Made by a program: the position numbers and the translations under genes. Below are positions 1-64,000 of a DNA stretch of 64,000 bases, piece after piece. This DNA is from Psychrobacillus sp. INOP01 (lineage in GTDB: Bacteria; Bacillota; Bacilli; Bacillales_A; Planococcaceae): positions 2,914,001-2,978,000 of the forward strand of contig NZ_CP073315.1 of assembly GCF_018140925.1 (NCBI RefSeq), in the 5' to 3' direction. The notes under the pieces were generated by a model. It made no database searches, was not told the DNA's origin, and saw only the letters and a program-made list of their open reading frames with translations. Numbering within the stretch: position 1 is the stretch's first letter; each line of letters opens with the position of its first letter.

Positions 1-41
1 TTTAAAGAAAATTCTTTCGTAATAGATAAAGGCTGAGTCAT
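1..41 (-). CDS. Start of a gene running off the left edge (SWIM partner, possibly SNF2-type helicase)
   Basis: The ATG, read leftwards from position 41, overlaps the stop of the SWIM gene as ATGA. It gives the 13 residues MTQPLSITKEFSL before the window ends. The 4-nt overlap shows translational coupling with the upstream SWIM-domain gene. In Bacillus the SWIM protein YwqB is followed by the SNF2-family helicase YwqA, so a helicase is the best guess. That rests on gene order alone, because too little sequence is present for a domain call. Confidence 0.45.
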   Translation of the reverse strand, partial: MTQPLSITKEFSL

Positions 42-1654
42 AATGGTAGGTTTCCTTTCTCTATTTCTTGTTGCAGTGCACGAAGACGGCGATACTTTTC
101 GCGAACATTTTCTACGTATGCATTCCAGAAGTCAGTATCATTCGATTTTTTCGCTACTTGTTTCATTTTTTTCCAAATCCGAACAGCCTGTTTGTAGCTA
201 TACCGATTTTTCTCTTGAATGAAACGCATTGCATAGTGATGATAAAGTGGAAGCAAAACATCTGGAGCCTCTTCTTTTATAACCGAAAGTCCACATGCTT
301 CCGCATACTCAAGTGACGAATTGGCCGATTGATGGAGAGCCATCCAATCATAGTATCGCTTTTCCTTGATGAGTAAGTTCGAATAAGACTGTAAGCCATA
401 CATTCCAAAAGATTGATATATTTTTTCTAACTCTGAAGGCTGCAACTGAACTGTTTCAAATAAAAGCTCTAATCTACGGATGAGTATAACACGTGATGGA
501 TTTAGTATTACCTCGTTTAAGTAATAAGAAACATGAGGCAGCAGCTTTCGAGCTAAGTTGGTACCTAATTCTTTTTTGCCAGTTTGAAGCGCCTTTTCAC
601 ATACTTCTACCCACTCAAGTAACTGGTTTCCTTCCATTTTTTCCGCAGCTAATAATAGTTCATCGGTCATGGACAAGGTTAAGTAAAAGTATGGTAGGAC
701 CATATTTAATGGCACATCATCTTCTATAGTCTCTAGAGCCTCTAAGTATTTAACTTCTTTCATTCTTTTATTTTTGTCGGTTACGAGCGCATCCCAAAAG
801 GACAGATATACCTGCTTTCGATAGTGTACAAGGTTTTCCAGATCAAAGTAAAAATGATGAACTCGCACCATTATTTCATCGTAAAATGGATCGGCTGCGA
901 ACATACGCGGCTTAGATGATAGTTGGTTTAAATGATCATTCAGCTCATCCAGGTATTCGTTTAAAAAATGAAGAACTCGATTTTGCATATTCGACTGTGC
1001 AAGAGGTTCGATATATGGCCAAGACTTTATGAGTATAGAAAGTTCCACATACACATCAAAAATAGGCTGCCACTCTCGTTCAAATGGACGGGACTTTCGA
1101 ATTTGCGATTTCAAATCATGAATAGCAAATTCAAGTAAATAAAAACTTGTAGGTGGATAATTAGAGATGAATTTACGGAAAAAGTTTTCGACAATAATAT
1201 CCCAACTTCTAGGACTACGTTCATCCTTTAGTAAAGTAAGTTGGACCTGGTCAGCCTGTGAACGCCATTCAGAAATCCACGTAGACAAGGAATCATTTTG
1301 TTGATACAAATAAAAAACCGCTGCCACAATATGTCTACACGGCTTATGTATAGGACAAGGGCAGTGAAAATTATCTTTGGTAATATGATAGGTCACTTCA
1401 ATATTCGTCACATCGCGTATCGTAAAATCGACCCGATGCTCCTGAGGGTAATAATTCGTTATAGAAACAGCGCCGTTACGCACAAAAAAAGCGGCACGAC
1501 GGACAAGCTCCTCATCCTCTAACAAAGCAGGATGTAGCTTTCTCGCAATCGTATCCATAGACTGGTGAATCTGTTTATTATAATGGGTTGCAAGTTTTTG
1601 ATAAGAAGTAAGGTTCAAACGGATCTCTCCTAAGAAAAAAGGCTTTCCTTCCAT
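38..1654 (-). CDS. SWIM zinc-finger protein (YwqB-like)
   Basis: A 538-residue protein with one clear SWIM zinc-binding signature near the N-terminus: C98-P-C100, then C106-R-H108 (CxC...CxH). The rest is a long, mostly helical region without a motif I recognise. SWIM domains bind DNA or protein partners and often occur next to, or fused with, SNF2/DEAD helicases. Here the gene overlaps a downstream gene by 4 nt, as the Bacillus ywqB-ywqA pair does. It is therefore probably the substrate-binding partner of a helicase in DNA metabolism. The SWIM motif is seen directly; the function is inferred. Confidence 0.8.
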   Translation of the reverse strand: MEGKPFFLGEIRLNLTSYQKLATHYNKQIHQSMDTIARKLHPALLEDEELVRRAAFFVRNGAVSITNYYPQEHRVDFTIRDVTNIEVTYHITKDNFHCPCPIHKPCRHIVAAVFYLYQQNDSLSTWISEWRSQADQVQLTLLKDERSPRSWDIIVENFFRKFISNYPPTSFYLLEFAIHDLKSQIRKSRPFEREWQPIFDVYVELSILIKSWPYIEPLAQSNMQNRVLHFLNEYLDELNDHLNQLSSKPRMFAADPFYDEIMVRVHHFYFDLENLVHYRKQVYLSFWDALVTDKNKRMKEVKYLEALETIEDDVPLNMVLPYFYLTLSMTDELLLAAEKMEGNQLLEWVEVCEKALQTGKKELGTNLARKLLPHVSYYLNEVILNPSRVILIRRLELLFETVQLQPSELEKIYQSFGMYGLQSYSNLLIKEKRYYDWMALHQSANSSLEYAEACGLSVIKEEAPDVLLPLYHHYAMRFIQEKNRYSYKQAVRIWKKMKQVAKKSNDTDFWNAYVENVREKYRRLRALQQEIEKGNLPL

Positions 1655-1724
1655 TATACGTATAAAACCTGTTGATTAAAAGCTGAACCTAAAACAATTT
1701 GACTAAAAGGCGACGTAATAATAG

Positions 1725-1762
1725 AAAAAGCCTTTACTTATCATGATGTAAGTAAAAGCTTT
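1725..1762 (-). terminator. Rho-independent terminator of the XRE gene
   Basis: On the minus strand, a stem of about 14 bp (AAAGCTTTTACTTA with TAAGTAAAGGCTTT, one mismatch) has an 8-nt loop and is followed by T-rich sequence. It begins at the stop codon of the XRE gene. Confidence 0.7.
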
Positions 1763-2159
1763 AATCTTTTTTTAGTCGATTTAAAATATATCTTCTTCGT
1801 TCTTTGTCACTCTCAGCAGAATTAACAATATCCATTGTGAAATCACGATATTCTTTCAAGTGAATGACTTCGTTGACATACTCATCCTGAAAGGTTTCTA
1901 TGTATCTTGCTTTACTTTCCCTAGCCTCTAAGATCGGATCTTCGCTTTTATAGCGCTTATCCTGGAGCATATATAAAAATTGATCATCTGGAATTTTGTA
2001 TTTTTCTTTTATTTTTGCAAGTAACTCGAGGGAAATACCAAGATCGCCTTTTTCATATTTTGATAATGCGGAATGATCAATCCCTAAAATTTTAGCAGCT
2101 TCCATTTGTGTGATGTCTAGTTTTTCACGATAAGCACGCAAATGCTCCCCAAATGCCAT
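1761..2159 (-). CDS. XRE-family helix-turn-helix transcription regulator
   Basis: A 132-residue protein. Residues 5-60 form a Cro/CI-type HTH (ITQMEAAKILGIDHSALSKYEKG), in which a recognition helix follows the conserved Q-x-x-x-A pattern. The C-terminal half is charged and helical, with no ligand domain I recognise. I chose the ATG at 2159 because GGGAGGG lies about 6 nt upstream. The in-frame ATGs further out, at 2165 and beyond, lie against or before that ribosome binding site. It is a single-gene unit with its own terminator. The target is unknown; autoregulation is common in this family. Confidence 0.85.
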   Translation of the reverse strand: MAFGEHLRAYREKLDITQMEAAKILGIDHSALSKYEKGDLGISLELLAKIKEKYKIPDDQFLYMLQDKRYKSEDPILEARESKARYIETFQDEYVNEVIHLKEYRDFTMDIVNSAESDKERRRYILNRLKKD

Positions 2160-2325
2160 ATTCATCCCTCCCATATACAATGCAAGGAGAGCGAAATTAG
2201 AAGGGCAATGATTAAAAATCGCTAAATTGGAGATATTCGTAAAAAAAACGAGTGTTTATAGTATAAGGAATATACATCTGCTGACATTAATGAGAAATAT
2301 AGTAATTAATATAATGTGAAAGGAA

Positions 2326-2700
2326 GTGATAGATATCGAAAGAATACAATTTTACATACCGTCCATATTTGAGTTTCATGATAATCATTCAAGAAGGAAG
2401 GAGGAAGATATAAAGGTTGTTGGTGTTAAGAAAAAGTACGTTGAGTATTTTAGTGGATATCGTGAAAAAGAGATGACCCATATTGATCAAATTGTTGCGG
2501 AGGATTTCACTGTTTATGATTTACAACTCGATTGTAACGCTAACCTATTATCTTTTTATTTGGAACATGAAGGGGAGTCTAATCAATCAAAAGTACTCGA
2601 AAAAGTATTTCAAACGTTTATCGTTGAATACAACCCGCGGTCATTCGGCTATTTCACCATAGCGAAAGGAAAACATAGACCAAGAACTCTCATAAAATAA
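2326..2700 (+). CDS. Hypothetical small protein with an awkward start
   Basis: About 124 residues, soluble, mixed alpha/beta in character, with no motif I recognise. The frame is closed upstream by TGA at 2317. The only ordinary start codon is GTG 2326, which lies inside a near-perfect Shine-Dalgarno sequence (AAGGAAGTGAT, 2320-2330). That places the start too close to the ribosome binding site. ATC at 2335 would be spaced normally but is a rare start codon. Either a rare start is used or the 5' end has decayed. A terminator follows the gene directly. The function is unknown. Confidence 0.5.
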   Translation: MIDIERIQFYIPSIFEFHDNHSRRKEEDIKVVGVKKKYVEYFSGYREKEMTHIDQIVAEDFTVYDLQLDCNANLLSFYLEHEGESNQSKVLEKVFQTFIVEYNPRSFGYFTIAKGKHRPRTLIK

Positions 2701-2712
2701 GATCATGTTTTT

Positions 2713-2746
2713 AAAAGCGGATACAGAGTGCATTCGCTTTTTTTTT
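2713..2746 (+). terminator. Rho-independent terminator
   Basis: The stem AAAAGCGGAT / ATTCGCTTTT is followed by a run of nine T, immediately downstream of the 2326-2700 gene. Confidence 0.65.
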
Positions 2747-2867
2747 CTGGAAAATTTATGTGCTAGTTGAATTGTCGAAAACAATTAGCAACGGCTTTAA
2801 TCTCGTATAAAAAGGATTATCCCCTGAACATAACTCTCACTACATACATGGAAAATTACTCCCTCTA

Positions 2868-2979
2868 GCGAGTAGATGTTACTTGAGCGCAAGTATTTAA
2901 ATCATGATAGCAAGTAAATCCTTCACGAATGCAAGTAAATAAAGAAAGAGCGCAACTATCCAGCAGTGATGAGCAAGTA
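2868..2979 (+). repeat. 21-bp-phased word array, GCAAGTAA family (copy 1)
   Basis: Six copies of a GCAAGTAA-type word have their G at 2868, 2889, 2910, 2931, 2952 and 2973, exactly 21 bp apart. Variants include GCGAGTAG at 2868 and GCAACTAT at 2952. The filler between words is not conserved. It lies in a 400-bp intergenic region downstream of the terminator at 2713-2746. The same word family recurs at 12574-12643, 19591-19980 and 21215-21570. Confidence 0.8.
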
Positions 2980-3117
2980 AATGAACCAAGCAAAAAAAGC
3001 CATTTGCGCTAAGTATTTCCCATCTATTAAGAATATTTAATGCCATTAACTACACGAAATTGAGAAAATGTGATAAACTAATAGTAATCAGAAAATTCTA
3101 TTAAAGGAGGGGAGAAT

Positions 3118-3567
3118 ATGATACTAGTACAGTTAATGAAACCATTTTATACAAAGTTTGAAGGGAACAGTATTAAGATGGTATTTGCCTATCAGTATTT
3201 TTCCATAAGGAAAGATGATGAGTTGTTTCATTTTATACCAGTGGAGGGCAAAGAAATCATTTTAAATGCTCAGACATTACAGGTAGAAAATTTGTCGGAA
3301 GTATTTGTTTTTCAAAAAGGGAATAGGTTTATAAGATTGCCACTCTATCAATTATTGCTTGTGTCAGATATTCATACACATTTACAAACAATTTTAGAAG
3401 AAGCAAACCAAGATACACAAGAAGTCCCAATTGAAGGAGCAGAAGAAGTCATCGAATTACTAGAACAACAAAACTTAGAGCGCTTGATTGACTTTGCTTT
3501 GACGACAAGAGATGAGTCATTATTCAACAAACTACAACAGTATAAAAAAAATAATGGAGGATGTTAA
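3118..3567 (+). CDS. IDEAL-domain protein
   Basis: A 149-residue cytoplasmic protein. The C-terminus carries the short IDEAL signature (residues about 119-140, LIDFALTTRDESLF), seen in several small Bacillales proteins of poorly defined role. The N-terminal 90 residues resemble nothing I can name. The start ATG at 3118 follows AAAGGAGGGGAGAAT, a strong ribosome binding site. It is a single-gene unit with a clear terminator. The domain is recognisable from the motif; the function is unknown, and protein-protein interaction is only a guess from the family. Confidence 0.75.
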   Translation: MILVQLMKPFYTKFEGNSIKMVFAYQYFSIRKDDELFHFIPVEGKEIILNAQTLQVENLSEVFVFQKGNRFIRLPLYQLLLVSDIHTHLQTILEEANQDTQEVPIEGAEEVIELLEQQNLERLIDFALTTRDESLFNKLQQYKKNNGGC

Positions 3568-3589
3568 ATTGAATAACCTTATCAAATAG

Positions 3590-3632
3590 AAAACACCTAA
3601 CGAATAGAAGTATTTCGATAGGTGTTTTTATG
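3590..3632 (+). terminator. Rho-independent terminator
   Basis: AAACACCTA pairs with TAGGTGTTT, and an inner CGAA/TTCG helix extends the stem. It is followed by TTTT. It ends the IDEAL gene and also faces the small minus-strand gene that follows. Confidence 0.75.
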
Positions 3633-3643
3633 TGCTTTCCAAT

Positions 3644-3745
3644 TTAATAGGATGTAAAAAAGTAAAGGAACAACACAAATCCGCTTGATCCGAGTACTCC
3701 AAACAAAATGTCCCCCCAATTAAATCCAAACTTGTCGATTTTCAT
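3644..3745 (-). CDS. 33-residue single-pass membrane peptide
   Basis: A very small gene with good translation signals: AAAGGAG about 10 nt before ATG 3745, then 33 codons to TAA. The peptide begins MKIDKFGFNWGD and continues as one hydrophobic stretch (ILFGVLGSSGFVLFLYFF), so it should be a single membrane helix with a short charged N-terminus. It is convergent with the IDEAL gene. No function can be assigned. The ribosome binding site, the complete frame and the clean amphipathic-plus-hydrophobic layout make it more likely real than not. Confidence 0.55.
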   Translation of the reverse strand: MKIDKFGFNWGDILFGVLGSSGFVLFLYFFTSY

Positions 3746-4085
3746 TTACAAACACTCCTTTCCTGTCAATTTCCCGGGAAATAACTCGATTATTAAATTT
3801 GTCGTAAAACTGTTTTAAAAGTTACATTTATACTCTCCTAAACTGAAAGAAATTAATCGTTTTCAAGCGAACTATTATTCTGCATTAAAGTGCAGGCTGG
3901 TTAAAGTCGCCACTTCGTGTGGCAACATCGGTACTAGTCCGACCAGTACGTCATATGACTCTCTCTTCAAGGATTGACCGAGTGCTGGTCACTTAGGCAT
4001 TGCTGAACGAAGCGGCATTATTTACCTGAGGTCCTATAACAATAATTGTGAGATGAATAAAACCTCAATTAAGAGTCCTTAAAGA
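3746..4085. other. Non-coding stretch with hairpins upstream of the flagellin gene
   Basis: About 340 bases without a credible reading frame. A perfect hairpin GCCAC-TTCGT-GTGGC lies near 3908-3922, and GACCAG (about 3941) can pair with CTGGTC (about 3985). I could not match it to a riboswitch class I know, and the best flagellin promoter lies downstream of it. It may hold a small RNA or control elements. Confidence 0.35.
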
Positions 4086-4116
4086 TTGAAAGTTACTAGA
4101 GTAACGACGATATAAT
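4086..4116 (+). promoter_or_regulatory. Overlapping sigma-D-like and sigma-A-like promoter of flagellin
   Basis: The sigma-D reading is GAAA at 4088-4091, 14 nt, then GACGATAT at 4106-4113, against the known TAAA / GCCGATAT consensus. The sigma-A reading over the same bases is TTGAAA at 4086-4091, 19 nt, then a perfect TATAAT at 4111-4116. The ribosome binding site AAAGGAG at 4131 leaves a short leader. Sigma-D control is normal for Bacillus flagellin, but here both readings fit imperfectly. Confidence 0.5.
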
Positions 4117-4142
4117 GGTTAACGGATCAAAAAGGAGCTGAG

Positions 4143-4958
4143 ATGATGCTTGGAAATTGGAATGCTACTGGATTATCTATTTTGCGGAACATGAACTCCC
4201 AATGGTCAATGGTAAATAAGTCGATGGAACGCATTTCTTCCGGGTATCGTATAAACCGAGCGGGTGATGATCCTGCAGGTCTAGCTATCTCTGAAAAAAT
4301 GCGCGCACAAATTCGTGGATTAGGACAGGCTTCGAGAAATATTCAGGATGGGATTTCCCTTGTCCAAACTGCAGAAGGTGCACTTAATGAAACACATTCT
4401 ATTTTGCAAAGGATGAGAGAACTAAGTGTTCAATCCGCAAATGACACGTTAACCGACAAGGATCGAGAGCAATTAGCAATAGAATTTGAAGAATTAAAAA
4501 AAGAAGTGTCTAGAATTTCAAAAGACACTGAGTTCAATACAAAGCCGTTATTAGATGGATCTCAAACCTCTCTTAAGATTCAAGCTGGTGCAAATGCCGG
4601 ACAATATATCGAACTGTCCTTAGGTAATATGGGTGCCGCTAGTATTGGTATACAGGATTTATCCATTTCTACGAGAGATGGTGCAGATAATGCGATTGGG
4701 GAACTAGATAAGGCCCTTCAAAAAGTATCCAGTGAACGCTCCAAAATGGGAGCTTATACAAATCGAATGGAACATGCCTATAATAATGCAATTAATATGG
4801 AAGAAAATCTGATAGCAGCGGAATCTAGAATTAGAGATGTAGATATTGCAAAGGAAATGATGGCACTCACTAAAGCTAGTCTATTAATGCAAGCCAATCA
4901 ATATGTTCTAAGCTTGCATATGCAACAAGCACAGGGAGTACTGCAACTTCTCAAATAA
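4143..4958 (+). CDS. Flagellin (divergent orphan copy)
   Basis: A 271-residue flagellin. The D0/D1 N-terminal helices are clear (SMERISSGYRINRAGDDPAG, then LAISEKMRAQIRG), and the C-terminal half ends with RDVDIAKEMM...VLQLLK. There is only a short central segment, so the surface domain is minimal. The first 15 residues (MMLGNWNATGLSILR) differ from the usual MRINHNIAALNT start, and the C-terminus lacks the usual ANQ-rich segment. It stands alone, without fliD, csrA or fliW nearby. It may be a minor or specialised filament subunit. ATG 4143 and 4146 are both possible starts behind AAAGGAG. Confidence 0.88.
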   Translation: MMLGNWNATGLSILRNMNSQWSMVNKSMERISSGYRINRAGDDPAGLAISEKMRAQIRGLGQASRNIQDGISLVQTAEGALNETHSILQRMRELSVQSANDTLTDKDREQLAIEFEELKKEVSRISKDTEFNTKPLLDGSQTSLKIQAGANAGQYIELSLGNMGAASIGIQDLSISTRDGADNAIGELDKALQKVSSERSKMGAYTNRMEHAYNNAINMEENLIAAESRIRDVDIAKEMMALTKASLLMQANQYVLSLHMQQAQGVLQLLK

Positions 4959-4959
4959 T

Positions 4960-4983
4960 CTGTTGAGACAACAGTTGTTTTTG
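4960..4983 (+). terminator. Weak terminator after flagellin
   Basis: CTGTTG-AGA-CAACAG is followed by TTGTTTTT directly after the flagellin stop codon. The short stem makes this only a moderate candidate. Confidence 0.4.
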
Positions 4984-5099
4984 ATGGTTGTTTTACTGTT
5001 CAATCCATTTTTACTTTTCATTAATAATATAGAAATTTCTGCAGTTCTTGTAAATTTCAGTTAAGATAGGTTTATAGATATTTAAAAGGGGGAAATGGG

Positions 5100-6479
5100 A
5101 TGAAGAGGTTTACTGTCTTAGCAGCAATCATTATGATTACCGGATTAATCTTAGCTCCGATTTCCACATTGGCAGCATCACTAGATGAAGTGAAGAGTAT
5201 AGTTAGTGTGCATTACAAAGGAGAACTACCCTCTAATATAGAAGGAATAAATTCTATTGATGAGCTAATGGAGCAGTTAGATCCCTATTCTGCTTATTTT
5301 ACGAGTGAAGAATATGAGGCATATACAAACACCATCAATAATACAACGACTGGCATTGGTGTGACCATTGAGGAACATGCGAGTGGAATTCAAATTGTCG
5401 GCACGTTTGAAGGAGCAGCAGGAGGGCAAGCTGGAATTTCTCCTGGTGATATTATTCTTTCAGTCGATGGTATATCGACAATTGGTATGGCAGTTCAACA
5501 AGCTTCTTCAATCATCACGGGTAAAGAAGGAACTACAGTACAGCTACTGATTTTGAAAAGTAACAATACAAAACAAATGTATAACATAACGCGTAAGAAA
5601 TTTACCATTCCTGTCGTAACAAAAGAACTCTTGGCAGGCAATATAGGGTATATAGGGATGAATTCATTTTCAGATGATGGAGCAGTCCTTGTACAAAAAG
5701 CAAAAGTCGAACTTCAAAAGCTAGGTGCAATTTCGTTTATACTCGACTTACGTAATAATGGCGGCGGATATGTACATACAGCCGAAGAACTTATTGGATT
5801 ATTTCCCAACAGCCCCGATGCATTTAAAATTATTACAACTAGTGAGTCTACGTTAACTAAATCGACTAAGCAAACCTCATTATTTCCTGCAAACACGAAA
5901 GTACTAGTCAATGGGTATAGTGCGAGTGCTTCTGAAATGACTGCTGCAGCGCTACTAGACCAAAACTCTGCATCCCTTTATGGGCAGACGACATACGGAA
6001 AAGGTTCGATGCAATCATTTTTTAGCCTTTCTGATGGATCTATTTTAAAGCTGACGATTGCAAACTTTACTGGACCTAAAGGTACTCCTATTCACAAAAC
6101 TGGCGTGAAGCCGAACTATGAAACAGTGGTAGGTTACGAGCTAATACAAGCACACAAAGATGCATTAGTGGAAGCAAATAAAAACTATAAAAAAATATCC
6201 GCATTACATAATGTACCGACAACGAAACAATTTACCATTACTTTTTCCAACAATATAGTACAAAACGAAAAGCAAAAAGTGGAATTAGTAAAACTAGGAA
6301 CTACCGATATCGTTCCGGTAACAATTGAACCAAAATCATCGAAACAGTTCGTTGTCACACCAACAGCACCACTAGAAAAAGGAGCAGACTATCTACTACT
6401 CATCCATCCGACTTTCCAAACGAATGAAGGGATCCTGATGAAAAACGGTGCTTATGTGGAAGTAACTGTTCAACCATAA
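5100..6479 (+). CDS. Secreted S41 C-terminal processing peptidase with PDZ and C-terminal Ig-like domain
   Basis: A 459-residue CtpB-type serine peptidase. Signal peptide residues 1-26 (cleavage after LAA). PDZ domain about 80-155 (GIGVTIEEH, SPGDIILSVDG). S41 core about 170-345, with DLRNNGGG at 216-223. The catalytic set S276-D287-K301 is deduced from its exact match to the spacing of the E. coli Tsp residues (Ser, +11 Asp, +25 Lys). The last 90 residues, after NVPTTKQFTITFSN, look like an SbsA-type Ig-like domain, which is unusual for this family and suggests wall association. It is first in an operon with a membrane protein and an adaptor protein, with 16 nt to the next gene. The substrate is unknown. 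Confidence 0.88.
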   Translation: MKRFTVLAAIIMITGLILAPISTLAASLDEVKSIVSVHYKGELPSNIEGINSIDELMEQLDPYSAYFTSEEYEAYTNTINNTTTGIGVTIEEHASGIQIVGTFEGAAGGQAGISPGDIILSVDGISTIGMAVQQASSIITGKEGTTVQLLILKSNNTKQMYNITRKKFTIPVVTKELLAGNIGYIGMNSFSDDGAVLVQKAKVELQKLGAISFILDLRNNGGGYVHTAEELIGLFPNSPDAFKIITTSESTLTKSTKQTSLFPANTKVLVNGYSASASEMTAAALLDQNSASLYGQTTYGKGSMQSFFSLSDGSILKLTIANFTGPKGTPIHKTGVKPNYETVVGYELIQAHKDALVEANKNYKKISALHNVPTTKQFTITFSNNIVQNEKQKVELVKLGTTDIVPVTIEPKSSKQFVVTPTAPLEKGADYLLLIHPTFQTNEGILMKNGAYVEVTVQP

Positions 6480-6495
6480 GAGGGGGAACGCTTGA

Positions 6496-7179
6496 ATGTT
6501 TTTTGAATTTCGGTTTTGGAAATATCTTTTCAATAGAAATGAACTCATTGTATCGTTAAAGGATGACGCAACGATGCGAGGCTTTCAGAGTCGGGTATGG
6601 TTCGTCGCGATCTTTGGAGTCCTATTATACGCACTACGAGATATTTGGGGATTACATACGGAAGAACTAACGGCTTTATTTGTCAACGGCTATGAAGATA
6701 CTTTTACGATTGCTAGAATTACCTCTTTAATAGGAACAATTTTATGGTCTTTACTATATATGGGCTTTCATTTCTTTGTAATTGCGTTTATTTTACATAA
6801 AATTACGGATGTGGAATTATCAAAAGTAGCGGTACTACAATTATTCGTCGTAGCACTTTTATTAATGGAAAAAGCATTTAACTATATCTTATATGCTATA
6901 GTTGGCTACGCAACGGATTACTCCGTCCTCTCATTTGGCCCACTAGCAGTAACGTTTATCGAACATTCGTATGTCAATTATTTCTTTAATGAATTATCCC
7001 TATTTACAGGTTTAATAATTGCTATTCAGTATCATTTTTTACGATCTTTTACAACGATTTCCACTCGTAATCTATTTCTTATATTAATAGTAATTCAATT
7101 AATTTTAGCCATCATCACAGCGGGCTTTGAAGTACTCCCAATTGAATCATGGATCGAGGGGGGCAAACCAAATGAATAA
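6496..7179 (+). CDS. Polytopic membrane protein, Yip1-like
   Basis: A 227-residue integral membrane protein with about five hydrophobic segments (roughly residues 35-52, 75-103, 110-135, 170-185 and 195-215). The general layout resembles the Yip1/YIF1 domain family, but I see no signature that proves it. ATG 6496 follows AGGGGGAACGCTTGA. It sits 16 nt after the S41 peptidase and overlaps the adaptor gene by 8 nt, so the three are very likely co-transcribed and may work as one envelope complex. No enzymatic residues are visible. Confidence 0.65.
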   Translation: MFFEFRFWKYLFNRNELIVSLKDDATMRGFQSRVWFVAIFGVLLYALRDIWGLHTEELTALFVNGYEDTFTIARITSLIGTILWSLLYMGFHFFVIAFILHKITDVELSKVAVLQLFVVALLLMEKAFNYILYAIVGYATDYSVLSFGPLAVTFIEHSYVNYFFNELSLFTGLIIAIQYHFLRSFTTISTRNLFLILIVIQLILAIITAGFEVLPIESWIEGGKPNE

Positions 7180-8431
7180 ATGGTTAACTATAGGGATTTC
7201 CATTGTTGTCTCTACTTTTATCGGGGCAAATGCGATTCTAATCTATTCGGATAAAAGTCAAATCAGTCGAACATTTTACGTGAGTGAATATGATCGTGTG
7301 TATGAAAATACATATGCAAAGGAACTAGAAAAAGAATCTATGGTAGTTCCTGCAAATGAGATGTCGGTAACGATTGATGTAGAAGCTGTTAATGATATCG
7401 TTGTCGCGGAGGGAGATCATGTGGAGGAAGGTACCGACCTTGCTACACTGAAGACAGATTCTGCTGAACACCAGCGTTCATTGTGGGAAACAGAGAAACA
7501 GGCTTATACGCTGGAGCAGTCGAAGCTTCGTACTATCATCAGGGATCTAGAATCCGAACGTTCTAAAGCAGATTCTAGTTCATCGGGCGATAGTCAGGCA
7601 ACCGGTGGAACGACAGATGAGATTGTAGATGTAAATGTTCAAGTAGACGTAAATGTTTCCCAAGACGGTAACTTTGCTCAGGCTATAGCTGATGCAAAGC
7701 AAAAACAAGCGGAAATAGATCGTAAAATTCAAATCGTCGATGCTCAACTTGCGCAAGATTCAAGTGGTCTTTCTTTATTAAGTCCGATAAGTGGTACTGT
7801 TTCGACTATCGAAGAGCGTAACGGAAACTATTTCATACACCTATATGCAGATGAAAAATCCGTCATCACTTACGTAAAAGAGTCCGATTGGCACAATATT
7901 GAAGAAGGACAAACTGTGAAAAACTACTCAACCCACCGTGAAGGAGTAGTAGAAGGAAGCATTTCGGGCAAAACACAAGTACCTGCAAATGCATCCAAAT
8001 GGCTAACAGCATACGAACAATTTGAACAGAAAATTGACGAACCTGTCTATGAAGTTCGAATCCAGTTAGCCGAACAACTAGAAACCTTGCCTTTTGCAGC
8101 AAATCTAAACTCAGTAATTATTACAAACCAAGCAGAGAATGCTGTACAGATAAAATCGAAATGGTTACTAAACCGCTCCAAAAAAGTAGCGGAAGTATAC
8201 ACACTCACAAGTGACGGTAGAATCGCTCGGACTCCTGTTACCGTACCATTCGATTTGAAACAACATGCCATCCTTTCGGAAGGACTTAACAATGGTAACG
8301 TCGTCCTCAATGCAGATCAAAAAACAGTCGATGCCGAAGCGTTCCTACCATTCCCATTAGACCTTCCGACCTGGAACAGCATCAAAGCTGTCAGTTGGAA
8401 AGAATATGTAAAATACTTAACGTACAAATAA
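7172..8431 (+). CDS. HlyD/RND-type membrane fusion (adaptor) protein
   Basis: A 419-residue protein. An N-terminal membrane anchor (about residues 4-25) is followed by a biotinyl/lipoyl-like half-motif (IVVAEGDHVEEGTDLATLKTD), a coiled-coil hairpin interrupted by a Ser/Gly-rich loop (about residues 115-190), the second lipoyl half (LLSPISGTVSTIEERNG), and a C-terminal beta domain. This is the layout of periplasmic-adaptor-like proteins such as YknX, but no ABC permease or ATPase accompanies it here. I chose ATG 7172 because GAGGGGGG lies upstream and it overlaps the preceding stop. An ATG 45 nt earlier lacks a ribosome binding site. A strong terminator follows. Confidence 0.75.
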   Translation: MNKWLTIGISIVVSTFIGANAILIYSDKSQISRTFYVSEYDRVYENTYAKELEKESMVVPANEMSVTIDVEAVNDIVVAEGDHVEEGTDLATLKTDSAEHQRSLWETEKQAYTLEQSKLRTIIRDLESERSKADSSSSGDSQATGGTTDEIVDVNVQVDVNVSQDGNFAQAIADAKQKQAEIDRKIQIVDAQLAQDSSGLSLLSPISGTVSTIEERNGNYFIHLYADEKSVITYVKESDWHNIEEGQTVKNYSTHREGVVEGSISGKTQVPANASKWLTAYEQFEQKIDEPVYEVRIQLAEQLETLPFAANLNSVIITNQAENAVQIKSKWLLNRSKKVAEVYTLTSDGRIARTPVTVPFDLKQHAILSEGLNNGNVVLNADQKTVDAEAFLPFPLDLPTWNSIKAVSWKEYVKYLTYK

Positions 8432-8442
8432 ATACCGCCCCG

Positions 8443-8479
8443 AAAAAACCGGAAAGCATTGCACTTTCCGGTTTTTTTT
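8443..8479 (+). terminator. Strong rho-independent terminator
   Basis: ACCGGAAAG / CTTTCCGGT stem with a 7-nt loop, flanked by A6 and T8, so it can work in both directions. The phased array starts within about 10 bp of it. Confidence 0.85.
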
Positions 8480-8481
8480 GT

Positions 8482-8805
8482 GCTGTATGAGAGAGGTTTG
8501 CGTCTATACGAGAGAGCGCAGTATCAATATGAGAGCAAAACGTGATTATACGAGAGCGAATCCGATCTATACGAGATTGCGATGCTGTACGAGAGAGAAT
8601 TGGGCTTATACGAGAGAGCACAGTATCTATACGAGAGTAAAACGTGCTTATATGAGAGTGCATCCGATCTATACGAGATTGCTATGCTGTATGAGAGAGA
8701 ATTGGGCTTATACGAGAGAGCACAGCATCTATACGAGAGTAAAACGTGCTTATACGAGAGAGAATCCGATCTATATGAGAGCAAAACGTGCCAATACGAG
8801 AGACT
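8482..8805 (+). repeat. 21-bp-phased word array, TATACGAGAG family
   Basis: Sixteen words of the form TATACGAGAG (variants TATGAGAG, CGAGAT). The G of GAGAG lies at 8489, 8510, 8531, 8552, 8573, 8591, 8612, 8633, 8654, 8675, 8693, 8714, 8735, 8756, 8777 and 8798. All steps are 21 bp except two of 18. The 18-bp steps recur once per higher-order unit of 102 bp (four 21s plus one 18), and the fillers also repeat with that period. The array fills the gap between the terminator at 8443-8479 and yhdT. Because 102 is a multiple of 3, both strands stay open and produce spurious repetitive reading frames. Confidence 0.9.
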
Positions 8806-8905
8806 CATCCCCAAAAACCCAACCTTTTCGCACCCCACCTCTTAACAACTGAATTTATCTTCGCTATACTAGAGTGAAACATTAGGAACAGCAGGAGTGG
8901 ATGAA

Positions 8906-9166
8906 ATGGATCCTAGATTTAAGATTGCACATCGGGAGGCACTGATTGGAGTTGCGCTCGCAATTGTGCATTTTATATGGTGGTTTGGCTTTGCGTATGG
9001 GCTTGGCTCAAAACCGGTAGAGGAGTATTCCTATATTCTCGGATTTCCGGATTGGTTTTTTTATAGCTGTATTGTCGGTTTTATACTTGTGGCGATTACG
9101 GTTATTGTTCTTGTGAAATTCGTGTTGAAGGATGTTTCGTTAGAGGAAGAGGGGGATGAGCTGTGA
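8906..9166 (+). CDS. yhdT: YhdT-family small membrane protein
   Basis: An 86-residue protein with two membrane segments (about residues 14-34 and 52-76), matching the DUF997/YhdT family that is habitually encoded before panF. I chose ATG 8906 because AGGAG (8893-8897) lies 8 nt upstream. GTG 8897 is in frame but falls within the ribosome binding site. The stop overlaps the panF GTG start by 4 nt, so the two are translated together. It is presumed to be an accessory subunit of the pantothenate transporter; its exact role is unknown. Confidence 0.8.
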   Translation: MDPRFKIAHREALIGVALAIVHFIWWFGFAYGLGSKPVEEYSYILGFPDWFFYSCIVGFILVAITVIVLVKFVLKDVSLEEEGDEL

Positions 9167-10611
9167 ATATACAAGTAATCATCCCAATGATCATTTTTCT
9201 TGCCATTATTTTTTTCATTGGCTTTTGGTCTAGTAAGAAATTAGAATCATCGACTGGTGGCTTTCTACAGGAATACTTTTTAGGTGGGCGCGAGCTTGGC
9301 GGATTTGTATTGGCCATGACGATGGTAGCTACGTATGGTAGTGCCTCGAGTTTCCTAGGGGGACCAGGAACCGCATACACGATGGGCTTTGGCTGGGTAT
9401 TACTTGCCATGACTCAAGTAGTGACGAGTTATTTTGTCCTGCTTATTCTTGGGAAAAAGTTTGCGATTTTAGCTCGAAAATATAACGCAATCACACTAAT
9501 TGATTTCCTAAAAGTGCGCTATAACAATAGTAAGGCGGTTGTATTACTTGCAGCTGCTAGCATCATTATCTTTTTATTTTCCGCAATGACAGCTCAGTGG
9601 GTTGGTGGCGGTCGTTTAATAGAGTCGCTAACTGGCTTGAAGTATACAACTGCATTATTTATTTTCGCTGTCTCAGTACTTGTTTACGTAGTCATTGGTG
9701 GTTTCCGGGCAGTGGCGGTAACGGACGCCGTGCAAGGTGGAGTCATGGTCATCGGGACGCTCGTGTTACTTATCGCAGTCATTATCGCAGGTGGTGGAGT
9801 ACCAAATATTATGCAGGACCTTTTGAACGAAAATCCAAATCTTGTAACTCCATATGGCAATGAAGGGAATTTATCAGCCGCCTATGTATCATCATTTTGG
9901 ATACTCGTAGGAGTAGGGGTTGTCGGGCTCCCGCAAATGGCAGTTCGCGCAATGTCCTACAAAAACACACGATCAATGCACCGTGCACTAGTGATTGGAA
10001 CGCTTGTTACTGGTTTTATCATGCTGAATATGCATCTCATCGGCATTTTTGCTCGACCTGTTATGCCTGGGATTGAAGTGGCAGACACAGTGATTCCGCT
10101 TGTTGCCCTGAAAATTCTACCAGCATGGCTAGCTGGGATAGTACTTGCTGCGCCACTTGCAGCGATCATGTCAACAGTAGATTCCCTGCTCATCCTAGTA
10201 AGTTCTTCTATTGTAAAAGATGTTTATATTAACTATATCAATCCAAATGCAACCGAGAAAAAAGTGAAAACCTTAAGCTTTGGGGTAACAACACTTTTAG
10301 GCACCATCGTCTTTTTATTAGCACTAAATCCACCTGAACTATTAATCTTTTTGAATTTATTTGCTTTTGGTGGACTCGAGGCAGCCTTTATTTGGCCGAT
10401 TGTACTAGGCTTGTACTGGTCATATGGCAACAAATACGGAGCAGTTGCTTCAATGATTACAGGAATCGTTTCCTATATTGCGCTCCATTTTTACAACGAA
10501 GCATATGGAAATCTATTCGACATTCATACGGTGGTAATACCGGTTATCTTATCGTTAATTGCCTATATGTCATTCAGTTTATTGATCAAAAGAACAAAAT
10601 ATATATATTAA
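9163..10611 (+). CDS. panF: Sodium/pantothenate symporter
   Basis: A 482-residue sodium:solute symporter (SSS) family protein with about 13 membrane segments. Family hallmarks include the early EYFLGGRELGGFVLAMT segment, GSASSFLGGPG, and the Na-site region STVDSLLILVSSS. Length and the preceding yhdT identify it as PanF, which imports pantothenate (vitamin B5) for coenzyme A synthesis. It starts with GTG inside the yhdT stop. An EamA transporter follows 15 nt later behind AAGGAGA and is probably in the same transcript. Confidence 0.9.
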   Translation: MNIQVIIPMIIFLAIIFFIGFWSSKKLESSTGGFLQEYFLGGRELGGFVLAMTMVATYGSASSFLGGPGTAYTMGFGWVLLAMTQVVTSYFVLLILGKKFAILARKYNAITLIDFLKVRYNNSKAVVLLAAASIIIFLFSAMTAQWVGGGRLIESLTGLKYTTALFIFAVSVLVYVVIGGFRAVAVTDAVQGGVMVIGTLVLLIAVIIAGGGVPNIMQDLLNENPNLVTPYGNEGNLSAAYVSSFWILVGVGVVGLPQMAVRAMSYKNTRSMHRALVIGTLVTGFIMLNMHLIGIFARPVMPGIEVADTVIPLVALKILPAWLAGIVLAAPLAAIMSTVDSLLILVSSSIVKDVYINYINPNATEKKVKTLSFGVTTLLGTIVFLLALNPPELLIFLNLFAFGGLEAAFIWPIVLGLYWSYGNKYGAVASMITGIVSYIALHFYNEAYGNLFDIHTVVIPVILSLIAYMSFSLLIKRTKYIY

Positions 10612-10626
10612 CAAGGAGATCCTCAG

Positions 10627-11544
10627 ATGAATAAGTGGAAAATATATGCAATGCTCGTATTTGTCATGTTCGCTTGGGGAGCTAACGTATCACTACTCAA
10701 ATACATGGTGGAAGAAGTCCAACCAGTAACACTTACCGCATTTCGAATATTCGTAGCGGGCTTAGTCGTATTGCCGATTTTATGGAAAATGAAACTACTG
10801 CGTAAACCAACGTCTAGTGAATGGAAATACATTTTACTCGGAACGCTTACCAATGTGGTAGCCCATCACTATTTTCTAAACATAGGATTGTCCATTACAA
10901 GTGCAACCCACGGAGGACTAATTTTAGGAACTGGACCTATGCTGACAGCAATCTCAGCAGCGATTATTTTAAAATATTTCCCTTCAAAATTTCAGTGGTT
11001 AGGACTTATAATTGGTCTAACTGGGGTTGCAGTATCTATCCTAGTAGGCAGTGAAACCATGGGAGCAAATCTAGGTGATTTTTATGTGTTCCTAGCGATA
11101 CTTGTCCAAGTATTAAGTTTTATGGTGGTGAGTAAGGCTTCTAAAACATTGGATCCACGATTGCTCACAGTCTATATGCTACTAATCGGTGCGGTAATTC
11201 TATTTGTGATCAGTCTCATTCAAGAGCCAGGTGCCATCAAACAATTTGCAGAAACAACACCGACATTTTGGACAGTTTTCTTTGCTTCGGCTGTTGTATC
11301 AACGGCAATTGGTCATCTTATATACAATTATGCGGTAGGACAAGCTGGTGCAACGAAAGCAGCAATATTCATGAACTTAAACCCATTGTTTTCATTAATA
11401 ATTTCTGCACTATTTTTAGGAGAGGTATTGCATCTCAATCATTTCCTAGGACTTATCTTAATCGTAGCAGGTGTCATGTTAGGTTCAGGAGCTGCGGAAG
11501 ATTTATGGAAGAAACGAAACAAAAGTTTAAAACGAGACATTTGA
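10627..11544 (+). CDS. EamA-family (DMT) transporter
   Basis: A 305-residue protein with about ten membrane helices in two EamA repeats. The first starts AMLVFVMFAWGANVSLLKY; the second starts near GDFYVFLAILVQVLSFMVVS and ends in the typical LGEVLHLNHFLGLILIVAGV. Members export amino acids or metabolites in the drug/metabolite transporter superfamily. ATG 10627 follows AAGGAGATCCTCAG. It lies 15 nt after panF. The substrate cannot be read from sequence. Confidence 0.85.
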   Translation: MNKWKIYAMLVFVMFAWGANVSLLKYMVEEVQPVTLTAFRIFVAGLVVLPILWKMKLLRKPTSSEWKYILLGTLTNVVAHHYFLNIGLSITSATHGGLILGTGPMLTAISAAIILKYFPSKFQWLGLIIGLTGVAVSILVGSETMGANLGDFYVFLAILVQVLSFMVVSKASKTLDPRLLTVYMLLIGAVILFVISLIQEPGAIKQFAETTPTFWTVFFASAVVSTAIGHLIYNYAVGQAGATKAAIFMNLNPLFSLIISALFLGEVLHLNHFLGLILIVAGVMLGSGAAEDLWKKRNKSLKRDI

Positions 11545-11591
11545 CTTATGATATAATGGGTAAAAATAATTAATGTCTAATTGTAAAGTAG

Positions 11592-11636
11592 TCCTTTTAG
11601 TTCTATAATGAAATGAATGATTATAGAACTAAAGGA
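11592..11636 (+). promoter_or_regulatory. Hairpin that buries the ribosome binding site
   Basis: The 18 bases 11592-11609 pair with the 17 bases 11620-11636 (one bulged T) around a 10-nt loop. The 3' arm contains AAAGGA (11631-11636), the only Shine-Dalgarno sequence for the GTG start at 11645. There is no T-run after it, so it does not look like a terminator of the upstream gene. As drawn, it would block translation unless melted or bound. Confidence 0.6.
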
Positions 11637-11644
11637 ATGATTAA

Positions 11645-12037
11645 GTGGACTACAGAGACTTATTAAAACAGATTAATAATAGCATGGAAAAACTGGACTT
11701 GATATCTGCAAGAAAATATATAGAGCAAAACCTCGAATTAGTAGGGAATTATAGACATCTGTTACGTAGTAATGGAAGAGCATTATTCGACTTTTTAAGA
11801 AACGAGAAAGATTCTGGTCGTGAGCCGTTAGACAGAAGGGAAATGACCATTCTCTATTCCATTAATAGATATGCGAGCTCCTTTGATATTCGAGGGTTAA
11901 AATTGCTTGTTAATAATTACCCTGATTTACTCATGAGACAAGAAATTCAAGCTTATTTAAACGATGATGCTTTAACCCTATTAGAAAGCTTGAATGTAAT
12001 TCAAAAGAATCAAGAAACAATCCCAGTCTCTCACTGA
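11645..12037 (+). CDS. Small helical protein, paralogue A
   Basis: A 130-residue soluble protein that starts at GTG behind the sequestered AAAGGA. It is all-helical and charged, with no known motif. It is clearly paralogous to the next gene: both begin with D-[YF]-x-[DE]-LLKQ[IL]N and share SARKYIE, HLLR/QLLR, REMT/HEMT and a YSIN core in the same order. The pair are adjacent in direct orientation and look like a tandem duplication. I do not recognise the family. Regulation of translation by the leader hairpin seems likely for this copy only. Confidence 0.7.
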   Translation: MDYRDLLKQINNSMEKLDLISARKYIEQNLELVGNYRHLLRSNGRALFDFLRNEKDSGREPLDRREMTILYSINRYASSFDIRGLKLLVNNYPDLLMRQEIQAYLNDDALTLLESLNVIQKNQETIPVSH

Positions 12038-12139
12038 AAACTCCCATATTGCGTTCTTCTAGGTTCAAAGTGTCCATATACACAAGGAAACCTATAGCCT
12101 ATACTTACATAAAGGCTACTTTGCAAAAGGAGCAATATA

Positions 12140-12514
12140 ATGGACTTTCAAGAATTGTTAAAACAACTTAATAAAAGTATAGATAGTTTAGATTTAGTAT
12201 CAGCTAGAAAGTATATCGAAGAAAATATAGATATATTAACAAAAAACAGACAACTTTTACGTGGCAATTCTAGGGCAATGTTTGATCTCATCAAACAGAA
12301 AATAGATACAGGTGAAAAACCATTAAGCCGTCATGAAATGACCGTAATCTATTCCATAAATACGTATGCTACTAAATTCGATCTTACTGGACTCAAGTTA
12401 GTAGTGAACAACAACCGAGAACTCTTCCTAAATGAAGAAATAAAACAGTACTTAAACGAAGACGCTAAAACGCTCCTTCAAGGCATGAAAGTACTCCGCA
12501 AAAAAGAATCATAA
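12140..12514 (+). CDS. Small helical protein, paralogue B
   Basis: A 124-residue soluble helical protein, paralogous over its whole length to the gene at 11645-12037. It starts with ATG 12140 behind AAAAGGAGCAATATA, an open and strong ribosome binding site, unlike the hairpin-bound site of its sister. A terminator overlaps the region just after the stop. A decayed stretch resembling part of that terminator (ATTGCGTTCTT) follows the first copy, supporting a tandem duplication that included downstream sequence. The function is unknown. Confidence 0.75.
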   Translation: MDFQELLKQLNKSIDSLDLVSARKYIEENIDILTKNRQLLRGNSRAMFDLIKQKIDTGEKPLSRHEMTVIYSINTYATKFDLTGLKLVVNNNRELFLNEEIKQYLNEDAKTLLQGMKVLRKKES

Positions 12515-12527
12515 TACGTCATCAAAC

Positions 12528-12553
12528 GAACGCATAAATTGCGTTCTTTTTTT
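12528..12553 (+). terminator. Rho-independent terminator
   Basis: GAACGCA-TAAAT-TGCGTTC followed by a T run. A short phased word array starts directly after it. Confidence 0.85.
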
Positions 12554-12573
12554 ATGTATAAATATTCCGCTTT

Positions 12574-12643
12574 GCAAGAAAAAACCACCGTTCCGCAAGT
12601 AAAGGTAGTCAAAGAGCAAGTAACTCCAAAACGAGCGCAAGTA
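12574..12643 (+). repeat. 21-bp-phased word array, GCAAGTAA family (copy 2)
   Basis: Four words with G at 12574 (GCAAGAAA), 12595 (GCAAGTAAA), 12616 (GCAAGTAAC) and 12637 (GCAAGTAAA), exactly 21 bp apart. The array is directly downstream of the terminator at 12528-12553. Confidence 0.8.
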
Positions 12644-12661
12644 AAAATAATTTTTTTTCAT

Positions 12662-12695
12662 CCGACCCCCATAAAAAGGACAAGCCCCTCGAATA
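12662..12695 (+). promoter_or_regulatory. Possible sigma-I promoter
   Basis: A C-rich CCGACCCCC (12662-12670) and CGAATA (12690-12695) are 19 nt apart. Sigma-I promoters of Bacillus are described as having C-rich -35 and CGAA-type -10 elements. The sigI gene lies less than 1 kb downstream, which makes this reading attractive, but the spacing was not checked against a validated set. Confidence 0.35.
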
Positions 12696-12743
12696 ACTAA
12701 GTGTCCGAACAAAAGGACAAATTCTATACGAGGTGATGAGAAA

Positions 12744-13406
12744 ATGCAGATGAAATTTAAGAAAACCGGAGCAGCTCTATTAGTAGCGACAATTACGTTA
12801 ACTGGAGCAAGTTATGCGTGGGCAAACGAAAATCTGTTTGATACGGTAGATTTGAACGAAGTACTTGATCAAAAAGAAACTGAAACTGTTGAAGCACCGA
12901 AAACTTCTACACCAGTTGTTACAACGGATGATACAGTAGGATGGGATATTGAAATTCCAGAAGGATACACTGCTGGAAACCTAGCGGCCCTATCCAAAGC
13001 TTACGAAAATGCCGGTAATGAAACTGCTAAAGCAGCGATTAAACGTAATGCAGAACGCGCAATTGCAAAATTTGAAGCTAAACAAGCAGAAGTTACTGAA
13101 ACACCGAAACAAGAAGAACCTAAAACAGAAGACCCTATAGTTCAGCCTCCTGTGTCCGAACAGCCGAAAACAGAAGTACCTGTAACAGAAACTCCTGTAG
13201 TAGAGCCTGTTAAAGAAGAACCTGTAGTGAAACAACCAATAAAAGAAACTAAACAAGCTGCAAAAGAAGAAAGAAAAGCTCTACAACAAGAACAAAAAGA
13301 AGAACGCAAAGCACTACAAGCTGAACATAAAGAAGAAAAGAAAGCTATGAAAGAAGAACACAAAGCTGAAAAACAAGAAAACAAAAAGAACAAAGACCAA
13401 AAATAA
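12744..13406 (+). CDS. Secreted protein with Pro/Glu repeats and a charged coiled-coil tail
   Basis: A 220-residue protein. Signal peptide residues 1-28 (cleavage after SYAWA). A helical segment at about 72-113 (AALSKAYENAGNETAKAAIK). A Pro/Glu/Val-rich region of repeated ETPVVEP/EEPVV type at about 114-165. A highly charged Lys/Glu/Ala tail at about 170-220 (EERKALQ repeats), probably a long helix. Start ATG 12744 follows GAGGTGATGAGAAA. It lies just upstream of sigI-rsgI, behind a possible sigma-I promoter, so it may be a sigma-I target with a wall-related role. I do not recognise the family. Confidence 0.7.
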   Translation: MQMKFKKTGAALLVATITLTGASYAWANENLFDTVDLNEVLDQKETETVEAPKTSTPVVTTDDTVGWDIEIPEGYTAGNLAALSKAYENAGNETAKAAIKRNAERAIAKFEAKQAEVTETPKQEEPKTEDPIVQPPVSEQPKTEVPVTETPVVEPVKEEPVVKQPIKETKQAAKEERKALQQEQKEERKALQAEHKEEKKAMKEEHKAEKQENKKNKDQK

Positions 13407-13512
13407 ATCCATTTCAAATAAAACACTATTATATAAGGATGAAATAAATCGTGTAGATACTTTTAATTTCGTCTAGTATTCTAAGTAAATATTAAATTAA
13501 AAATAGCACCGC

Positions 13513-13541
13513 TTTTCATTCTCCACTCAGCCGAGTACAAT
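13513..13541 (+). promoter_or_regulatory. Sigma-A promoter of sigI-rsgI
   Basis: TTTTCA, 17 nt, TACAAT, ending about 37 nt before the sigI start codon. Confidence 0.45.
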
Positions 13542-13577
13542 AATAGGTTCAGGGAAACATGGGAACGGAGGGTATAT

Positions 13578-14327
13578 ATGCTCCTGTCAATTATGCAAGG
13601 TCTATTCAAAACAAAGCCAAAACAAAATATGCAAGAGCTTATAACAAAGGCGCAAGCAGGTGATAAGGAGGTTCTAAATGACCTCCTTCTTGCCCATACC
13701 CAATTTTCGAAAAAAACAGCCAGTTTCATATGTAAACGAGCTATTGATGAGCAAGATGAGGAATTCAGTATTGCTTTAAATGGATGTCATGAGGCGATAA
13801 ATGCATACAATCCAACTGAAAATACTTCATTCCAAACATTTGCCCACTTAATTATAAAAAGACGCCTCATTGATTTTATCCGAAAAGAAACGGTTCGAAA
13901 TAAAAAAGAATTACTCTTCGATAACGGTGAAAATGAGTCAGAGGATGAACATTTTTCATTAAAACAGCATGCTGTAACTACATATTCGGAAGAACAATTT
14001 AAAGAAACAAGACGAGATGAACTGATAAAATACAGTAAATTATTATCCAACTTTAACTTATCATTTGACGAACTGACAAAAGTAGCACCGAAGCATAAGG
14101 ACGCTAGAAAAACAGCCTTTCAAACAGCTCAAATTATCGCAGGTTCGGAAGAGCTATATGCACTTTTAATAGAAAATAAGAAATTACCATTGAAAGAGAT
14201 AGAGGCACTGGTGGAAGTATCAAGAAAAACATTGGAACGACAACGAAAATACATAATTGCAGTTGTACTTCTATTAAACAGTGACTTCGTTTATATAAAA
14301 GACTACGTGAAAGGAGAAATCATCTGA
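13578..14327 (+). CDS. sigI: RNA polymerase sigma factor SigI
   Basis: A 249-residue sigma-70-family protein of the SigI class. Region 2 lies at about residues 65-105 (AYNPTENTSFQTFAHLIIKR, then RLIDFIRKE). A C-terminal DNA-binding segment at about 205-240 includes LKEIEALVEVSRKTLERQRK. SigI responds to heat and cell-envelope stress in Bacillus and to polysaccharides in clostridia. ATG 13578 follows GGAGGG. The stop overlaps the rsgI start (TGATG), so sigma factor and anti-sigma factor are made together. Identification rests on the paired gene, the length and the region-2 motif. Confidence 0.92.
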   Translation: MLLSIMQGLFKTKPKQNMQELITKAQAGDKEVLNDLLLAHTQFSKKTASFICKRAIDEQDEEFSIALNGCHEAINAYNPTENTSFQTFAHLIIKRRLIDFIRKETVRNKKELLFDNGENESEDEHFSLKQHAVTTYSEEQFKETRRDELIKYSKLLSNFNLSFDELTKVAPKHKDARKTAFQTAQIIAGSEELYALLIENKKLPLKEIEALVEVSRKTLERQRKYIIAVVLLLNSDFVYIKDYVKGEII

Positions 14328-15193
14328 TGCGCAAATATAGAGGCATTGTTTGTGAAAAGAAGGCGACCTACTCTGTTTTTCTTACAGAAGATGGCGAGTT
14401 CCTTCGTGGAGCACCACTTATTGCAACTGCTCAAATAGGTGATGAAGCAGAGTTTCAATTAATTGCTTCAGCCACATCTTCAAAACGAATGAAGCCAATT
14501 TTCATAGCCCCAGCCTTAATAGCAGCAGTCCTACTTATATTTTTAGTTGCATCATGGTTTCCCCAAACAACTACTGCCTACGCCTACATACAAGTTGAAG
14601 GTGATTCGACTATTGAAATCGGGGTAGACGAGGAAGGCAATGTTATTTCCCTTCATTCAACTACAGGAGTGATAAAAGATTGGGAGGGTCAATCAATCAA
14701 TTTGGTGTTAGCAAAAGCAGTAGAGCAAGTAAGTACCGACAAGAAAGATCTTGCTGTCACAACCGTTTATGAAAAAAAAGACAAACCGAAGCTAAAAAAA
14801 CAAATTGAAAAAGCGGTCCAAGAAGTAAAAAAAGCAAATCCATCTTCTGAAGAGAATTCTGTGGAGACAAAACCAAAAAATGTACAACCTAAACAAGAAA
14901 AAACAAAGCCTCCTGGACAAGTTAAAAAAGAGGAAAAGTTACCAAATCCATCAGCAACAAATACAGAACAAAAGAATCCACCAACTGAAAAACCACTAGC
15001 GGATAAGGAAAATAAAAACGAATCAAAAATCAATAAAAAACTACCGGCAAAAGAAAACAAACAAAACAATAATTCTGATAGCAATCCAGGTCAAGAGAAG
15101 AAAAAGAACGAAGATAAATCGAATAACGGAAACGCCCCCGTTAAAAACAATGGTAACAATGGCGGTGGTAACAATAAAAATTCCGATAACTAA
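14327..15193 (+). CDS. rsgI: Anti-sigma-I factor RsgI
   Basis: A 288-residue single-pass membrane protein. The cytoplasmic N-terminal domain (1-50, YRGIVCEKKATYSVFLTEDG) is the RsgI sigma-binding fold. A membrane helix lies at about 58-78. An extracellular conserved domain at about 83-150 (AYAYIQVEGDSTIEIGVDEE) is followed by a long Lys/Asn/Pro-rich low-complexity tail ending in Gly/Asn. It holds SigI at the membrane until a signal triggers cleavage or release. The tail has no carbohydrate-binding module, unlike many clostridial versions. It is coupled to sigI by overlap and followed by a strong terminator. Confidence 0.92.
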   Translation: MRKYRGIVCEKKATYSVFLTEDGEFLRGAPLIATAQIGDEAEFQLIASATSSKRMKPIFIAPALIAAVLLIFLVASWFPQTTTAYAYIQVEGDSTIEIGVDEEGNVISLHSTTGVIKDWEGQSINLVLAKAVEQVSTDKKDLAVTTVYEKKDKPKLKKQIEKAVQEVKKANPSSEENSVETKPKNVQPKQEKTKPPGQVKKEEKLPNPSATNTEQKNPPTEKPLADKENKNESKINKKLPAKENKQNNNSDSNPGQEKKKNEDKSNNGNAPVKNNGNNGGGNNKNSDN

Positions 15194-15197
15194 TCCA

Positions 15198-15235
15198 AAC
15201 CCCCTTTGCGCAAAGTGAAGGGGGGTTATTTTATT
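15198..15235 (+). terminator. Rho-independent terminator
   Basis: AACCCCCTT / AAGGGGGGTT stem followed by ATTTTATT, ending sigI-rsgI. Confidence 0.8.
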
Positions 15236-15276
15236 AACTCATCAGAAAAATATTTACGAACTAATTAAAAATACAT

Positions 15277-15305
15277 TTGACTTTATAATTATGCAGTATT
15301 ATACT
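15277..15305 (+). promoter_or_regulatory. Sigma-A promoter of argCJBD
   Basis: TTGACT (15277-15282), 17 nt, TATACT (15300-15305), about 30 nt before argC. The AT-rich spacer (TTATAATTATGCAGTAT) and downstream bases could hold an ArgR/AhrC half-site, but I cannot confirm a full ARG box. Confidence 0.7.
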
Positions 15306-15335
15306 AATCATTATCTTACGGTTGGAGTGATAAGA

Positions 15336-16370
15336 ATGAAAATAGGAATTATAGGGGCGACGGGTTATGGTGGTCTTGAGTTAATAAGATTATTGCATAA
15401 TCATCCGGAAGCCGAGCGTATTGATTTATTCACTTCTTCAGAAGAAGGAATGCAATTTTCGAATAAATATACACATTTAATGAATATTTACGATCAAGAG
15501 CTTCTAGCGATCGAACATAATAGACTAACAGAATACGATGTCATTTTTACGAGTACTCCCTCAGGGGTATCTACCGAGATTTTGCCTTCTTTAATAGGAA
15601 GAGGTCCAAAACTTATTGATTTATCCGGGGACTTCCGTTTGAAAAACCCAATAGACTACGAGCAGTGGTACAAAAAAACACCTGCTCCTCTAGATGCCAT
15701 CGAAAAAAGTGTCTACGGTCTAACAGAGTGGAACGAAGCCGCAATTAGGCAAGCTGATTTAATCGCAAATCCAGGATGCTACCCGACAGCAATACTACTT
15801 TCATTGCTACCATTACTAAAGGAAAACTTAATCGACGGGGCGAATCTCATCATAGATGCTAAGAGTGGCGTTTCAGGAGCAGGTAACAAACCATCTCAAA
15901 TGACGCACTTTAGCGAAACAAACGAAAACACTGCAATTTACAAAATACATCAACACCAACATATACCGGAAATCGAACAGGCGATTAACATATTTGCGTG
16001 TCTTGCATCACCCATCACTTTTACGACACATCTTGTTCCAATGACCAGAGGAATTTTAGCAACAAGCTATGCCTCTCTTAAACCGAACGTAACCGAGAAC
16101 CAATTGACAAACGCATTAAAAGAAACATATGCAAACCATCCATTCGTGCGAATCATTGAACAAACGAACAAATTCGGTACAAATCAAGTATACGGCTCTA
16201 ATTTCTGCGATATTCACGTGAAAGTCGACCCGCGCACAAATCGAGCAACAATCGTTTCGGTCATCGACAATCTCGTAAAAGGAGCAGCTGGTCAGGCAAT
16301 TCAAAATATGAACGTACAATTTAATTTCGACCAAACGACAGGTCTTCAGCAAGTCCCGCTATTTATCTAA
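15336..16370 (+). CDS. argC: N-acetyl-gamma-glutamyl-phosphate reductase
   Basis: A 344-residue NADPH-dependent reductase, step 3 of arginine synthesis from glutamate. N-terminal Rossmann motif IGIIGATGYGGLELIRLL; the catalytic Cys is in ANPGCYPTA (about residue 148), with the typical KSGVSGAG and HQHIPEIEQ segments. I chose ATG 15336 because TTGGAGTGAT lies 4-8 nt upstream and the protein then begins directly with the family's MKIGIIGATG. An in-frame ATG 45 nt earlier lies within the promoter. It is the first gene of argCJBD, 18 nt before argJ. Confidence 0.95.
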   Translation: MKIGIIGATGYGGLELIRLLHNHPEAERIDLFTSSEEGMQFSNKYTHLMNIYDQELLAIEHNRLTEYDVIFTSTPSGVSTEILPSLIGRGPKLIDLSGDFRLKNPIDYEQWYKKTPAPLDAIEKSVYGLTEWNEAAIRQADLIANPGCYPTAILLSLLPLLKENLIDGANLIIDAKSGVSGAGNKPSQMTHFSETNENTAIYKIHQHQHIPEIEQAINIFACLASPITFTTHLVPMTRGILATSYASLKPNVTENQLTNALKETYANHPFVRIIEQTNKFGTNQVYGSNFCDIHVKVDPRTNRATIVSVIDNLVKGAAGQAIQNMNVQFNFDQTTGLQQVPLFI

Positions 16371-16388
16371 AAAGAGGAGGAATAACCG

Positions 16389-17615
16389 ATGACTACAAAA
16401 ACGATTACGATGAAAAGCATTTCCTATAAAAACATAGCTTCGCCAAAGGGCTTCCAAGCAACAGGTATCCATTGCGGTCTAAAGCATAAGAAAAAGGATC
16501 TCGCATTACTTGTTAGCGACGTACCTGCAAGTGTAGCTGGTGTTTTCACAACGAATGCCATCAAAGCAGCGCCACTACTCATCACAAAAGATGTCGTATA
16601 TGAAACAGGTAAAATGCAAGCAATCATCGTCAACGCTGGAAACGCCAATGCCTGCACGGGAAAACAAGGAACAGCAGACGCATACACAATGCAAAAACTC
16701 ACTGCAGAAAAACTAGGGATCGATCAATCACTTATCGGTGTTGCATCCACTGGAGTAATCGGGGAGCTCATGAAAATGGAACCAGTAACAACAGGTATTC
16801 AAACGTTAGAACCAGTGGATGAACTAGAAGGTGCGATTGACTTTTCTTTAGCAATCATGACAACAGATACCGTAACAAAAAATACTACTTATCAAACAAC
16901 CATTGACGGCAAAGAGGTAATCATTGCAGGAACGGCAAAAGGCTCAGGTATGATTGAACCAAATATGGCGACGATGCTCGGTTTTATAACAACCGATGCG
17001 AATATCGAATCCAACCATCTTCAGGATGCACTAAAAGCTATCACCGAAGTGACTTTCAACGCAATTACTGTGGACGGCGACACATCGACTAATGACATGG
17101 TCATCGTAATGGCAAATGGAATGGCGCAAAACAATACGTTAACTCCAGACCACCCAGACTGGGAAAACTTCGTGCAAACCTTACATGCTGTGTCACAAGA
17201 TCTAGCTAAAATGATTGCCAAAGACGGGGAAGGTGCAACGAAGCTAATTGAAGTGGAAGTAAAAGGTGCCATTACTGACATAGAAGCACGTAAAATCGCA
17301 AAAACAGTAGTAGGTTCACCGCTTGTTAAAACGGCCATCTTTGGAAATGATGCAAATTGGGGACGAATCATTGCTGCGGTCGGCTATAGCGGTGCAACAA
17401 TTGATCCAAACGCCATTACAATTCTGCTAGGCTCAACTAAAGTAGTAGAAAACGGCGAGCCTGTTCCTTTCTCAGAGGATGATTTAATCATTTATTTGAA
17501 GCAGCCAGAAGTCAAAATCTTCGTCGACATACATCAAGGCAATGGTCAAGGAACTGCATGGGGGTGCGATTTGACATATGACTACGTCCAAATCAACGCA
17601 ACTTACCGCTCCTAA
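16389..17615 (+). CDS. argJ: Bifunctional glutamate N-acetyltransferase / ornithine acetyltransferase
   Basis: A 408-residue ArgJ. It transfers acetyl from N-acetylornithine to glutamate, recycling the acetyl group in the cyclic arginine pathway. It may also use acetyl-CoA, which would explain the lack of argA here. The self-cleavage site is clear: PNMATMLGF, with Ala194-Thr195, Thr195 becoming the N-terminal nucleophile of the beta chain. Ribosome binding site GAGGAGGAATAACCG. Its last 38 nt overlap the start of argB. Confidence 0.95.
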   Translation: MTTKTITMKSISYKNIASPKGFQATGIHCGLKHKKKDLALLVSDVPASVAGVFTTNAIKAAPLLITKDVVYETGKMQAIIVNAGNANACTGKQGTADAYTMQKLTAEKLGIDQSLIGVASTGVIGELMKMEPVTTGIQTLEPVDELEGAIDFSLAIMTTDTVTKNTTYQTTIDGKEVIIAGTAKGSGMIEPNMATMLGFITTDANIESNHLQDALKAITEVTFNAITVDGDTSTNDMVIVMANGMAQNNTLTPDHPDWENFVQTLHAVSQDLAKMIAKDGEGATKLIEVEVKGAITDIEARKIAKTVVGSPLVKTAIFGNDANWGRIIAAVGYSGATIDPNAITILLGSTKVVENGEPVPFSEDDLIIYLKQPEVKIFVDIHQGNGQGTAWGCDLTYDYVQINATYRS

Positions 17616-18357
17616 ACGCATCGTCATCAAGCTTGGGGGTAGCATGCTCGAGGGGTTAAATGAAAACTTCTTCACCAATTTTAAAAAACTTCAATCAGCG
17701 AATCATGAAATCGTCATCGTCCACGGTGGAGGACCAGCGATCAATAAAGCCCTTGCTAGTAACGGGATATCGACCACTTCTATTAATGGAATACGAGTGA
17801 CATCCGCTGAAGCAATCGGAATTGTTCAGTCAACACTAGTCGGCCAAGTAAATCCTGCACTCGTGCATCAGCTGAATAATAGCGGAATCCAAGCAATTGG
17901 TCTTAGCGGCTACGATAGTCAGCTATTGCAATGCACAATATTAGATGAAGCAACATATGGTTTTGTTGGAGAAATCCAACAAGTGAACAGCTCACTTATT
18001 GAAATGTTGCTGAAACAAGGAATCACTCCAGTCATTTCAAGCATTAGTTGCACAACAGATGGAGACCCATTGAACATCAATGCCGACACTGTAGCAAGTC
18101 AAATAGCGTTAGCGGTTAAAGCAGAAAGCTTGCAACTAGTTACCGATACACCAGGTATTAAAATAGATGGAGAGGTACAAGAAACTGTTACCTCTGAAAA
18201 AATTACTGACTGGATCACGTCAGGCGATATCTACGGAGGGATGATTCCAAAAGTCATAGCGGCTCTTGACTGCCTAACAGCAGGTATTCCTTCCGTCCAA
18301 ATCGTCGGCGATCAACTTTCGGGCACAACAATTTTGCAACAGGAGGTATACGCATGA
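17578..18357 (+). CDS. argB: Acetylglutamate kinase
   Basis: A 259-residue amino acid kinase that phosphorylates N-acetylglutamate (step 2 of arginine synthesis). Motifs: IVIKLGGSM near residue 16, HGGGPAINKAL, and the GVQ-less short form typical of arginine-insensitive Bacillus enzymes, followed by NINADTVASQIA. The start lies inside argJ (38-nt overlap) and no later ATG precedes the KLGG motif, so ATG 17578 must be used. GGGGGTG upstream is a usable ribosome binding site. The stop overlaps argD as ATGA. Confidence 0.93.
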   Translation: MTTSKSTQLTAPKRIVIKLGGSMLEGLNENFFTNFKKLQSANHEIVIVHGGGPAINKALASNGISTTSINGIRVTSAEAIGIVQSTLVGQVNPALVHQLNNSGIQAIGLSGYDSQLLQCTILDEATYGFVGEIQQVNSSLIEMLLKQGITPVISSISCTTDGDPLNINADTVASQIALAVKAESLQLVTDTPGIKIDGEVQETVTSEKITDWITSGDIYGGMIPKVIAALDCLTAGIPSVQIVGDQLSGTTILQQEVYA

Positions 18358-19481
18358 GCTCTTTATTCCAAAACTATACTCGCAGACCTATTCACCTAGT
18401 CAAAGGGAAGGGTACGATCGTTACGGACGATACTGGGAAAAACTATCTCGATTTCACAAGTGGTATAGCTGTGCTCAGTCTGGGGCACACTCATCCTGCA
18501 GTAGTCCAAGCGATCCAAGAGCAAAGCGAAAAACTTTGGCATATATCGAACCTATTCGAAAACCCTGAACAAGAAAAACTAGCTGAAACTCTGGTAAACG
18601 ATACACACTTCGCTCACGCATTTTTCTGCAACAGCGGAGCAGAGGCGAACGAAGCAGCTATCAAACTAGCTCGCAAACATACTGGAAAGCACACTATCAT
18701 CACCTTTGATAAATCATTCCACGGACGCACATTCGGCGCAATGTCCGCTACTGGTCAAGAAAAGATACGTAACGGCTTCGGTCCATTGCTCGAAACGTTC
18801 CGAACAGTACCTTTCAACGACGTAGCTGCCCTCGAAGCAGTAATCGACGAGGAAGTCGGCGCGATCATGCTTGAAGTAATCCAAGGAGAAGGCGGAGTCA
18901 ACCAAGTAACACCGGAATTTGCTAGGGCCATCTCGGACATATGCACGGCCAACGGAATCCTACTCATAGTAGACGAAGTCCAAACAGGCATTAGCCGCAC
19001 AGGTACCCGCTACGCATACGAACAAACAGTCCTGAAACCTGACATTATGACGTTAGCAAAAGGACTTGGAGGAGGCTTCCCAATCGGTGCAATGCTCGGA
19101 ACAGCAGATCTGCATGACTCATTAGGTCCAGGTACACACGGCACGACCTTCGGAGGAAACCCTCTAGCAGTAGCCGTCGCACAAACTGTATTAAACAACG
19201 TATTTACAGAGGAATTCCTTGAAGATGTAAATCAAAAATCAATTTATTTTATCGAGAAATTAAAAGAAGCTTTACCAACCAACCAGTTAGTCGGCTCAGG
19301 TCTATTACTCGGAATCGTCTGCGAAGAAGACGTCGCCGCTTACATAACAGCCGCAGATGAAGCAGGTCTACTACTAGTAGCAGCAGGACCAAACGTAATA
19401 CGCCTTCTGCCACCACTAACCGTAACAACCGAAGAAATTGACCAAGCCGTCGACATTTTACAATCAATCCTTAGTAAATAA
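18354..19481 (+). CDS. argD: Acetylornithine aminotransferase
   Basis: A 375-residue class III PLP aminotransferase that converts N-acetylglutamate semialdehyde to N-acetylornithine. Substrate/PLP residues: CNSGAEANEAAIKLAR at 92-107, VDEVQTG at 206-212, and the Schiff-base lysine K236 in LAKGLGGGFPIGAM. It starts in the 4-nt overlap with argB. It is the last gene of the operon; carAB and argF, which follow in some Bacilli, are absent. A strong terminator follows. Parts of argC-argD use C- and A-rich codons on this strand, more so than the surface-protein genes. Confidence 0.95.
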   Translation: MSSLFQNYTRRPIHLVKGKGTIVTDDTGKNYLDFTSGIAVLSLGHTHPAVVQAIQEQSEKLWHISNLFENPEQEKLAETLVNDTHFAHAFFCNSGAEANEAAIKLARKHTGKHTIITFDKSFHGRTFGAMSATGQEKIRNGFGPLLETFRTVPFNDVAALEAVIDEEVGAIMLEVIQGEGGVNQVTPEFARAISDICTANGILLIVDEVQTGISRTGTRYAYEQTVLKPDIMTLAKGLGGGFPIGAMLGTADLHDSLGPGTHGTTFGGNPLAVAVAQTVLNNVFTEEFLEDVNQKSIYFIEKLKEALPTNQLVGSGLLLGIVCEEDVAAYITAADEAGLLLVAAGPNVIRLLPPLTVTTEEIDQAVDILQSILSK

Positions 19482-19532
19482 AGCTTGTTTTACCTTGAAT
19501 TAAAGCGCTCAGCGAACCGCTATTCACCCCCA

Positions 19533-19560
19533 GGACCCGCCGATTCGGCGGGTCCTTTAA
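19533..19560 (+). terminator. Strong rho-independent terminator of the arg operon
   Basis: A GC-rich stem, GGACCCGCCGA-T-TCGGCGGGTCC, followed by TTTAAT. A phased word array begins about 50 bp further on. Confidence 0.8.
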
Positions 19561-19590
19561 TAATGTCCACAGAAAAGCCAACAACATTGA

Positions 19591-19980
19591 AACTTCCAAA
19601 TAATCCCGTTCCGCAAGTAAACCGGCTCCAACCGCAAGTAACATATGACCGAGAGCAAGTACCCGCCCCAACTCCGCAAGTAAATCCACCTCGAGAGCAA
19701 GTAACCCCAATCCGTCCGCAAGTAGAATCCAAAAAGGGAGCTATTCGGCCGAACGAAAAGCCGGCTACTTTATAACTTCCAAATAATCGCGTTCCGCAAG
19801 TAAACCACCTCCGAACGCAAGTATTCTATGACCAAGGGCAAGTACCCACCCCGACTCCGCAAGTAAATCCACCACGAGAGCAAGAAACCCCTATCCCTCC
19901 GCAAGTAAAACCAAAAAAAAAGAAAGCTTTTCGCCCGAGCGAAAAGCCAACTGCCTTAAACCTTCCAAATAATCCCTATA
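19591..19980 (+). repeat. Left GCAAGTAA array flanking the first NERD gene, with 183-185-bp higher-order units
   Basis: Two complete higher-order units (19591-19773 and 19774-19958) and the first 22 bases of a third. Each unit has a leader CTTCCAAATAATC, six words whose G lies exactly 21 bp apart (19613, 19634, 19655, 19676, 19697, 19718; then 19796, 19817, 19838, 19859, 19880, 19901), and a spacer with an inverted repeat of the form CTTTTCGC..GCGAAAAG. Within a unit, CCGCAAGTAAA and GAGAGCAAGTA words recur in a fixed order. The remaining 230 bases to the NERD gene hold only its promoter. Confidence 0.92.
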
Positions 19981-20142
19981 TAGCATATAATCTGCGCTTC
20001 TACTAACTCTACCGCAAATTTAGCATCAAAATAATACAATACTATTCCCAAAATCCACTAATATTATTTTGCGATATGAGAAACAATTCAATTCTTAATC
20101 TCATTTCTTAAAGAAAACTCTATTCTCACCCTAAAACTCCCA

Positions 20143-20172
20143 TTGAAATGCAATTTTTATTGTAGCTATAGT
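20143..20172 (+). promoter_or_regulatory. Sigma-A promoter of the first NERD gene
   Basis: TTGAAA (20143-20148), 18 nt, TATAGT (20167-20172), 42 nt before the start codon. Confidence 0.5.
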
Positions 20173-20214
20173 AGACTGCAACTAAATATGCTAATCTATC
20201 CTCGAGGTGATAAA

Positions 20215-21168
20215 ATGATAGTAAAACCATTTGCACAAACTCTATATATGGAAGCACTTATCTCGTTAAACAAACGACTGAAGAAAAACCACCCCAAATA
20301 TATCCCTCTCCGAGAAGACCTGAATCGTAATATTGCGGGAGACATAGGGGAAGAAGCAGTTATGAGTTTTCTTCAAAAAGTTAAACTTCCATACAAATTC
20401 TTTGCCTTCCACAACATTTCACTATATGGCGAGTCACTATTTCAAATGGATGTCCTAATAATTACACAGCACTATGCTGTGATACTCGAAGTTAAGAACA
20501 TCCAGGGGGAAATTGAATTTAAATCTCATCCATATCAGCTGAGCCGAACACTATCAACTGGAGTAAGAAACTCGTTCGACAGTCCTGAGATTCAACTACA
20601 AGAGTATATATATCAGTTGAATGTGATATTTAAGGCCGCTGGATTTTCGATACCTATTTACGGTGCAGTTGTTTTTCCCTTTACTAGCAGCTATATAAAA
20701 ACCCCTCCAAGTGAAACAACCGTACTATTCCGTAATGAAATCAGATCCTATTTGAGAAAATTGAAAACGCATGATCCTCCACTTTCTTTAGAAGTACTTA
20801 ACAGCCTCAAAGATTTTATTTTAAATAAAACTACCAATTACAAACCATTCCCATTAACACTACACTTTGCAATTAATCCAGATGACATTATCAATGGAGT
20901 AGAATGTACTACTTGTAACCTTGTTGGAATGAAAAAAGTTACCCGTCACTGGATATGTCCTAGATGCAGAAATATCAGCACTAATGCACATACAAAGACC
21001 ATAAAAGAATATTTTCTCATATACAAAGACTCCATTTCCAATACAGAGTGTCGCAAATTTTTAAATCTAAATAATATGTACGAGGCAAACAGAATACTAA
21101 AAAATGCAAACCTGATCAAAACTGGTAAATACAAAGATGCTAAATATAAAATGGAATTTATAAAATAA
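20215..21168 (+). CDS. NERD nuclease-like protein with zinc ribbon and C-terminal helical domain (copy 1)
   Basis: A 317-residue protein. A NERD (nuclease-related) domain spans about 40-165, with PD-(D/E)xK-type residues E46, D79, E92 and K94 (GDIGEEAV, QMDVLIIT, ILEVKN). A four-cysteine zinc ribbon follows: C231-x2-C234 and C248-x2-C251. The last ~55 residues form a helical, HTH-like domain. ATG 20215 follows GAGGTGAT; a TTG 72 nt upstream is in the promoter. It is paralogous end to end with the gene at 27164-28111. Higher-order units of the GCAAGTAA array flank it on both sides, so gene and array may form one element. Nuclease activity is inferred from the family; the target is unknown. Confidence 0.85.
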   Translation: MIVKPFAQTLYMEALISLNKRLKKNHPKYIPLREDLNRNIAGDIGEEAVMSFLQKVKLPYKFFAFHNISLYGESLFQMDVLIITQHYAVILEVKNIQGEIEFKSHPYQLSRTLSTGVRNSFDSPEIQLQEYIYQLNVIFKAAGFSIPIYGAVVFPFTSSYIKTPPSETTVLFRNEIRSYLRKLKTHDPPLSLEVLNSLKDFILNKTTNYKPFPLTLHFAINPDDIINGVECTTCNLVGMKKVTRHWICPRCRNISTNAHTKTIKEYFLIYKDSISNTECRKFLNLNNMYEANRILKNANLIKTGKYKDAKYKMEFIK

Positions 21169-21198
21169 AGATCTTCTATACTTACAAGAAGATCTTTT
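21167..21198 (+). terminator. Terminator of the first NERD gene
   Basis: AAAGATCTTCT / AGAAGATCTTT, a perfect 11-bp stem starting in the stop codon, then T. The right-hand array starts about 20 bp beyond it. Confidence 0.8.
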
Positions 21199-21214
21199 CA
21201 TATGCAATAAAATC

Positions 21215-21570
21215 AAACTCCGCAAGTAAATCCCAAAAAGCTAACAACCTTGAAGCTTCCAAATAATCCCGTTCCGCAAGTAAACCGCCTCCAACCGCAA
21301 GTAACATATGACCGAGAGCAAGTACCCAACCCGACTCCGCAAGTAAATTCACCTCGAGAGCAAGTAACTCCAATCACTCCGCAAGTAAATCCCAAAAGGA
21401 AGTTTTTCGCCCTTGCGAAAAGCCAACAACCTTGAAGCTTCCAAATAATCCCGTTCCGCAAGTAAACCACCTCCAACCGAAAGTAACATATGACTGAGAG
21501 TAAGTACCCGCCCCAACTCCGCAAGTAAATCCACCTCGAGAGCAAGTAACCCCAATCCTTTAGCAAGCAA
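21215..21570 (+). repeat. Right GCAAGTAA array flanking the first NERD gene
   Basis: A partial unit (word at 21222), a full 182-bp unit (21253-21434; words at 21276, 21297, 21318, 21339, 21360, 21381) and most of another (21435-21570; words at 21458, 21479, 21500, 21521, 21542, 21563), all 21 bp apart. The hairpin CTTGCGAAAAG partner segment near 21407-21422 is kept. The units are nearly identical in sequence to those left of the gene and in the same orientation, so the NERD gene sits between long direct repeats. Confidence 0.92.
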
Positions 21571-21643
21571 ACCATTCACGAGAGACAACAACAAACATCC
21601 CCAACAAAAAAAGCCCTCCACTCTCGCGAAAGACTCTCAAAAC

Positions 21644-22198
21644 CTAAAAATCATGCGTCATCGTCCAAATAGCGACTGCATCCGCATCCCCATCATTCAT
21701 AAACCGATGCGGCAGCGAGCTATCAAAGTAAATACTATCACCTTCATCGATAACGTAAACCTCACCCTCAATTTCAATCCGCAAACTACCAACCAGCATC
21801 AGACCGCACTCCTCGCCGCCGTGGAACATAAGCGGATCATCGGTGCCGTCGCCTGGCGACACGATCATCTTAAAAAAGCTCATCTGTTTGCCTGAACTTG
21901 GTGATAAAAGTTCATATCCGACATTAGGTCGCACTCGTTTTATCAGATTACCCTCACCTTTGCGGGTCAGAGTTACTGCATTATTCTCCTCTGACTCAAA
22001 GAATGAAAACACAGGAACCTTTAAGCTGTGGCTTAATTTCCACAACGTCTCTAAGGAGGGGGATACTTGTCCACGCTCAATTTGAGAAATCATACTCTGG
22101 CTCACACTAGCTTTTTTCGCCAGCTCTTCTGACGTCAATCCTTGAAATCGACGTAAATACCTAATTCGCTTACCAACCTCACTTTTAGGAAAGACCAA
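21644..22198 (-). CDS. HTH-cupin transcription regulator
   Basis: About 184 residues. An XRE-type HTH (about 8-60, SEELAKKASVSQSMISQIERG) is followed by a cupin_2 sensory domain (about 105-180, MFHGGEECGLMLVGSLRIEI and DSIYFDSSLPHRF). Proteins of this design bind small metabolites such as amino acids or polyamines and control neighbouring transport genes. I prefer TTG 22198, which is 8 nt after AAGGGG; GTG 22207 abuts that ribosome binding site. It is divergent from an amino acid ABC importer across a 270-bp AT-rich region, and is its probable regulator. Confidence 0.85.
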   Translation of the reverse strand: MVFPKSEVGKRIRYLRRFQGLTSEELAKKASVSQSMISQIERGQVSPSLETLWKLSHSLKVPVFSFFESEENNAVTLTRKGEGNLIKRVRPNVGYELLSPSSGKQMSFFKMIVSPGDGTDDPLMFHGGEECGLMLVGSLRIEIEGEVYVIDEGDSIYFDSSLPHRFMNDGDADAVAIWTMTHDF

Positions 22199-22375
22199 TA
22201 CAAACACCCCTTATGGATAAAAATACATTATGCAGAATAATAAAACATTGTGTTCCTAAACTAATAAATACTAACTTCATACTTTATTACATAGACTACA
22301 ACTATATACAATCTATTTTGCACTTTTTTTCAAGTAGAATCAATAATAAAAATATTATAACTAATTATTTTTATG

Positions 22376-22404
22376 TAGACACGTGAATAATAATAATTTA
22401 TACT
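22376..22404 (+). promoter_or_regulatory. Probable promoter of the ABC importer operon
   Basis: TAGACA, 17 nt, TATACT, 65 nt before the start codon, in the divergent region shared with the HTH-cupin regulator. No clear operator palindrome was found. Confidence 0.5.
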
Positions 22405-22468
22405 ACTAATAATTCACTAGTTTCATAAGGGGAACTGAATAAATAAAAAACCGGGGGGTAAAAAAGTT

Positions 22469-23296
22469 ATGAAGAAATGGTTAGCAGCTGTACTTATGAT
22501 TACCGTTTTAATCATCGCAGGTTGTAGTAATGATTCTGGCGGAGGTGTATCGACAGAAAACTCAACAGTTCAAAAAGTATTAAAAGAGAAAAAACTAGTT
22601 ATCGGGATGTCTCCAGGATATTTCCCATTTGATATGAAAGATCCAAATGGCGATTTCGTAGGCTATGATGTAGACACTGCAAACGCACTTGCTGCAGCAC
22701 TAGGAAAAGATATCAAAGTAGAATTTAAGCAATTCACTTTTGATGGATTGATTCCAGCACTTAGAACCGGAGAAGTAGATATGGTTTTCGCTGGTATGAC
22801 AATCCGTGGTGACCGCGCATTAGCGGTGAGTTTCTCAGACCCTTACTTCCAAACAGGCCAAGCTGTAATGGTACCTGGAACAGACACGGCAACAAAAACT
22901 TGGCAAGATCTTGATGTAAAAGGTAAGAAAATTGCTGTAGGTATCGGGACAACTGGTGCACTACTTGCAAAAGATGTATTTGAAAACGCAGAAATTTTAG
23001 ACTTTGAAGAATTTCCAACCGCGGCAGCAGCTATGGCGCAAGGGGAAGCGGACGCAGTAGTATACGACGAACCAGCAATCGCAGTTTGGAAATTGAAAAA
23101 TGGGGATTCTGTAAAACAAATTGAAGAATTAATTTCTACAGAAAATCTTGGAATTGCTCTTCAGAAAAATGACATCGACACAATTCAATGGGTGAACTCA
23201 TTCTTAAACAGCTACCTTGGAAGCCCTGCAGAACTTGCATCACGCACAAAATGGTTTGAAACTTCCGACTGGTTAAATGAAGTTGTAGACGAATAA
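22469..23296 (+). CDS. Amino acid ABC transporter, substrate-binding lipoprotein
   Basis: A 275-residue SBP_bac_3 family lipoprotein. Lipobox IAGC with Cys19 as the lipidation site, a Ser/Gly linker, then the bilobal binding domain (LVIGMSPGYFPFDMKDPNGD, then VGYDVDTANALAAALG; FDGLIPALRTGEVDMVFAGM). This family binds polar amino acids (Gln, Glu, Arg, His, Cys). It is the first of three importer genes; spacings of 22 and 21 nt indicate an operon. The ligand cannot be decided from sequence. Confidence 0.9.
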   Translation: MKKWLAAVLMITVLIIAGCSNDSGGGVSTENSTVQKVLKEKKLVIGMSPGYFPFDMKDPNGDFVGYDVDTANALAAALGKDIKVEFKQFTFDGLIPALRTGEVDMVFAGMTIRGDRALAVSFSDPYFQTGQAVMVPGTDTATKTWQDLDVKGKKIAVGIGTTGALLAKDVFENAEILDFEEFPTAAAAMAQGEADAVVYDEPAIAVWKLKNGDSVKQIEELISTENLGIALQKNDIDTIQWVNSFLNSYLGSPAELASRTKWFETSDWLNEVVDE

Positions 23297-23318
23297 AACA
23301 CTCTAGGGGGAATCAGCT

Positions 23319-23978
23319 ATGTACATCTACGACTGGAGTGTCATACCAAGAAACATGGACGTCTTCATCGAAGGAGCACTTAAAACACTAGAAATATCGG
23401 CAATCGCAATTCTTATAGCGATTCCAATTGGTATCCTCTTTGGACTTGGACGTATATCCAAAAACAAAATTATTTATAGCATTTCATCTGCTTATATAGA
23501 AATAATGCGTGGCGTACCACTTCTAGTTCTTTTATTATGGATATTCTTTGTACTTGGACAATTTGTTAGGTTAGGTTCTTATTGGAGTGCCATTATTGGG
23601 CTTGCCTTATTCTCCGCTGCATTTATCGCAGAAATTGTTCGCTCTGGAATACAAGGAGTACCAAAAGGGCAGATGGAAGCAGCACGCTCACTAGGTATGT
23701 CTCATACAAAAGCGATGACACATATCATTTTACCGCAAGCGTTTAGAAGAGTATTACCACCGCTTGCATCACAATTTATTATGCTGATAAAAGATTCGTC
23801 ACTCGTTTCGATTATAGCTGCAACCGACTTAACATTGAATGCTAAAAACCTAGTGGCAACATCGTTTGCTTCCATAGAAATATATACATTCGTTGCACTA
23901 ATCTATTTCATCATGACATTCAGCCTATCACTAATCATTCGATACTTTGAAAAACGATTACTGAAAAGCGAAGCATAA
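23319..23978 (+). CDS. Amino acid ABC transporter permease
   Basis: A 219-residue HisM/GlnP-type permease with about five membrane helices. The conserved EAA loop, which contacts the ATPase, is QMEAARSLGMSHTKAMTHII followed by LPQA. It has the family's early TLEISAIAILIAIPIG and MRGVPLLVLL segments. A single permease gene implies a homodimer. Ribosome binding site AGGGGGAATCAGCT. Middle gene of the importer operon. Confidence 0.92.
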   Translation: MYIYDWSVIPRNMDVFIEGALKTLEISAIAILIAIPIGILFGLGRISKNKIIYSISSAYIEIMRGVPLLVLLLWIFFVLGQFVRLGSYWSAIIGLALFSAAFIAEIVRSGIQGVPKGQMEAARSLGMSHTKAMTHIILPQAFRRVLPPLASQFIMLIKDSSLVSIIAATDLTLNAKNLVATSFASIEIYTFVALIYFIMTFSLSLIIRYFEKRLLKSEA

Positions 23979-23999
23979 CGTTAAGGAGGGTGTACCCAA

Positions 24000-24728
24000 A
24001 TGATCACTATTAAAAATGTCAATAAAAGCTTCGGTGCCCACCACGTCTTAACCGACGTTTCGCTCGAAGTACCTAAATCGAATGTTGTCGCACTGATTGG
24101 ACCAAGTGGAGCAGGGAAATCCACCCTCATCCGCACCATCAATGCATTAGAACCGATAGACACTGGCGAAATAGTAGTGGATGGCATCTCCATCCACGAC
24201 AAAAATACGGACATCAATGAAGCCCGCACTAACATCGGCTTCGTATTCCAAAGCTTCAACCTATTTCCGTTCCTAACCGCTTTAGAAAACGTAACAATGG
24301 CACCAATGAAAGTAAAAGGACTAAGCAAAGAAGAGGCTGAAAAAAGAGGAAAAGAACTACTAACTTCCCTTGGCCTTGCAGACAAATTCGGTGCCTATCC
24401 AAACAGACTTTCCGGTGGCCAACAGCAACGTGTAGCCATCGCACGAGCATTAGCAATGGATCCACAAGTCATGCTATTTGACGAACCAACATCCGCACTC
24501 GACCCAGAAATGGTAACCGAAGTGCTCGATGCAATTCGAAAATTAGCAAAAGACGGCATGACCATGGTCGTCGTAACACACGAAATGGGCTTCGCCAAAG
24601 AAATTTGCGACGAAATCGTCTTCATGGCAGAAGGTAAAATAGTCGAGCGCGCCGCTCCATCCAAATTCTTTACCAACCCAGACACCCAGCGTGCCCAAGA
24701 CTTCCTATCCAAAGTACTAAACCACTAG
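24000..24728 (+). CDS. Amino acid ABC transporter ATP-binding protein
   Basis: A 242-residue GlnQ-type ATPase. Walker [10 protein letters not shown] (34-42), Q-loop VFQSFNLFP, signature [15 protein letters not shown], Walker [13 protein letters not shown], and switch His in [10 protein letters not shown]. It energises import by the lipoprotein and permease encoded upstream. ATG 24000 follows AAGGAGGGTG. A terminator begins in its stop codon. Confidence 0.93.
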
Positions 24729-24748
24729 AGCAATCTAGTGGTTTTTTT
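24719..24748 (+). terminator. Terminator of the amino acid importer operon
   Basis: AACCACTAG / CTAGTGGTT with a 6-nt loop and seven T, overlapping the stop codon. Confidence 0.85.
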
Positions 24749-24775
24749 GTGATCAATCAGCCCACCCATATCTAC

Positions 24776-24887
24776 CACATAAATCCAATCAAACATCACA
24801 TAACTAGTCATATCCACCATATAAACAACCAAAAACGCTATATAAGTTAGCTCCATCTACCATATAAACCTCCTCAAGCCCCACATC
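24776..24887 (+). repeat. Short, decayed 21-bp-phased array, CCACATAA family
   Basis: About six words related to CYACCACATAA, counted at 24776, 24797, 24818, 24839, about 24861 and 24882, spaced 21 bp with one 22-bp step. Several are mutated (CATATAAA, TATATAAG). It fills the gap between the terminator at 24719-24748 and the promoter region of the SLH gene. The remaining bases to 25046 show no other feature. Confidence 0.7.
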
Positions 24888-25046
24888 TATCCATTTGGCC
24901 GTCTTATAAACCCTCTGCCAATTAACATATTCTTACTGATTGGTAAAATATCCACATATTACATAGATTCAAAACGAATAAATCATGCTAATATCAATTG
25001 AACGCAGAAAGCTTTAACGAGCTAAAATATTCGGGGGTAATACATA

Positions 25047-26735
25047 ATGAGCAAGTATCAAAAAATGTTCAAAGTTGCATTAGCAACTGCACTATCTACT
25101 AGCGTACTAGTAGCAGCAGCGTCACCAAACGCAGCACAAGCTGAAGAAGTGAAAGTACCAACTTTTTCGGATGTAAAAAATACACCGACAAACCATCTTT
25201 ACGAACCAGTTACTGATTTAGCTTCTCGCGGTATCATCACTGGGTACGAAGATGGGACATTCAAGCCGTACCAAAGCATTAATCGTATGCACGCTGCTAA
25301 AATCATGGCTTTGGCACTTGATCTAGACCTAGATATTGACAAGGTTAAAGATCCTGGTTTTACAGACATCGATAAGGATCACCCATACTATGTCCACATC
25401 GCAGCACTTGTGGAAGCAGGGGTTATCAAAGGATATAAAGACAACACTTTTGGTCCAAACAACACGCTTACAAGAGCACAAATGTCTAAAATGATTACTT
25501 TGGGATTTGATTTTGATCAACAGACTCTAGCAGAAAATCCATTTACTGATATAACAAAAGATCAAGAGTTTGCAGGATATGTTCAAACACTTTATTCAAA
25601 CGAAATCACAACTGGTACTACTGCAACAACATTTAGCCCATATTCAAACGTAACACGTGGACAAATGGCTTCGTTCATCTTCAGAAGTGAAAAAGAAATT
25701 GGTAATATTGCGGCTGAAGACTTTGGACAACTTACTAAAACTACTTTCACAGCTGGTGCAGGCCTAACGGAGGGGAAAAATGCTAGTGACGTAGCATCAT
25801 TAACTGTAGAATGGTTTGACCAAGCAGGAGCTGTACTTGGTAAAGGAACATTGAACAAGAAATTTGCAACTGATTTCCCAACAGCTAACCAACTTTCTAT
25901 GCCATTTGATGCTAACTTTAACTATGTAACGGATGGTTACTGGACAGTAGCAGGTAATTTCACTGGAGAACCAACTAAAGTGAAATTCACTGTAACATTT
26001 AAAAATGGTGATGTAGAAACAGCTGAAAATACAAGAGATTTATCTGGTAACATCGTTGTTCAAGATTTCGGTTTAGTTAGTGGAGACAGATATTCCGCTG
26101 GAGCAGGACTAACTGAATTCAAAACAGTAAGTGATATCGACACACTAAAAGTTAAATGGTTTGACTTAGCTGGTAATGTTATAGGTGAGGGAACTTTGAC
26201 AGATAAACTTGCTAAAGAGTACCCAATGGCAACTGAAATTTCAATGCCATTCGATGCTAACTTTGCTTATATTGGTGACGGATACTGGAATGTAGTAGGT
26301 AAATTCACTGGAGAACCTGCTAAAGTAGAATTCTCGGTTAAATACAAAAACGGGAAAGAAGTTACTGTAGAAAATACTAGAACAGTTTCTGGTAACATTG
26401 AAGCACAAGATTTCTCTAAAACTTCTGAAACAAGCTATTCAGCTGGTGCAGCTTTAACTGAAAACAAAAAAGTTAGCGACATTGAAACTCTAACTGCTGA
26501 GTGGTTCGATAAAGACGGAAAAGCTTTAGCAAAAGGTACAATGACAGAAAAATTTGTAACTGACTACCCAACAGCAACACAAATTTCAATGCCATTCGAC
26601 CCAGCATTTAACTACGTAACAGACGGTTTCTGGAAAACAGAAGGTGAATTCACTGGCGAACCAACAAAAGTGACATTCTCTGTTAAATACAAAAACGGTA
26701 AAGAAGCAACTGTAGACAACAACTTAGTAAAATAA
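25047..26735 (+). CDS. SLH-domain cell-surface protein with three tandem repeats
   Basis: 562 residues. Signal peptide 1-32 (ANA-QAEE). Three SLH domains at about 38-92, 103-154 and 164-215, with the characteristic GIITGYEDGTFKP, GVIKGYKDNTFGP and TRGQMASFI signatures; these bind pyruvylated secondary wall polymer. Then three imperfect ~113-residue repeats from about 223, 336 and 450, each with a [AG]GAxLTE start, a LSMPFDANF / ISMPFD core and an FTGEPTKVKF-type end. The repeats resemble no domain I know; they may be adhesive or structural. Start ATG 25047 follows GGGGGT. It is a single-gene unit. Confidence 0.88.
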   Translation: MSKYQKMFKVALATALSTSVLVAAASPNAAQAEEVKVPTFSDVKNTPTNHLYEPVTDLASRGIITGYEDGTFKPYQSINRMHAAKIMALALDLDLDIDKVKDPGFTDIDKDHPYYVHIAALVEAGVIKGYKDNTFGPNNTLTRAQMSKMITLGFDFDQQTLAENPFTDITKDQEFAGYVQTLYSNEITTGTTATTFSPYSNVTRGQMASFIFRSEKEIGNIAAEDFGQLTKTTFTAGAGLTEGKNASDVASLTVEWFDQAGAVLGKGTLNKKFATDFPTANQLSMPFDANFNYVTDGYWTVAGNFTGEPTKVKFTVTFKNGDVETAENTRDLSGNIVVQDFGLVSGDRYSAGAGLTEFKTVSDIDTLKVKWFDLAGNVIGEGTLTDKLAKEYPMATEISMPFDANFAYIGDGYWNVVGKFTGEPAKVEFSVKYKNGKEVTVENTRTVSGNIEAQDFSKTSETSYSAGAALTENKKVSDIETLTAEWFDKDGKALAKGTMTEKFVTDYPTATQISMPFDPAFNYVTDGFWKTEGEFTGEPTKVTFSVKYKNGKEATVDNNLVK

Positions 26736-26746
26736 AACACACCCCC

Positions 26747-26785
26747 AATCCATTGACCAACCCCAAAGGTCAATGGATTTTTTTA
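26747..26785 (+). terminator. Strong terminator of the SLH gene
   Basis: AATCCATTGACC / GGTCAATGGATT, 12 bp, then six T. The phased array begins about 10 bp later. Confidence 0.9.
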
Positions 26786-26795
26786 ATAAAACCCA

Positions 26796-27068
26796 CACAT
26801 AACTCCTGCTAACTACCACATAACCTTCCATAACCCCTAAATAAACCAGCCACTACCACATATCCATCTCTAACTACCGCACAGACTTTTATAACCACCA
26901 CAAAACCCTTCAATCACCACATAAACTTCCATAACCACCACATAACTCATCCCAACCACCACATAAACATGCAACCACCACATAATTCTAACAATTCATC
27001 ACATATCCAATCCTATCTACCACATAAACGTCCATATCCACCTCATAACTCATCCCGACCACCACATA
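26796..27068 (+). repeat. Left CCACATAA array flanking the second NERD gene
   Basis: Fourteen words of type CYACCACATAAM. CACATA (or its variant) is at 26796, 26817, 26838, 26857, 26878, 26899, 26918, 26939, 26960, 26979, 27000, 27021, 27042 and 27063. Steps are 21 bp except three of 19, giving a 61-bp higher-order pattern (21+21+19) in the left part. Fillers such as ACTTCCATA and CTCATCCC recur. The stretch 27069-27163 is C-rich and holds only the ribosome binding site of the next gene. Confidence 0.92.
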
Positions 27069-27163
27069 AACATGCAACCCCCCGCCCCAACACCCAACAC
27101 CAATTGCGTCACCATCCAATATCTGTTATCCTATAACCAATTCAATAGAAAGGGGCACTACTC

Positions 27164-28111
27164 ATAGAAATTATCAGACCATTACCTCAAAACTACCACG
27201 CACTAACAAGATTAAAAGCCCGCTTGCCAACGCATCATGAAAAATACCCAGCTATCCTAGAAAAACTAGACCAAATAAGCGCTGGCCACTTTGGAGAAGT
27301 ACGAACCGATCGATTCATCGAAGAAGTGCTATTTCCGCAACACCAACTACTCATCATCCCAGATTTACACACCCGATTACACTCCAAACGACACATCCAA
27401 ATAGACACACTAATACTCACCAAATCCTACATGTTAATAATCGAAATAAAAAACATCACGGGTACCCTACGATTTAAAAAAGATCCAAACCAACTAGTCC
27501 GAATAATAGACAACATAGAAGAAAAATCATATGCTTGTCCACTAACCCAACTAGACCGAAACTGCGATGGTATTAAAACACTATTTCCAAGCATCGAACT
27601 GCCCATTATACAAGCACTTGTGTTTCCATCCCAAAACACAATCATCGAAGATGCACCAAAAAACCACCATATTTTCTTCGCTAAACAAATACCGTTATTC
27701 ATCCAAAAACTAAACACTCAACCACCAATACTGACCAACCATCAGTTTAACCGAATAGCCAAACAACTCACGAAGATGAACAATAACTTCACACCTGATT
27801 CACTTTGCAATCGTATGAATATAAATCCTGAAATTCTCAAAAAGGGAGTCCTTTGCAAAAACTGCAATTCCAAACTCCATAGAAAATCACTCCAAACCTG
27901 GCACTGCAAAACGTGCTTAACAACGGAGAGAAATCCCATACCATCAAACATAGAAGACCTTTTTTTATTAATAAAACAAGACCTTTCAGTGAAAGATTGC
28001 ATGCATTATTTAGAAATAAATTCAAGATACACTATTTACAACAGCCTCAAGAAAATGAATGTAGGAAAAAGTGGATACAAAAAAACCACCAAATACAATA
28101 TACTGCACTAA
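27164..28111 (+). CDS. NERD nuclease-like protein with zinc ribbon (copy 2), probable AUA start
   Basis: About 315 residues, paralogous over its full length to the 317-residue protein at 20215-21168. Counted from 27164, catalytic-type residues are D81, E94 and K96 (HIQIDTLILT, IIEIKN), and the zinc cysteines are C231, C234, C248 and C251, the same numbers as in copy 1. The C-terminal helical domain (SNIEDLFLLIKQDLSVKDCM) is also kept. The first ordinary start, TTG 27224, has no ribosome binding site and would drop 20 conserved residues. ATA 27164 lies 8 nt after GAAAGGGG, so the start is either AUA or a mutated ATG. CCACATAA arrays flank it on both sides. Confidence 0.75.
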   Translation: MEIIRPLPQNYHALTRLKARLPTHHEKYPAILEKLDQISAGHFGEVRTDRFIEEVLFPQHQLLIIPDLHTRLHSKRHIQIDTLILTKSYMLIIEIKNITGTLRFKKDPNQLVRIIDNIEEKSYACPLTQLDRNCDGIKTLFPSIELPIIQALVFPSQNTIIEDAPKNHHIFFAKQIPLFIQKLNTQPPILTNHQFNRIAKQLTKMNNNFTPDSLCNRMNINPEILKKGVLCKNCNSKLHRKSLQTWHCKTCLTTERNPIPSNIEDLFLLIKQDLSVKDCMHYLEINSRYTIYNSLKKMNVGKSGYKKTTKYNILH

Positions 28112-28146
28112 AAAAGGAAGCCGATTCTCAAAATGGCTTCCTTTTA
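28112..28146 (+). terminator. Terminator of the second NERD gene
   Basis: AAAAGGAAGCC / GGCTTCCTTTT perfect 11-bp stem next to the stop codon. Confidence 0.85.
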
Positions 28147-28163
28147 TATTCCAAATTGGCATC

Positions 28164-28400
28164 CGCCGCATAACTCAATCCAACTACCACATAACCAACC
28201 ACAAGCACCACATAACTAGAGCCAACTACCACATACCCAACCCAAACTACCACCTATTCATCCAACCACCACATAAACTTCTATAACCACCACATAACTA
28301 GAGCCAACTACCACACAACTAAGCTAAACCACCACATATCAATCCAACCACCACATAAACTGCTATAGCCACCACATAACTAGAACCAACCACCACATAC
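28164..28400 (+). repeat. Right CCACATAA array flanking the second NERD gene
   Basis: Twelve words with CACATA or its variant at 28167, 28188, 28209, 28230, 28251, 28270, 28291, 28312, 28333, 28352, 28373 and 28394. Steps are 21 bp except two of 19, giving an 82-bp higher-order unit (3 x 21 + 19) in which the filler TAGAGCCAA/TAGAACCAA recurs at 28217, 28299 and 28381. Same orientation as the array left of the gene. It ends about 70 bp before the wecC start. Confidence 0.92.
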
Positions 28401-28504
28401 CCAACCAAAACCACCCAACCGCAACCCAAACACATCAAAAATCGCCCATTTCCATAAAATATGCTATAATATTGCAAGGTAAAAAAAGAAAGGAAGTACC
28501 CAAC

Positions 28505-29812
28505 ATGCAAAAAAAAATATGTGTGGTCGGCTTAGGTTATATCGGACTTCCAACCGCAGTAACATTCGCTAACCACGGAGTCCGCGTACATGGCGTAGAC
28601 GTAAATGAAAAAGCAGTAGAAATGATCCAAAACAAACAACTTCATATAGAAGAAGACGGCCTACAAGAGCGTTTAGATAAAGCGATAGATGAAAAACTAC
28701 TAACAGTTTCCACTAAACCGGAAGAAGCGGACGTATTCATCATTGCCGTACCTTCTCCGATTAACCGTGATAAAACAGCAAACTTAGAATATGTACGTCA
28801 AGCAACAGCATCAGTTGTTCCTTATTTAAAAGAAGGAAACCTTGTTGTTCTAGAATCTACCGTGCCACCAAAAACGGTTGAAAACATTATGCTACCGGAA
28901 CTTATAAAATCAGGTCTGAAAATTGGTGTAGAGCTATTCGTATCCCATTCACCAGAGCGCGTTATTCCTGGTCGTATCTTCGAGGAACTGACGAACAATG
29001 ACCGTATTGTTGGTGGGATAAATGATGAATCTGCCCAAATGACGAAAGAGCTTTATGAAACGTTCGTAAAAGGGACAATCCATATTACAGACGCTACAAC
29101 AGCAGAACTAGTAAAAGTAATGGAAAACACATACCGTGACGTGAATATTGCATTTGCAAACGAACTAGCAAAAATTGCAGAAACGCTAGATGTGAACATT
29201 TGGGAAGCTATTAAATTTGCAAACTTCCACCCGCGTGTGAATATCCATTATCCAGGTCCTGGAGTAGGGGGGCACTGTATCGCAGTAGACCCGTGGTTCC
29301 TAGTTGAACTTAGCTCGGAAGCAAAAATCATCGAGCTTGCTCGTAACACGAATGATGGCATGCCAGGATATACGGCGAAAAAGACAAAACAAATCCTACA
29401 AGAAGTAGCCAACAAAACAACTGGTAAAGTTGCTGTACTTGGATTAGCCTTCAAAGGGAACGTAGATGATATGCGTGAAAGTCCTTCAACAGACGTAATT
29501 CAAGAATTGCAAGACCTAGGATTAGAAGTAGTGTCATACGATCCGCATATTAAAACAAATACGCATCCAACACAAACACAATCACTAGATGAAGCAACTG
29601 CTGGAGCAGATGTTGTACTTGTACTGACAGACCATAACGAATTCAAAGCATTACAGCCAGCTTCTATCCGTGAAAACGTAGAAACTGCAGTAGTACTAGA
29701 TACGAAAAACTGCCTACTTCGTCAAACGTGGGAACAAGCGGGGTTTGCTTTTTACACGCTTGGTGATGCGAAAAATAAAAGCCAAAGTCAATTGGAGCAT
29801 CAGAACCAATGA
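28505..29812 (+). CDS. wecC: UDP-N-acetyl-D-mannosamine dehydrogenase
   Basis: A 435-residue UDP-sugar dehydrogenase. N-terminal NAD-binding ICVVGLGYIGLPTAV, central domain with the catalytic Cys258 in PGVGGHCIAVDP, and C-terminal domain with GLAFKGNVDDMRESPS. It oxidises UDP-ManNAc to UDP-ManNAcA for secondary cell-wall polymer. I chose ATG 28505 because AAAGGAAGTACCCAAC precedes it and the protein then starts in register with the family; an ATG 33 nt upstream lacks a ribosome binding site. Its stop overlaps tagA by 4 nt. The neighbouring S-layer export genes fit a role in making the polymer that SLH domains bind. Confidence 0.9.
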   Translation: MQKKICVVGLGYIGLPTAVTFANHGVRVHGVDVNEKAVEMIQNKQLHIEEDGLQERLDKAIDEKLLTVSTKPEEADVFIIAVPSPINRDKTANLEYVRQATASVVPYLKEGNLVVLESTVPPKTVENIMLPELIKSGLKIGVELFVSHSPERVIPGRIFEELTNNDRIVGGINDESAQMTKELYETFVKGTIHITDATTAELVKVMENTYRDVNIAFANELAKIAETLDVNIWEAIKFANFHPRVNIHYPGPGVGGHCIAVDPWFLVELSSEAKIIELARNTNDGMPGYTAKKTKQILQEVANKTTGKVAVLGLAFKGNVDDMRESPSTDVIQELQDLGLEVVSYDPHIKTNTHPTQTQSLDEATAGADVVLVLTDHNEFKALQPASIRENVETAVVLDTKNCLLRQTWEQAGFAFYTLGDAKNKSQSQLEHQNQ

Positions 29813-30516
29813 AGGAAATGATACTTGGTGTAAAAGTCGACACCGATAATTACGATGAACTCATAAAAAAACTGTTCAAACGTATCGACAGTAAAGAAAA
29901 ATCACTCGTAGTTGCGATAAACCCTGAAAAGCTTATGAAGGCAAAAGAAGATCAATCCTTAAAAGACCTCCTAAACCGTGCGGAATTTCAAATTCCAGAC
30001 GGGATAGGAGTCATCCTTGCTTCGAAGCTTAACAAAGGAAATATCAAATCTCGTGTTACGGGTATAGATATGATGGATCGTATCGTAAGAGAAGCAGCAA
30101 GAACTGGGAAGTCCATATTTTTATACGGAGCAAAGCCGGGTGTAGCGGAAAGCGCAGCCGAAGCACTTAAATTTACATATGCTTCGCTTCAAATTGCTGG
30201 TACACAGGATGGCTACGAAAAAGATAACGAAAAAGTCATTCAAAAGATAAACGACGCAAAACCAGATATTCTATTCGTTGCAATGGGATCACCTCGCCAG
30301 GAAGAATGGATCGAAGCAAATCGGGACAAACTTTATCCATCCCTTTACCAAGGTGTGGGTGGTTCATTTGACGTATTAGCTGGGAATGTAAAACGTGCAC
30401 CAGGGTTTTTCCAAAAGACAGGGCTTGAGTGGTTTTATCGTCTTGCAAAAGAACCAAGCCGCTTAAAAAGACAGCTAGTCCTACCAAAGTTCTTAATAGA
30501 AACTTTAAAAAAGTAA
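29809..30516 (+). CDS. tagA: WecG/TagA-family N-acetylmannosaminyltransferase
   Basis: A 235-residue GT26-family glycosyltransferase that adds ManNAc(A) to undecaprenyl-PP-GlcNAc at the membrane inner face, committing lipid-linked sugar to teichoic acid or secondary wall polymer. Hallmarks: the catalytic Asp64 in QIPDGIGV, FLYGAKPGV, FVAMGSPRQEEWI, and the C-terminal GGSFDVLAGNVKRAP plus EWFYRLAKEPSRLKR, which helps bind the membrane. Start ATG overlaps the wecC stop (AATGA). The specific polymer is inferred from the S-layer context. Confidence 0.9.
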   Translation: MKEMILGVKVDTDNYDELIKKLFKRIDSKEKSLVVAINPEKLMKAKEDQSLKDLLNRAEFQIPDGIGVILASKLNKGNIKSRVTGIDMMDRIVREAARTGKSIFLYGAKPGVAESAAEALKFTYASLQIAGTQDGYEKDNEKVIQKINDAKPDILFVAMGSPRQEEWIEANRDKLYPSLYQGVGGSFDVLAGNVKRAPGFFQKTGLEWFYRLAKEPSRLKRQLVLPKFLIETLKK

Positions 30517-30561
30517 TTAAAAAAAATTTCAAATATTTACTACTTGACACTTGTTTATCTA

Positions 30562-30692
30562 TTGAAGTTTTAAACAAAAGATGGTAGCATGAAATTGTAA
30601 GGATCGTTTCCTCAGAATATATAAATTATTAAAAAAGTCGGTTGGTTGCCCACGCAAAAAAGCCTAAGTAGAATTTCTACTTAGGCTTTTTT
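30562..30692 (+). ncRNA. Candidate small RNA (promoter plus terminator without a frame)
   Basis: Downstream of tagA, a promoter-like TTGAAG (30562-30567), 17 nt, TAGCAT (30585-30590) is followed by about 65 nt without a reading frame, then the perfect terminator at 30656-30692. Transcription from it would give an RNA of roughly 95 nt. Alternatively this is only the tagA terminator region. Confidence 0.3.
30656..30692. terminator. Bidirectional terminator between tagA and slaP
   Basis: AAAAAAGCCTAAGTAGA pairs perfectly with its complement across a 3-nt loop. A6 on one side and T6 on the other serve both converging operons. Confidence 0.92.
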
Positions 30693-30699
30693 GTGTTAT

Positions 30700-31587
30700 T
30701 CAATTGTGCTCGATTACTTTTACGGACCAGCTAGTGAAATCGGGCTGGTCTTTTAGCACCATTTCTTTTGGGAAGACGAATGTCCACGGCTTACTTGTAT
30801 TAGCTTGAACAGTAAGTGGGGGAAGAGTAAATGCACCCTTTGCCACAGTTTCTTTTGTTGTATCCATGACCTCAAGGGGGAGCTGACTAATAGTAATATC
30901 CTTTTCATGACCACTTCTTATTAATACAGTTACGCTCAAACTTCCATCCTCTTGCAAGCTTTGCTGCAAGCCCATGAAATTGACTTCATTTTTCTTTGGT
31001 GGGGTTAAATCCTCTACAATTTTTCTTAATTGATCCTTATTCGCAGTAGCTAAGGACTTCTCCCAATTTTCGTCTAAGTCTAAACGGTGTGGAAGCTTTT
31101 GCTCAAATGCAATGGACCAGTTTTCCTTCAAGATTTGGTCAGCCGGAACAACTAAATGCTCTTTTTCAAAAGTAACAATCCAAGGCATAGCACTCTCAGC
31201 AGGAATTGTTCCTAGCTCACTTAAATCTGCATCTATACGAGCAACTAATTTTCCATCCTCACCAAACAAAACCAGTGGGGTAATACCCATGTTAATTTCT
31301 TTTGCTAATGATTGACGGAAGAAAAACTGTGCATGTACAGTTTCTCCGTCAATCTTCAACTCAATCGGTGCAAGGGAAAGCTGATTTCGCTTTAAGGGCT
31401 GTAATTCATTTAGCAGGAATTGAAAATAATATTGATCTTCTACTTGCTTCGGTTTTCCACCGTAGAAGTATAGTTTCGTATGAATTTCTTCTTCCGTCGC
31501 TTCAGATGCATTATCCATTAAGTCTTTCGAAGCGATGGCAGACTCTTTCTGTTGTTTCTTAGAAGTACGTTTGAAAAAAGGGATCAT
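30700..31587 (-). CDS. slaP: Accessory Sec system S-layer assembly protein SlaP
   Basis: A 295-residue protein matching SlaP of Bacillus anthracis in context and layout: an acidic, Lys-rich N-terminus, then two copies of the SLAP repeat domain (about 75-175, PIELKIDGETVHAQFFFRQS; about 200-295, VNFMGLQQSLQEDGSLSVTV). SlaP works with SecA2 in exporting S-layer proteins. No signal peptide, so it acts in the cytoplasm or at the membrane. Its ATG overlaps the secA2 stop (ATGA), confirming an operon. Confidence 0.85.
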   Translation of the reverse strand: MIPFFKRTSKKQQKESAIASKDLMDNASEATEEEIHTKLYFYGGKPKQVEDQYYFQFLLNELQPLKRNQLSLAPIELKIDGETVHAQFFFRQSLAKEINMGITPLVLFGEDGKLVARIDADLSELGTIPAESAMPWIVTFEKEHLVVPADQILKENWSIAFEQKLPHRLDLDENWEKSLATANKDQLRKIVEDLTPPKKNEVNFMGLQQSLQEDGSLSVTVLIRSGHEKDITISQLPLEVMDTTKETVAKGAFTLPPLTVQANTSKPWTFVFPKEMVLKDQPDFTSWSVKVIEHN

Positions 31588-33962
31588 TCTACTTCTCCTC
31601 CATTTTGTAAAGTAACGCCATGCTCACGTATCAAATTAGAAATCTCTGTTGCGACTCCTTTACCGATGCCGTGAATCATACGAGTAAATAATTCTAAACC
31701 TTCTCGTTCATATTGTCTCATCGGATCCTCCTGGGAATAGCTACGCATACCGATACCTTCTTTTAACTTGTCCATCGAATCCATATGAGTTAACCAATGC
31801 TGATCCACTGTACCGATTAAATACATCCGAAGCTGTTCCTTTTCAGTAGCATGGCTTAATAGCTCGAGCACTGTGTCTTTATACAGACTAACCTGAGCAT
31901 TCACCTGTTTTTTCGCTGCTTCAATAGTTAAACTTGTATCCCAAGCAGGAAGATCTATACCCGGCATCTTATCTAAGAAAACTTGGCGAAGTGCTTCAAA
32001 CTCTTCGTCTGTATGAGAAATCTCCTCGTCAAAAAAGAAGTTAAGCTCATGTTCAGGGAACTCCTTTATAAAAGTAACAAAGGTTTCTTCTATATTTTCT
32101 CCAAAGATCAACTGATCACGAAGCTCATAAATAGTTTTACGCTGAACATTTAGTACATTGTCTAGCTTCAAATTATATTCCCGCACACTATAGCTAGCAC
32201 CTTCACAAATTCGCTGCGTTCTTGTAACAAATTCCATTGCCTTTTTGTTCTCGATAAGACCGTCCTTACCGGCTTTCACATTGGCTACAAGTTTTTCTAA
32301 CTCTTCTCCAGCAAAACGTTTGAACATTTCATCCTCCAGCGAGATGAAAAACTCGGATGTACCTGGATCCCCTTGACGACCAGAGCGACCCTTCAGCTGA
32401 TTGTCAATACGACGAGACTCATGTAGCTCTGTTCCGATAACATAAAGTCCACCAAGCTCTGCTACACCTTCACCAAGGGAGATATCCGTCCCACGACCTG
32501 CCATATTCGTTGCAACAGTGACCATACCTTTTTGTCCAGCCAATGAAATAAGCGAAATCTCCTGATCAATACTTTTCGCATTTAATACTTCATGCGTAAT
32601 GCCCACCTGCTTCAAATAGCTCGAAACCTCTTCCGATTGAATAATAGAAGTTGTTCCTATTAATACTGGCTGCCCAGTAGCATGGAGTTCGTTTACTTTC
32701 GAAGCAACCGCTTTATATTTGTCCTCTATTTTCGCGTATATACGGTTTGGTAAATCTTTTCGAATGATTGGTCGATTTGTTGGTATTTGCATAACGTTCA
32801 TTGCATACAATTCTTGGAACTCTTTTTCTTCTGTCTTCGCCGTACCGGTCATCCCCGAAAGGAATGGATACATACGGAAATAGTTTTGTATTGTAATTGA
32901 AGCCTGTGTTTTGTTTTCTTCCGTAATGATTAATCCTTCTTTAGCTTCAATCGCTTGGTGAAGCCCATTAGAAAGACTGCGCCCTTCCATTGGACGGCCT
33001 GTGAACATATCTACTAGTAATACTTTGCCCTCTTTAACAATATAATCTACATCACGGGCGAACATCATGCGTGCACGCAATGCTTGAATCATATAATGAT
33101 AAAGCGTTTGATGGGCTAAATCATATAAATTATCAATAGAGAAGAAGCGTTCAATCTGTTCGATCCCTTCTTCTGTGTAACTTACTGTTTTCGTTTCTAA
33201 GTCAAAAAGGAAATGCTTCTCTTGCTTAAATGATTTCACTAGCTTAGCGCATAGTGTGCTGAGCTGATCATGCACGTCCGTTTTCCCAGCGATTATAAGG
33301 GGTGTCTTCGCTTCATCGATTAATACACTATCCACTTCATCTACTAAAGCAAAATGATACGGACGCTGTACACGAGAGGTTGCGTTGTATGCCATATTAT
33401 CTCGAAGGAAATCGAAACCAAATTCAGAGCCTATTCCATATGTAATATCAGCAGCATAAGCGGCAGCCTTTTGAGAAGGCTCCATCATAGGCAGCGTGAT
33501 GCCGACCGTTAATCCTAAAAACTCGTGGATCTGACCTATTTGTTCCTGGTCACGTTTTGCTAAATATTCATTTACTGTGATGACGTGTACACCTTTACCT
33601 TCTAATGCGCGGTAATAGGAGGGAAGGGAGGCAACTAATGTCTTTCCCTCACCAGTAGGCATTTCAGCAATATTTCCATCAGAAAGGACCATGCCTCCGA
33701 TAAGCTGAACGTCAAAGTGACGCATACCAAGAACTCGGTGGGCTGCTTCACGAACAACGGCAAAAGCTTCAGGGCGAATAGCTTGTAGTTTTTCACCTTG
33801 TACTAGTCTGTCTTTAAATTCAGTGGTTTTGTGTGCTAACTCCATATCTGAAAGACTACGTAATGTTTCGTCCCATTTATCTATCTCTAGTAATTCCTTC
33901 TTATATAAAGTTAGCTTTTTATCATCTACTGAGGGGAAAATCTTTTTCCATATGCGAGCCAT
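31584..33962 (-). CDS. secA2: Accessory Sec translocase ATPase SecA2
   Basis: A 792-residue SecA-type motor. Walker A MPTGEGKTLVA at 101-111, DEVDSVLIDEAKTPL (Walker B), TGTAKTEEKEF and the GRSGRQGDPG helicase motif. It lacks the C-terminal zinc-binding tail of housekeeping SecA and is shorter, both typical for SecA2. It is co-transcribed with slaP and divergent from the first S-layer gene, as in B. anthracis, where this pair exports S-layer proteins. Ribosome binding site AAAGGAGATTAACAA. The S-layer precursors downstream are the expected cargo. Confidence 0.93.
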   Translation of the reverse strand: MARIWKKIFPSVDDKKLTLYKKELLEIDKWDETLRSLSDMELAHKTTEFKDRLVQGEKLQAIRPEAFAVVREAAHRVLGMRHFDVQLIGGMVLSDGNIAEMPTGEGKTLVASLPSYYRALEGKGVHVITVNEYLAKRDQEQIGQIHEFLGLTVGITLPMMEPSQKAAAYAADITYGIGSEFGFDFLRDNMAYNATSRVQRPYHFALVDEVDSVLIDEAKTPLIIAGKTDVHDQLSTLCAKLVKSFKQEKHFLFDLETKTVSYTEEGIEQIERFFSIDNLYDLAHQTLYHYMIQALRARMMFARDVDYIVKEGKVLLVDMFTGRPMEGRSLSNGLHQAIEAKEGLIITEENKTQASITIQNYFRMYPFLSGMTGTAKTEEKEFQELYAMNVMQIPTNRPIIRKDLPNRIYAKIEDKYKAVASKVNELHATGQPVLIGTTSIIQSEEVSSYLKQVGITHEVLNAKSIDQEISLISLAGQKGMVTVATNMAGRGTDISLGEGVAELGGLYVIGTELHESRRIDNQLKGRSGRQGDPGTSEFFISLEDEMFKRFAGEELEKLVANVKAGKDGLIENKKAMEFVTRTQRICEGASYSVREYNLKLDNVLNVQRKTIYELRDQLIFGENIEETFVTFIKEFPEHELNFFFDEEISHTDEEFEALRQVFLDKMPGIDLPAWDTSLTIEAAKKQVNAQVSLYKDTVLELLSHATEKEQLRMYLIGTVDQHWLTHMDSMDKLKEGIGMRSYSQEDPMRQYEREGLELFTRMIHGIGKGVATEISNLIREHGVTLQNGGEVE

Positions 33963-34192
33963 TTGTTAATCTCCTTTTATATGAATACTCTTCAGTCAAT
34001 AAGTATATCATAATTCGGATAAATATTAAAAATTGGTTAATCTTAACTATTTAGGAAGTAGAAAAAAGAGTAAAGGAATATTAATCCAAAAAAACACTTG
34101 AAATTATCTTTTATTGCTATAGAATGGAAATGAGGAATCTAACAATTAGCTATAAAACTGGATGCATTATGAAACTGTTTCCAATTTAATAA

Positions 34193-34221
34193 TTGACAGA
34201 ATTCTATAACCAATCTATACT
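34193..34221 (+). promoter_or_regulatory. Strong sigma-A promoter of the first S-layer gene
   Basis: TTGACA (34193-34198), 17 nt, TATACT (34216-34221). The predicted leader is about 78 nt. It has the best promoter match in front of any of the three S-layer genes. Confidence 0.75.
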
Positions 34222-34235
34222 TTAATGTGTAGTTG

Positions 34236-34271
34236 GTAAACTATTATCATTTTGCCGTGTTAATAGTTTAC
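34236..34271 (+). promoter_or_regulatory. Leader stem-loop of the first S-layer mRNA
   Basis: GTAAACTATTA pairs perfectly with TAATAGTTTAC across a 14-nt loop, close to the expected 5' end of the mRNA and clear of the ribosome binding site. Such 5' hairpins typically stabilise abundant S-layer transcripts. Confidence 0.6.
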
Positions 34272-34305
34272 AAATTTATTTTTACCTATGAGGAGGAAAT
34301 TATCC

Positions 34306-37300
34306 ATGGCTAACCAACCAACGAAATACAAGAAATTTTTAGCTGGTGCAGCGTCTGCTACATTAGTAGCAACAGCAATCGTACCAACTGCTTTAGCAGC
34401 AGAAACAGCAGCAACTGACTTTTCTGATGTAGCTGCAAACCACACACACTACGCTGCAATTATGCAAGCTGTAGAACGTGGATTATTTGACGGATACACT
34501 GATGGAACTTTCAAACCTGAAAATACTATCGACCGTAAAGGTGTAGCAAAATCTCTTGCGAAATATGTAATTTCTCAATCTGAATACAAAACTTTCGAAG
34601 AGTATATCACTGCTAACAAATTAGTTGAAAAAGTAACACCATTTAATGATGTTCCTGCAACTCACGGTGATGCTGAATTATTTAACGCTTCTTTAATCGT
34701 TAAAGATGCTGGCATTTTCACTGGAAGCAACAACAACTTAATGCCAGGTAACGTAATTACACGTCAACAAATGGCAAAAGTATTAGTTAACGGATTTGGT
34801 CTTAAAGATCTTGCTGGAGTTGAGTCAAAAGTTACTGATAACGACAAAGCTCAAGCTGAGTTCGTAGACTTCATCAACATCTTATCTGAAAACGGTGTAA
34901 CTGAAGTTACTGCATTCAATCCAACTTCACCAGTTAAACGTGGTCAAATGGCTTCATTCTTAAACCGTGCATATGATTCAGCTCATAAAGTTGTAGCTCC
35001 TGAAACAGCTACTAAAGTTGTATCAGTAAGTGCGACTAACCTGAAAGAAGTTGTAGTAACTTTTGATGGTACTGTTGAAAAAGCTACTGCTGCAGACGTT
35101 AATAATTACTCTATCGATGGAAAAGTCCTAAGTACAGCTACTTTATCTGATGATAAAAAAAGCGTTACATTAACTTTAGATACTACTTCTCCTAACACTG
35201 CATTTACTAATCAAGCAGAATACAAACTATCTTTTAACAATGTAAAAGCTGGTTCTACAGTTTTATCTGCAAAAGAACACAAGTTTACACCTGTTGATTC
35301 AACACTTCCAACTGTAACTGACGTTACTTCATTAGGGAATAAGACTCTAAGAGTAACTTTCAGCGAGCCAGTTAAAGCTGCTAATGCATCTAATTTCCAA
35401 GTAGATGGAAAAACAGTGATTGGTTTTACAGAAGTAACAGGGAATAGTGTAATTGTTAAATTATACTCTGCATTAGATAATGGAGAACATACAGTAAACG
35501 TTAAAAACGTAACTGATTTCAATGAATTTAAATCATTATCTCAAGATGTTAAATTTAATGTAGTTGAAGATGTAACTGCTCCTACAATCTCTTCTGTTGA
35601 AGAAGCATCGTTTGAGGAAGTAGTAATTAAATTCAGCGAGCCAGTTGATCCTGCAACAGTACTTGCAGCTAATGTTCACTGGTTACAAGGTAACACTAAA
35701 ATGACTGCAGGATCAGTTACTCGTTTAGCTGATGATACTTATGCATTCGATTTTACTAACAACAAAATTCAATATACTACTGACCTATACGTAAGTGGAG
35801 TTAAGGATTACTCTGGTAATTCGTTAGCTTCTGGAGCTAAAATCCAAGTAACTCCAGTAGTTGACCAAACTCGTCCAGAAGTTGTAAACGTAGATATGAC
35901 TTCTCGTAGTGAACTTACTGTTAAGTTTAGCAAGGTATTAAACGAAGCTTCAGCAGAAACAGCAGCTAACTATGTAATTAAGGATGCTGATGGTAAAGAA
36001 GTGAGTAAGCTTAAAACTGTAGTTCAACAAGCTGACACTAAAGTTGTAAAAGTTTTCTTAACAACTCCACTTGCTGAAGGTAAAAAATACACACTTTCTA
36101 TTTCTGGTGTAAGTGATAACACAACGTTGAAAAATGTAATATTACCATACACTAAAGAATTAACTACAACAGATACTACTAATGCTGTAGTAGCAGCGGA
36201 TGCTGTTGTGAGAAATAGCACTACTAACTCTCTTGTTGTAACATTCCCTGAAGTTATGGCAGTAAGTGGTGACGGTTCTATTGTTGATAGCTCTAAATAT
36301 TTGTATGATGTTGACGGAACATGGAAAGCTTTACCTTCAGGCGTAAACTTCAATGTTACTCCAGATGGTAAATCCGTAATTATTTCTTTCCCAACGGATG
36401 TTGATGTTGATAATGTTGATAACCTTCGCATTCAGTTAGTTAAAGACACTGCTGGAAACTACATCAAGGATCTAAGCGTTGATCGTGCTGTTCAAGCTCC
36501 TGGTACTGTTTCAATCGTTGGTGTAACTGCAACTGCTAACAACGAAATCGAAGTAGATTTCAATGCAAATTTACTTTCAAACACAATTAATGCAGCTGAT
36601 TTCGCTGTTAAGACTGATGAAGTTTCACCATCTACTCTTTCAGTAGTAAAAGCTGAATTGTCATCATCTGATGCATCAGTTGTTGTTCTTACATTAGCTG
36701 ATTCAACTAAATTAGCTGAAAATGCAACATATAACGTAAAAGATGTTGAAGTACAAGTTAGAGCTAACGCTAGAACTGCAACTCCATCTGGAATTGCTAT
36801 TGATGCAAACGTTGCTGGTGTACGTGTTGATGATGCAATTAACGCAACAATTAAAGAAGTTGTAGGAGCTGCTGACGGAAGTCAATTCAAAGTTGTATTT
36901 AACGAAGAACTTGATGCTGTAGCAACTACTGGTACTTCTGAAGCTACTGATCTTGTAATTAAGAGTGGAAGTACTACTCTAATTCCTGGTGTTGACTATG
37001 AAGTTACTGCTGCAGCGAATTCTACTGATCTTGTTGTAACATTCACAGGTACTACTACAAACAGAACTGGTGTTATGACAGTAGCACTTCCTGCTCCAAG
37101 ATTCCTTGAAGATGAAGCTGGAAATGTTGTATCAACTACTTCTGAAGCAATTCAGTTTGAAGTAGATAATGCTGCTCCAACTGTAGCTGCAGGTGTTGCT
37201 GCTCCAGCTACTAATAGTGTAACTACTTTAGTATTAACTGCTAGTGAAGCATTACATGATGCAACAACTGGCACAGCTATTGCTGATGCTGCTGATGTAA

Positions 37301-37515
37301 AAGCTTATTTAGATGGTGCAACTGCTGCTAAAATCAATACTGCAGTATATGATGCTACTAATAAGACAATCACAATCGCATTTAAAACAGCTGCAGATGC
37401 TCCTGTAACTGCAGATGTAATTAGCACTAAAAACTTAGCTGATAAAGCTAAAAAATCTTTATTGAACCAAAAATTCACTTTTGATGGTGCAAAATGGGTT
37501 CAAGCTAACAAATAA
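34306..37515 (+). CDS. S-layer protein 1 (SLH + Ig-like domains)
   Basis: 1069 residues. Signal peptide 1-32 (ALA-AETA). Three SLH-type modules in residues about 36-215 (GLFDGYTDGTFKPENTIDRK, ...NNLMPGNVITRQQMAKVL, ...FNPTSPVKRGQMASFLNRA) anchor it to wall polymer. The rest is a chain of Ig-like (SbsA/Big-type) domains, each beginning with a phrase such as LRVTFSEPVK, VVIKFSEPVD or LTVKFSKVLN. I chose ATG 34306 behind GAGGAGG; the in-frame ATG 18 nt upstream contains that site. SecA2-SlaP is encoded back to back. The SLH part is almost identical to those of the genes at 44396 and 47472. It is probably the main S-layer subunit because it has the strongest promoter. Confidence 0.93.
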   Translation: MANQPTKYKKFLAGAASATLVATAIVPTALAAETAATDFSDVAANHTHYAAIMQAVERGLFDGYTDGTFKPENTIDRKGVAKSLAKYVISQSEYKTFEEYITANKLVEKVTPFNDVPATHGDAELFNASLIVKDAGIFTGSNNNLMPGNVITRQQMAKVLVNGFGLKDLAGVESKVTDNDKAQAEFVDFINILSENGVTEVTAFNPTSPVKRGQMASFLNRAYDSAHKVVAPETATKVVSVSATNLKEVVVTFDGTVEKATAADVNNYSIDGKVLSTATLSDDKKSVTLTLDTTSPNTAFTNQAEYKLSFNNVKAGSTVLSAKEHKFTPVDSTLPTVTDVTSLGNKTLRVTFSEPVKAANASNFQVDGKTVIGFTEVTGNSVIVKLYSALDNGEHTVNVKNVTDFNEFKSLSQDVKFNVVEDVTAPTISSVEEASFEEVVIKFSEPVDPATVLAANVHWLQGNTKMTAGSVTRLADDTYAFDFTNNKIQYTTDLYVSGVKDYSGNSLASGAKIQVTPVVDQTRPEVVNVDMTSRSELTVKFSKVLNEASAETAANYVIKDADGKEVSKLKTVVQQADTKVVKVFLTTPLAEGKKYTLSISGVSDNTTLKNVILPYTKELTTTDTTNAVVAADAVVRNSTTNSLVVTFPEVMAVSGDGSIVDSSKYLYDVDGTWKALPSGVNFNVTPDGKSVIISFPTDVDVDNVDNLRIQLVKDTAGNYIKDLSVDRAVQAPGTVSIVGVTATANNEIEVDFNANLLSNTINAADFAVKTDEVSPSTLSVVKAELSSSDASVVVLTLADSTKLAENATYNVKDVEVQVRANARTATPSGIAIDANVAGVRVDDAINATIKEVVGAADGSQFKVVFNEELDAVATTGTSEATDLVIKSGSTTLIPGVDYEVTAAANSTDLVVTFTGTTTNRTGVMTVALPAPRFLEDEAGNVVSTTSEAIQFEVDNAAPTVAAGVAAPATNSVTTLVLTASEALHDATTGTAIADAADVKAYLDGATAAKINTAVYDATNKTITIAFKTAADAPVTADVISTKNLADKAKKSLLNQKFTFDGAKWVQANK

Positions 37516-37577
37516 TATATTTTAGAAATTGGTTCTAAAATAATTCTATTCTATTGAATGGAGTACATGAATGAGAG

Positions 37578-37616
37578 AAAGCCTTGTGGAGAGAGATCTC
37601 TGCAGGGCTTTTTTTG
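37578..37616 (+). terminator. Terminator of S-layer gene 1 (shared sequence family)
   Basis: AAAGCC...GGAGA / TCTC...GGGCTTT with a run of T. Almost the same sequence ends the S-layer gene 2 region (about 47028) and the nuclease gene (about 60738). Confidence 0.8.
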
Positions 37617-37811
37617 TTTTAGTAATGATTTCGGAAGTTTTTATGTACTGCCTACTATTCTTATTATTTCCTTTCAGGAGAGAAGTAAACGTATATGACG
37701 GATTTGTATATTATGTAAGGATAATGTAGTTTTTGTGGTGTAATTGTAATGTAATTTGATAGTTATATAGATTGTAAATGTAAAAGTTGATAGAAATAGT
37801 AGAGTAAAAAT
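37617..37811. other. Intergenic, no feature seen
   Basis: AT-rich sequence between two terminators. I see no reading frame with a ribosome binding site, no repeat and no clear promoter. Confidence 0.4.
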
Positions 37812-37845
37812 TGCCCTGTAGAGTATGTTCTACAGGGCAGTTTTA
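37812..37845 (+). terminator. Second terminator downstream of S-layer gene 1
   Basis: TGCCCTGTAGA / TCTACAGGGCA perfect 11-bp stem followed by GTTTTA. A related hairpin ends S-layer gene 3 at 50429. Confidence 0.7.
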
Positions 37846-37994
37846 GAGTTCATTTAGGATTGGGGTATATCATGACTAATTTTTATGATAGGATTACCAT
37901 TAAATAGAGTTATTGAGACCAACTTAAAGGTTGCAGTTGTTATAATGTCATCGAAACGGAAGAAAAACAAACAACATGCAAGTGAAAATGTTCA

Positions 37995-38204
37995 TTATTG
38001 TATAAAAACTTGTTCATTGCCTTTCAATTTATTTATTACTCCCCCATTATATTCCAACCATTTTTCTTTTTCTCGCTCCACTGCTCGATTTTGCCATTCA
38101 AACCAAACATAAGAACATTCACTACAATGACTCTCTACACCACTATTATTGTGCAAATCTCTACGTATAAATAAAGTTCTTTTGCGACAGTAGAGTAGTA
38201 GCAC
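37995..38204 (-). pseudogene. 5'-truncated copy of the small zinc-ribbon gene
   Basis: Reads LYCRKRTLFIRRDLHNNSG, then VESHCSECSYVWFEWQNR, like the intact 43301-43537 gene. The N-terminal part with the first CxxC is missing: only one Cys of FCYCC remains, and there is no ribosome binding site. The homologous core, 38053-38190, is about 96% identical to 43353-43490. It is most likely a remnant left by duplication or insertion. Confidence 0.6.
38053..38190 (+). repeat. Left copy of a 138-bp direct repeat
   Basis: Matches 43353-43490 with five mismatches, same orientation, exactly 5300 bp apart. The two copies bracket the accessory genes between S-layer genes 1 and 2. Confidence 0.85.
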
Positions 38205-38225
38205 ACGTGAGGCAAAACTATTTAC

Positions 38226-38270
38226 TATTCTATTAAATGGAATAATGAATGAGAGAATGCCTTGTGGACT
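38226..38270 (+). repeat. Partial copy of the S-layer terminator region
   Basis: Resembles the sequence just before and into the terminators at 37578 and 47028 (TGAATGAGAGAATGCCTTGT), but breaks off before the second stem arm. No gene lies before it, so it may mark a deleted S-layer gene. Confidence 0.5.
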
Positions 38271-38571
38271 GATACTCTATGATCATGCCTTCAGATGGAA
38301 TACGTGAATAAAAAGGATGAGCCTTCAGAATGTTTATTTTGAGTTGATAGGTAACTCAGGAAGCAACTCCATTCTTCTTAGAATAAAGGCAAGGTTGTGC
38401 AATAACCAGGTTAGGATTATTTCGTATTAAGTGCGACAGTAGTCGTTGGATTCAGACTATATAATAAAGATTGTTAAATCACCTCTCTAGTTTTTTTTAT
38501 TAAAAGTCAACATATTTTCAATACACTCAGTATTTACTCAAAAAGAATAGAATGTTACACATTTTAATAGG
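38271..38571. other. Intergenic, no gene seen
   Basis: AT-rich, without a reading frame that has plausible translation signals. Probably decayed sequence between the terminator remnant and the next hairpin. Confidence 0.35.
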
Positions 38572-38608
38572 CAGAATCATCATAGAGTGTGATGGTTCTG
38601 TTTTTTAT
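38572..38608 (+). terminator. Orphan rho-independent terminator
   Basis: CAGAATCATCA / TGATGGTTCTG (one G-U pair) followed by six T. No intact gene precedes it, which fits a lost upstream gene or a small transcript. Confidence 0.6.
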
Positions 38609-38820
38609 TATATATGGTCAAATACTGCCTGAAACTATCATCACTGGTGATAGTATACGAGTCATTAGGGAACACCATATTAAAGATAGATAAAACACAA
38701 GGCATTGTTAAAGGACCAGGTTGATTAGTCATTAATGAATGTGGAGAATGGGCTTCCCTGTATAATTTTGAACTGGATATTTATGTTAAAATAAATATAA
38801 GATTGTGAAAGTGTTCACTT

Positions 38821-38851
38821 AAACTAACGGTGCAGTTTAGTTGAAGAAGAA
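38821..38851 (+). repeat. Cassette-type motif 1
   Basis: AACTAACGGTGCAGTTTAGT followed by TGAAGAAGA. AACTAA and TTAGTT form a palindromic core around CGGTGCAG. It lies 73 bp before the alpha/beta hydrolase gene. Related motifs are at 39658, 41204 and 41863. Confidence 0.7.
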
Positions 38852-38923
38852 GGTATTTTTAAAAGGCTGCCGAAGTAGGTATATAAGGGAATTATTAAAC
38901 GAATATAACTTAGAAAAGTAGGG

Positions 38924-39646
38924 ATGAATTTGCTATTACATACTGAAGTTTTTGGGGAGGGGGAACCAATTGTATTTCTCCATACTGGCTTACAAACTGG
39001 TTTAACTGACTTTGAATATCAGAGAGAATATTTTAAGCACAACTTTAAAGTTATTCTTCCCGATATAAGAGGACATGGTAAATCAATTGAAAATAATCTT
39101 TCGAATTTCTTTAAGGATTCTGCAATAGATATAGAAGAAACGTTAAATAAATTAGATGTGAAATCTGCTCATCTAGTTGGATCTTCATTAGGTGCTTTAG
39201 TTGGATTATGCTTCGCAAAAAACTTCCCTCATAAAGTTAAAAGTTTAACTATTTCTGGAGTTTTATCTAAAAAGCCAGAAAACTGGATTGAATTGCACAA
39301 AGAAGATGTAAAATATCAAGCACAATTATTACAAAATGAAGATGTAGCTAATTACTTTGATAATTTACATGGGTCTGATTGGAGACAATTCATATATATG
39401 GGGAAAGATGAACATTGGTATCCATTTCACGAGACAAAAGATTTGGATGGTATTAATTCACCTGTTTTGTATATGGTTGGTGAAGGAAATAAAGGTGAAA
39501 CCAAAGGGGCTATCTTGTACCCGTTATTAAGGGAGGACGTTCATGTGTCTATCATTCCTTTTGCCTCGCACCTAGTGCATTTGGAACAGCCAGAAATATA
39601 TACAAAGGTTTTAGATACTTTTATAAAAAAAGTTGAGAAAGAATAG
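38924..39646 (+). CDS. Alpha/beta-fold hydrolase
   Basis: 240 residues with the classic hydrolase triad layout: oxyanion HT at 20-21 in IVFLHTGLQ, nucleophile Ser88 in the elbow GSSLG (86-90), a late acid residue probably in the VLYMVGEG region, and His in ASHLVHLEQPE. Cytoplasmic, no signal peptide. Start ATG 38924 behind AGTAGGG. It is a lone gene framed by the conserved motifs at 38821 and 39658; the latter begins 12 bp after its stop. The substrate is unknown; this family includes esterases, lactonases and haloperoxidase-like enzymes. Confidence 0.85.
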   Translation: MNLLLHTEVFGEGEPIVFLHTGLQTGLTDFEYQREYFKHNFKVILPDIRGHGKSIENNLSNFFKDSAIDIEETLNKLDVKSAHLVGSSLGALVGLCFAKNFPHKVKSLTISGVLSKKPENWIELHKEDVKYQAQLLQNEDVANYFDNLHGSDWRQFIYMGKDEHWYPFHETKDLDGINSPVLYMVGEGNKGETKGAILYPLLREDVHVSIIPFASHLVHLEQPEIYTKVLDTFIKKVEKE

Positions 39647-39657
39647 TTTTTCTTATT

Positions 39658-39690
39658 AAGCTAACGGGTGCTTTAGTTGAAGAAGAATAG
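39658..39690 (+). repeat. Cassette-type motif 2
   Basis: AGCTAACGGGTGCTTTAGTT followed by GAAGAAGAATAGG, starting 12 bp after the hydrolase stop codon. The preceding TCTTATT is also shared with motif 4. Confidence 0.7.
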
Positions 39691-39731
39691 GACTTGCGTT
39701 CTGATTGATTTCCATATATGCAAGTCCTTTT
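39690..39731 (+). terminator. Terminator of the hydrolase gene
   Basis: GGACTTGC / GCAAGTCC with TTTT. The 3' arm and tail (GCAAGTCCTTTTG) also occur in the terminator at 40895. Confidence 0.6.
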
Positions 39732-39945
39732 GTTACGTATCTTAAGCATTTATTACGAAATTACTCCACTTTTATCAAGTGAATTAGAACTTAAATCAGT
39801 AAGCTTATGATTATTGTAAGGTATAAAATGCTATAAACATTAATTATATTTCGAATACTAAAACAGAGTAGTTAGATTTAAGTTAATTAATAATTAATTG
39901 AAAAATATGGTATGATAAGTAAAAAATGATTAAGAAGGTAACAAA

Positions 39946-40872
39946 ATGAAAAGAGGTTTGCTAATTTTTCTAAGTTTCATATTAGTTTTCCCTCTATTTT
40001 TGGGCTTTTTTGGGGATGACGCAGAAGCTAAAAGTACTAAGGTGAAAGGCTATTATCGCAAGGACGAGACTTATGTAAAACCTCATTACCGAAACTATGG
40101 TGGTTCTAGTAGTTCTAGCGGTTCATCAAGTTTCTATTATGATTATAATTTAAAACTTGTAGATTCGAATCCAAAATACTCTACAACAGGGATAGTTAGC
40201 TTATATAAAGGTGATAGAATCGTTGGGCAAGAACAGATTGATGAATTAGTTTACGTTAGAGGATATTATCGTGAGGACGGGACTTATGTAAGACCTCATT
40301 TTAAAACTTCACCTAACCAATTTATTCGAGATAACTTTAGCTATTTAGGCCTTTCGACATTACTTCCTTTAGAAAAGAAATATCCCTCATTTAAATACGA
40401 CACAGATGATGGAGTAGCTTCTATTGAACATTATTTATACACTAGTACAATTAATGATGAAATTTCTACTTATAATTTAAGAAATCTAAAGGACTATGCT
40501 AAAAATCTAAACAATGGCAAGTCGGAATACTCGACAAAAATGTATGGAAGTAGTTTCTATAATTCAATTGGTTACGATTATTACTTTACAGAAGCTCTTA
40601 TAAAATTCGATAAAAATGGTATCTTAACACCAGAGATATATTTGTATCAAATTCTTTGTTCAATGGGTGTTAAAAAATTGTCTTACGAACAAAAAAATAA
40701 TCTAGTTGAGTACGCTAAATTTTTAAGTTCTTATTCCTATATGAATTCTTACAAGTCAATCGAAGCGGGTAAAGAGTTCTACAAATTGATAGGGGTCGAA
40801 AGTGGAGACATAGAAAAACAAGTAGAATTAGATTTATTACAAGCCTTTTCAACGGATCCTAATCCACTCTAA
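39946..40872 (+). CDS. Secreted protein with two YYRxDxTYVxPH repeats
   Basis: 308 residues. Signal peptide about 1-28 (cleavage near AEA-KS). Two copies of a short motif, VKGYYRKDETYVKPHYRN and VRGYYREDGTYVRPHFKT, separated by a Ser/Gly/Tyr-rich linker. I know this motif from many secreted or envelope proteins of Bacillales, where its role is not established. The C-terminal ~180 residues are helical and Tyr-rich with no recognised domain. Start ATG 39946 follows AAGAAGGTAAC. It has its own terminator. Probably a wall- or surface-associated protein. Confidence 0.65.
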   Translation: MKRGLLIFLSFILVFPLFLGFFGDDAEAKSTKVKGYYRKDETYVKPHYRNYGGSSSSSGSSSFYYDYNLKLVDSNPKYSTTGIVSLYKGDRIVGQEQIDELVYVRGYYREDGTYVRPHFKTSPNQFIRDNFSYLGLSTLLPLEKKYPSFKYDTDDGVASIEHYLYTSTINDEISTYNLRNLKDYAKNLNNGKSEYSTKMYGSSFYNSIGYDYYFTEALIKFDKNGILTPEIYLYQILCSMGVKKLSYEQKNNLVEYAKFLSSYSYMNSYKSIEAGKEFYKLIGVESGDIEKQVELDLLQAFSTDPNPL

Positions 40873-40894
40873 TATCCCATTAAGTATCAATCTG

Positions 40895-40937
40895 GGGCTT
40901 GTGCGTATGAATACACCTCATACATGCAAGTCCTTTT
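40895..40937 (+). terminator. Terminator after the secreted repeat protein
   Basis: GGGCTTGTGCGTATGA pairs with TCATACATGCAAGTCC around a short loop, followed by TTTTG. The stem is long with a few mismatches. Confidence 0.65.
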
Positions 40938-41203
40938 GTAATGCCTTCACACACTCACAGGAACGCTCTGTTGCAACGATGAGGCAACCATAATTTCTCT
41001 ACTTCATTCTCGAAGCTCACAGGCTCGTTAATTGATTCTAGGAGTTTGATATGGTTGATGTATGCTAACTCAAAGTTGAAGCGATTGAGCTTATCGTATT
41101 ACTTGTGGTAACTGTCAATCACATTTTTTACACATTTACAACTTCACTACATCAATATTTGTAAATGCTTTCCACTATACCAACAACTGATTATTCAGTT
41201 GAT
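40938..41203. other. Intergenic, no gene seen
   Basis: About 270 bases with no credible reading frame. It ends at motif 3. Confidence 0.35.
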
Positions 41204-41235
41204 CAACTAACGCGGCAGTTTACTTGAAGAAGAAT
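41204..41235 (+). repeat. Cassette-type motif 3
   Basis: CAACTAACGCGGCAGTTTAC followed by TTGAAGAAGAAT, directly against the DUF5412-type gene, whose TTG start is at 41237. The GAAGAAG of the motif may act as a weak ribosome binding site. Confidence 0.7.
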
Positions 41236-41236
41236 A

Positions 41237-41851
41237 TTGCGTAAATTATCATTATTTGAAATGATTGTGATTGAACTTAAGAAGGTGGGGGTTATTATTT
41301 TAATTGTATTTGGTATCTTAATTTCATTTATTACCATTATATTATTCTTAATTTTATGTGCTAATATAATAATTTCTTTCATTAAAAAGAAACCTTTTCC
41401 TAAAAAATTGCTGATTGCAACGTTATCTGGGGTTGTTTTAGTATCTTCAATCTATATATATGAAATGTACTTTTTTACATTTAGTGAAATTGATAGAGAA
41501 TATACTCAAAACGGACCTGGACCTGTAACATCACCCACAGAAAAATATACGGCTAATGCTTTTTATGAACCATATGGTGGTGCGGCTGGAGGAGTTAATG
41601 TATGGGTTGAAATCACATACAATAATGAGAAAAATAAAGTTAAAACTGTTTATTATGGGGATGCAAAAAGTAATCTTTCTATGGAATGGATGGATGAAGA
41701 TACCCTGTATATTCTAAATGACGAACCTGAGCATCCAAATTCAAATAGAAGTATCGAATTAGAAATCGGTAAAGAGATTTATCACGAAAATGGTTTGGCT
41801 TGTAAAAGTTTGTTGATGAAAGACGACTATGATACTTGCTACCAAAACTAA
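41237..41851 (+). CDS. DUF5412-type membrane-anchored protein
   Basis: 204 residues. Two hydrophobic segments (about 14-45 and 55-78) are followed by an extracytoplasmic domain with the pattern I associate with DUF5412: PTEKYTANAFYEPYGGAAGG, VNVWVEITYNN, MEWMDEDTLYI, NSNRSIELEIGKEIYHENGL, and ACKSLL near the end. The function of the family is unknown. The start is uncertain: TTG 41237 has only GAAGAAG upstream, and ATG 41258 has no better site. Motif 4 begins 12 bp after its stop, exactly as motif 2 does after the hydrolase. Confidence 0.65.
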   Translation: MRKLSLFEMIVIELKKVGVIILIVFGILISFITIILFLILCANIIISFIKKKPFPKKLLIATLSGVVLVSSIYIYEMYFFTFSEIDREYTQNGPGPVTSPTEKYTANAFYEPYGGAAGGVNVWVEITYNNEKNKVKTVYYGDAKSNLSMEWMDEDTLYILNDEPEHPNSNRSIELEIGKEIYHENGLACKSLLMKDDYDTCYQN

Positions 41852-41862
41852 TATCTCTTATT

Positions 41863-41893
41863 GCAATAACGAGGTGCTTTAGTCCAACAAGAC
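41863..41893 (+). repeat. Cassette-type motif 4
   Basis: GCAATAACGAGGTGCTTTAG followed by TCCAACAAGACC, 12 bp after the stop of the DUF5412-type gene. More diverged than the others. Confidence 0.55.
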
Positions 41894-42272
41894 CATCATA
41901 TTGAACTGTCCCGTAAATGTTAGGCACGATAAATATTTTAGGCAGCTAAGGTTTGAACTCGGTATTGTACCGTGCTAGACCTTTTAATTTTGTCTAAATA
42001 CGTTTCGTATAAAATATATGTAACTTTTAGTTGAATACTGCGTATATATTGAAAATGGGAGGAATGAAATCTATTGGGTGACGTTTTGAGGTTCTATCCA
42101 TTTTAAATAAAATGGATTGTTTTAAGGAAACTCTCTTTTTCACCAAAACAGAGATACTAGAACCCTGGTAATAGTCTCCGAAGGCAAAGTCAAGTTGTCG
42201 AACTTGCAAGAGATAAGATAACTACCACTAAGGAAAAGTTATACGTATTAAGCAGGATGAGGGGGAAACTTT
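41894..42272. other. Intergenic with one hairpin
   Basis: No convincing gene. A perfect hairpin ATCCATTTT / AAAATGGAT at 42096-42117 is not followed by a T-run. The rest shows no repeat or clear promoter. Confidence 0.35.
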
Positions 42273-42938
42273 TTGATAAAAAAAAGATATCAATATTTGG
42301 TCTTAAATATTCTTTTATTATTTTTTATGGTATTTAATGTGCTAGATTTATACTCGAAAGCTGAAAATATTAAAGAATTGATTTTGGCATTTATTGCTTT
42401 CTTTCTACTATTTAATCTTTTCTTATTCATTATTAATTTTTCATTTAATAAGTTTTTCAATTGGTATGATAAACATACGGCAGAAAAATATAACTTTTAC
42501 CAATGGATGGGTGATCCTCACCCACCGATAAAGTTTTATGAAGAGTTTTCAAGTATTAAAAATTTTGAGCATAATAAGTTTATAGAAAATTGCAATCGAA
42601 TTAAAGAAAAAATGCTACGGGATTTGCCAGAGCTTAGTGACTTGAAAGGTTTTAGAACTTTTCTTGAACTTAAGTCAGCTAGTCCTCGACTAACATCGCT
42701 CTTAAGTTCAATGCAAACAATTTTAATTGCTGTTATTACGTCATCTTTAATTACTACTTTGAATTTTACCAAATGGAGTGTTTTGAAGTTTATTCTTAGC
42801 TATATATTATTTTTAATTTTTTTTGTGGGATTAATGAAAGTAATTGACTATATTAGTAAATCTATTGATAGAAATAAACTTTTATTGGTATTGGTTAATG
42901 AGTGTATTCAAGAAAAGGAAAATCAAGAAGTTGTATAA
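42273..42938 (+). CDS. Hypothetical membrane protein with two pairs of helices
   Basis: 221 residues. Two N-terminal membrane helices (about 9-27 and 36-58), a soluble cytoplasmic-like central region (about 62-145, with FNWYDKHTAEKYNFYQWMGD and a charged helical part), then two more helices (about 146-164 and 170-190) and a charged tail. No family recognised. It starts at TTG 42273 with GGGGGAAACT just upstream. The four-helix, paired layout resembles small envelope or superinfection-exclusion proteins, but that is only a resemblance. Its position in a repeat-bounded region suggests an acquired gene. Confidence 0.6.
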   Translation: MIKKRYQYLVLNILLLFFMVFNVLDLYSKAENIKELILAFIAFFLLFNLFLFIINFSFNKFFNWYDKHTAEKYNFYQWMGDPHPPIKFYEEFSSIKNFEHNKFIENCNRIKEKMLRDLPELSDLKGFRTFLELKSASPRLTSLLSSMQTILIAVITSSLITTLNFTKWSVLKFILSYILFLIFFVGLMKVIDYISKSIDRNKLLLVLVNECIQEKENQEVV

Positions 42939-43101
42939 GAGAGGAAAATAAATCTATGAATAAGTTGGATGTGATGGATGAATAGAACAATTCAACTTCA
43001 TCTAGCTCGTGGTGGATTTATTGGTGCTTTGATTATAAGTGTCCTTAACCCTTTATGCATTTTTGATGATTGCAGTTATAACACCCAGCTTTTAATGACA
43101 C

Positions 43102-43151
43102 GACAAAAGTAATCCACCTATGAGTTAGCACTCGGCTAGATTACTTTTGTC
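43102..43151. terminator. Perfect 13-bp inverted repeat, possible terminator
   Basis: GACAAAAGTAATC / GATTACTTTTGTC with a 24-nt interior. It lacks a strong T-run, so termination is uncertain. Confidence 0.4.
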
Positions 43152-43300
43152 TGTAATACGATTTCATAAGAAGGTAATCATTCCTATTAGATTGTTTAGA
43201 TTATTGCACATTTAATTGATTTTATTATTTTTATTTGATATTTTAACAAAAAAATATTATCTAATGAACTAAAATATGGATTTGGAAAAGGCTGTTATTG

Positions 43301-43537
43301 TTAAAAAATTTTATAGTGACTTTTCAAGGTATTTAATAGTCCTCCGTTATGCTCCAACCATTTTTCCTTTTCTCGCTCCACTGCTCGATTTTGCCATTCA
43401 AACCAAACATAAGAACATTCACTACAATGACTCTCTACCCCACTGTTATTGTGCAAATCTCTTCGTATAAATAAAGTCCTTTTGCGACAGCAATAGCAAA
43501 AAAATATTTTATCATCATTTTTTTTGATTATCAGCAT
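43301..43537 (-). CDS. Small zinc-ribbon protein
   Basis: 78 residues. Cysteine pairs FCYCC (near residue 15) and HCSEC (near residue 38) probably bind one zinc ion; the rest is charged and helical (WQNRAVEREKEKWLE). Start ATG 43537 follows TTGGAGGTAATATTC. A truncated copy lies at 37995-38204 in the same orientation. Isolated, AT-rich, no partner gene visible. Likely nucleic-acid or protein binding, but the function is unknown. Confidence 0.65.
   Translation of the reverse strand: MLIIKKNDDKIFFCYCCRKRTLFIRRDLHNNSGVESHCSECSYVWFEWQNRAVEREKEKWLEHNGGLLNTLKSHYKIF
43353..43490 (+). repeat. Right copy of a 138-bp direct repeat
   Basis: Matches 38053-38190 with five mismatches. It lies within the intact small zinc-ribbon gene, while the left copy is within its truncated version. 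Confidence 0.85.
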
Positions 43538-43595
43538 GAATATTACCTCCAATGTACATTATTTATTGTCAATTTCTTTGTTATTTATTCTTTAG

Positions 43596-43736
43596 TTAAT
43601 AAAAAATGGCTATGTTAAAGTTAATAAATCCAATAATCAAATTGATGACTACAAAGATAAATAATACCCAATGTATATTCTTAGATAAAATCTCTTCATC
43701 ATTTTCTCCTCCACATATAGGACAATACCAAGAGAG
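43596..43736 (-). pseudogene. 5'-truncated zinc-ribbon / membrane-helix gene fragment
   Basis: On the minus strand an open frame reads WYCPICGGENDEE followed by one hydrophobic helix (HWVLFIFVVINLIIGFINF) and TAA. Upstream it is closed by TAA at 43737-43739 with no start codon between. It looks like the C-terminal half of a small zinc-ribbon membrane protein whose start has been lost. Confidence 0.4.
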
Positions 43737-43739
43737 TTA

Positions 43740-44161
43740 TTAAAGTCTGTTATCGATTCCTTTAAACTTGCTTCCTTCTAGCCTAAATTGACTTAATTAG
43801 ATTTCCGTAAACCACCGTATTAGGGACCTGTTTGCCATCTACCTCTTCATAGCGGAATACTATTTCGATTCCAACTCATTGAAAGATGTATCGTTAAAAG
43901 CGGGGGGAAGAGATAAGTGGTAGGAACATTCTTTAAGTCGAATTCAAAACCCCTGCAAAATATAGCAGTAGAAGTTTTTACTGTAGTAGAGGACCAATTT
44001 CTACCAGTTGAGCTTGAATTAGAGGCTTACATCAGTAAGTGAACCAGCATCCTTGGATATGTAGGGAATCTATTTCCAAGACTGAAGAATCTTCAGTTTA
44101 GATCAAACCAAGCTTAAACAAAACTTTCAACAAATACCAATCAGCTTAAAAAGACAGTGAG
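43740..44161. other. Decayed intergenic region
   Basis: No certain gene. A 41-codon frame with GTG start lies at 43917-44042 (VVGTFFKSNSKPLQNIAVEV...). It has GGGGGGAAG about 10 nt upstream but no resemblance I can name. It could be a relic. Confidence 0.3.
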
Positions 44162-44193
44162 ATCCAGCGGCTATCAGCCGCTGGATATTTCTT
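44162..44193 (+). terminator. Strong orphan terminator
   Basis: ATCCAGCGGC / GCCGCTGGAT perfect 10-bp GC-rich stem followed by ATTTCTTTT. No intact gene precedes it. Confidence 0.7.
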
Positions 44194-44223
44194 TTATATG
44201 GTAGTATTACCAACCTTTTGTGA

Positions 44224-44252
44224 TAGACTCTAAAAAATACTAGACTTATACT
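44224..44252 (+). promoter_or_regulatory. Probable promoter of S-layer gene 2
   Basis: TAGACT, 17 nt, TATACT. The predicted leader is about 140 nt and includes a small CTCCAA / TTGGAG hairpin near 44264-44283. The -35 match is weaker than that of S-layer gene 1. Confidence 0.5.
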
Positions 44253-44395
44253 AACTTAGTAGTCTCCAAAAGAATTATTGGAGGATGTAAGTTTACGAAG
44301 AGAAAACATCATTTCGTTATTCTACATAAGTAGGAGCAAATTTACTAAATTATAGTTATAACAAATTATATTTACCTATTAGGAGGAAATTTTCC

Positions 44396-46966
44396 ATGAC
44401 CATTCAATCATCGAAATACAGTAAATTTTTAGCTGGTGCAGCTTCAGCTGCTCTAGTAGCAACAGCAATCGTACCAACTGCTTTAGCAGCAGAGGTAGAA
44501 ACAGCAGCAAAAGAATTCTCAGACGTAGCTCCAACACACACACACTACGGTGCAATTATGCAAGCTGTAGAACGTGGATTATTCAACGGTTACACAGATG
44601 GTACTTTCAAACCTGAAAACACTATCGACCGTAAAGGTGTAGTTAAATCTCTTGCTAACTATGTAGTTTCACAATCTGAGTATAAAACTTTTGAAGCGTA
44701 TGTTGCTGCTAACAAGTTAGCTGAAACTGTAGCGCCATTCAATGATGTTCCTGCAACTCATGGTGACAAAGAATTATTTAACGCTTCTTTAATCGTTAAA
44801 GATTCTGGAATCTTCACTGGAAGCAACAACAACTTAATGCCTGCTAACGTAATTACTCGTCAACAAATGGCAAAAGTATTAGTTAACGGATTTGACCTTA
44901 AAGATCTTGCAGATGTTGAATCAAAAGTTACTGATAACGACAAAGCTCAAGCTGAGTACGTTGACTACATCAACATCTTATCTGAAAACGGTGTAACTGA
45001 AGTTACTGCGTTCAATCCAACTGGAGCAGTTAAGCGTGGACAAATGGCTTCATTCTTGAACCGTTCATATGATGTTGCTCATCCAGAAGAAGTTAACACA
45101 ACTCCAGAAGTTGTTTCTGTAAGTGCGGTTAACGCTAAAGAGTTAGTTGTTACATTCAACCAAGCTGTTGATGCAACAGATGCGGCTATTAAAACGAAAT
45201 ATGCTGTCGAAGGCGAAACTATCTCTAACGCAGTAGTTTCAGAAGATGGCAAGACTGTAACTTTAACAACTGCTGATGAGTTAAAAGTATCAAATGCTAA
45301 AGTTACTGTTTCACCGATCAAAACAAAAGCAGATGCTACTGTTCTAACTTCAGAGTTCAACAAGTTGCTAACATTTGCAGATACAACTCCTGTTGATATT
45401 AAATCTGTTGAAGCAAAAGGAACTACAGCAGTTATCACTTTTGATGAGCCTGTACAAAGCGAAGGAACTGTAAGCTTGGATGGTGTTCAACTTGCATCTC
45501 CTGCTCAATATACTTTATCTGGTAAAACACTAACAATTACAGGTTTAACTGCTGATAAGTCTTATAAAGTAGATGTTGTTGGAGCAACGGACTTCGCTAA
45601 CAATATCTCTAACCCTATCGCTGTTAACTTCACAGTAGCTAAGCCAGTAGTTGATAATTCAAACCCAACTGTATCTACTACAGTTAACGGTACTGAAATC
45701 ACTTTTGATTTCTCAGAAGAATTGTCTAAACAAAATCTTGATGGGACTTCAGGTCGTAATGAGTATGCAAAAGTAACTGTAGGAACTACTGATTTCTACT
45801 TGACTGATGCTAATATTAAAGATGCTACTGATAAAACTAAATTTACTGTAGATGCAGTATCTGTTTTAGGTGGAGCTAAATTTATTAATACAAAAGTTAA
45901 AGTAGAAGGACAAAAAGACCTAGCTGGTAACGCTGGAGATGCTTTTGAATTCGATGCAACTCTAGCTATAGATTCAACTCCTGCTACTCTTTCATCTACT
46001 TCATCTAAAATGCTAGTAGAAGATAATACAACTGTTACTACAGACGAAGATGCTTTATACCTTACTTTCAATGAGCCTGTAAAAGTAAACGGTGATTTAA
46101 CTCTTAATACTAAGAATGGTATTGTTTATACAACTGGAAATGTAACAGCTGTAAATGAAGTTGCAGGAACTGGTTTTGATGTTGATGGTAACGGTAAAGT
46201 TGAAGGTTCTGAAAAAAATACTGTTAAAGTTTCTATTGACCTAGATAGCAATTCAACATACTCATTCGAATTGGCTGCTGGAGCAGTAGCAGATTTGACT
46301 GGAAATAAAAATGCAGAGACAATTACATTTAATGTTGCAACTGGTACTTTCCAAGCTACACCTGGTACAGTTACAGATTCATTAGTTTATGGCACTACAC
46401 CAGTTGTAGTAGATGCTACTAACAATAGAGTATTCACTGTTGAGTATGCTGCAGATGTTACTTCTTCAGCAACAACAGTAGCTAACTACACTCTTGGAGG
46501 AAAAGTATTACCTACAGGAACTCAACTTCAGTTTGTAAATGGAACTAAAAAAGTAAGATTCACATTACCTGAAGGTTCTATCACTGCTAATGGTAGCTAT
46601 GTTCTTGAAGCTAAGAATGTTGTAGATACTAAAGGTAACACGCTTAAAGACGGTAAAGCTACAACTCCAGTTGTGCTAAAAGAAAGCGTTGCTCCAGTAG
46701 CTTCTAAAGTAACTGTAGTAGATAGCAAAACATTTACTGTTGATTTCTCTGAAGCAATTGCTGACCAAGCTACTGTTACTGGTTTAACAGTTAAGATTGC
46801 TGATGCTTCTGTAGTTCCTGCTTCAGTTGTAGCAGCTAATGGCAAGCTAACTGTTAAGACAACTAATGACTTTGCACTAACAGATAGCATTGCTGTTGAG
46901 TTTAAATCAGCTAACCTATTTGATGCTAATAAGAACAAAGTTAAAGACGGTTCTGTTTCTAAATAA
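44396..46966 (+). CDS. S-layer protein 2 (SLH + Ig-like domains)
   Basis: 856 residues. Signal peptide 1-31 (ALA-AEVE), three SLH modules to about 220 (GLFNGYTDGTFKPENTIDRK; NNLMPANVITRQQMAKVL; FNPTGAVKRGQMASFLNRS), then Ig-like repeats (VVTFNQAVDATD, AVITFDEPVQ, LYLTFNEPVKVNG, FTVDFSEAIAD). The first ~220 codons are near-identical to S-layer gene 1; the remainder is different. Start ATG 44396 behind TAGGAGG. Same export (SecA2) and anchoring are expected. It may be an alternative subunit expressed under other conditions or a silent recombination partner. Confidence 0.92.
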   Translation: MTIQSSKYSKFLAGAASAALVATAIVPTALAAEVETAAKEFSDVAPTHTHYGAIMQAVERGLFNGYTDGTFKPENTIDRKGVVKSLANYVVSQSEYKTFEAYVAANKLAETVAPFNDVPATHGDKELFNASLIVKDSGIFTGSNNNLMPANVITRQQMAKVLVNGFDLKDLADVESKVTDNDKAQAEYVDYINILSENGVTEVTAFNPTGAVKRGQMASFLNRSYDVAHPEEVNTTPEVVSVSAVNAKELVVTFNQAVDATDAAIKTKYAVEGETISNAVVSEDGKTVTLTTADELKVSNAKVTVSPIKTKADATVLTSEFNKLLTFADTTPVDIKSVEAKGTTAVITFDEPVQSEGTVSLDGVQLASPAQYTLSGKTLTITGLTADKSYKVDVVGATDFANNISNPIAVNFTVAKPVVDNSNPTVSTTVNGTEITFDFSEELSKQNLDGTSGRNEYAKVTVGTTDFYLTDANIKDATDKTKFTVDAVSVLGGAKFINTKVKVEGQKDLAGNAGDAFEFDATLAIDSTPATLSSTSSKMLVEDNTTVTTDEDALYLTFNEPVKVNGDLTLNTKNGIVYTTGNVTAVNEVAGTGFDVDGNGKVEGSEKNTVKVSIDLDSNSTYSFELAAGAVADLTGNKNAETITFNVATGTFQATPGTVTDSLVYGTTPVVVDATNNRVFTVEYAADVTSSATTVANYTLGGKVLPTGTQLQFVNGTKKVRFTLPEGSITANGSYVLEAKNVVDTKGNTLKDGKATTPVVLKESVAPVASKVTVVDSKTFTVDFSEAIADQATVTGLTVKIADASVVPASVVAANGKLTVKTTNDFALTDSIAVEFKSANLFDANKNKVKDGSVSK

Positions 46967-47027
46967 TCCTTATTAAAAACAATTCAAATAATTATTTTCT
47001 GTTGAATGAAATAATTGAATGAGAGAA

Positions 47028-47066
47028 TGCCTTGTGGAGAGAAATCTCTGCGGGGTTTTTCTTTTG
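47028..47066 (+). terminator. Terminator of S-layer gene 2 (shared family)
   Basis: GCCTTGTGGAGAG / ATCTCTGCGGGG stem then TTTTTC. Closely related in sequence to those at 37578 and 60738. Confidence 0.7.
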
Positions 47067-47127
47067 CCTTTAATCCGTAATGAATGACTTTTAAACATTT
47101 TAAATTTAATAGAAGGATTGTAATATC

Positions 47128-47163
47128 AGCCCTAACTCATTAAGTGGAGATAGGGCTTTTTCT
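47128..47163 (+). terminator. Second terminator downstream of S-layer gene 2
   Basis: AGCCCTA / TAGGGCT followed by five T. Confidence 0.55.
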
Positions 47164-47393
47164 ATTTGAGGAGGGATCATTGGGATAAAATGTGAAGTCA
47201 AGAAACAGAAGCAAATGTAGCTACTGGAGAATCAGCCTGTCTCAGAAGAGTAAACATTGTTAGTTTGAGATTAGTAAAGGAATCTAGCATTTTATACAAG
47301 GAACCCCTACATTACAAAAATTTCAATAACCTTACATATTGCACAATATCATTATTAACGTTTATATCCTATATCAAAGGAAATAGTACAGGT
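47164..47393. other. Leader and promoter region of S-layer gene 3
   Basis: No gene. A possible promoter is TTGCAC (47339-47344), 17 nt, TTATAT (47362-47367). The rest shows nothing notable. Confidence 0.35.
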
Positions 47394-47423
47394 AGTGTAA
47401 TAGAAGAAAAATTCTATTACACT
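47394..47423 (+). promoter_or_regulatory. Leader stem-loop of S-layer gene 3
   Basis: AGTGTAATAGAA / TTCTATTACACT perfect 12-bp stem with a 6-nt loop, 48 nt before the start codon. Different in sequence from the hairpin in gene 1's leader but similar in size and place. Confidence 0.6.
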
Positions 47424-47471
47424 AGCTAAAAATTTTAGAAATTGGAACCTAAGATGAGGAGGAAATTATAC

Positions 47472-50381
47472 ATGGCTAACAAACCAACGAAATACCGTAA
47501 GTTTTCAGCTGGTGCAGCTACAGCTACACTAGTAGCAACGGCAATCGTACCAACTACTTTTGCAGCAGAGGTAAAAAGCGCAGGAACTGACTTTTCTGAT
47601 GTCGCTTCAACGCATACACACTACGCTGCAATTATGCAAGCTGTAGAACGTGGACTATTTGATGGTTATAAAGATGGTACTTTCAAACCTGAAAACTCTA
47701 TCGACCGTAAAGGTGTAGTGAAATCTCTTGCGAAATATGTAATTTCTCAATCTGACTATAAAAATTTCGAAGAGTATGTTACTGCTAACAAATTAGCAGA
47801 TAAAGTAACACCATTTAAGGACGTTCCTGCAACTCATGGTGACAAAGAATTATATTACGCTTCTTTAATCGTAAAAGAGTCTGGAATCTTCAAAGGTAGC
47901 AATAACAACCTAATGCCTGCAAACAACATTACTCGTCAACAAATGGCACAAGTTCTTGTGAACGGATTTGGTTTAAAGGATCTTGCTGGAGTGGAGTCGA
48001 AAGTTACGGACAATGCTAAAGCACAACAACAATTTGTAAAATATATTAATATTTTATCTGAAAATGGTGTAACCGAAGTTACTGCATTTAATCCAACCGG
48101 TGATGTTAAACGTGGTCAAATGGCTTCATTCTTGAACCGTTCTTTTGATGTTGCCCATCCAGTAGTTGATAACCCAACTCCGGAAGTGGTTTCCGTAAAT
48201 GCTGATAACTTAAAACAGTTCTCTATTACTTTCAACTCAAAAGTAGATAAAGCATCTGCTGAAGATATTGCAAATTATTCATTAGCTGATGTAACATCTG
48301 GTGCTACTGCAGATTTAACAAACGGTTCTGTAAAACTACAAGATGAAGGAAAAACTGTACTTATAACGCTTGGAAAGGAAGCTCGTCAACAAGACGAAGT
48401 GAAAGTTACTGTAGAAGATGTAGTAAATGAAAAAAATGTGCCTAACAAAAAATACGAAGGAAATGTTACATTCTTTGATAGAGCTGCACCAACAGTTGAA
48501 ACGCTTCGTACAGTTGGTCCACGTTCAGTAGAGATTAACTTCTCTGAACCTTTGGCAGCTGCACCAACTGTTAAATTAGATAATGGATCTATTTCTACAG
48601 CTGTTACAATTGATCCTTCCAATCGCTCTAGAGCAGTAGTTGAATTTGGTATCGCTCCTACAGAAGGTGCACATTCACTTGAAATAGAGGGTGGCCAAGA
48701 CTACGCTTCATATAAAGTAGCTAAAACTACTAAAGAATTTAACTATGCTGTTGATACCACTGTACCGACAGTTACAATTGACAAAGCTGCACCAGATCAA
48801 GTCACATTTAAATTCTCTAAACCGGTTAAAGTTACAAACGCCGGCAATGTTTCGTTCTACCATACTGTTAATAATAGTGCTAATTATGTAGGAACTGGTC
48901 TTACTGCAGTAAATGCAGTTAATGGTTTTGCTGATACATTTACAGTGAACTTTGCAACACCACTTCCGGAGGGTACTTCAAAGTTGTTCTTAAACACAAA
49001 AGAAAATGCCTTTGAAGATGCTTGGGGTAATGACGTTGCATCAGCGGAATTATCAGCAAATGTAGTTTTAGATAAAACTGCCCCTTCCGTTACAAAAGTA
49101 GATGCTACTACTGACAAGAAATTTGTTGTTACATTCTCTGAAGAAGTAAATGAAACAACTGCTGAATTAGCAGCAAATTATGCTTTAACGGATTCTGCTG
49201 GTAAAGCTATATCACTTACTGGCGCTACTTTTGATTACGACAATTCGAAAAAGACTGTAACCGTTACTTTGCCTACAAACTTAAAACCAGGTTCATACTC
49301 ATTAGTAGTTAAGAATATAGAAGATTTATCCTATGAAAAAAATAAATTAACCTCTCAAACGATTAACGTTGCTATACCTGATTCAACAGCTTGGGATGTT
49401 AAAAGTGCAGTTAAAAGCGGAAATAATATCCGAGTAACATTTAGCGAAGCGATGAGCACAGAAGAGTTGACAAGTCTTTCCAACTATAGTTTACGTAATA
49501 AGGACGTAATGGTTAATCACCCAGCTGGTACATCAATCGTTGTTATTAATAATTCAACAGTTGAGATTCGCTTACCTGCTGGTAATACAGTGATTAATAA
49601 TATTGATGGAGTACGTGTGAGTGGATCACTTAAAGATGCTGCTGGGAATGTATATAGTAATACGGATTACATTTTAGAACCAGTATCAAATGATGCTTTA
49701 GATGAAGTCTCTCTTGTAAAAGATTCTGCTATGACAGCTACAAATAAAACTGTTAAGTTCCAATTAAACCAAGAATTACAAGGTTCATTGAATCCATCCT
49801 TGTTTACTGTAGCTGATCCATCACCTGCTGGAACATTTACATTTGGTGGAGCTTCCTATGAAAATAACAATGGGAAAGCAACGGTAACATTAACACTTGC
49901 GGCTAACAGTACTACATCTTCCTTTGCACCAAATCAGAAATTAAATGTTGTAGCTACAGCTGGTGCTTTAACTAATACATTTGGAACTACAAATTCGGCA
50001 TTCACCATTTCAGTTAAAGATGGGATTGCTCCAAGTGTTGAGAAAGGTAATGATGGGAAACTATTAATAGATAACAATACAGCAACTGGTAATGTTTCTG
50101 ATTTCACTATTGATTTTGATGAAGCCTTATCAGCGTCAACTGCTCTTTGGGCTAGTGACCTAGTAATAACTAAAGTTGATGGAGATAGATTAAAAGCTGG
50201 AGATGATTATACAGTAACCGCAACTGCAAATGGTGATACCGCTACTGTAACTTTAGTAAATGGATATGCAACTTACACTGGTGCATTATCTGTTGCTACT
50301 GTAAAAACTCCAGCATATATCCGTGATGTAGCTGGTAATACCGCTAACGCATTTGGCGCAACAACAGTAACGATTGAGTAA
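47472..50381 (+). CDS. S-layer protein 3 (SLH + Ig-like domains)
   Basis: 969 residues. Signal peptide 1-31 (TFA-AEVK). Three SLH modules to about 220 (GLFDGYKDGTFKPENSIDRK; NNLMPANNITRQQMAQVL; FNPTGDVKRGQMASFLNRS), then Ig-like repeats (FSITFNSKVDKA, VEINFSEPLAA, VTFKFSKPVKVT, FVVTFSEEVNET, IRVTFSEAMST). Start ATG 47472 behind GAGGAGG; upstream in-frame ATGs overlap that site. The N-terminal third is closely similar to genes 1 and 2; the C-terminal part is unrelated at sequence level. The codon pattern is slightly less optimised than gene 1, suggesting lower expression. Confidence 0.92.
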   Translation: MANKPTKYRKFSAGAATATLVATAIVPTTFAAEVKSAGTDFSDVASTHTHYAAIMQAVERGLFDGYKDGTFKPENSIDRKGVVKSLAKYVISQSDYKNFEEYVTANKLADKVTPFKDVPATHGDKELYYASLIVKESGIFKGSNNNLMPANNITRQQMAQVLVNGFGLKDLAGVESKVTDNAKAQQQFVKYINILSENGVTEVTAFNPTGDVKRGQMASFLNRSFDVAHPVVDNPTPEVVSVNADNLKQFSITFNSKVDKASAEDIANYSLADVTSGATADLTNGSVKLQDEGKTVLITLGKEARQQDEVKVTVEDVVNEKNVPNKKYEGNVTFFDRAAPTVETLRTVGPRSVEINFSEPLAAAPTVKLDNGSISTAVTIDPSNRSRAVVEFGIAPTEGAHSLEIEGGQDYASYKVAKTTKEFNYAVDTTVPTVTIDKAAPDQVTFKFSKPVKVTNAGNVSFYHTVNNSANYVGTGLTAVNAVNGFADTFTVNFATPLPEGTSKLFLNTKENAFEDAWGNDVASAELSANVVLDKTAPSVTKVDATTDKKFVVTFSEEVNETTAELAANYALTDSAGKAISLTGATFDYDNSKKTVTVTLPTNLKPGSYSLVVKNIEDLSYEKNKLTSQTINVAIPDSTAWDVKSAVKSGNNIRVTFSEAMSTEELTSLSNYSLRNKDVMVNHPAGTSIVVINNSTVEIRLPAGNTVINNIDGVRVSGSLKDAAGNVYSNTDYILEPVSNDALDEVSLVKDSAMTATNKTVKFQLNQELQGSLNPSLFTVADPSPAGTFTFGGASYENNNGKATVTLTLAANSTTSSFAPNQKLNVVATAGALTNTFGTTNSAFTISVKDGIAPSVEKGNDGKLLIDNNTATGNVSDFTIDFDEALSASTALWASDLVITKVDGDRLKAGDDYTVTATANGDTATVTLVNGYATYTGALSVATVKTPAYIRDVAGNTANAFGATTVTIE

Positions 50382-50428
50382 CTTTTAGATGCTTCCACTC
50401 AAATCTAATGTGTTAAAATATTTTCTAA

Positions 50429-50466
50429 AACATCCCCGTAGAGAATCTTCTACAGGGATGTTTTTA
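50429..50466 (+). terminator. Terminator of S-layer gene 3
   Basis: AACATCCC-x-GTAGA / TCTAC-x-GGGATGTT followed by T5. Similar core to the hairpin at 37812. Confidence 0.75.
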
Positions 50467-50704
50467 TATGTTTATCCGGTCGTAAGAATTATTTGTCTAT
50501 TTTTGTTTTAAAAGCACAAAATCTATAGCTTAATGTTTTTTACAAAAATATAATACTCTACTAAAGTTAAAACTATTCATAGAAAATACATGTATCCCAA
50601 AATAACCCATAAAATGAAAGGGAGCACGGGTTTTTCGATAGTTGCTCCTATAATTTTGGGTAAAATACAGTTAATTTATCATTAGCTTCTATAGGAGGAA
50701 AGTA

Positions 50705-50732
50705 TTAACAATCACTTAACAGTAACTTAATT
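50705..50732 (+). promoter_or_regulatory. PhoP-box-like operator with three 11-bp-spaced hexamers
   Basis: TTAACA at 50705, TTAACA at 50716 and TTAATT at 50727, exactly 11 bp apart, the known Bacillus Pho-box pattern (TTHACA direct repeats with 5-nt spacers). A -10-like TAATCT lies at about 50742-50747, the right distance for PhoP-activated promoters. Downstream genes encode a 5'-nucleotidase and DNases, which fit phosphate scavenging. Confidence 0.7.
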
Positions 50733-50792
50733 TTAGCGTGGTAATCTTTATTTAGGGATTAATCTGATCCCATGACTAGAGGAGGTCAGTAT

Positions 50793-53700
50793 ATGAAGAA
50801 ACATGCTAGTTCATATCAGAAAAAATTGTTCGGTGCGACATTAGCTACGGTGGTGGCAACTGGAACGATTACAACAGCTGTACCAGTACATACACAAGCC
50901 GAAGAGGTGGTAGCTCCTTCGTTTTCGGATGTAAAGAACATTGAAAGTAATTATTTCTATGAGAGTGTTATAAGTTTGGCTTCTAGAGGAATTGTAAAAG
51001 GATTTGGCGATGGTACTTTTAAACCTTATCAATCTGTAACTCGGGGACAAATGGCTAGCGTTATAGCAAAAACTCTTGAGATGAATATAGAAAATGTGAA
51101 AAACCCAGGATTCAAAGATGTGAAAGTGACGGATGAGTATTATGGACCAATTGCAGCACTTGTAGAAGCAGGGATAATCGATGGGTATAATGACAAAACG
51201 TTTAAGCCAGGTAAACCTCTTACACGTGCACAGATGTCTAAAATTATTAGTCTTGCTTTTAAACTAGAGGAAGTAAAGCTAACAAATACGCCATTTACAG
51301 ATGTTAAAGCTGAACACTGGTACGCAGATTATGTCCAAGCATTGATCGCTAATGAAGTTACAACTGGAACCACTCCAACTACATTTGAGCCAAACGCTTA
51401 CGTTACTAGAGGACAAATGGCTTCGTTTATTGTGCGCAGTGAATCCCCAGTACAAAAGACGGCAAAATTGATTGGCGTAACAAATGAGTCAGTTGAGTTA
51501 TCTTCTGGAACATATGCTTTGTCAGCGGACTTGAAGAAAATTATGAATGCTTCAAATTCAGCAGCTCTTTTAGGATCGGTTTTGGAATATACAGTTAAAG
51601 ACGGTGTAATCGTTGGAATTGATTCAATTGAACTTACAGCGAATGGCAATGAAGCAAACAATATTGTACTAGATGGACAAGGAACTAAATTTGCAGGGAC
51701 AGTACGTGTTAATGGTGACTATGTTTCTTTGAAAAATTTAACGATTGAAAAAGATTTAGAAATAGGGAAAGAAGTAGAAAATAGTTTCAAAGCTTTTGAT
51801 ATCAAGGTTTTAGGGAGAACTAATCTTACCGATAAAACTTCAATTAGCCGAGACAATAAAGTATTTTCAGCAGCTGCTGTAGAAGTAAAAGAACCAAGTT
51901 TTGTTTTTACAGACTCTACAATCCAATCTGTTGAAGTGTCAAAGGGTAATAAAGTAATAATTGAAGTAAAAGGTAATTCAACAGCTCAAGAATTCACTCT
52001 TTTATCGAATGTCCATTTAAAAGCTGATAAAGGAATTACATTGCCAAAAGTGAACATGAAAAAAGGTGCAACGAACGTGACGCTTGACGCGTCAGTGGAT
52101 AACCTTTCAGTGGACACGCCTAATACAATGTCGATTGATGGAACAGCCAATATCAAAAATGTCACAGTCAAAACTAAGATTGATCTAAAGCTTCGAACAA
52201 CCGGAAAAATCGAAAAATTGATTGTTGATGTTAAAGGTACTGCAATCACATTAGGTGCCGGAACAAAAGTCGATAAATTTGAACTGCCAGAAGGAACGAC
52301 GGCAAAAGATATTATTGTAAATTTTGATGAATTGAATAGCGGTAGCGGCGGTACTAGTAATGGTGGAAACAATAGTGGAAATAACGGCGGCAACAATGGC
52401 GGAGGTACAGATAAAAACTTCCAACTTACTTTAATGCATACAAACGATACACATGCAAAAGTAGAAACTGCACCTAAACGTATTACAGCCATAAAAAATG
52501 AAAGAGCACAAAATCCAAGTGCAGTATTAGTAGATGCTGGAGATGTATTCTCGGGAACTCTATATTTCAATCAGTACAAAGGGCTTGCCGATTTAGCATT
52601 TATGAATCTAGCAGAATATGATGTAATGACTTTTGGTAATCATGAATTTGACCTTGGTTCATCTGAAGAAGGGCATAAAGCATTAGCTGACTTTATAAAA
52701 GGGGCTCATTTCCCATTTGTTAGTGCAAACGCAGATTTTTCGAAAGATGAAAATTTACAAGGTCTGTTTAGTGACTTAGTATCAAGTACGCCTGAAAATG
52801 GAAAAATCTATAACGGTATTGTGAAAGAAGTAGATGGTCAGAAGGTAGGGTTCTTTGGGCTAACGACTGAAGAAACGAAAGGCCTTTCTAGCCCAGGACA
52901 AGTAACATTTACAGACTATATTGTAGAAGCTGAAAAAGCGGTGAAAGCTTTTGAAGATATGGGAGTGAACAAAATTGTTGCAATTTCCCATATTGGTTAT
53001 GATGACAACCCAGCGGTGGACAATGACTTAACTCTAGCAGCTCAAGTAGACGGCATTGACGTTATTATAGGCGGACATAGTCATACAAAACTAGCAACTC
53101 CAAAAGTAATAGATAAAGATGAAACGGGTGCTACAAAAGACAAAACGATTATCGTACAAGCATCCTCCCAAGGAGACTTCCTAGGTACACTGGATGTGGA
53201 GTTTGATAAAAACGGAAAAGTCGTTGGACAAGCAGGGAAATTAATTGAGGTTAAAGGCCTTGAGGAAGATCCAGAAGCTAAAACATTACTAGAAACATAT
53301 AAACCAGCAGTTGATGAAATTGCTGAAGAAGAAATTGGAGTTAGTGCAAAGGTTGTATTAGAAAACCCTCGTACGAATGGAGACAACACTAAACCAAGTG
53401 TTCGTAAAAACGAAACGATACTTGGAAACCTTATTACAGATGGGATGTTGGCAAAAGCTAAATCACTTAACCAAGAAGTGATAATGGCATTCCAAAATGG
53501 TGGAGGAATTCGCGAAAGTATTGATGTTGGACCAATTACGGTAGGTGAAGTAATCACAGTACTACCTTTCGGAAATACCTTATCTACAATGGAGATTACC
53601 GGTGCACAACTAAAAGAAGCGTTTGAAACGAGTGTAGGTGTTTACCCACTTGAAAACGGTGGTTTCTTACATGTGGCTGGTGCAAAAGTAGAATTTGATT

Positions 53701-55778
53701 CTTCTAAACCTAAAGGCGAACGTGTTGTATCTATCTCATACGAAAATGCAGATGGAAGTTACACAGGAATAGTAGACACAGAAACATATACAATAGCAAC
53801 GAATTACTTTACAGCTCAAGGCGGAGACAACTATGATGTCTTCAAAGAAATTTATGAAGCAGGAAAAGTAAAGGATCTAGGACTTTCAGATTGGGAAAAC
53901 TTTGCTGACCATTTGAAAACTTTAACAACAATTCCAACTGAAATTAAAGGTCGTATTGTAGACGTTGCAGGACAAGTTGTAGGTCCAGATCCAATCACAG
54001 GATTCTATAACACGAACCCTGGAAGATTAGCAGTCTCTCAAATTGCTCGCTATGATAGTGGACAAGGCGAAGGCGGGACGGAAATTATGGCATATGATGC
54101 AGAAAAAGAGCTTGCATTTGTCACTAACGGTGCAGCTGGTGGATTCAATATCCTTTCCTTTGCTGATTTACAATCAGAACAATTAACAGAAGTAGAATCT
54201 AGTAAACAAATATTATTATCTGAGTATGGGGTAGAAGGCGTAGACGACATTACAAGTATCGCATCACATCCAACAGAGGATTTAATCGCTATTTCTGCAG
54301 TAAGTAATCCAAAAACAGATAATGGGCATATCGTTTTTGCAACAAAATCAGGTGTATTTGTACAAGCAGTTGAAGTTGGTGCATTACCAGACATGGTGAC
54401 ATTCACTCCCGATGGGACAAAAGCAATTGTGGCAAATGAAGGGGAACCAAATGATGACTATTCTGTAGATCCAGAAGGCTCCATTTCAATCATTGACTTA
54501 GCAACATTTACAGTAGATACGCTGACTTTTACAGAGGAGATGTTAGATGAGCATGTTCGTGTTAGTTCTAAAGGTACAATTTTAGAGCAACTAGAACCAG
54601 AATATGTAACTGTTTCTGCAGACAGTAAAACAGCTTATGTTTCATTACAAGAAAATAACGCAGTAGCAACAGTAGACCTTGTAACAAATAAGATTTTAGA
54701 TGTTAAGGGTCTTGGCGTGAAAGATCACTCCGTAGAAGGCAACGAACTAGATGCTCTCAAGGATGGAGCAGTAAAACTAGAGAAACAACCAATTCTTTCA
54801 TTCTATATGCCAGATGCAATTGATACGTTTACCGTAGCGGATCAGACATATATTGTTACACCGAATGAAGGAGATGCCCGGGACTACGGTGCATACAGCG
54901 AAGAGAAAAAGTTATCAAAAATCGGTAAAGAGGTTAAATTAAATGCAGAAAATTATGCTGGTTATACACAAGAAGAGCTAGATGCATTTGATTTAACAAA
55001 GCTAGCAGATTACAAAGTGACGATTGAAAATGGATTAAGCGAAGATAAAACTGTATACGAAGCGCTTTATGGTTACGGCGGACGTAGCTTCTCTATCTTT
55101 AATGCAGACACAATGGAGCTAGCATTTGATAGTGGAAGTGATTTCGAATCTATCATTGCAAATGATCCAAGATTAAAACAATACTTCAACGTAAGTAACA
55201 ACAATGTAGAAGTAGACGATCGCAGTAATAGTAAAGGTCCAGAACCAGAATCGGTAGTAACTGGGGAAATGAATGGAAAGAATTATGCATTTATCGCTTT
55301 AGAACGCATCAGCGGTATTATGGTTTATGATCTTACTAATCCATCAAGTCCAGAATTTGTGACGTTTATTACAAGTCGTGACTTCTCTCAAGATATTGCA
55401 GGAGATGTAGCTCCAGAAGGTTTAAGATTTATCCCAGCTTCTGAGAGCCCAACAGGTAACGCATTACTTGCAGTAACACACGAAATGTCAGGAACAGTTG
55501 CAGTATATGAATTTGAAGGAACTGCAATTCCAGTAACACCAGTTCCTGCAGAAGATTTCTCTGGTAAAACGCATGAAGGTAATATTTCCGTTGACGTTTC
55601 AGAAGTTACAACTCTTGAGAATGCAACAGTAAACGGTGACCTAATTTTAACTGGTACGAATAGCGGAACATTAACACTCACAAATGTAACTATTACAGGT
55701 GATGTAGATTTCACTGGAGTTGACGGTGACATTAAGATTGAAGGCTTAGATGCAAAAGATGGAAATGTAGTACTATAA
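50793..55778 (+). CDS. SLH-anchored 5'-nucleotidase with choice-of-anchor-type beta domain
   Basis: 1661 residues. Signal peptide about 1-33; three SLH domains about 35-205 (GIVKGFGDGTFKP, GIIDGYNDKTFKP, YVTRGQMASFIVRS); a beta-rich region to about 515; a Gly/Asn linker. Then a calcineurin-type metallophosphatase (about 547-830: MHTNDTHA, DAGDVFSG, GNHEFD, SHIGYD, GGHSHTKL), a 5'-nucleotidase C-terminal domain (about 878-1010, QNGGGIRES), a choice-of-anchor I-like propeller domain (about 1073-1580) and a short beta tail. It should strip phosphate from extracellular nucleotides at the cell surface. I chose ATG 50793 behind AGAGGAGGTCAGTAT. Its leader has PhoP-type boxes. Confidence 0.9.
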   Translation: MKKHASSYQKKLFGATLATVVATGTITTAVPVHTQAEEVVAPSFSDVKNIESNYFYESVISLASRGIVKGFGDGTFKPYQSVTRGQMASVIAKTLEMNIENVKNPGFKDVKVTDEYYGPIAALVEAGIIDGYNDKTFKPGKPLTRAQMSKIISLAFKLEEVKLTNTPFTDVKAEHWYADYVQALIANEVTTGTTPTTFEPNAYVTRGQMASFIVRSESPVQKTAKLIGVTNESVELSSGTYALSADLKKIMNASNSAALLGSVLEYTVKDGVIVGIDSIELTANGNEANNIVLDGQGTKFAGTVRVNGDYVSLKNLTIEKDLEIGKEVENSFKAFDIKVLGRTNLTDKTSISRDNKVFSAAAVEVKEPSFVFTDSTIQSVEVSKGNKVIIEVKGNSTAQEFTLLSNVHLKADKGITLPKVNMKKGATNVTLDASVDNLSVDTPNTMSIDGTANIKNVTVKTKIDLKLRTTGKIEKLIVDVKGTAITLGAGTKVDKFELPEGTTAKDIIVNFDELNSGSGGTSNGGNNSGNNGGNNGGGTDKNFQLTLMHTNDTHAKVETAPKRITAIKNERAQNPSAVLVDAGDVFSGTLYFNQYKGLADLAFMNLAEYDVMTFGNHEFDLGSSEEGHKALADFIKGAHFPFVSANADFSKDENLQGLFSDLVSSTPENGKIYNGIVKEVDGQKVGFFGLTTEETKGLSSPGQVTFTDYIVEAEKAVKAFEDMGVNKIVAISHIGYDDNPAVDNDLTLAAQVDGIDVIIGGHSHTKLATPKVIDKDETGATKDKTIIVQASSQGDFLGTLDVEFDKNGKVVGQAGKLIEVKGLEEDPEAKTLLETYKPAVDEIAEEEIGVSAKVVLENPRTNGDNTKPSVRKNETILGNLITDGMLAKAKSLNQEVIMAFQNGGGIRESIDVGPITVGEVITVLPFGNTLSTMEITGAQLKEAFETSVGVYPLENGGFLHVAGAKVEFDSSKPKGERVVSISYENADGSYTGIVDTETYTIATNYFTAQGGDNYDVFKEIYEAGKVKDLGLSDWENFADHLKTLTTIPTEIKGRIVDVAGQVVGPDPITGFYNTNPGRLAVSQIARYDSGQGEGGTEIMAYDAEKELAFVTNGAAGGFNILSFADLQSEQLTEVESSKQILLSEYGVEGVDDITSIASHPTEDLIAISAVSNPKTDNGHIVFATKSGVFVQAVEVGALPDMVTFTPDGTKAIVANEGEPNDDYSVDPEGSISIIDLATFTVDTLTFTEEMLDEHVRVSSKGTILEQLEPEYVTVSADSKTAYVSLQENNAVATVDLVTNKILDVKGLGVKDHSVEGNELDALKDGAVKLEKQPILSFYMPDAIDTFTVADQTYIVTPNEGDARDYGAYSEEKKLSKIGKEVKLNAENYAGYTQEELDAFDLTKLADYKVTIENGLSEDKTVYEALYGYGGRSFSIFNADTMELAFDSGSDFESIIANDPRLKQYFNVSNNNVEVDDRSNSKGPEPESVVTGEMNGKNYAFIALERISGIMVYDLTNPSSPEFVTFITSRDFSQDIAGDVAPEGLRFIPASESPTGNALLAVTHEMSGTVAVYEFEGTAIPVTPVPAEDFSGKTHEGNISVDVSEVTTLENATVNGDLILTGTNSGTLTLTNVTITGDVDFTGVDGDIKIEGLDAKDGNVVL

Positions 55779-55784
55779 CAATTT

Positions 55785-55823
55785 TTGCGAAACCTTCTGC
55801 ACGTGCGGTAGAAGGTTTCGCAA
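55785..55823 (+). promoter_or_regulatory. Intercistronic hairpin
   Basis: TTGCGAAACCTTCT pairs perfectly with AGAAGGTTTCGCAA around an 11-nt loop, but no T-run follows. More likely an RNA-processing or partial-attenuation element between nucleotidase and nuclease genes than a full terminator. Confidence 0.55.
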
Positions 55824-55869
55824 TCTAAATAACTAACAAAAAAATCCCTATAAAAGGAGAATTGTTTAG

Positions 55870-58800
55870 ATGAGTAAAAGGAATTGGAAAAAACCAATTA
55901 AAGCTTTTTTATCAGCTAGTTTAGTAGCCAGTTTAGTTCTGCCAGCAATACCATCAAATGTAGTAGCCGCTACGAATGCAACGGACTTGATTATTTCGGA
56001 GTATATTGAGGGTAGTTCAGATAACAAAGCAATAGAGATTTATAACGGGACTGGCTCTGTAGTTAATTTGGGTGATTATAAGTTGGAGCAATATAATAAT
56101 GGAAAAAATACAGCAACTTATACTGTCCCGTTAACAGGTACATTAGCTAATGGAGACGTTCATGTAGTTTATAATTCTTCGGCAGCCAATGGTATAAAAA
56201 GTGTAGGAGACCAAGTAGGTGGTCAAGTATTAACATTTAATGGCGACGATGCTATTGTTCTGAAGAAAATGGATGATGTAGTTGATTCTCTGGGACAAGT
56301 AGGGATTGATCCAGGAACTAACTGGAAAGCAAATGATGTAGCTACTTCAGAAATGACACTTATCCGCAACAGTTCAGTTACATCTGGTGACACCGTAACT
56401 AACGACTCATTTGATCCATCTATTGAGTGGTCAAGTCTTCCACAAGATGACTTTTCGAATTTAGGCTCCCATATTATGGATGGTTCAACACCTCCAGAAC
56501 CAACTGAGCCAGTTGAAGTAACATCGGCAACAATCACTGGAACGGCAAAAGTAGGCGAAACTTTAACAGCTTCAGCAAACAAAGGTGCAACAAATGTAAC
56601 GTACCAATGGCAAATGTCTGATACAGCGGACGGTACTTACACAAATATAAATGGTGCTACAAATGCAACATTAGCATTAGCTACAGAACAAGAAGGCCAA
56701 TTTATTAAAGTCATCATAAAAGGTGAAAATGAAACATCTATAACAAGTGATGCGACAACAGCAGTTGCGGCAGCAGATCCTGAAGTACCTGTTGAAGTAA
56801 TGTCAATCGCAGATGCACGTAAACAAGCATTAAATCAAGAAGTAACTGTAAAAGGGATCGTAACAGCTAAGCTAAAAAATACGATTCAACTCCAAGATCA
56901 AACAGCAGCAATCGCTGTACGTCCAACAGCACTTGCTATTGAAATTGGTGATGAAGTTACGCTAAAAGGTACTTTAAAAGAGTTTAACAGTCTTTTACAA
57001 ATTGATCCTGCATCAATAGTGGAAAAAGGTAATAATGTTAGTGTTCCAGCACCTGTAGTTATCACTGGAGATAAATTAGTGGAAGAAAATGAATCGAAAC
57101 TAGTAACGATTAATAACGTAACACTCACTGCAAATGCTGGTTCAGGTAATTACACTGCAATAGCAGATGGTGCGACAGTTGCAGTTCGTGATGAAAACGG
57201 TGATCTAGGTCTTGCTGAAAGCACAACATATGAATCAATCACAGGTATTGTGTCTCAGTTTAAAGATACGTACCAAATCATCCCACGTTCTCAGCAAGAT
57301 ATTATTGCTGATAGCTCTGTTATCCAACCTGTTTTTGCTAATCCGGATAGCGGAACATATGTAGAAAGCAAAACAGTTACATTGACTTCAAACACATCTA
57401 ATGCTGAGATTCTTTACACGATAGATGAATCAGATCCAGTAGCTAATGGTGTAAAATACGAAGCGCCAATCGAAATTACAAAAGATACGACAATCAAAGC
57501 AGTTGTAAAAACCGCTGATGCGAAGTTCAGTGAAGTAAAAACTTTCGAATATAAAATTACAGATAGCCTGCAGATCCACGACATTCAAGGGGCTAACCAC
57601 AAATCATCATTTGAAGGTCAAAATGTAGAAAATATTCAAGGTGTTGTAACATATTCTTTCAAATTAGGTACTGCAAATTACTACCATATACAAACACCAG
57701 ACGCACTTGCCGATACTGATGCAAAAACGTCTGAAGCAATTCTTCTTTTTAGTGGCAAAAATGCTTGGCCAGTAAATGTAGGGGATTTAGTATCTGTTAC
57801 TGGTAAAGTAAGTGAGTATGTTTATGATGGATATGCGGGTAACGAACGTCAATTAACTGATATGAAAACAACGCAAATCAATGTTCGTGATGATCAAGGT
57901 GGTAATGTTAAAGTTATTCAATCAGGTATGGACTTACCAAAACCAATCATCATTGATGAAAAGAACCTACCGACTCAATCTATAGACAGTGATCAACTAG
58001 CTCAATTTAACCCAGATGTAGACGCACTTGATTTCTGGGAAAGTATTGAAGGAATGCGTGTAGAAGTTGGTAATGTCAAAGCAGTGGCTCCACAAGAACA
58101 CGGAGATATAGTAACTGTTCTTGAAAGCAAACAAACAAATTCTTTACAAGGTGGAATTTTGCTAGAAAAAGATAACCAAAACGTAGATCGTATCCAATTC
58201 CGTTTAGAGCCGAACAGTTCAGCACGTGATTTTGAAGTGGCGACTGGTGATAAATTTACAGGGCCGATCAATGGAGTAGTTGGTTATTCATTCCAAAACT
58301 ATAAAATTTATGTTTCTTTAGATGAGATGAAACAAAAGCATTCAAAAGGAACAGCAAAACCAGAACAAACAAAGATTGTTAAAGAAGATGACAAATTAAC
58401 GATTGCTTCTTATAACTTAGAAAATTTCTCTAATAATACACAGTCAACGACAGTTGATAAAGCAAAAAAATTAGCAAGAGCTATTGCAAAAGATATGCAA
58501 GGTCCTGATATTGTTGGAGTGACTGAAGTCCAAGACAATAACGGTCAAACTGCTGGTGATTCTAATGCTGACCAAAGTTATCAAAGACTGATCACTGAGA
58601 TTGAAAATGCAGGCGGACCGAAATATAAATATTTGAATATCGACCCAGTGAAAAACCAAGACGGTGGGGCACCTGATGCTAATATTCGCGTAGGTTTCTT
58701 ATATAATGCTGAGCGTGTGTCCTTACCAGAAGGAATTACTGCAGGAAATGCAACAACCGCTGTTGGTTACGTAAATGAGAAATTAACATTAAACCCTGGA

Positions 58801-60654
58801 CGAATTGATCCAAACAATGCTGCATTCAATAGTAGCCGTAAACCTTTAGCAGCACAATTTAATTTCCAAGGTGAAAGTGTTGTTGTCATTGCGAACCATT
58901 GGAACTCAAAAAATGGAGATACTCCATTATTCGGTTCACAACAACCACCCGTTTATGGAAGTGAAGCGCAACGTGAACAAATTGCAAACGTAGTGTCTAA
59001 TTTTGTTAAGGACATTAAAACAAAAAATCCAGATGCGAATGTTGTATCTCTTGGTGACTTTAATGACTTCCAATTCTCTGATGCATTAAAAATCCACGAA
59101 GGTGATCACATGAAGAATATGATCAATGAAGTGGAAACGTCTGATCGTTACACATATGTATTCCAAGGAAACTCACAAGTACTAGATCATATTTTAGTTA
59201 CTAACAACCTTGTAAAGAAAACAGAAATTGATATTCTTCATATCAATGCAGACTTTACAGATATGGCTGGACGCGCAAGTGACCACGACCCTGTAATGGT
59301 TCAAATTGATTTACTTGCTGATGATGTTGAAGAACCTATTGAGGCTGAAAAAGCATATGACATCAAAAACCTTACGACTAAAAAATTGACGATTGGTAAA
59401 CCAAGTGTATCGGTAATACTGGATGATCAGTCGACTATTACAGAAGGTATTTTATTTACTGGAGCTTATGGTGAATTCCAAGGAGAAGGTTTTGCAAAGC
59501 ATTCTGTCACGGTTAAACCAGCAAATGCTGGGACAATTATTGATTTCAAAGCTACAACAGTCAAAAAAGTTATCATTGATGGTACTAACGTGAAGGAAAT
59601 CCGTGGTGCTGAAAGTATTCAAGAAATTGAATATATCAATGATGCAAGTGCAAATACAATTAAATTTACAAATGTGAAAGGGGAACCCATTGAGGTTCCT
59701 TCTTTACCTGGTGGAAACAAAGCACCTATAGTGAAAAAGGAAATTCCTAATGCAACGATAAAAGTTGGAGAGTCTATTTCCATCTTATTAACAGATCATT
59801 TTTCTGATCTGGAGAATGATAAACTGACTTTTACTTCTACTAAAGGGACTATAACTGAATCTACTCTAAAGCTTACCCTTGAAAAGGGAAGCCATATTGT
59901 TGGGGTGACGGCTTCAGATGGTGAAAAAAGTGTAACTACAAATTTTAGTGTAAATGTAACTTCAATTGATTCTCCTTTAGATGTCTATTATCAAGATGCA
60001 TTCGGTAAAGAAGGCGAAGCATTAAAAACAGCATTACATGAAATTATTGATGATCATACTCAACTTTCTTACGATAAAGCATGGGAAGCACTTCGCGAAA
60101 CAGATGAAGATCCTAAGAATAAAAACAATGTTATTTTATTTTATTCTGGAGATTCACGTTCAAAAAGTAGTAACGGCGGAGATGTCGGACAATGGAACCG
60201 AGAGCATACTTGGGCAAAATCACATGGAAATTTTGGCACAAGTAATGGACCAGGTTCAGATATTCATCACCTGCGTCCAACAGATATGCAAGTAAATAGC
60301 TCTAGAGGGAGTTTAGATTTTGGAAATGGTGGGAGTTCGGTAAAAAATTGTGCTGAATGTAAACGAACTTCTAACTCTTTTGAACCACCAAATCGCGTAA
60401 AAGGTGATGTTGCACGAATTCTATTCTATATGGCAACACGCTATGAAAAAGGCGATAAAGTAGACCTAGAATTGAATGAAAAGCTAGGTAATGGAAGTGC
60501 ACCATACCACGGCAAACTTTCAGTCCTACTTGAATGGCATAAACAAGATCCAGTAGACGAATTCGAACGTAACCGCAACGACGTCATCCAAAAATGGCAA
60601 GGCAATCGAAACCCATTCATCGACCACCCCGAATTTGCTGAACTAATTTGGTAA
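55870..60654 (+). CDS. Giant secreted double nuclease (EEP nuclease + endonuclease I)
   Basis: 1594 residues. Signal peptide about 1-34. A lamin-tail domain (about 37-160, LIISEYIEGSSDNKAIEIYN), an Ig-like segment, OB-fold-like domains, and a chitobiase-type beta segment (near 495, TVTLTSNTSNAEILYTIDES). Then an ExeM/NucH-type endonuclease/exonuclease/phosphatase domain (about 841-1147: IASYNLENF, GVTEVQD, SLGDFNDFQ, ASDHDPVM), spacer domains, and a C-terminal endonuclease I domain (about 1367-1594: WNREHTWAKSHG, DIHHLRPTDMQVNSSRG). No SLH or LPxTG, so probably released. Ribosome binding site AAAGGAG. It follows the nucleotidase by 91 nt. It should degrade extracellular DNA/RNA. Confidence 0.9.
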   Translation: MSKRNWKKPIKAFLSASLVASLVLPAIPSNVVAATNATDLIISEYIEGSSDNKAIEIYNGTGSVVNLGDYKLEQYNNGKNTATYTVPLTGTLANGDVHVVYNSSAANGIKSVGDQVGGQVLTFNGDDAIVLKKMDDVVDSLGQVGIDPGTNWKANDVATSEMTLIRNSSVTSGDTVTNDSFDPSIEWSSLPQDDFSNLGSHIMDGSTPPEPTEPVEVTSATITGTAKVGETLTASANKGATNVTYQWQMSDTADGTYTNINGATNATLALATEQEGQFIKVIIKGENETSITSDATTAVAAADPEVPVEVMSIADARKQALNQEVTVKGIVTAKLKNTIQLQDQTAAIAVRPTALAIEIGDEVTLKGTLKEFNSLLQIDPASIVEKGNNVSVPAPVVITGDKLVEENESKLVTINNVTLTANAGSGNYTAIADGATVAVRDENGDLGLAESTTYESITGIVSQFKDTYQIIPRSQQDIIADSSVIQPVFANPDSGTYVESKTVTLTSNTSNAEILYTIDESDPVANGVKYEAPIEITKDTTIKAVVKTADAKFSEVKTFEYKITDSLQIHDIQGANHKSSFEGQNVENIQGVVTYSFKLGTANYYHIQTPDALADTDAKTSEAILLFSGKNAWPVNVGDLVSVTGKVSEYVYDGYAGNERQLTDMKTTQINVRDDQGGNVKVIQSGMDLPKPIIIDEKNLPTQSIDSDQLAQFNPDVDALDFWESIEGMRVEVGNVKAVAPQEHGDIVTVLESKQTNSLQGGILLEKDNQNVDRIQFRLEPNSSARDFEVATGDKFTGPINGVVGYSFQNYKIYVSLDEMKQKHSKGTAKPEQTKIVKEDDKLTIASYNLENFSNNTQSTTVDKAKKLARAIAKDMQGPDIVGVTEVQDNNGQTAGDSNADQSYQRLITEIENAGGPKYKYLNIDPVKNQDGGAPDANIRVGFLYNAERVSLPEGITAGNATTAVGYVNEKLTLNPGRIDPNNAAFNSSRKPLAAQFNFQGESVVVIANHWNSKNGDTPLFGSQQPPVYGSEAQREQIANVVSNFVKDIKTKNPDANVVSLGDFNDFQFSDALKIHEGDHMKNMINEVETSDRYTYVFQGNSQVLDHILVTNNLVKKTEIDILHINADFTDMAGRASDHDPVMVQIDLLADDVEEPIEAEKAYDIKNLTTKKLTIGKPSVSVILDDQSTITEGILFTGAYGEFQGEGFAKHSVTVKPANAGTIIDFKATTVKKVIIDGTNVKEIRGAESIQEIEYINDASANTIKFTNVKGEPIEVPSLPGGNKAPIVKKEIPNATIKVGESISILLTDHFSDLENDKLTFTSTKGTITESTLKLTLEKGSHIVGVTASDGEKSVTTNFSVNVTSIDSPLDVYYQDAFGKEGEALKTALHEIIDDHTQLSYDKAWEALRETDEDPKNKNNVILFYSGDSRSKSSNGGDVGQWNREHTWAKSHGNFGTSNGPGSDIHHLRPTDMQVNSSRGSLDFGNGGSSVKNCAECKRTSNSFEPPNRVKGDVARILFYMATRYEKGDKVDLELNEKLGNGSAPYHGKLSVLLEWHKQDPVDEFERNRNDVIQKWQGNRNPFIDHPEFAELIW

Positions 60655-60737
60655 ATTTTTTTGTGCCAAGCTCTAAAAAAAATCAGATAATTTGTTTCTA
60701 AAGAAACTGGATTTGAATTTAGTTGAAGATTGATAGG

Positions 60738-60778
60738 AAGGCTCTGTGGAGAGGAATCTCTGCAGGGTTTTTCTTTTT
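60738..60778 (+). terminator. Terminator of the nuclease gene (shared family)
   Basis: GCTCTGTGGAGAG / ATCTCTGCAGGGT stem then TTTTTC, nearly identical to the S-layer gene terminators at 37578 and 47028. Confidence 0.75.
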
Positions 60779-61277
60779 TGGGTTGGTATGGATATCATCT
60801 TGAATGGTACGAAAGTATACCAAGGTATCACCCAAAAGGAGAATACTGAAGAGCCAAAAACTACCCATTTGAGGGAGGCTCGATTGTTTCTCACTGTATA
60901 TACTGAAGTTAGTTCCATTGCATGAGCATCAAAACGAAATCTAAAGGAAGAGGTGAATTACATAAAGAGAGGTGCTTAAATACAGAATTGAATATCAAAG
61001 AATAGTGGCATTATACTTCTTTTATCTATCGCTATTACAGGCTGAGGAACTAGTTATGCAATAAGAGTCTTAGCTAAAGACTTCTCTAGAGTGGGGTTAT
61101 AAACCACCTCTGACAAAGTGAAACACTCGAAGCAAAACAGCTATTGGACTATGAAATGGTGCATGGAACCAAGTCTCCCTTAGCAAAAGTAACTTCGAAA
61201 CAAAGTTTGAAAAAGAAAACGAGTAAGGCCCAGCAATAACAAAACTAAAAACTACAATTAATTGGAGGAAATTAAAA
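60779..61277. other. Decayed coding region upstream of tasA
   Basis: No intact gene. Around 61006-61080 a frame reads like a signal-peptide core, GIILLLSIAITG, then TGA, then GTSYAIRVLAKDFSRVGL and stop. This looks like a ruined secreted-protein gene, perhaps of TasA type. The last bases contain the tasA ribosome binding site TTGGAGG. Confidence 0.35.
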
Positions 61278-61880
61278 ATGGGTATTAAACAAAAGTTAGC
61301 AATGGGTATTTTAACTGGTGGATTGGCTATTAGTATGATTGGCGGAGGAACTTATGCTTATTTCAATGATGTAGCAGTAAGCGAGAATAATACATTTGCT
61401 GCTGGTACGCTGGATTTGGCAGTGAATCCCGAAACTTTTATTAAAGTGGACAATTTGAAGCCTGGTGACTGGATGAATCGTACTTTTAAATTGGAAAACA
61501 AAGGTACCCTTGATATTTCTAAAGTATTTTTGACTACTGAATATACTGAATCGGTAGCAGGTTTTGGAGATCACATCGTAGTAGAATTCCTTAGAAACGA
61601 GGATAAAGGCAGTATACTAGGTGACAGCAATGTGATTGCTTCCAAGACTTTAAATGAATTAAGAGCATTATCGCTAGATGCCGTTGATAATACATCCCCT
61701 AGAGGATGGTTAGGATGGCAGGGTGGAGAACAGGACGGATTACTAGCGGGTACAAAAGATAATATGTACGTGAAATTTAGATTTAAAGATAATGGTGCAG
61801 ACCAAAATGCATACCAAAAAGCAAACCTATCTTTAACGTGGAAGTTTAATGCGCAACAGACAGCAGGATCAGCGAAGTAA
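61278..61880 (+). CDS. TasA/CalY-family matrix fibre protein
   Basis: 200 residues. SipW-type signal peptide 1-27 (MIGGGTYA before YFND), followed by the family signature NNTFAAGTLDLAV and LKPGDWMNRTFKLENKGTLD. TasA/camelysin proteins polymerise into extracellular fibres of the biofilm matrix after processing by SipW. Ribosome binding site TTGGAGGAAATTAAAA. It has its own terminator and so is transcribed apart from the sipW genes that follow, unlike the Bacillus subtilis tapA-sipW-tasA order. The family is certain; the precise paralogue is not. Confidence 0.9.
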   Translation: MGIKQKLAMGILTGGLAISMIGGGTYAYFNDVAVSENNTFAAGTLDLAVNPETFIKVDNLKPGDWMNRTFKLENKGTLDISKVFLTTEYTESVAGFGDHIVVEFLRNEDKGSILGDSNVIASKTLNELRALSLDAVDNTSPRGWLGWQGGEQDGLLAGTKDNMYVKFRFKDNGADQNAYQKANLSLTWKFNAQQTAGSAK

Positions 61881-61890
61881 CATAAATTCT

Positions 61891-61922
61891 GGGAGGAGAG
61901 CTCTTCTCCTCCCTTATTTTAT
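61891..61922 (+). terminator. Terminator of the TasA-family gene
   Basis: GGGAGGAGA-GCTC-TTCTCCTCCC-type palindrome followed by TTATTTTATTT. Confidence 0.85.
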
Positions 61923-62041
61923 TTCACTAATCCGTCGGTGCCCTTCCTTATGTATATTTCTCAACATATAACAATAATTTTATGTTTTGAGGAATATATT
62001 TAAGTATATTCCACGATAAAAATTAGAGAGGCGGAATCGGA

Positions 62042-62857
62042 TTGAAAAGCAAACCTAGACGCAGATATAAGAAAAAGAAACACGACCTTTTCCTGTATTT
62101 AAAAATTGCATTCATTTGTTACTTAGCCATCTTTGGCGTCGGTTATATGTCATCAGACACATCCGCATATCTCAGCAGCCAGTCGGAGGTCTCTCAGACA
62201 ATCACTGCTGGTACATGGGAAGTTCCGCAAGTACTTGTTAATGGATGTGGTGAGGGATACACAATTGATGAGGGATCGAGAGAGGAAATCGAGTTTAACC
62301 GTGAGGACAAAGATGACAATTCTAAGGAAGAAACCGGGAAAGATGGGTTACCGAGCGAGGAAATCATTGTCGACCCCGAGGACAACGAAGATAATCCTAT
62401 AGAAGAAAGTGAAAAGGATGTAATACCAAGCGACGAAAATGAGATTGACTGTGGGGACAAAGATGAAAAGGATGCTGTAGGCGAGGTCGACTGCAAGGAA
62501 AAAGATGCAGCTTCAAGTGAGAAAGCCAAGGCAGACTGCAAGGATAAAGATGATGAACCTAATGTGGAAAATGAAAAAGAAAAAGCACCAGAAGACGTAG
62601 AAACGATCGAACCGATTATTGAGAAACAAAATGAATTAGAAGATGGAAACAATAAAGCGGAGAAAGGAAACGCGAATAAAGCAGACGTGGAAGATAGCAA
62701 AGAGGATGAGAAACAGAAGTCCAACGATGAAAGTCAAAAAGAACCAAAGATCAATGACGAATCTGTAAAAGAATCCAAGGATGAGATTTCGACTGAAAAG
62801 GATTCTAAAAAAGATGTTAATTTAGAAAACAACGAAATAACCGACGCCGTAAAATAA
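62042..62857 (+). CDS. TapA-like acidic secreted protein
   Basis: 271 residues. A very basic N-terminus (KSKPRRRYKKKKHD), a hydrophobic helix (about 15-36), and a SipW-dependent-type processing region (TSAYLSSQSEVSQTITAGTWE) like that of TapA, which anchors and nucleates TasA fibres. After a Cys at about residue 69 the rest is an extremely acidic Asp/Glu/Lys low-complexity tail with a few more Cys, probably unstructured and cation-binding. It starts at TTG 62042 behind AGAGGCGG. It is 33 nt upstream of sipW. The TapA assignment rests on N-terminal pattern and position. Confidence 0.65.
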   Translation: MKSKPRRRYKKKKHDLFLYLKIAFICYLAIFGVGYMSSDTSAYLSSQSEVSQTITAGTWEVPQVLVNGCGEGYTIDEGSREEIEFNREDKDDNSKEETGKDGLPSEEIIVDPEDNEDNPIEESEKDVIPSDENEIDCGDKDEKDAVGEVDCKEKDAASSEKAKADCKDKDDEPNVENEKEKAPEDVETIEPIIEKQNELEDGNNKAEKGNANKADVEDSKEDEKQKSNDESQKEPKINDESVKESKDEISTEKDSKKDVNLENNEITDAVK

Positions 62858-62890
62858 GTAAAAACATAAAGAAAGCAGAAGGTGATATAA

Positions 62891-63505
62891 ATGAGAACGA
62901 AACCTAAAACGAATAAAAAGCAAAAGATAAAAAAGTGGGTAAATAACATTGTCTCCGGCATATTGATGATTCTACTTATCAGCGTAGCTACCATAGTAGT
63001 AATATCGAAAGCCTCGGGTGGAGAACCAGAATTTTTTGGATACCAATTAAAAACAGTTCTGTCGGGATCGATGGAACCAGGGATTCAAACAGGCTCCATC
63101 ATCGCCGTCAAGTCGGCTGTAGTTAAAACTGGCTACGAAAAAGACGATGTCATTACATTCCAGGCAGAAGAAGACATTTTGATTACACACAGAATCACAG
63201 AGGTAGTCAGAACTGGTGACTCCGTACTTTACCGGACAAAAGGAGATAACAACAATGCGGAGGATATGAATCCGGTTCTTTCAGACAATGTGGTAGCAAA
63301 ATACACCGGTTTCACATTACCTTACGTTGGATACTTCATTAATTTTTCGCAGTCTAAGAATGGCGCATTACTTCTTTTGATACCTGGATTCCTGTTGCTG
63401 ATCTATTCCGCATTTACGATTTGGAAAGTGATATCTGTTATGGAATTGCGTCCGAAAGAACAAGTAGACATAGTAGGGGAAGATGGCGGAAAAAGTACTT
63501 CCTGA
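62891..63505 (+). CDS. sipW: Signal peptidase I, SipW type
   Basis: 204 residues. An ER-type signal peptidase with a Ser-His dyad: S60 in VLSGSMEPGI and H100 in ITHRITEV (ordinary bacterial enzymes use Ser-Lys). Membrane helices about 17-39 and 150-180, catalytic domain outside. SipW processes TasA and TapA for biofilm fibres. Ribosome binding site AAGGTGATATAA. Encoded between the TapA-like gene and another TasA-like gene, its likely substrates. Confidence 0.93.
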   Translation: MRTKPKTNKKQKIKKWVNNIVSGILMILLISVATIVVISKASGGEPEFFGYQLKTVLSGSMEPGIQTGSIIAVKSAVVKTGYEKDDVITFQAEEDILITHRITEVVRTGDSVLYRTKGDNNNAEDMNPVLSDNVVAKYTGFTLPYVGYFINFSQSKNGALLLLIPGFLLLIYSAFTIWKVISVMELRPKEQVDIVGEDGGKSTS

Positions 63506-63538
63506 ATTGGTCTATAGAATATGTAAGGAGGTATTACC

Positions 63539-64000
63539 ATGACCAAATTCTATCGGTTATTCCCATTTCTTCTTTTGTTGAGTATGATCTGTTTCTATCC
63601 CGTGACAAATGTATTTGCAGCTGAAAACGACACGGCTGAGAATGAATTAGACATCAGTCTTTCATCAAAAGAGAATTTATTTGATATTAGCAACATGAAG
63701 CCCGGTGATTGGGCACCTCGGACCATTACAGTTCAGAATTCCGGAAGCAAAGATTTTGTTTACTATATGCAGTTGCAAAACAGTGGAGAAAAAAAGCTTT
63801 TCAATGAGTTATTGCTGGAAGTTAAAGCAGGTGACAAAGAATTGTATCAAGGGAAACTGGCCGAATTTGAATCATTGCCTGAAAGAGAACTAACGAGTGG
63901 CACTGAAGAAAATTTAGATATCACTATTCGTTTTCCAGAGCATCTTGGAAATGATTTTCAAGGACTTGAATCGGCTTTTGTTTTCTCTTTTACGGCGGAA
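63539..64000 (+). CDS. TasA-like secreted protein, truncated by the window end
   Basis: The first 154 codons of a gene that runs off the right edge. Signal peptide about 1-29 (NVFA-AEN). Then ENELDISLSSKENLFDISNM and KPGDWAPRTITVQNSGSKDF, a variant of the TasA-family NLKPGDW motif, so it is probably a third partner of the fibre system, perhaps a wall-linked one. ATG 63539 follows AAGGAGGTATTACC. It lies 33 nt after sipW, so it is in the same operon. Confidence 0.75.
   Translation, partial: MTKFYRLFPFLLLLSMICFYPVTNVFAAENDTAENELDISLSSKENLFDISNMKPGDWAPRTITVQNSGSKDFVYYMQLQNSGEKKLFNELLLEVKAGDKELYQGKLAEFESLPERELTSGTEENLDITIRFPEHLGNDFQGLESAFVFSFTAE

Follow-up and report, generated by a model that had tools for sequence, protein, structure and literature searches.

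NERD-domain genes and dispersed, two-turn phased arrays of private words in Psychrobacillus and its relatives

Arrays and NERD genes in the window

The window analysed here, a stretch of 64,000 nucleotides from the chromosome of Psychrobacillus sp. INOP01, carries eight arrays of short words, all on the + strand and situated between long ORFs, together with two related genes that each have arrays of one word on both sides. The NERD-zinc ribbon-winged helix gene 1 (20215..21168, +), encoding P0001 of 317 aa, matches the GCAAGTAA arrays 5' (19613..19908, two blocks) and 3' (21222..21570) of it, in which the words follow each other at steps of 21 bp; both arrays are blocks inside a higher-order unit, with a TRF period of 183 for 19613-19908. 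Gene 2 of the same architecture (27161..28111, +; P0002, with a TTG start assumed) matches the CACATAA arrays 5' (26794..27069) and 3' (28165..28418) of it, with steps of 21 bp mixed with 19s and multiples, as is also the case for a short CACATAA array at 24774..24882. Two additional GCAAGTAA arrays are located at 2868..2980 (6 words) and 12574..12644 (4 words), both with 21-bp steps, and a TATACGAGAG array of 16 words at 8484..8802 has steps of 21 bp except for two of 18. All eight of the arrays of three words at 21 bp that a sequence-only reading had described were thus recovered.

The window contains 29 exact copies of the GCAAGTAA word, of which 22 belong to arrays, where 3.4 are expected; for ACCACATAA the count is 14 against 0.7, and for TATACGAGAG with at most one mismatch it is 18 against 2.9. 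In 100 shuffles, no count was as high as any of these. The 7 single GCAAGTAA words in the window that lie outside arrays are not depleted (3.4 expected for the whole window), unlike the expectation for a simple restriction enzyme of that word. By eye, GCAAGTAA, CACATAA and TATACGAGAG are non-palindromic and directly oriented; palindromic or near-palindromic words occur elsewhere in the family, namely GTTGCGCAA and, at locus L036, ATCGATCGAT. No Rfam family matched the window at the gathering threshold, and a known RNA family was rejected. CRISPR, already dismissed in the sequence-only reading, was rejected as well: it requires long repeats and unique spacers beside cas genes; here, the repeated part is 8-10 bp with fillers of 11-13 bp, and none of ten window proteins belongs to a Cas family in Pfam.

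Comparison with related genomes revealed that the TATACGAGAG array at 8484..8802 is an orphan in the window's genome, its matching NERD gene being found in G001 and G014, and the orthologous site holds arrays in G014, G001 and G007. For the CACATAA array at 24774..24882, the orthologous site in G014 has an array, and none was seen by eye in 8 other relatives. P0002 has a 90% identical protein in G014 (locus L297) with CACATAA arrays on both sides, and the syntenic site of gene 2 is empty in G015 (L359), where the array is lacking too.

NERD proteins, which the sequence-only reading mentioned in passing, proved to be the right lead. NERD (PF08378) was the sole Pfam match for both window proteins, with scores (57 and 42 bits) above the cut-off of 22.1 (E 3.3e-15 for P0001, searched as a longer ORF starting at 20143, and E 1.5e-10 for P0002). 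The AlphaFold2 model of P0001 (pLDDT 94.8) resembles PD-(D/E)xK nucleases; Foldseek against the PDB gave no match at E <= 0.001, and a PDB sequence-profile search gave none that was credible, the best having E 0.1. In an alignment of 81 proteins, E46, D79, E92, K94, Q127, C231, C234 and C248 are invariant, including the PD-(D/E)xK active-site residues D79, E92, K94 and Q127, as found for members of the NERD family. P0001 matches the NCBIfam model MAD6 in part (residues 45-105), scoring 32 bits where the cut-off is 460, and has no match in PADLOC; among defence models, PglW was matched by 29 of the 81 family members and a few others were matched too, with E down to 3.7e-6. Phage or plasmid cargo was rejected, since P0001 was unmatched in 50,697 phage records and, by tblastn, in 72,556 plasmids. 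Viral contigs gave 112 pattern matches, none of them a relative.

Private words and free fillers across the gene family

To describe the family, two overlapping locus sets were pooled, restricted to proteins of more than 240 aa and freed of near-identical proteins (156 reduced to 144). One search of relatives used the best 80 of 338; the second set comprised 90 loci (30 plus 60 fetched), chosen so as to omit short fragments, NERD proteins that lack the zinc ribbon-winged helix, and two loci of the window's own genome, which were read on their own. A phased array adjoins 133 of the 144 distinct family genes and none of the shuffled flanks (one shuffle per flank in the first locus set), with no array detected at the other 11. 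The far control, which in the first locus set lacked one side in 8 loci, gave two matches, L027 and L030, the former being an array of the resident word. Arrays were found at 0 of 7 other NERD genes examined that lack the zinc ribbon and winged helix. Among array-bearing genes whose other flank is at least 300 bp long (n=131), 25 carry arrays on both flanks, 22 in direct and 3 in inverted orientation.

Each gene lineage has a private word. The words of the window had been called unrelated, a description that needs qualification, since every one of them is private to one lineage of a single protein family. Word similarity rises with protein identity (1303 close pairs), with rho values of 0.504 for the nuclease domain and 0.509 for the C-terminal half; because the nuclease domain is tracked as well as the C-terminal half, such correlations do not locate the word-reading domain, and common descent alone would produce a correlation of this kind. 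One syntenic site holds NERD genes with different words in different genomes. The abundance of TACGAGAG follows the presence of the matching gene, with 14 low genomes. GCAAGTAA pairs are abundant in G001 (105), G014 (159) and G006 (364), where the family genes with this word number 0 of 6, 0 of 5 and 0 of 3, respectively; the arrays are therefore not strictly dependent on a matching gene in the same genome.

In the 133 gene-side arrays, the mean step was 20.65 bp over 1341 steps of 16-25 bp, and 1014 of the 1358 steps of up to 31 bp were 21 bp. The arrays were found using the words and an 18-22 step window, so that this histogram is partly conditioned on both; steps outside 18-22 (up to 31 bp) could still show, and they rarely did. 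The strict 21-bp phase that was initially proposed is thus loosened to 18-22 bp, with 21 bp the predominant value. Filler identity within an array is 0.33 for GCAAGTAA and 0.39-0.53 for four other words, and between arrays only 0 to 9% of filler pairs reach an identity of 0.8, which makes the loci nearly unrelated in filler. An exception is L044, with 38 near-identical 20-mers.

These values bear on an origin as neutral minisatellites or as coding repeats of seven codons. Twenty-one base pairs correspond to seven codons, higher-order tandem units are present, mechanical ORFs cross some arrays (e.g. 8478-8852), and three phased GCAAGTAA words occur in nine viral contigs, in seven of them inside what by eye resembles repetitive coding sequence and in the other two, which are nearly identical, in an unrelated context. 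However, steps of 18, 19, 20 and 22 bp break the frame, which led us to reject a coding repeat, and the crossing ORFs were not taken as genes because of the 18- and 19-bp steps elsewhere; 60 of the 61 arrays listed for the window's genome (see below) lie outside ORFs of more than 900 bp, as delimited by a crude ORF caller. Moreover, words are conserved and fillers far less so, on which ground a simple tandem repeat was rejected, as it had been in the sequence-only reading, and a single gene family accompanies the arrays in 133 of 144 cases. An origin of either kind, already contradicted by these data, can hardly be correct.

Two ideas had been offered for the spacing, selection on one helical face by a bound protein and amplification with a fixed step. 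The former is the better one, because steps of 18-22 bp hold over 133 gene-side arrays with many words, because words persist while fillers at different loci are nearly unrelated, and because, from one species to another, the words of orthologous arrays vary together with the resident NERD gene; the proteins would then line up along one face of the DNA. Amplification does operate, as indicated by higher-order units of 61, 183 and about 226 bp, but alone it would not keep the words with free filler between them.

Dispersal of the arrays and concerted word change

Based on a genome-wide scan, the 21-bp pairs of the words recur well beyond the window. GCAAGTAA forms 143 such pairs against 7 for the backwards pattern, ACCACATA 78 against 8, ATTCGACC 21 against 2 and GTTGCGCA 16 against 1, and TACGAGAG forms 21 pairs with a gap of 10-16 against 0. 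The window's genome therefore uses at least five words rather than three. Together, these five words form at least 61 arrays on the 4.30-Mb chromosome, nearly all of them intergenic, a lower bound with about 100 of the 143 GCAAGTAA places listed. The array table holds 62 entries, the near-palindromic array L201 being entered on both strands, hence 61.

The arrays tend to follow genes. A co-oriented terminator-like site lies within 200 bp 5' of 28 of the 62 array entries, which include two arrays entered twice, against 9.5% for positions drawn at random from these loci. Spacers between divergent genes hold only 3 of 60 classified arrays, and in tandem spacers 26 arrays are co-oriented and 13 counter-oriented. 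The leading strand holds 42 of the 61 arrays, a modest replication bias that may follow gene orientation. Arrays placed after genes in this way would suit an architectural or regulatory DNA-binding protein with a NERD fold, such as a nucleoid protein, a post-terminator insulator or a roadblock, with the arrays as its sites, and words that are kept while fillers drift are consistent with it. Such a role, however, leaves unexplained the invariant catalytic residues in 81 aligned proteins, the parallel paralogues of one genome, each with its own word, and the rapid turnover of words, and we regard it as unlikely. The position of the arrays in spacers near terminators and the difference of words between related species also recall the DNA uptake sequence (DUS) dialects (PMC3630211), in which case the arrays would be markers read by the NERD protein that favor uptake or recombination of own-species DNA. 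Against this stand the 61 clustered arrays instead of thousands of single sites, the several words present in a genome at once and the few single words outside arrays (7 in the window), which make this reading very improbable.

The array beside NERD gene 1 remains in place across sister species, with alignable spacers, and the same two bases of its word have changed together. In the array at 12574, the only distant one checked, the word has switched in the same way, the orthologous array of G007 reading GCC/GCG-AGTAA and that of G016 mostly GAGAGTAA. Its fillers show clear homology in G014 (18/26) and G001 (26/39) and modest homology in G016 (21/39, more than in any of 16 unrelated arrays); in G007 they are not distinguishable (10/26, a value reached by 11 of the 16 unrelated arrays), and in that genome the array may, judging from the fillers, have been replaced rather than changed in place. 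Because of this filler control at the distant site, the claim of change in place is restricted to the gene-side array. The concerted change of words points to a protein that reads the sequence.

A more serious alternative is a REPIN-like population, in which the NERD protein would copy or mobilise arrays of its own word, as RAYTs do with REPINs, and the arrays would persist by slow replication or a modest benefit. Several observations agree with it: genes flanked by their own repeat, on both sides in 25 of 131; intergenic dispersal; a syntenic site occupied by NERD genes that differ in their words; the G015 site without an array; and invariant catalytic residues. Yet fillers that are nearly unrelated between loci imply that most arrays are not recent copies, and copying of whole units does not account for the array 5' of NERD gene 1, where the words switched in place and the fillers can still be aligned. 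Furthermore, no defined element end was seen, and many arrays persist without a matching gene. We consider this alternative rather doubtful.

A proposed two-part system and its comparison with known systems

We propose, with a probability of roughly 0.7, that the genes and arrays form a two-part system. The first part would be a chromosomal protein composed of a PD-(D/E)xK (NERD) nuclease domain, a zinc ribbon and a C-terminal winged helix, and the second the arrays of its private word, which is about 8-10 bp long and recurs at steps of 18-22 bp, both beside the gene and scattered between genes. The protein would read its word, neighboring copies would stack along a single face of the DNA, and recognition would keep the words matched while fillers drift. 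Counting against the proposal are the GCAAGTAA arrays that abound in G001, G014 and G006, where no family gene has that word, the 11 family genes at which no array was detected, and the single GCAAGTAA words, which are not depleted. Binding and cleavage by the NERD protein, like its purpose, are what we infer from these patterns. The purpose is the least certain part: it is possible, at distinctly less than even odds, that dispersed arrays anchor the nuclease harmlessly and thereby mark the host chromosome as self, and the nuclease would act on DNA without matching arrays or on a host whose arrays are being destroyed. Still more tentative is a self-mark written in DNA, whereby the nuclease would be neutralised or directed by arrays of its own word, a change of specificity would force all arrays to change, the chromosome would serve as antitoxin and rival nuclease alleles with different words would displace each other at a single locus. 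Among the top-ranked open-access papers, none was found that describes arrays beside NERD genes, and no such system turned up in the databases searched; the pairing of protein and DNA thus seems to be of a type not described before. The arrays are the sole functional lead found in our searches for this NERD branch. Genomes directly supply about 130 natural combinations of a protein with a nuclease fold and its candidate target word, so that the recognition code and the number of sites changing in concert become testable.

Other NERD proteins (PF08378) share the nuclease domain and active-site pattern; those in the genomes examined are without the zinc ribbon and winged helix and without arrays (7 of 7). 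Plasmid iterons with a Rep initiator likewise consist of direct repeats, spaced by about two helical turns, next to the gene for the protein that binds them. The NERD arrays differ in being chromosomal, at 61 dispersed sites instead of an origin beside rep, and in the nuclease domain of the protein. The DUS dialects of Neisseriaceae resemble the NERD words as short words that differ between related species and are kept genome-wide. DUS are present in thousands of copies (PMC3630211), whereas the NERD system consists of dozens of phased arrays; a genome has several words at once, and each of them belongs to one NERD gene lineage.

RAYT-REP/REPIN systems, as presented in PMC2817692 and PMC8049555, comprise chromosomal nuclease-type genes flanked by lineage-specific repeats that are dispersed in spacers and co-vary with them. 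The NERD family is also chromosomal, flanked by its own lineage-specific repeat (arrays flank 133 of 144 genes) and dispersed between genes, and gene and repeat co-vary. In terms of repeat abundance relative to the matching gene, TACGAGAG fits this pattern, whereas three genomes that lack a matching gene are rich in GCAAGTAA. RAYTs are tyrosine transposases related to IS200/IS605, in contrast to the NERD PD-(D/E)xK fold of the window proteins; REPs are imperfect palindromes and REPINs form hairpins, while the window words are non-palindromic, 8-10 bp long and set in polar, two-turn phased arrays. The flanking REPs are reported to be inverted (PMC2817692), and the flanking NERD arrays are mostly direct; in addition, words of the NERD system change in place in the gene-side array. 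By this likeness, the closest analogue is RAYT-REP, with an unrelated enzyme and an unrelated repeat, and the proposed system, if real, would be a second, unrelated case in which a protein and a population of repeats dispersed over the bacterial genome belong together.

NERD genes and phased arrays of Psychrobacillus sp. INOP01

All eight intergenic arrays reported by the sequence-only reading were found in the window at their positions, far above chance expectation. When words were placed one by one, 21-bp steps dominated; the TATACGAGAG array (8484-8802) also has 18-bp steps, and the CACATAA arrays have some of 19 bp. The three words described there are all present, but the whole genome holds five once the orphan TATACGAGAG is included. 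A NERD nuclease domain is encoded by both ORFs 20215-21168 (NERD gene 1, word GCAAGTAA) and 27161-28111 (NERD gene 2, word CACATAA) of the forward strand, each flanked by two arrays of one word. Our search of the complete 4.30-Mb genome gave five matches to the NERD model. Immediately 3' of the third lies a phased array whose word reads ATTCGACCGA on the strand shown. The fourth is a broken gene with adjoining GTTGCGCA words (1165-1900 of its locus record, L025), and GTTGCGCA arrays persist at several sites of the genome despite the break. The fifth belongs to another family, has no zinc ribbon, and an array was absent there.

The arrays on either side of NERD gene 1 contain higher-order blocks. 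Between blocks of GCAAGTAA words (19750-19970, 21400-21440) stands a small inverted repeat, GCTTTTCGCC...GCGAAAAGC; it recurs with the higher-order unit and also adjoins the gene in two related genomes, G007 and G016. The 33- and 21-bp tandem repeats at 13262-13385, within ORF 12744-13406, are apparently coding and unrelated to the arrays. Directly upstream of NERD gene 2 an S-layer-homology protein (25047-26735) shows internal repeats by eye. Between 16000 and 32000 the forward strand is A/C-rich, with a GC skew of -0.11 to -0.15, while skew is positive elsewhere in the window and in stretches sampled from the same chromosome half; the NERD/array region thus seems compositionally reversed.

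Association of gene and array across related bacteria

A scan of one genome per species (84,980 species) with the three proteins yielded 338 relatives, and the 80 best were taken for locus analysis; their hosts are Psychrobacillus, Sporosarcina, Viridibacillus and many other genera resembling Bacillus. When only exact 7-mers were counted, 49 of these 80 loci had four or more words in a chain. The period was 21±1 at 36 loci, versus 0-6 at ten other periods tested, the six belonging to period 19. When one mismatch was allowed within 700 bp per side, at least four phased words stood beside the gene in 71/80, compared with 0/80 for shuffled flanks and 2/80 for flanks some 3 kb distant; of these two hits, that at locus L027 is an array of the resident word. 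In the genus of the window, all 19 genomes searched carry the family (3-8 matches each, some being fragments or other NERD proteins), and arrays occur at 87 of the 90 loci taken from them. Pooling both sets placed an array within 900 bp of 133/144 distinct genes, and of 0/144 after shuffling. NERD genes without zinc ribbon and winged helix had arrays in 0/7 cases, several of the seven being mutually orthologous.

Steps of up to 31 bp, scanned with each array's own profile (n = 1358), were almost all 18-22 bp (21 bp, 1014; 20 bp, 159; 19 bp, 106; 18 bp, 39; 22 bp, 22; other, 18), with a mean of 20.65 over steps of 16-25 bp. Mean word similarity rose with protein identity, from 0.04 below 30% through 0.06 (30-40%), 0.17 (40-50%), 0.37 (50-60%), 0.51 (60-70%), 0.64 (70-80%) and 0.78 (80-90%) to 0.96 above 90%. 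Because common descent would give the same trend, the correlation by itself establishes no more than joint inheritance of word and gene. Identity correlations gave no preference for the winged helix as the part that reads the word.

At one locus of Siminovitchia fortis (L044, 4953-5700), 38 almost identical 20-bp units have a filler as conserved as the word, unlike other arrays, perhaps a very recent expansion. Two records titled Arthrobacter (L068, L071) contain gene and arrays, yet the stretches examined have 40-45% GC; either the naming or the contigs could be in error.

Concerted word change and probable gene replacement

Genes and words are paired, and beside the gene the word has changed in place; this concerted change is the strongest result of the analysis. 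NERD gene 1 occupies the same genomic spacer in INOP01 (G000), G007 and G016, with proteins about 80% identical, and the surrounding word has a constant part, G..AGTAA, and two variable positions. When the 5' array of G016 was aligned with that of G000, the constant part was kept at 74/78 bases and the variable positions at 4/26, compared with 306/465 other bases in the array and 101/125 outside. The corresponding values for G007 against G000 were 65/78, 11/26, 303/456 and 111/133. Thus the array persisted and its words changed at the same two bases. In the words near the gene, these two positions read CA in 21/24 for G000, CG or CC in 6/7 counted for G007, and AG in 14/20 for G016. Copying of whole arrays is disfavored here, since the fillers would then have been exchanged as well; what is seen beside the gene points to word-by-word selection by something that reads the word. 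We firmly infer that the NERD protein recognizes it.

The same switch is seen in the array at 12574-12644, some 7.6 kb away from NERD gene 1 (G000, CA in 3/4 counted; G007, CC/CG in 5/5; G016, AG in 4/7, AA in two and CG in one). Filler homology at this array is clear when G000 is compared with G014 or G001, and modest with G016 (21/39, above all 16 unrelated control arrays). Between G000 and G007 the fillers match at 10/26, indistinguishable from unrelated arrays, and the G007 array may have been replaced rather than changed in place. The pair at this site is CA in 3/3 words of G014 and 26/30 of G006, and CA in four and CC in two of G001, three genomes currently without a NERD gene of the GCAAGTAA word.

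At one syntenic site, different species carry NERD genes with the words GCAAGTAA, GCC/GCG-AGTAA, GAGAGTAA, TATACGAGAG, CGACAAAC and CCGAGAGA. G006 kept GCAAGTAA arrays there, the gene being absent; G004 has an AGTTCCAC array, its matching gene lying elsewhere in that genome; and a family gene is absent from the site in six genomes (G003, G005, G008, G009, G010, G013). Between G000 and G014, identity at this site is 86-90% in the flanks but confined to short patches of 66-67% in the NERD genes, so that replacement of the gene is likelier than slow divergence. The NERD gene 2 site is empty in G015 (48 bp versus 1643 in the window).

Dispersal, candidate role and known systems

The INOP01 genome has at least 61 arrays of the five words; neighbors were called for the 61 located, in 62 entries, one array being entered on both strands. 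Sixty of the 61 lie outside ORFs longer than 900 bp. Relative to the word, flanking genes are tandem co-oriented (26), convergent (18), tandem counter-oriented (13), divergent (3) or unclassified (1). Of the 62 entries, 28 have a terminator-like site of the same orientation no more than 200 bp 5', versus 9.5% of random positions at the same loci, and 42/61 arrays are on the leading strand, with the origin taken as the GC-skew sign change near 2.2 Mb. Between loci, the word is kept and filler identity is 0.33 for GCAAGTAA, with 0.39-0.47 for the remaining words.

Outside the genus, the word of a Sporosarcina locus (L056) forms 79 phased pairs in its own genome versus 3 for the reversed pattern; in four other genomes the counts are 100 versus 4 (the genome of locus L038) and 1-12 versus 0-3 (the remaining three). 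Pairs of TACGAGAG number 108 in G014, 66 in G001, 21 in INOP01, 7 in G016, 4 in G007, one in each of three genomes and none in eleven. G014 and G001, with by far the most, have a NERD gene with the word TATACGAGAG, an orphan in INOP01. Pairs of GCAAGTAA number 87 in INOP01, 105 in G001, 159 in G014 and 364 in G006, and none of the family genes of G001 (6), G014 (5) and G006 (3) carries that word. It follows that arrays either persist after the gene is gone or are read by another factor. Avoidance of single words outside arrays was not seen. We favor slightly, as a candidate role, that arrays would serve the nuclease as a self-mark or sink; a REPIN-like population of arrays and an architectural role both rank a little lower.

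At the site of G006 orthologous to 8484-8802 (L368), remnants of a TATACGAGAG array alternate with a GCAAGTAA block, and tandem amplification has multiplied this composite unit of about 226 bp. In viral contigs (L399-L407), GCAAGTAA at 21-bp steps represents, by eye, mostly 7-codon coding repeats, a caution against scans using spacing alone.

The association of gene and array is real, strong and widespread, and as far as we searched it is undescribed, no description having been found in the literature searched. A preprint on YprA helicases mentions a rare defence system that includes a NERD nuclease, in passages that do not speak of arrays (PMC12458937). DUS dialects have only species-specific words in common with NERD arrays (PMC3630211). 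According to the RAYT study, RAYT genes are flanked by two inverted REPs, co-evolve with them and evolve fast, and REP number follows the presence of the RAYT gene (PMC2817692). On that account, both systems have flanking arrays, gene-repeat pairing and fast change, but the NERD system differs in enzyme fold, repeat design and in-place word change, and its flanking arrays are direct in 22 cases and inverted in 3, whereas RAYT REPs are inverted. The NERD-array system works somewhat like RAYT-REP and is not a member of it.
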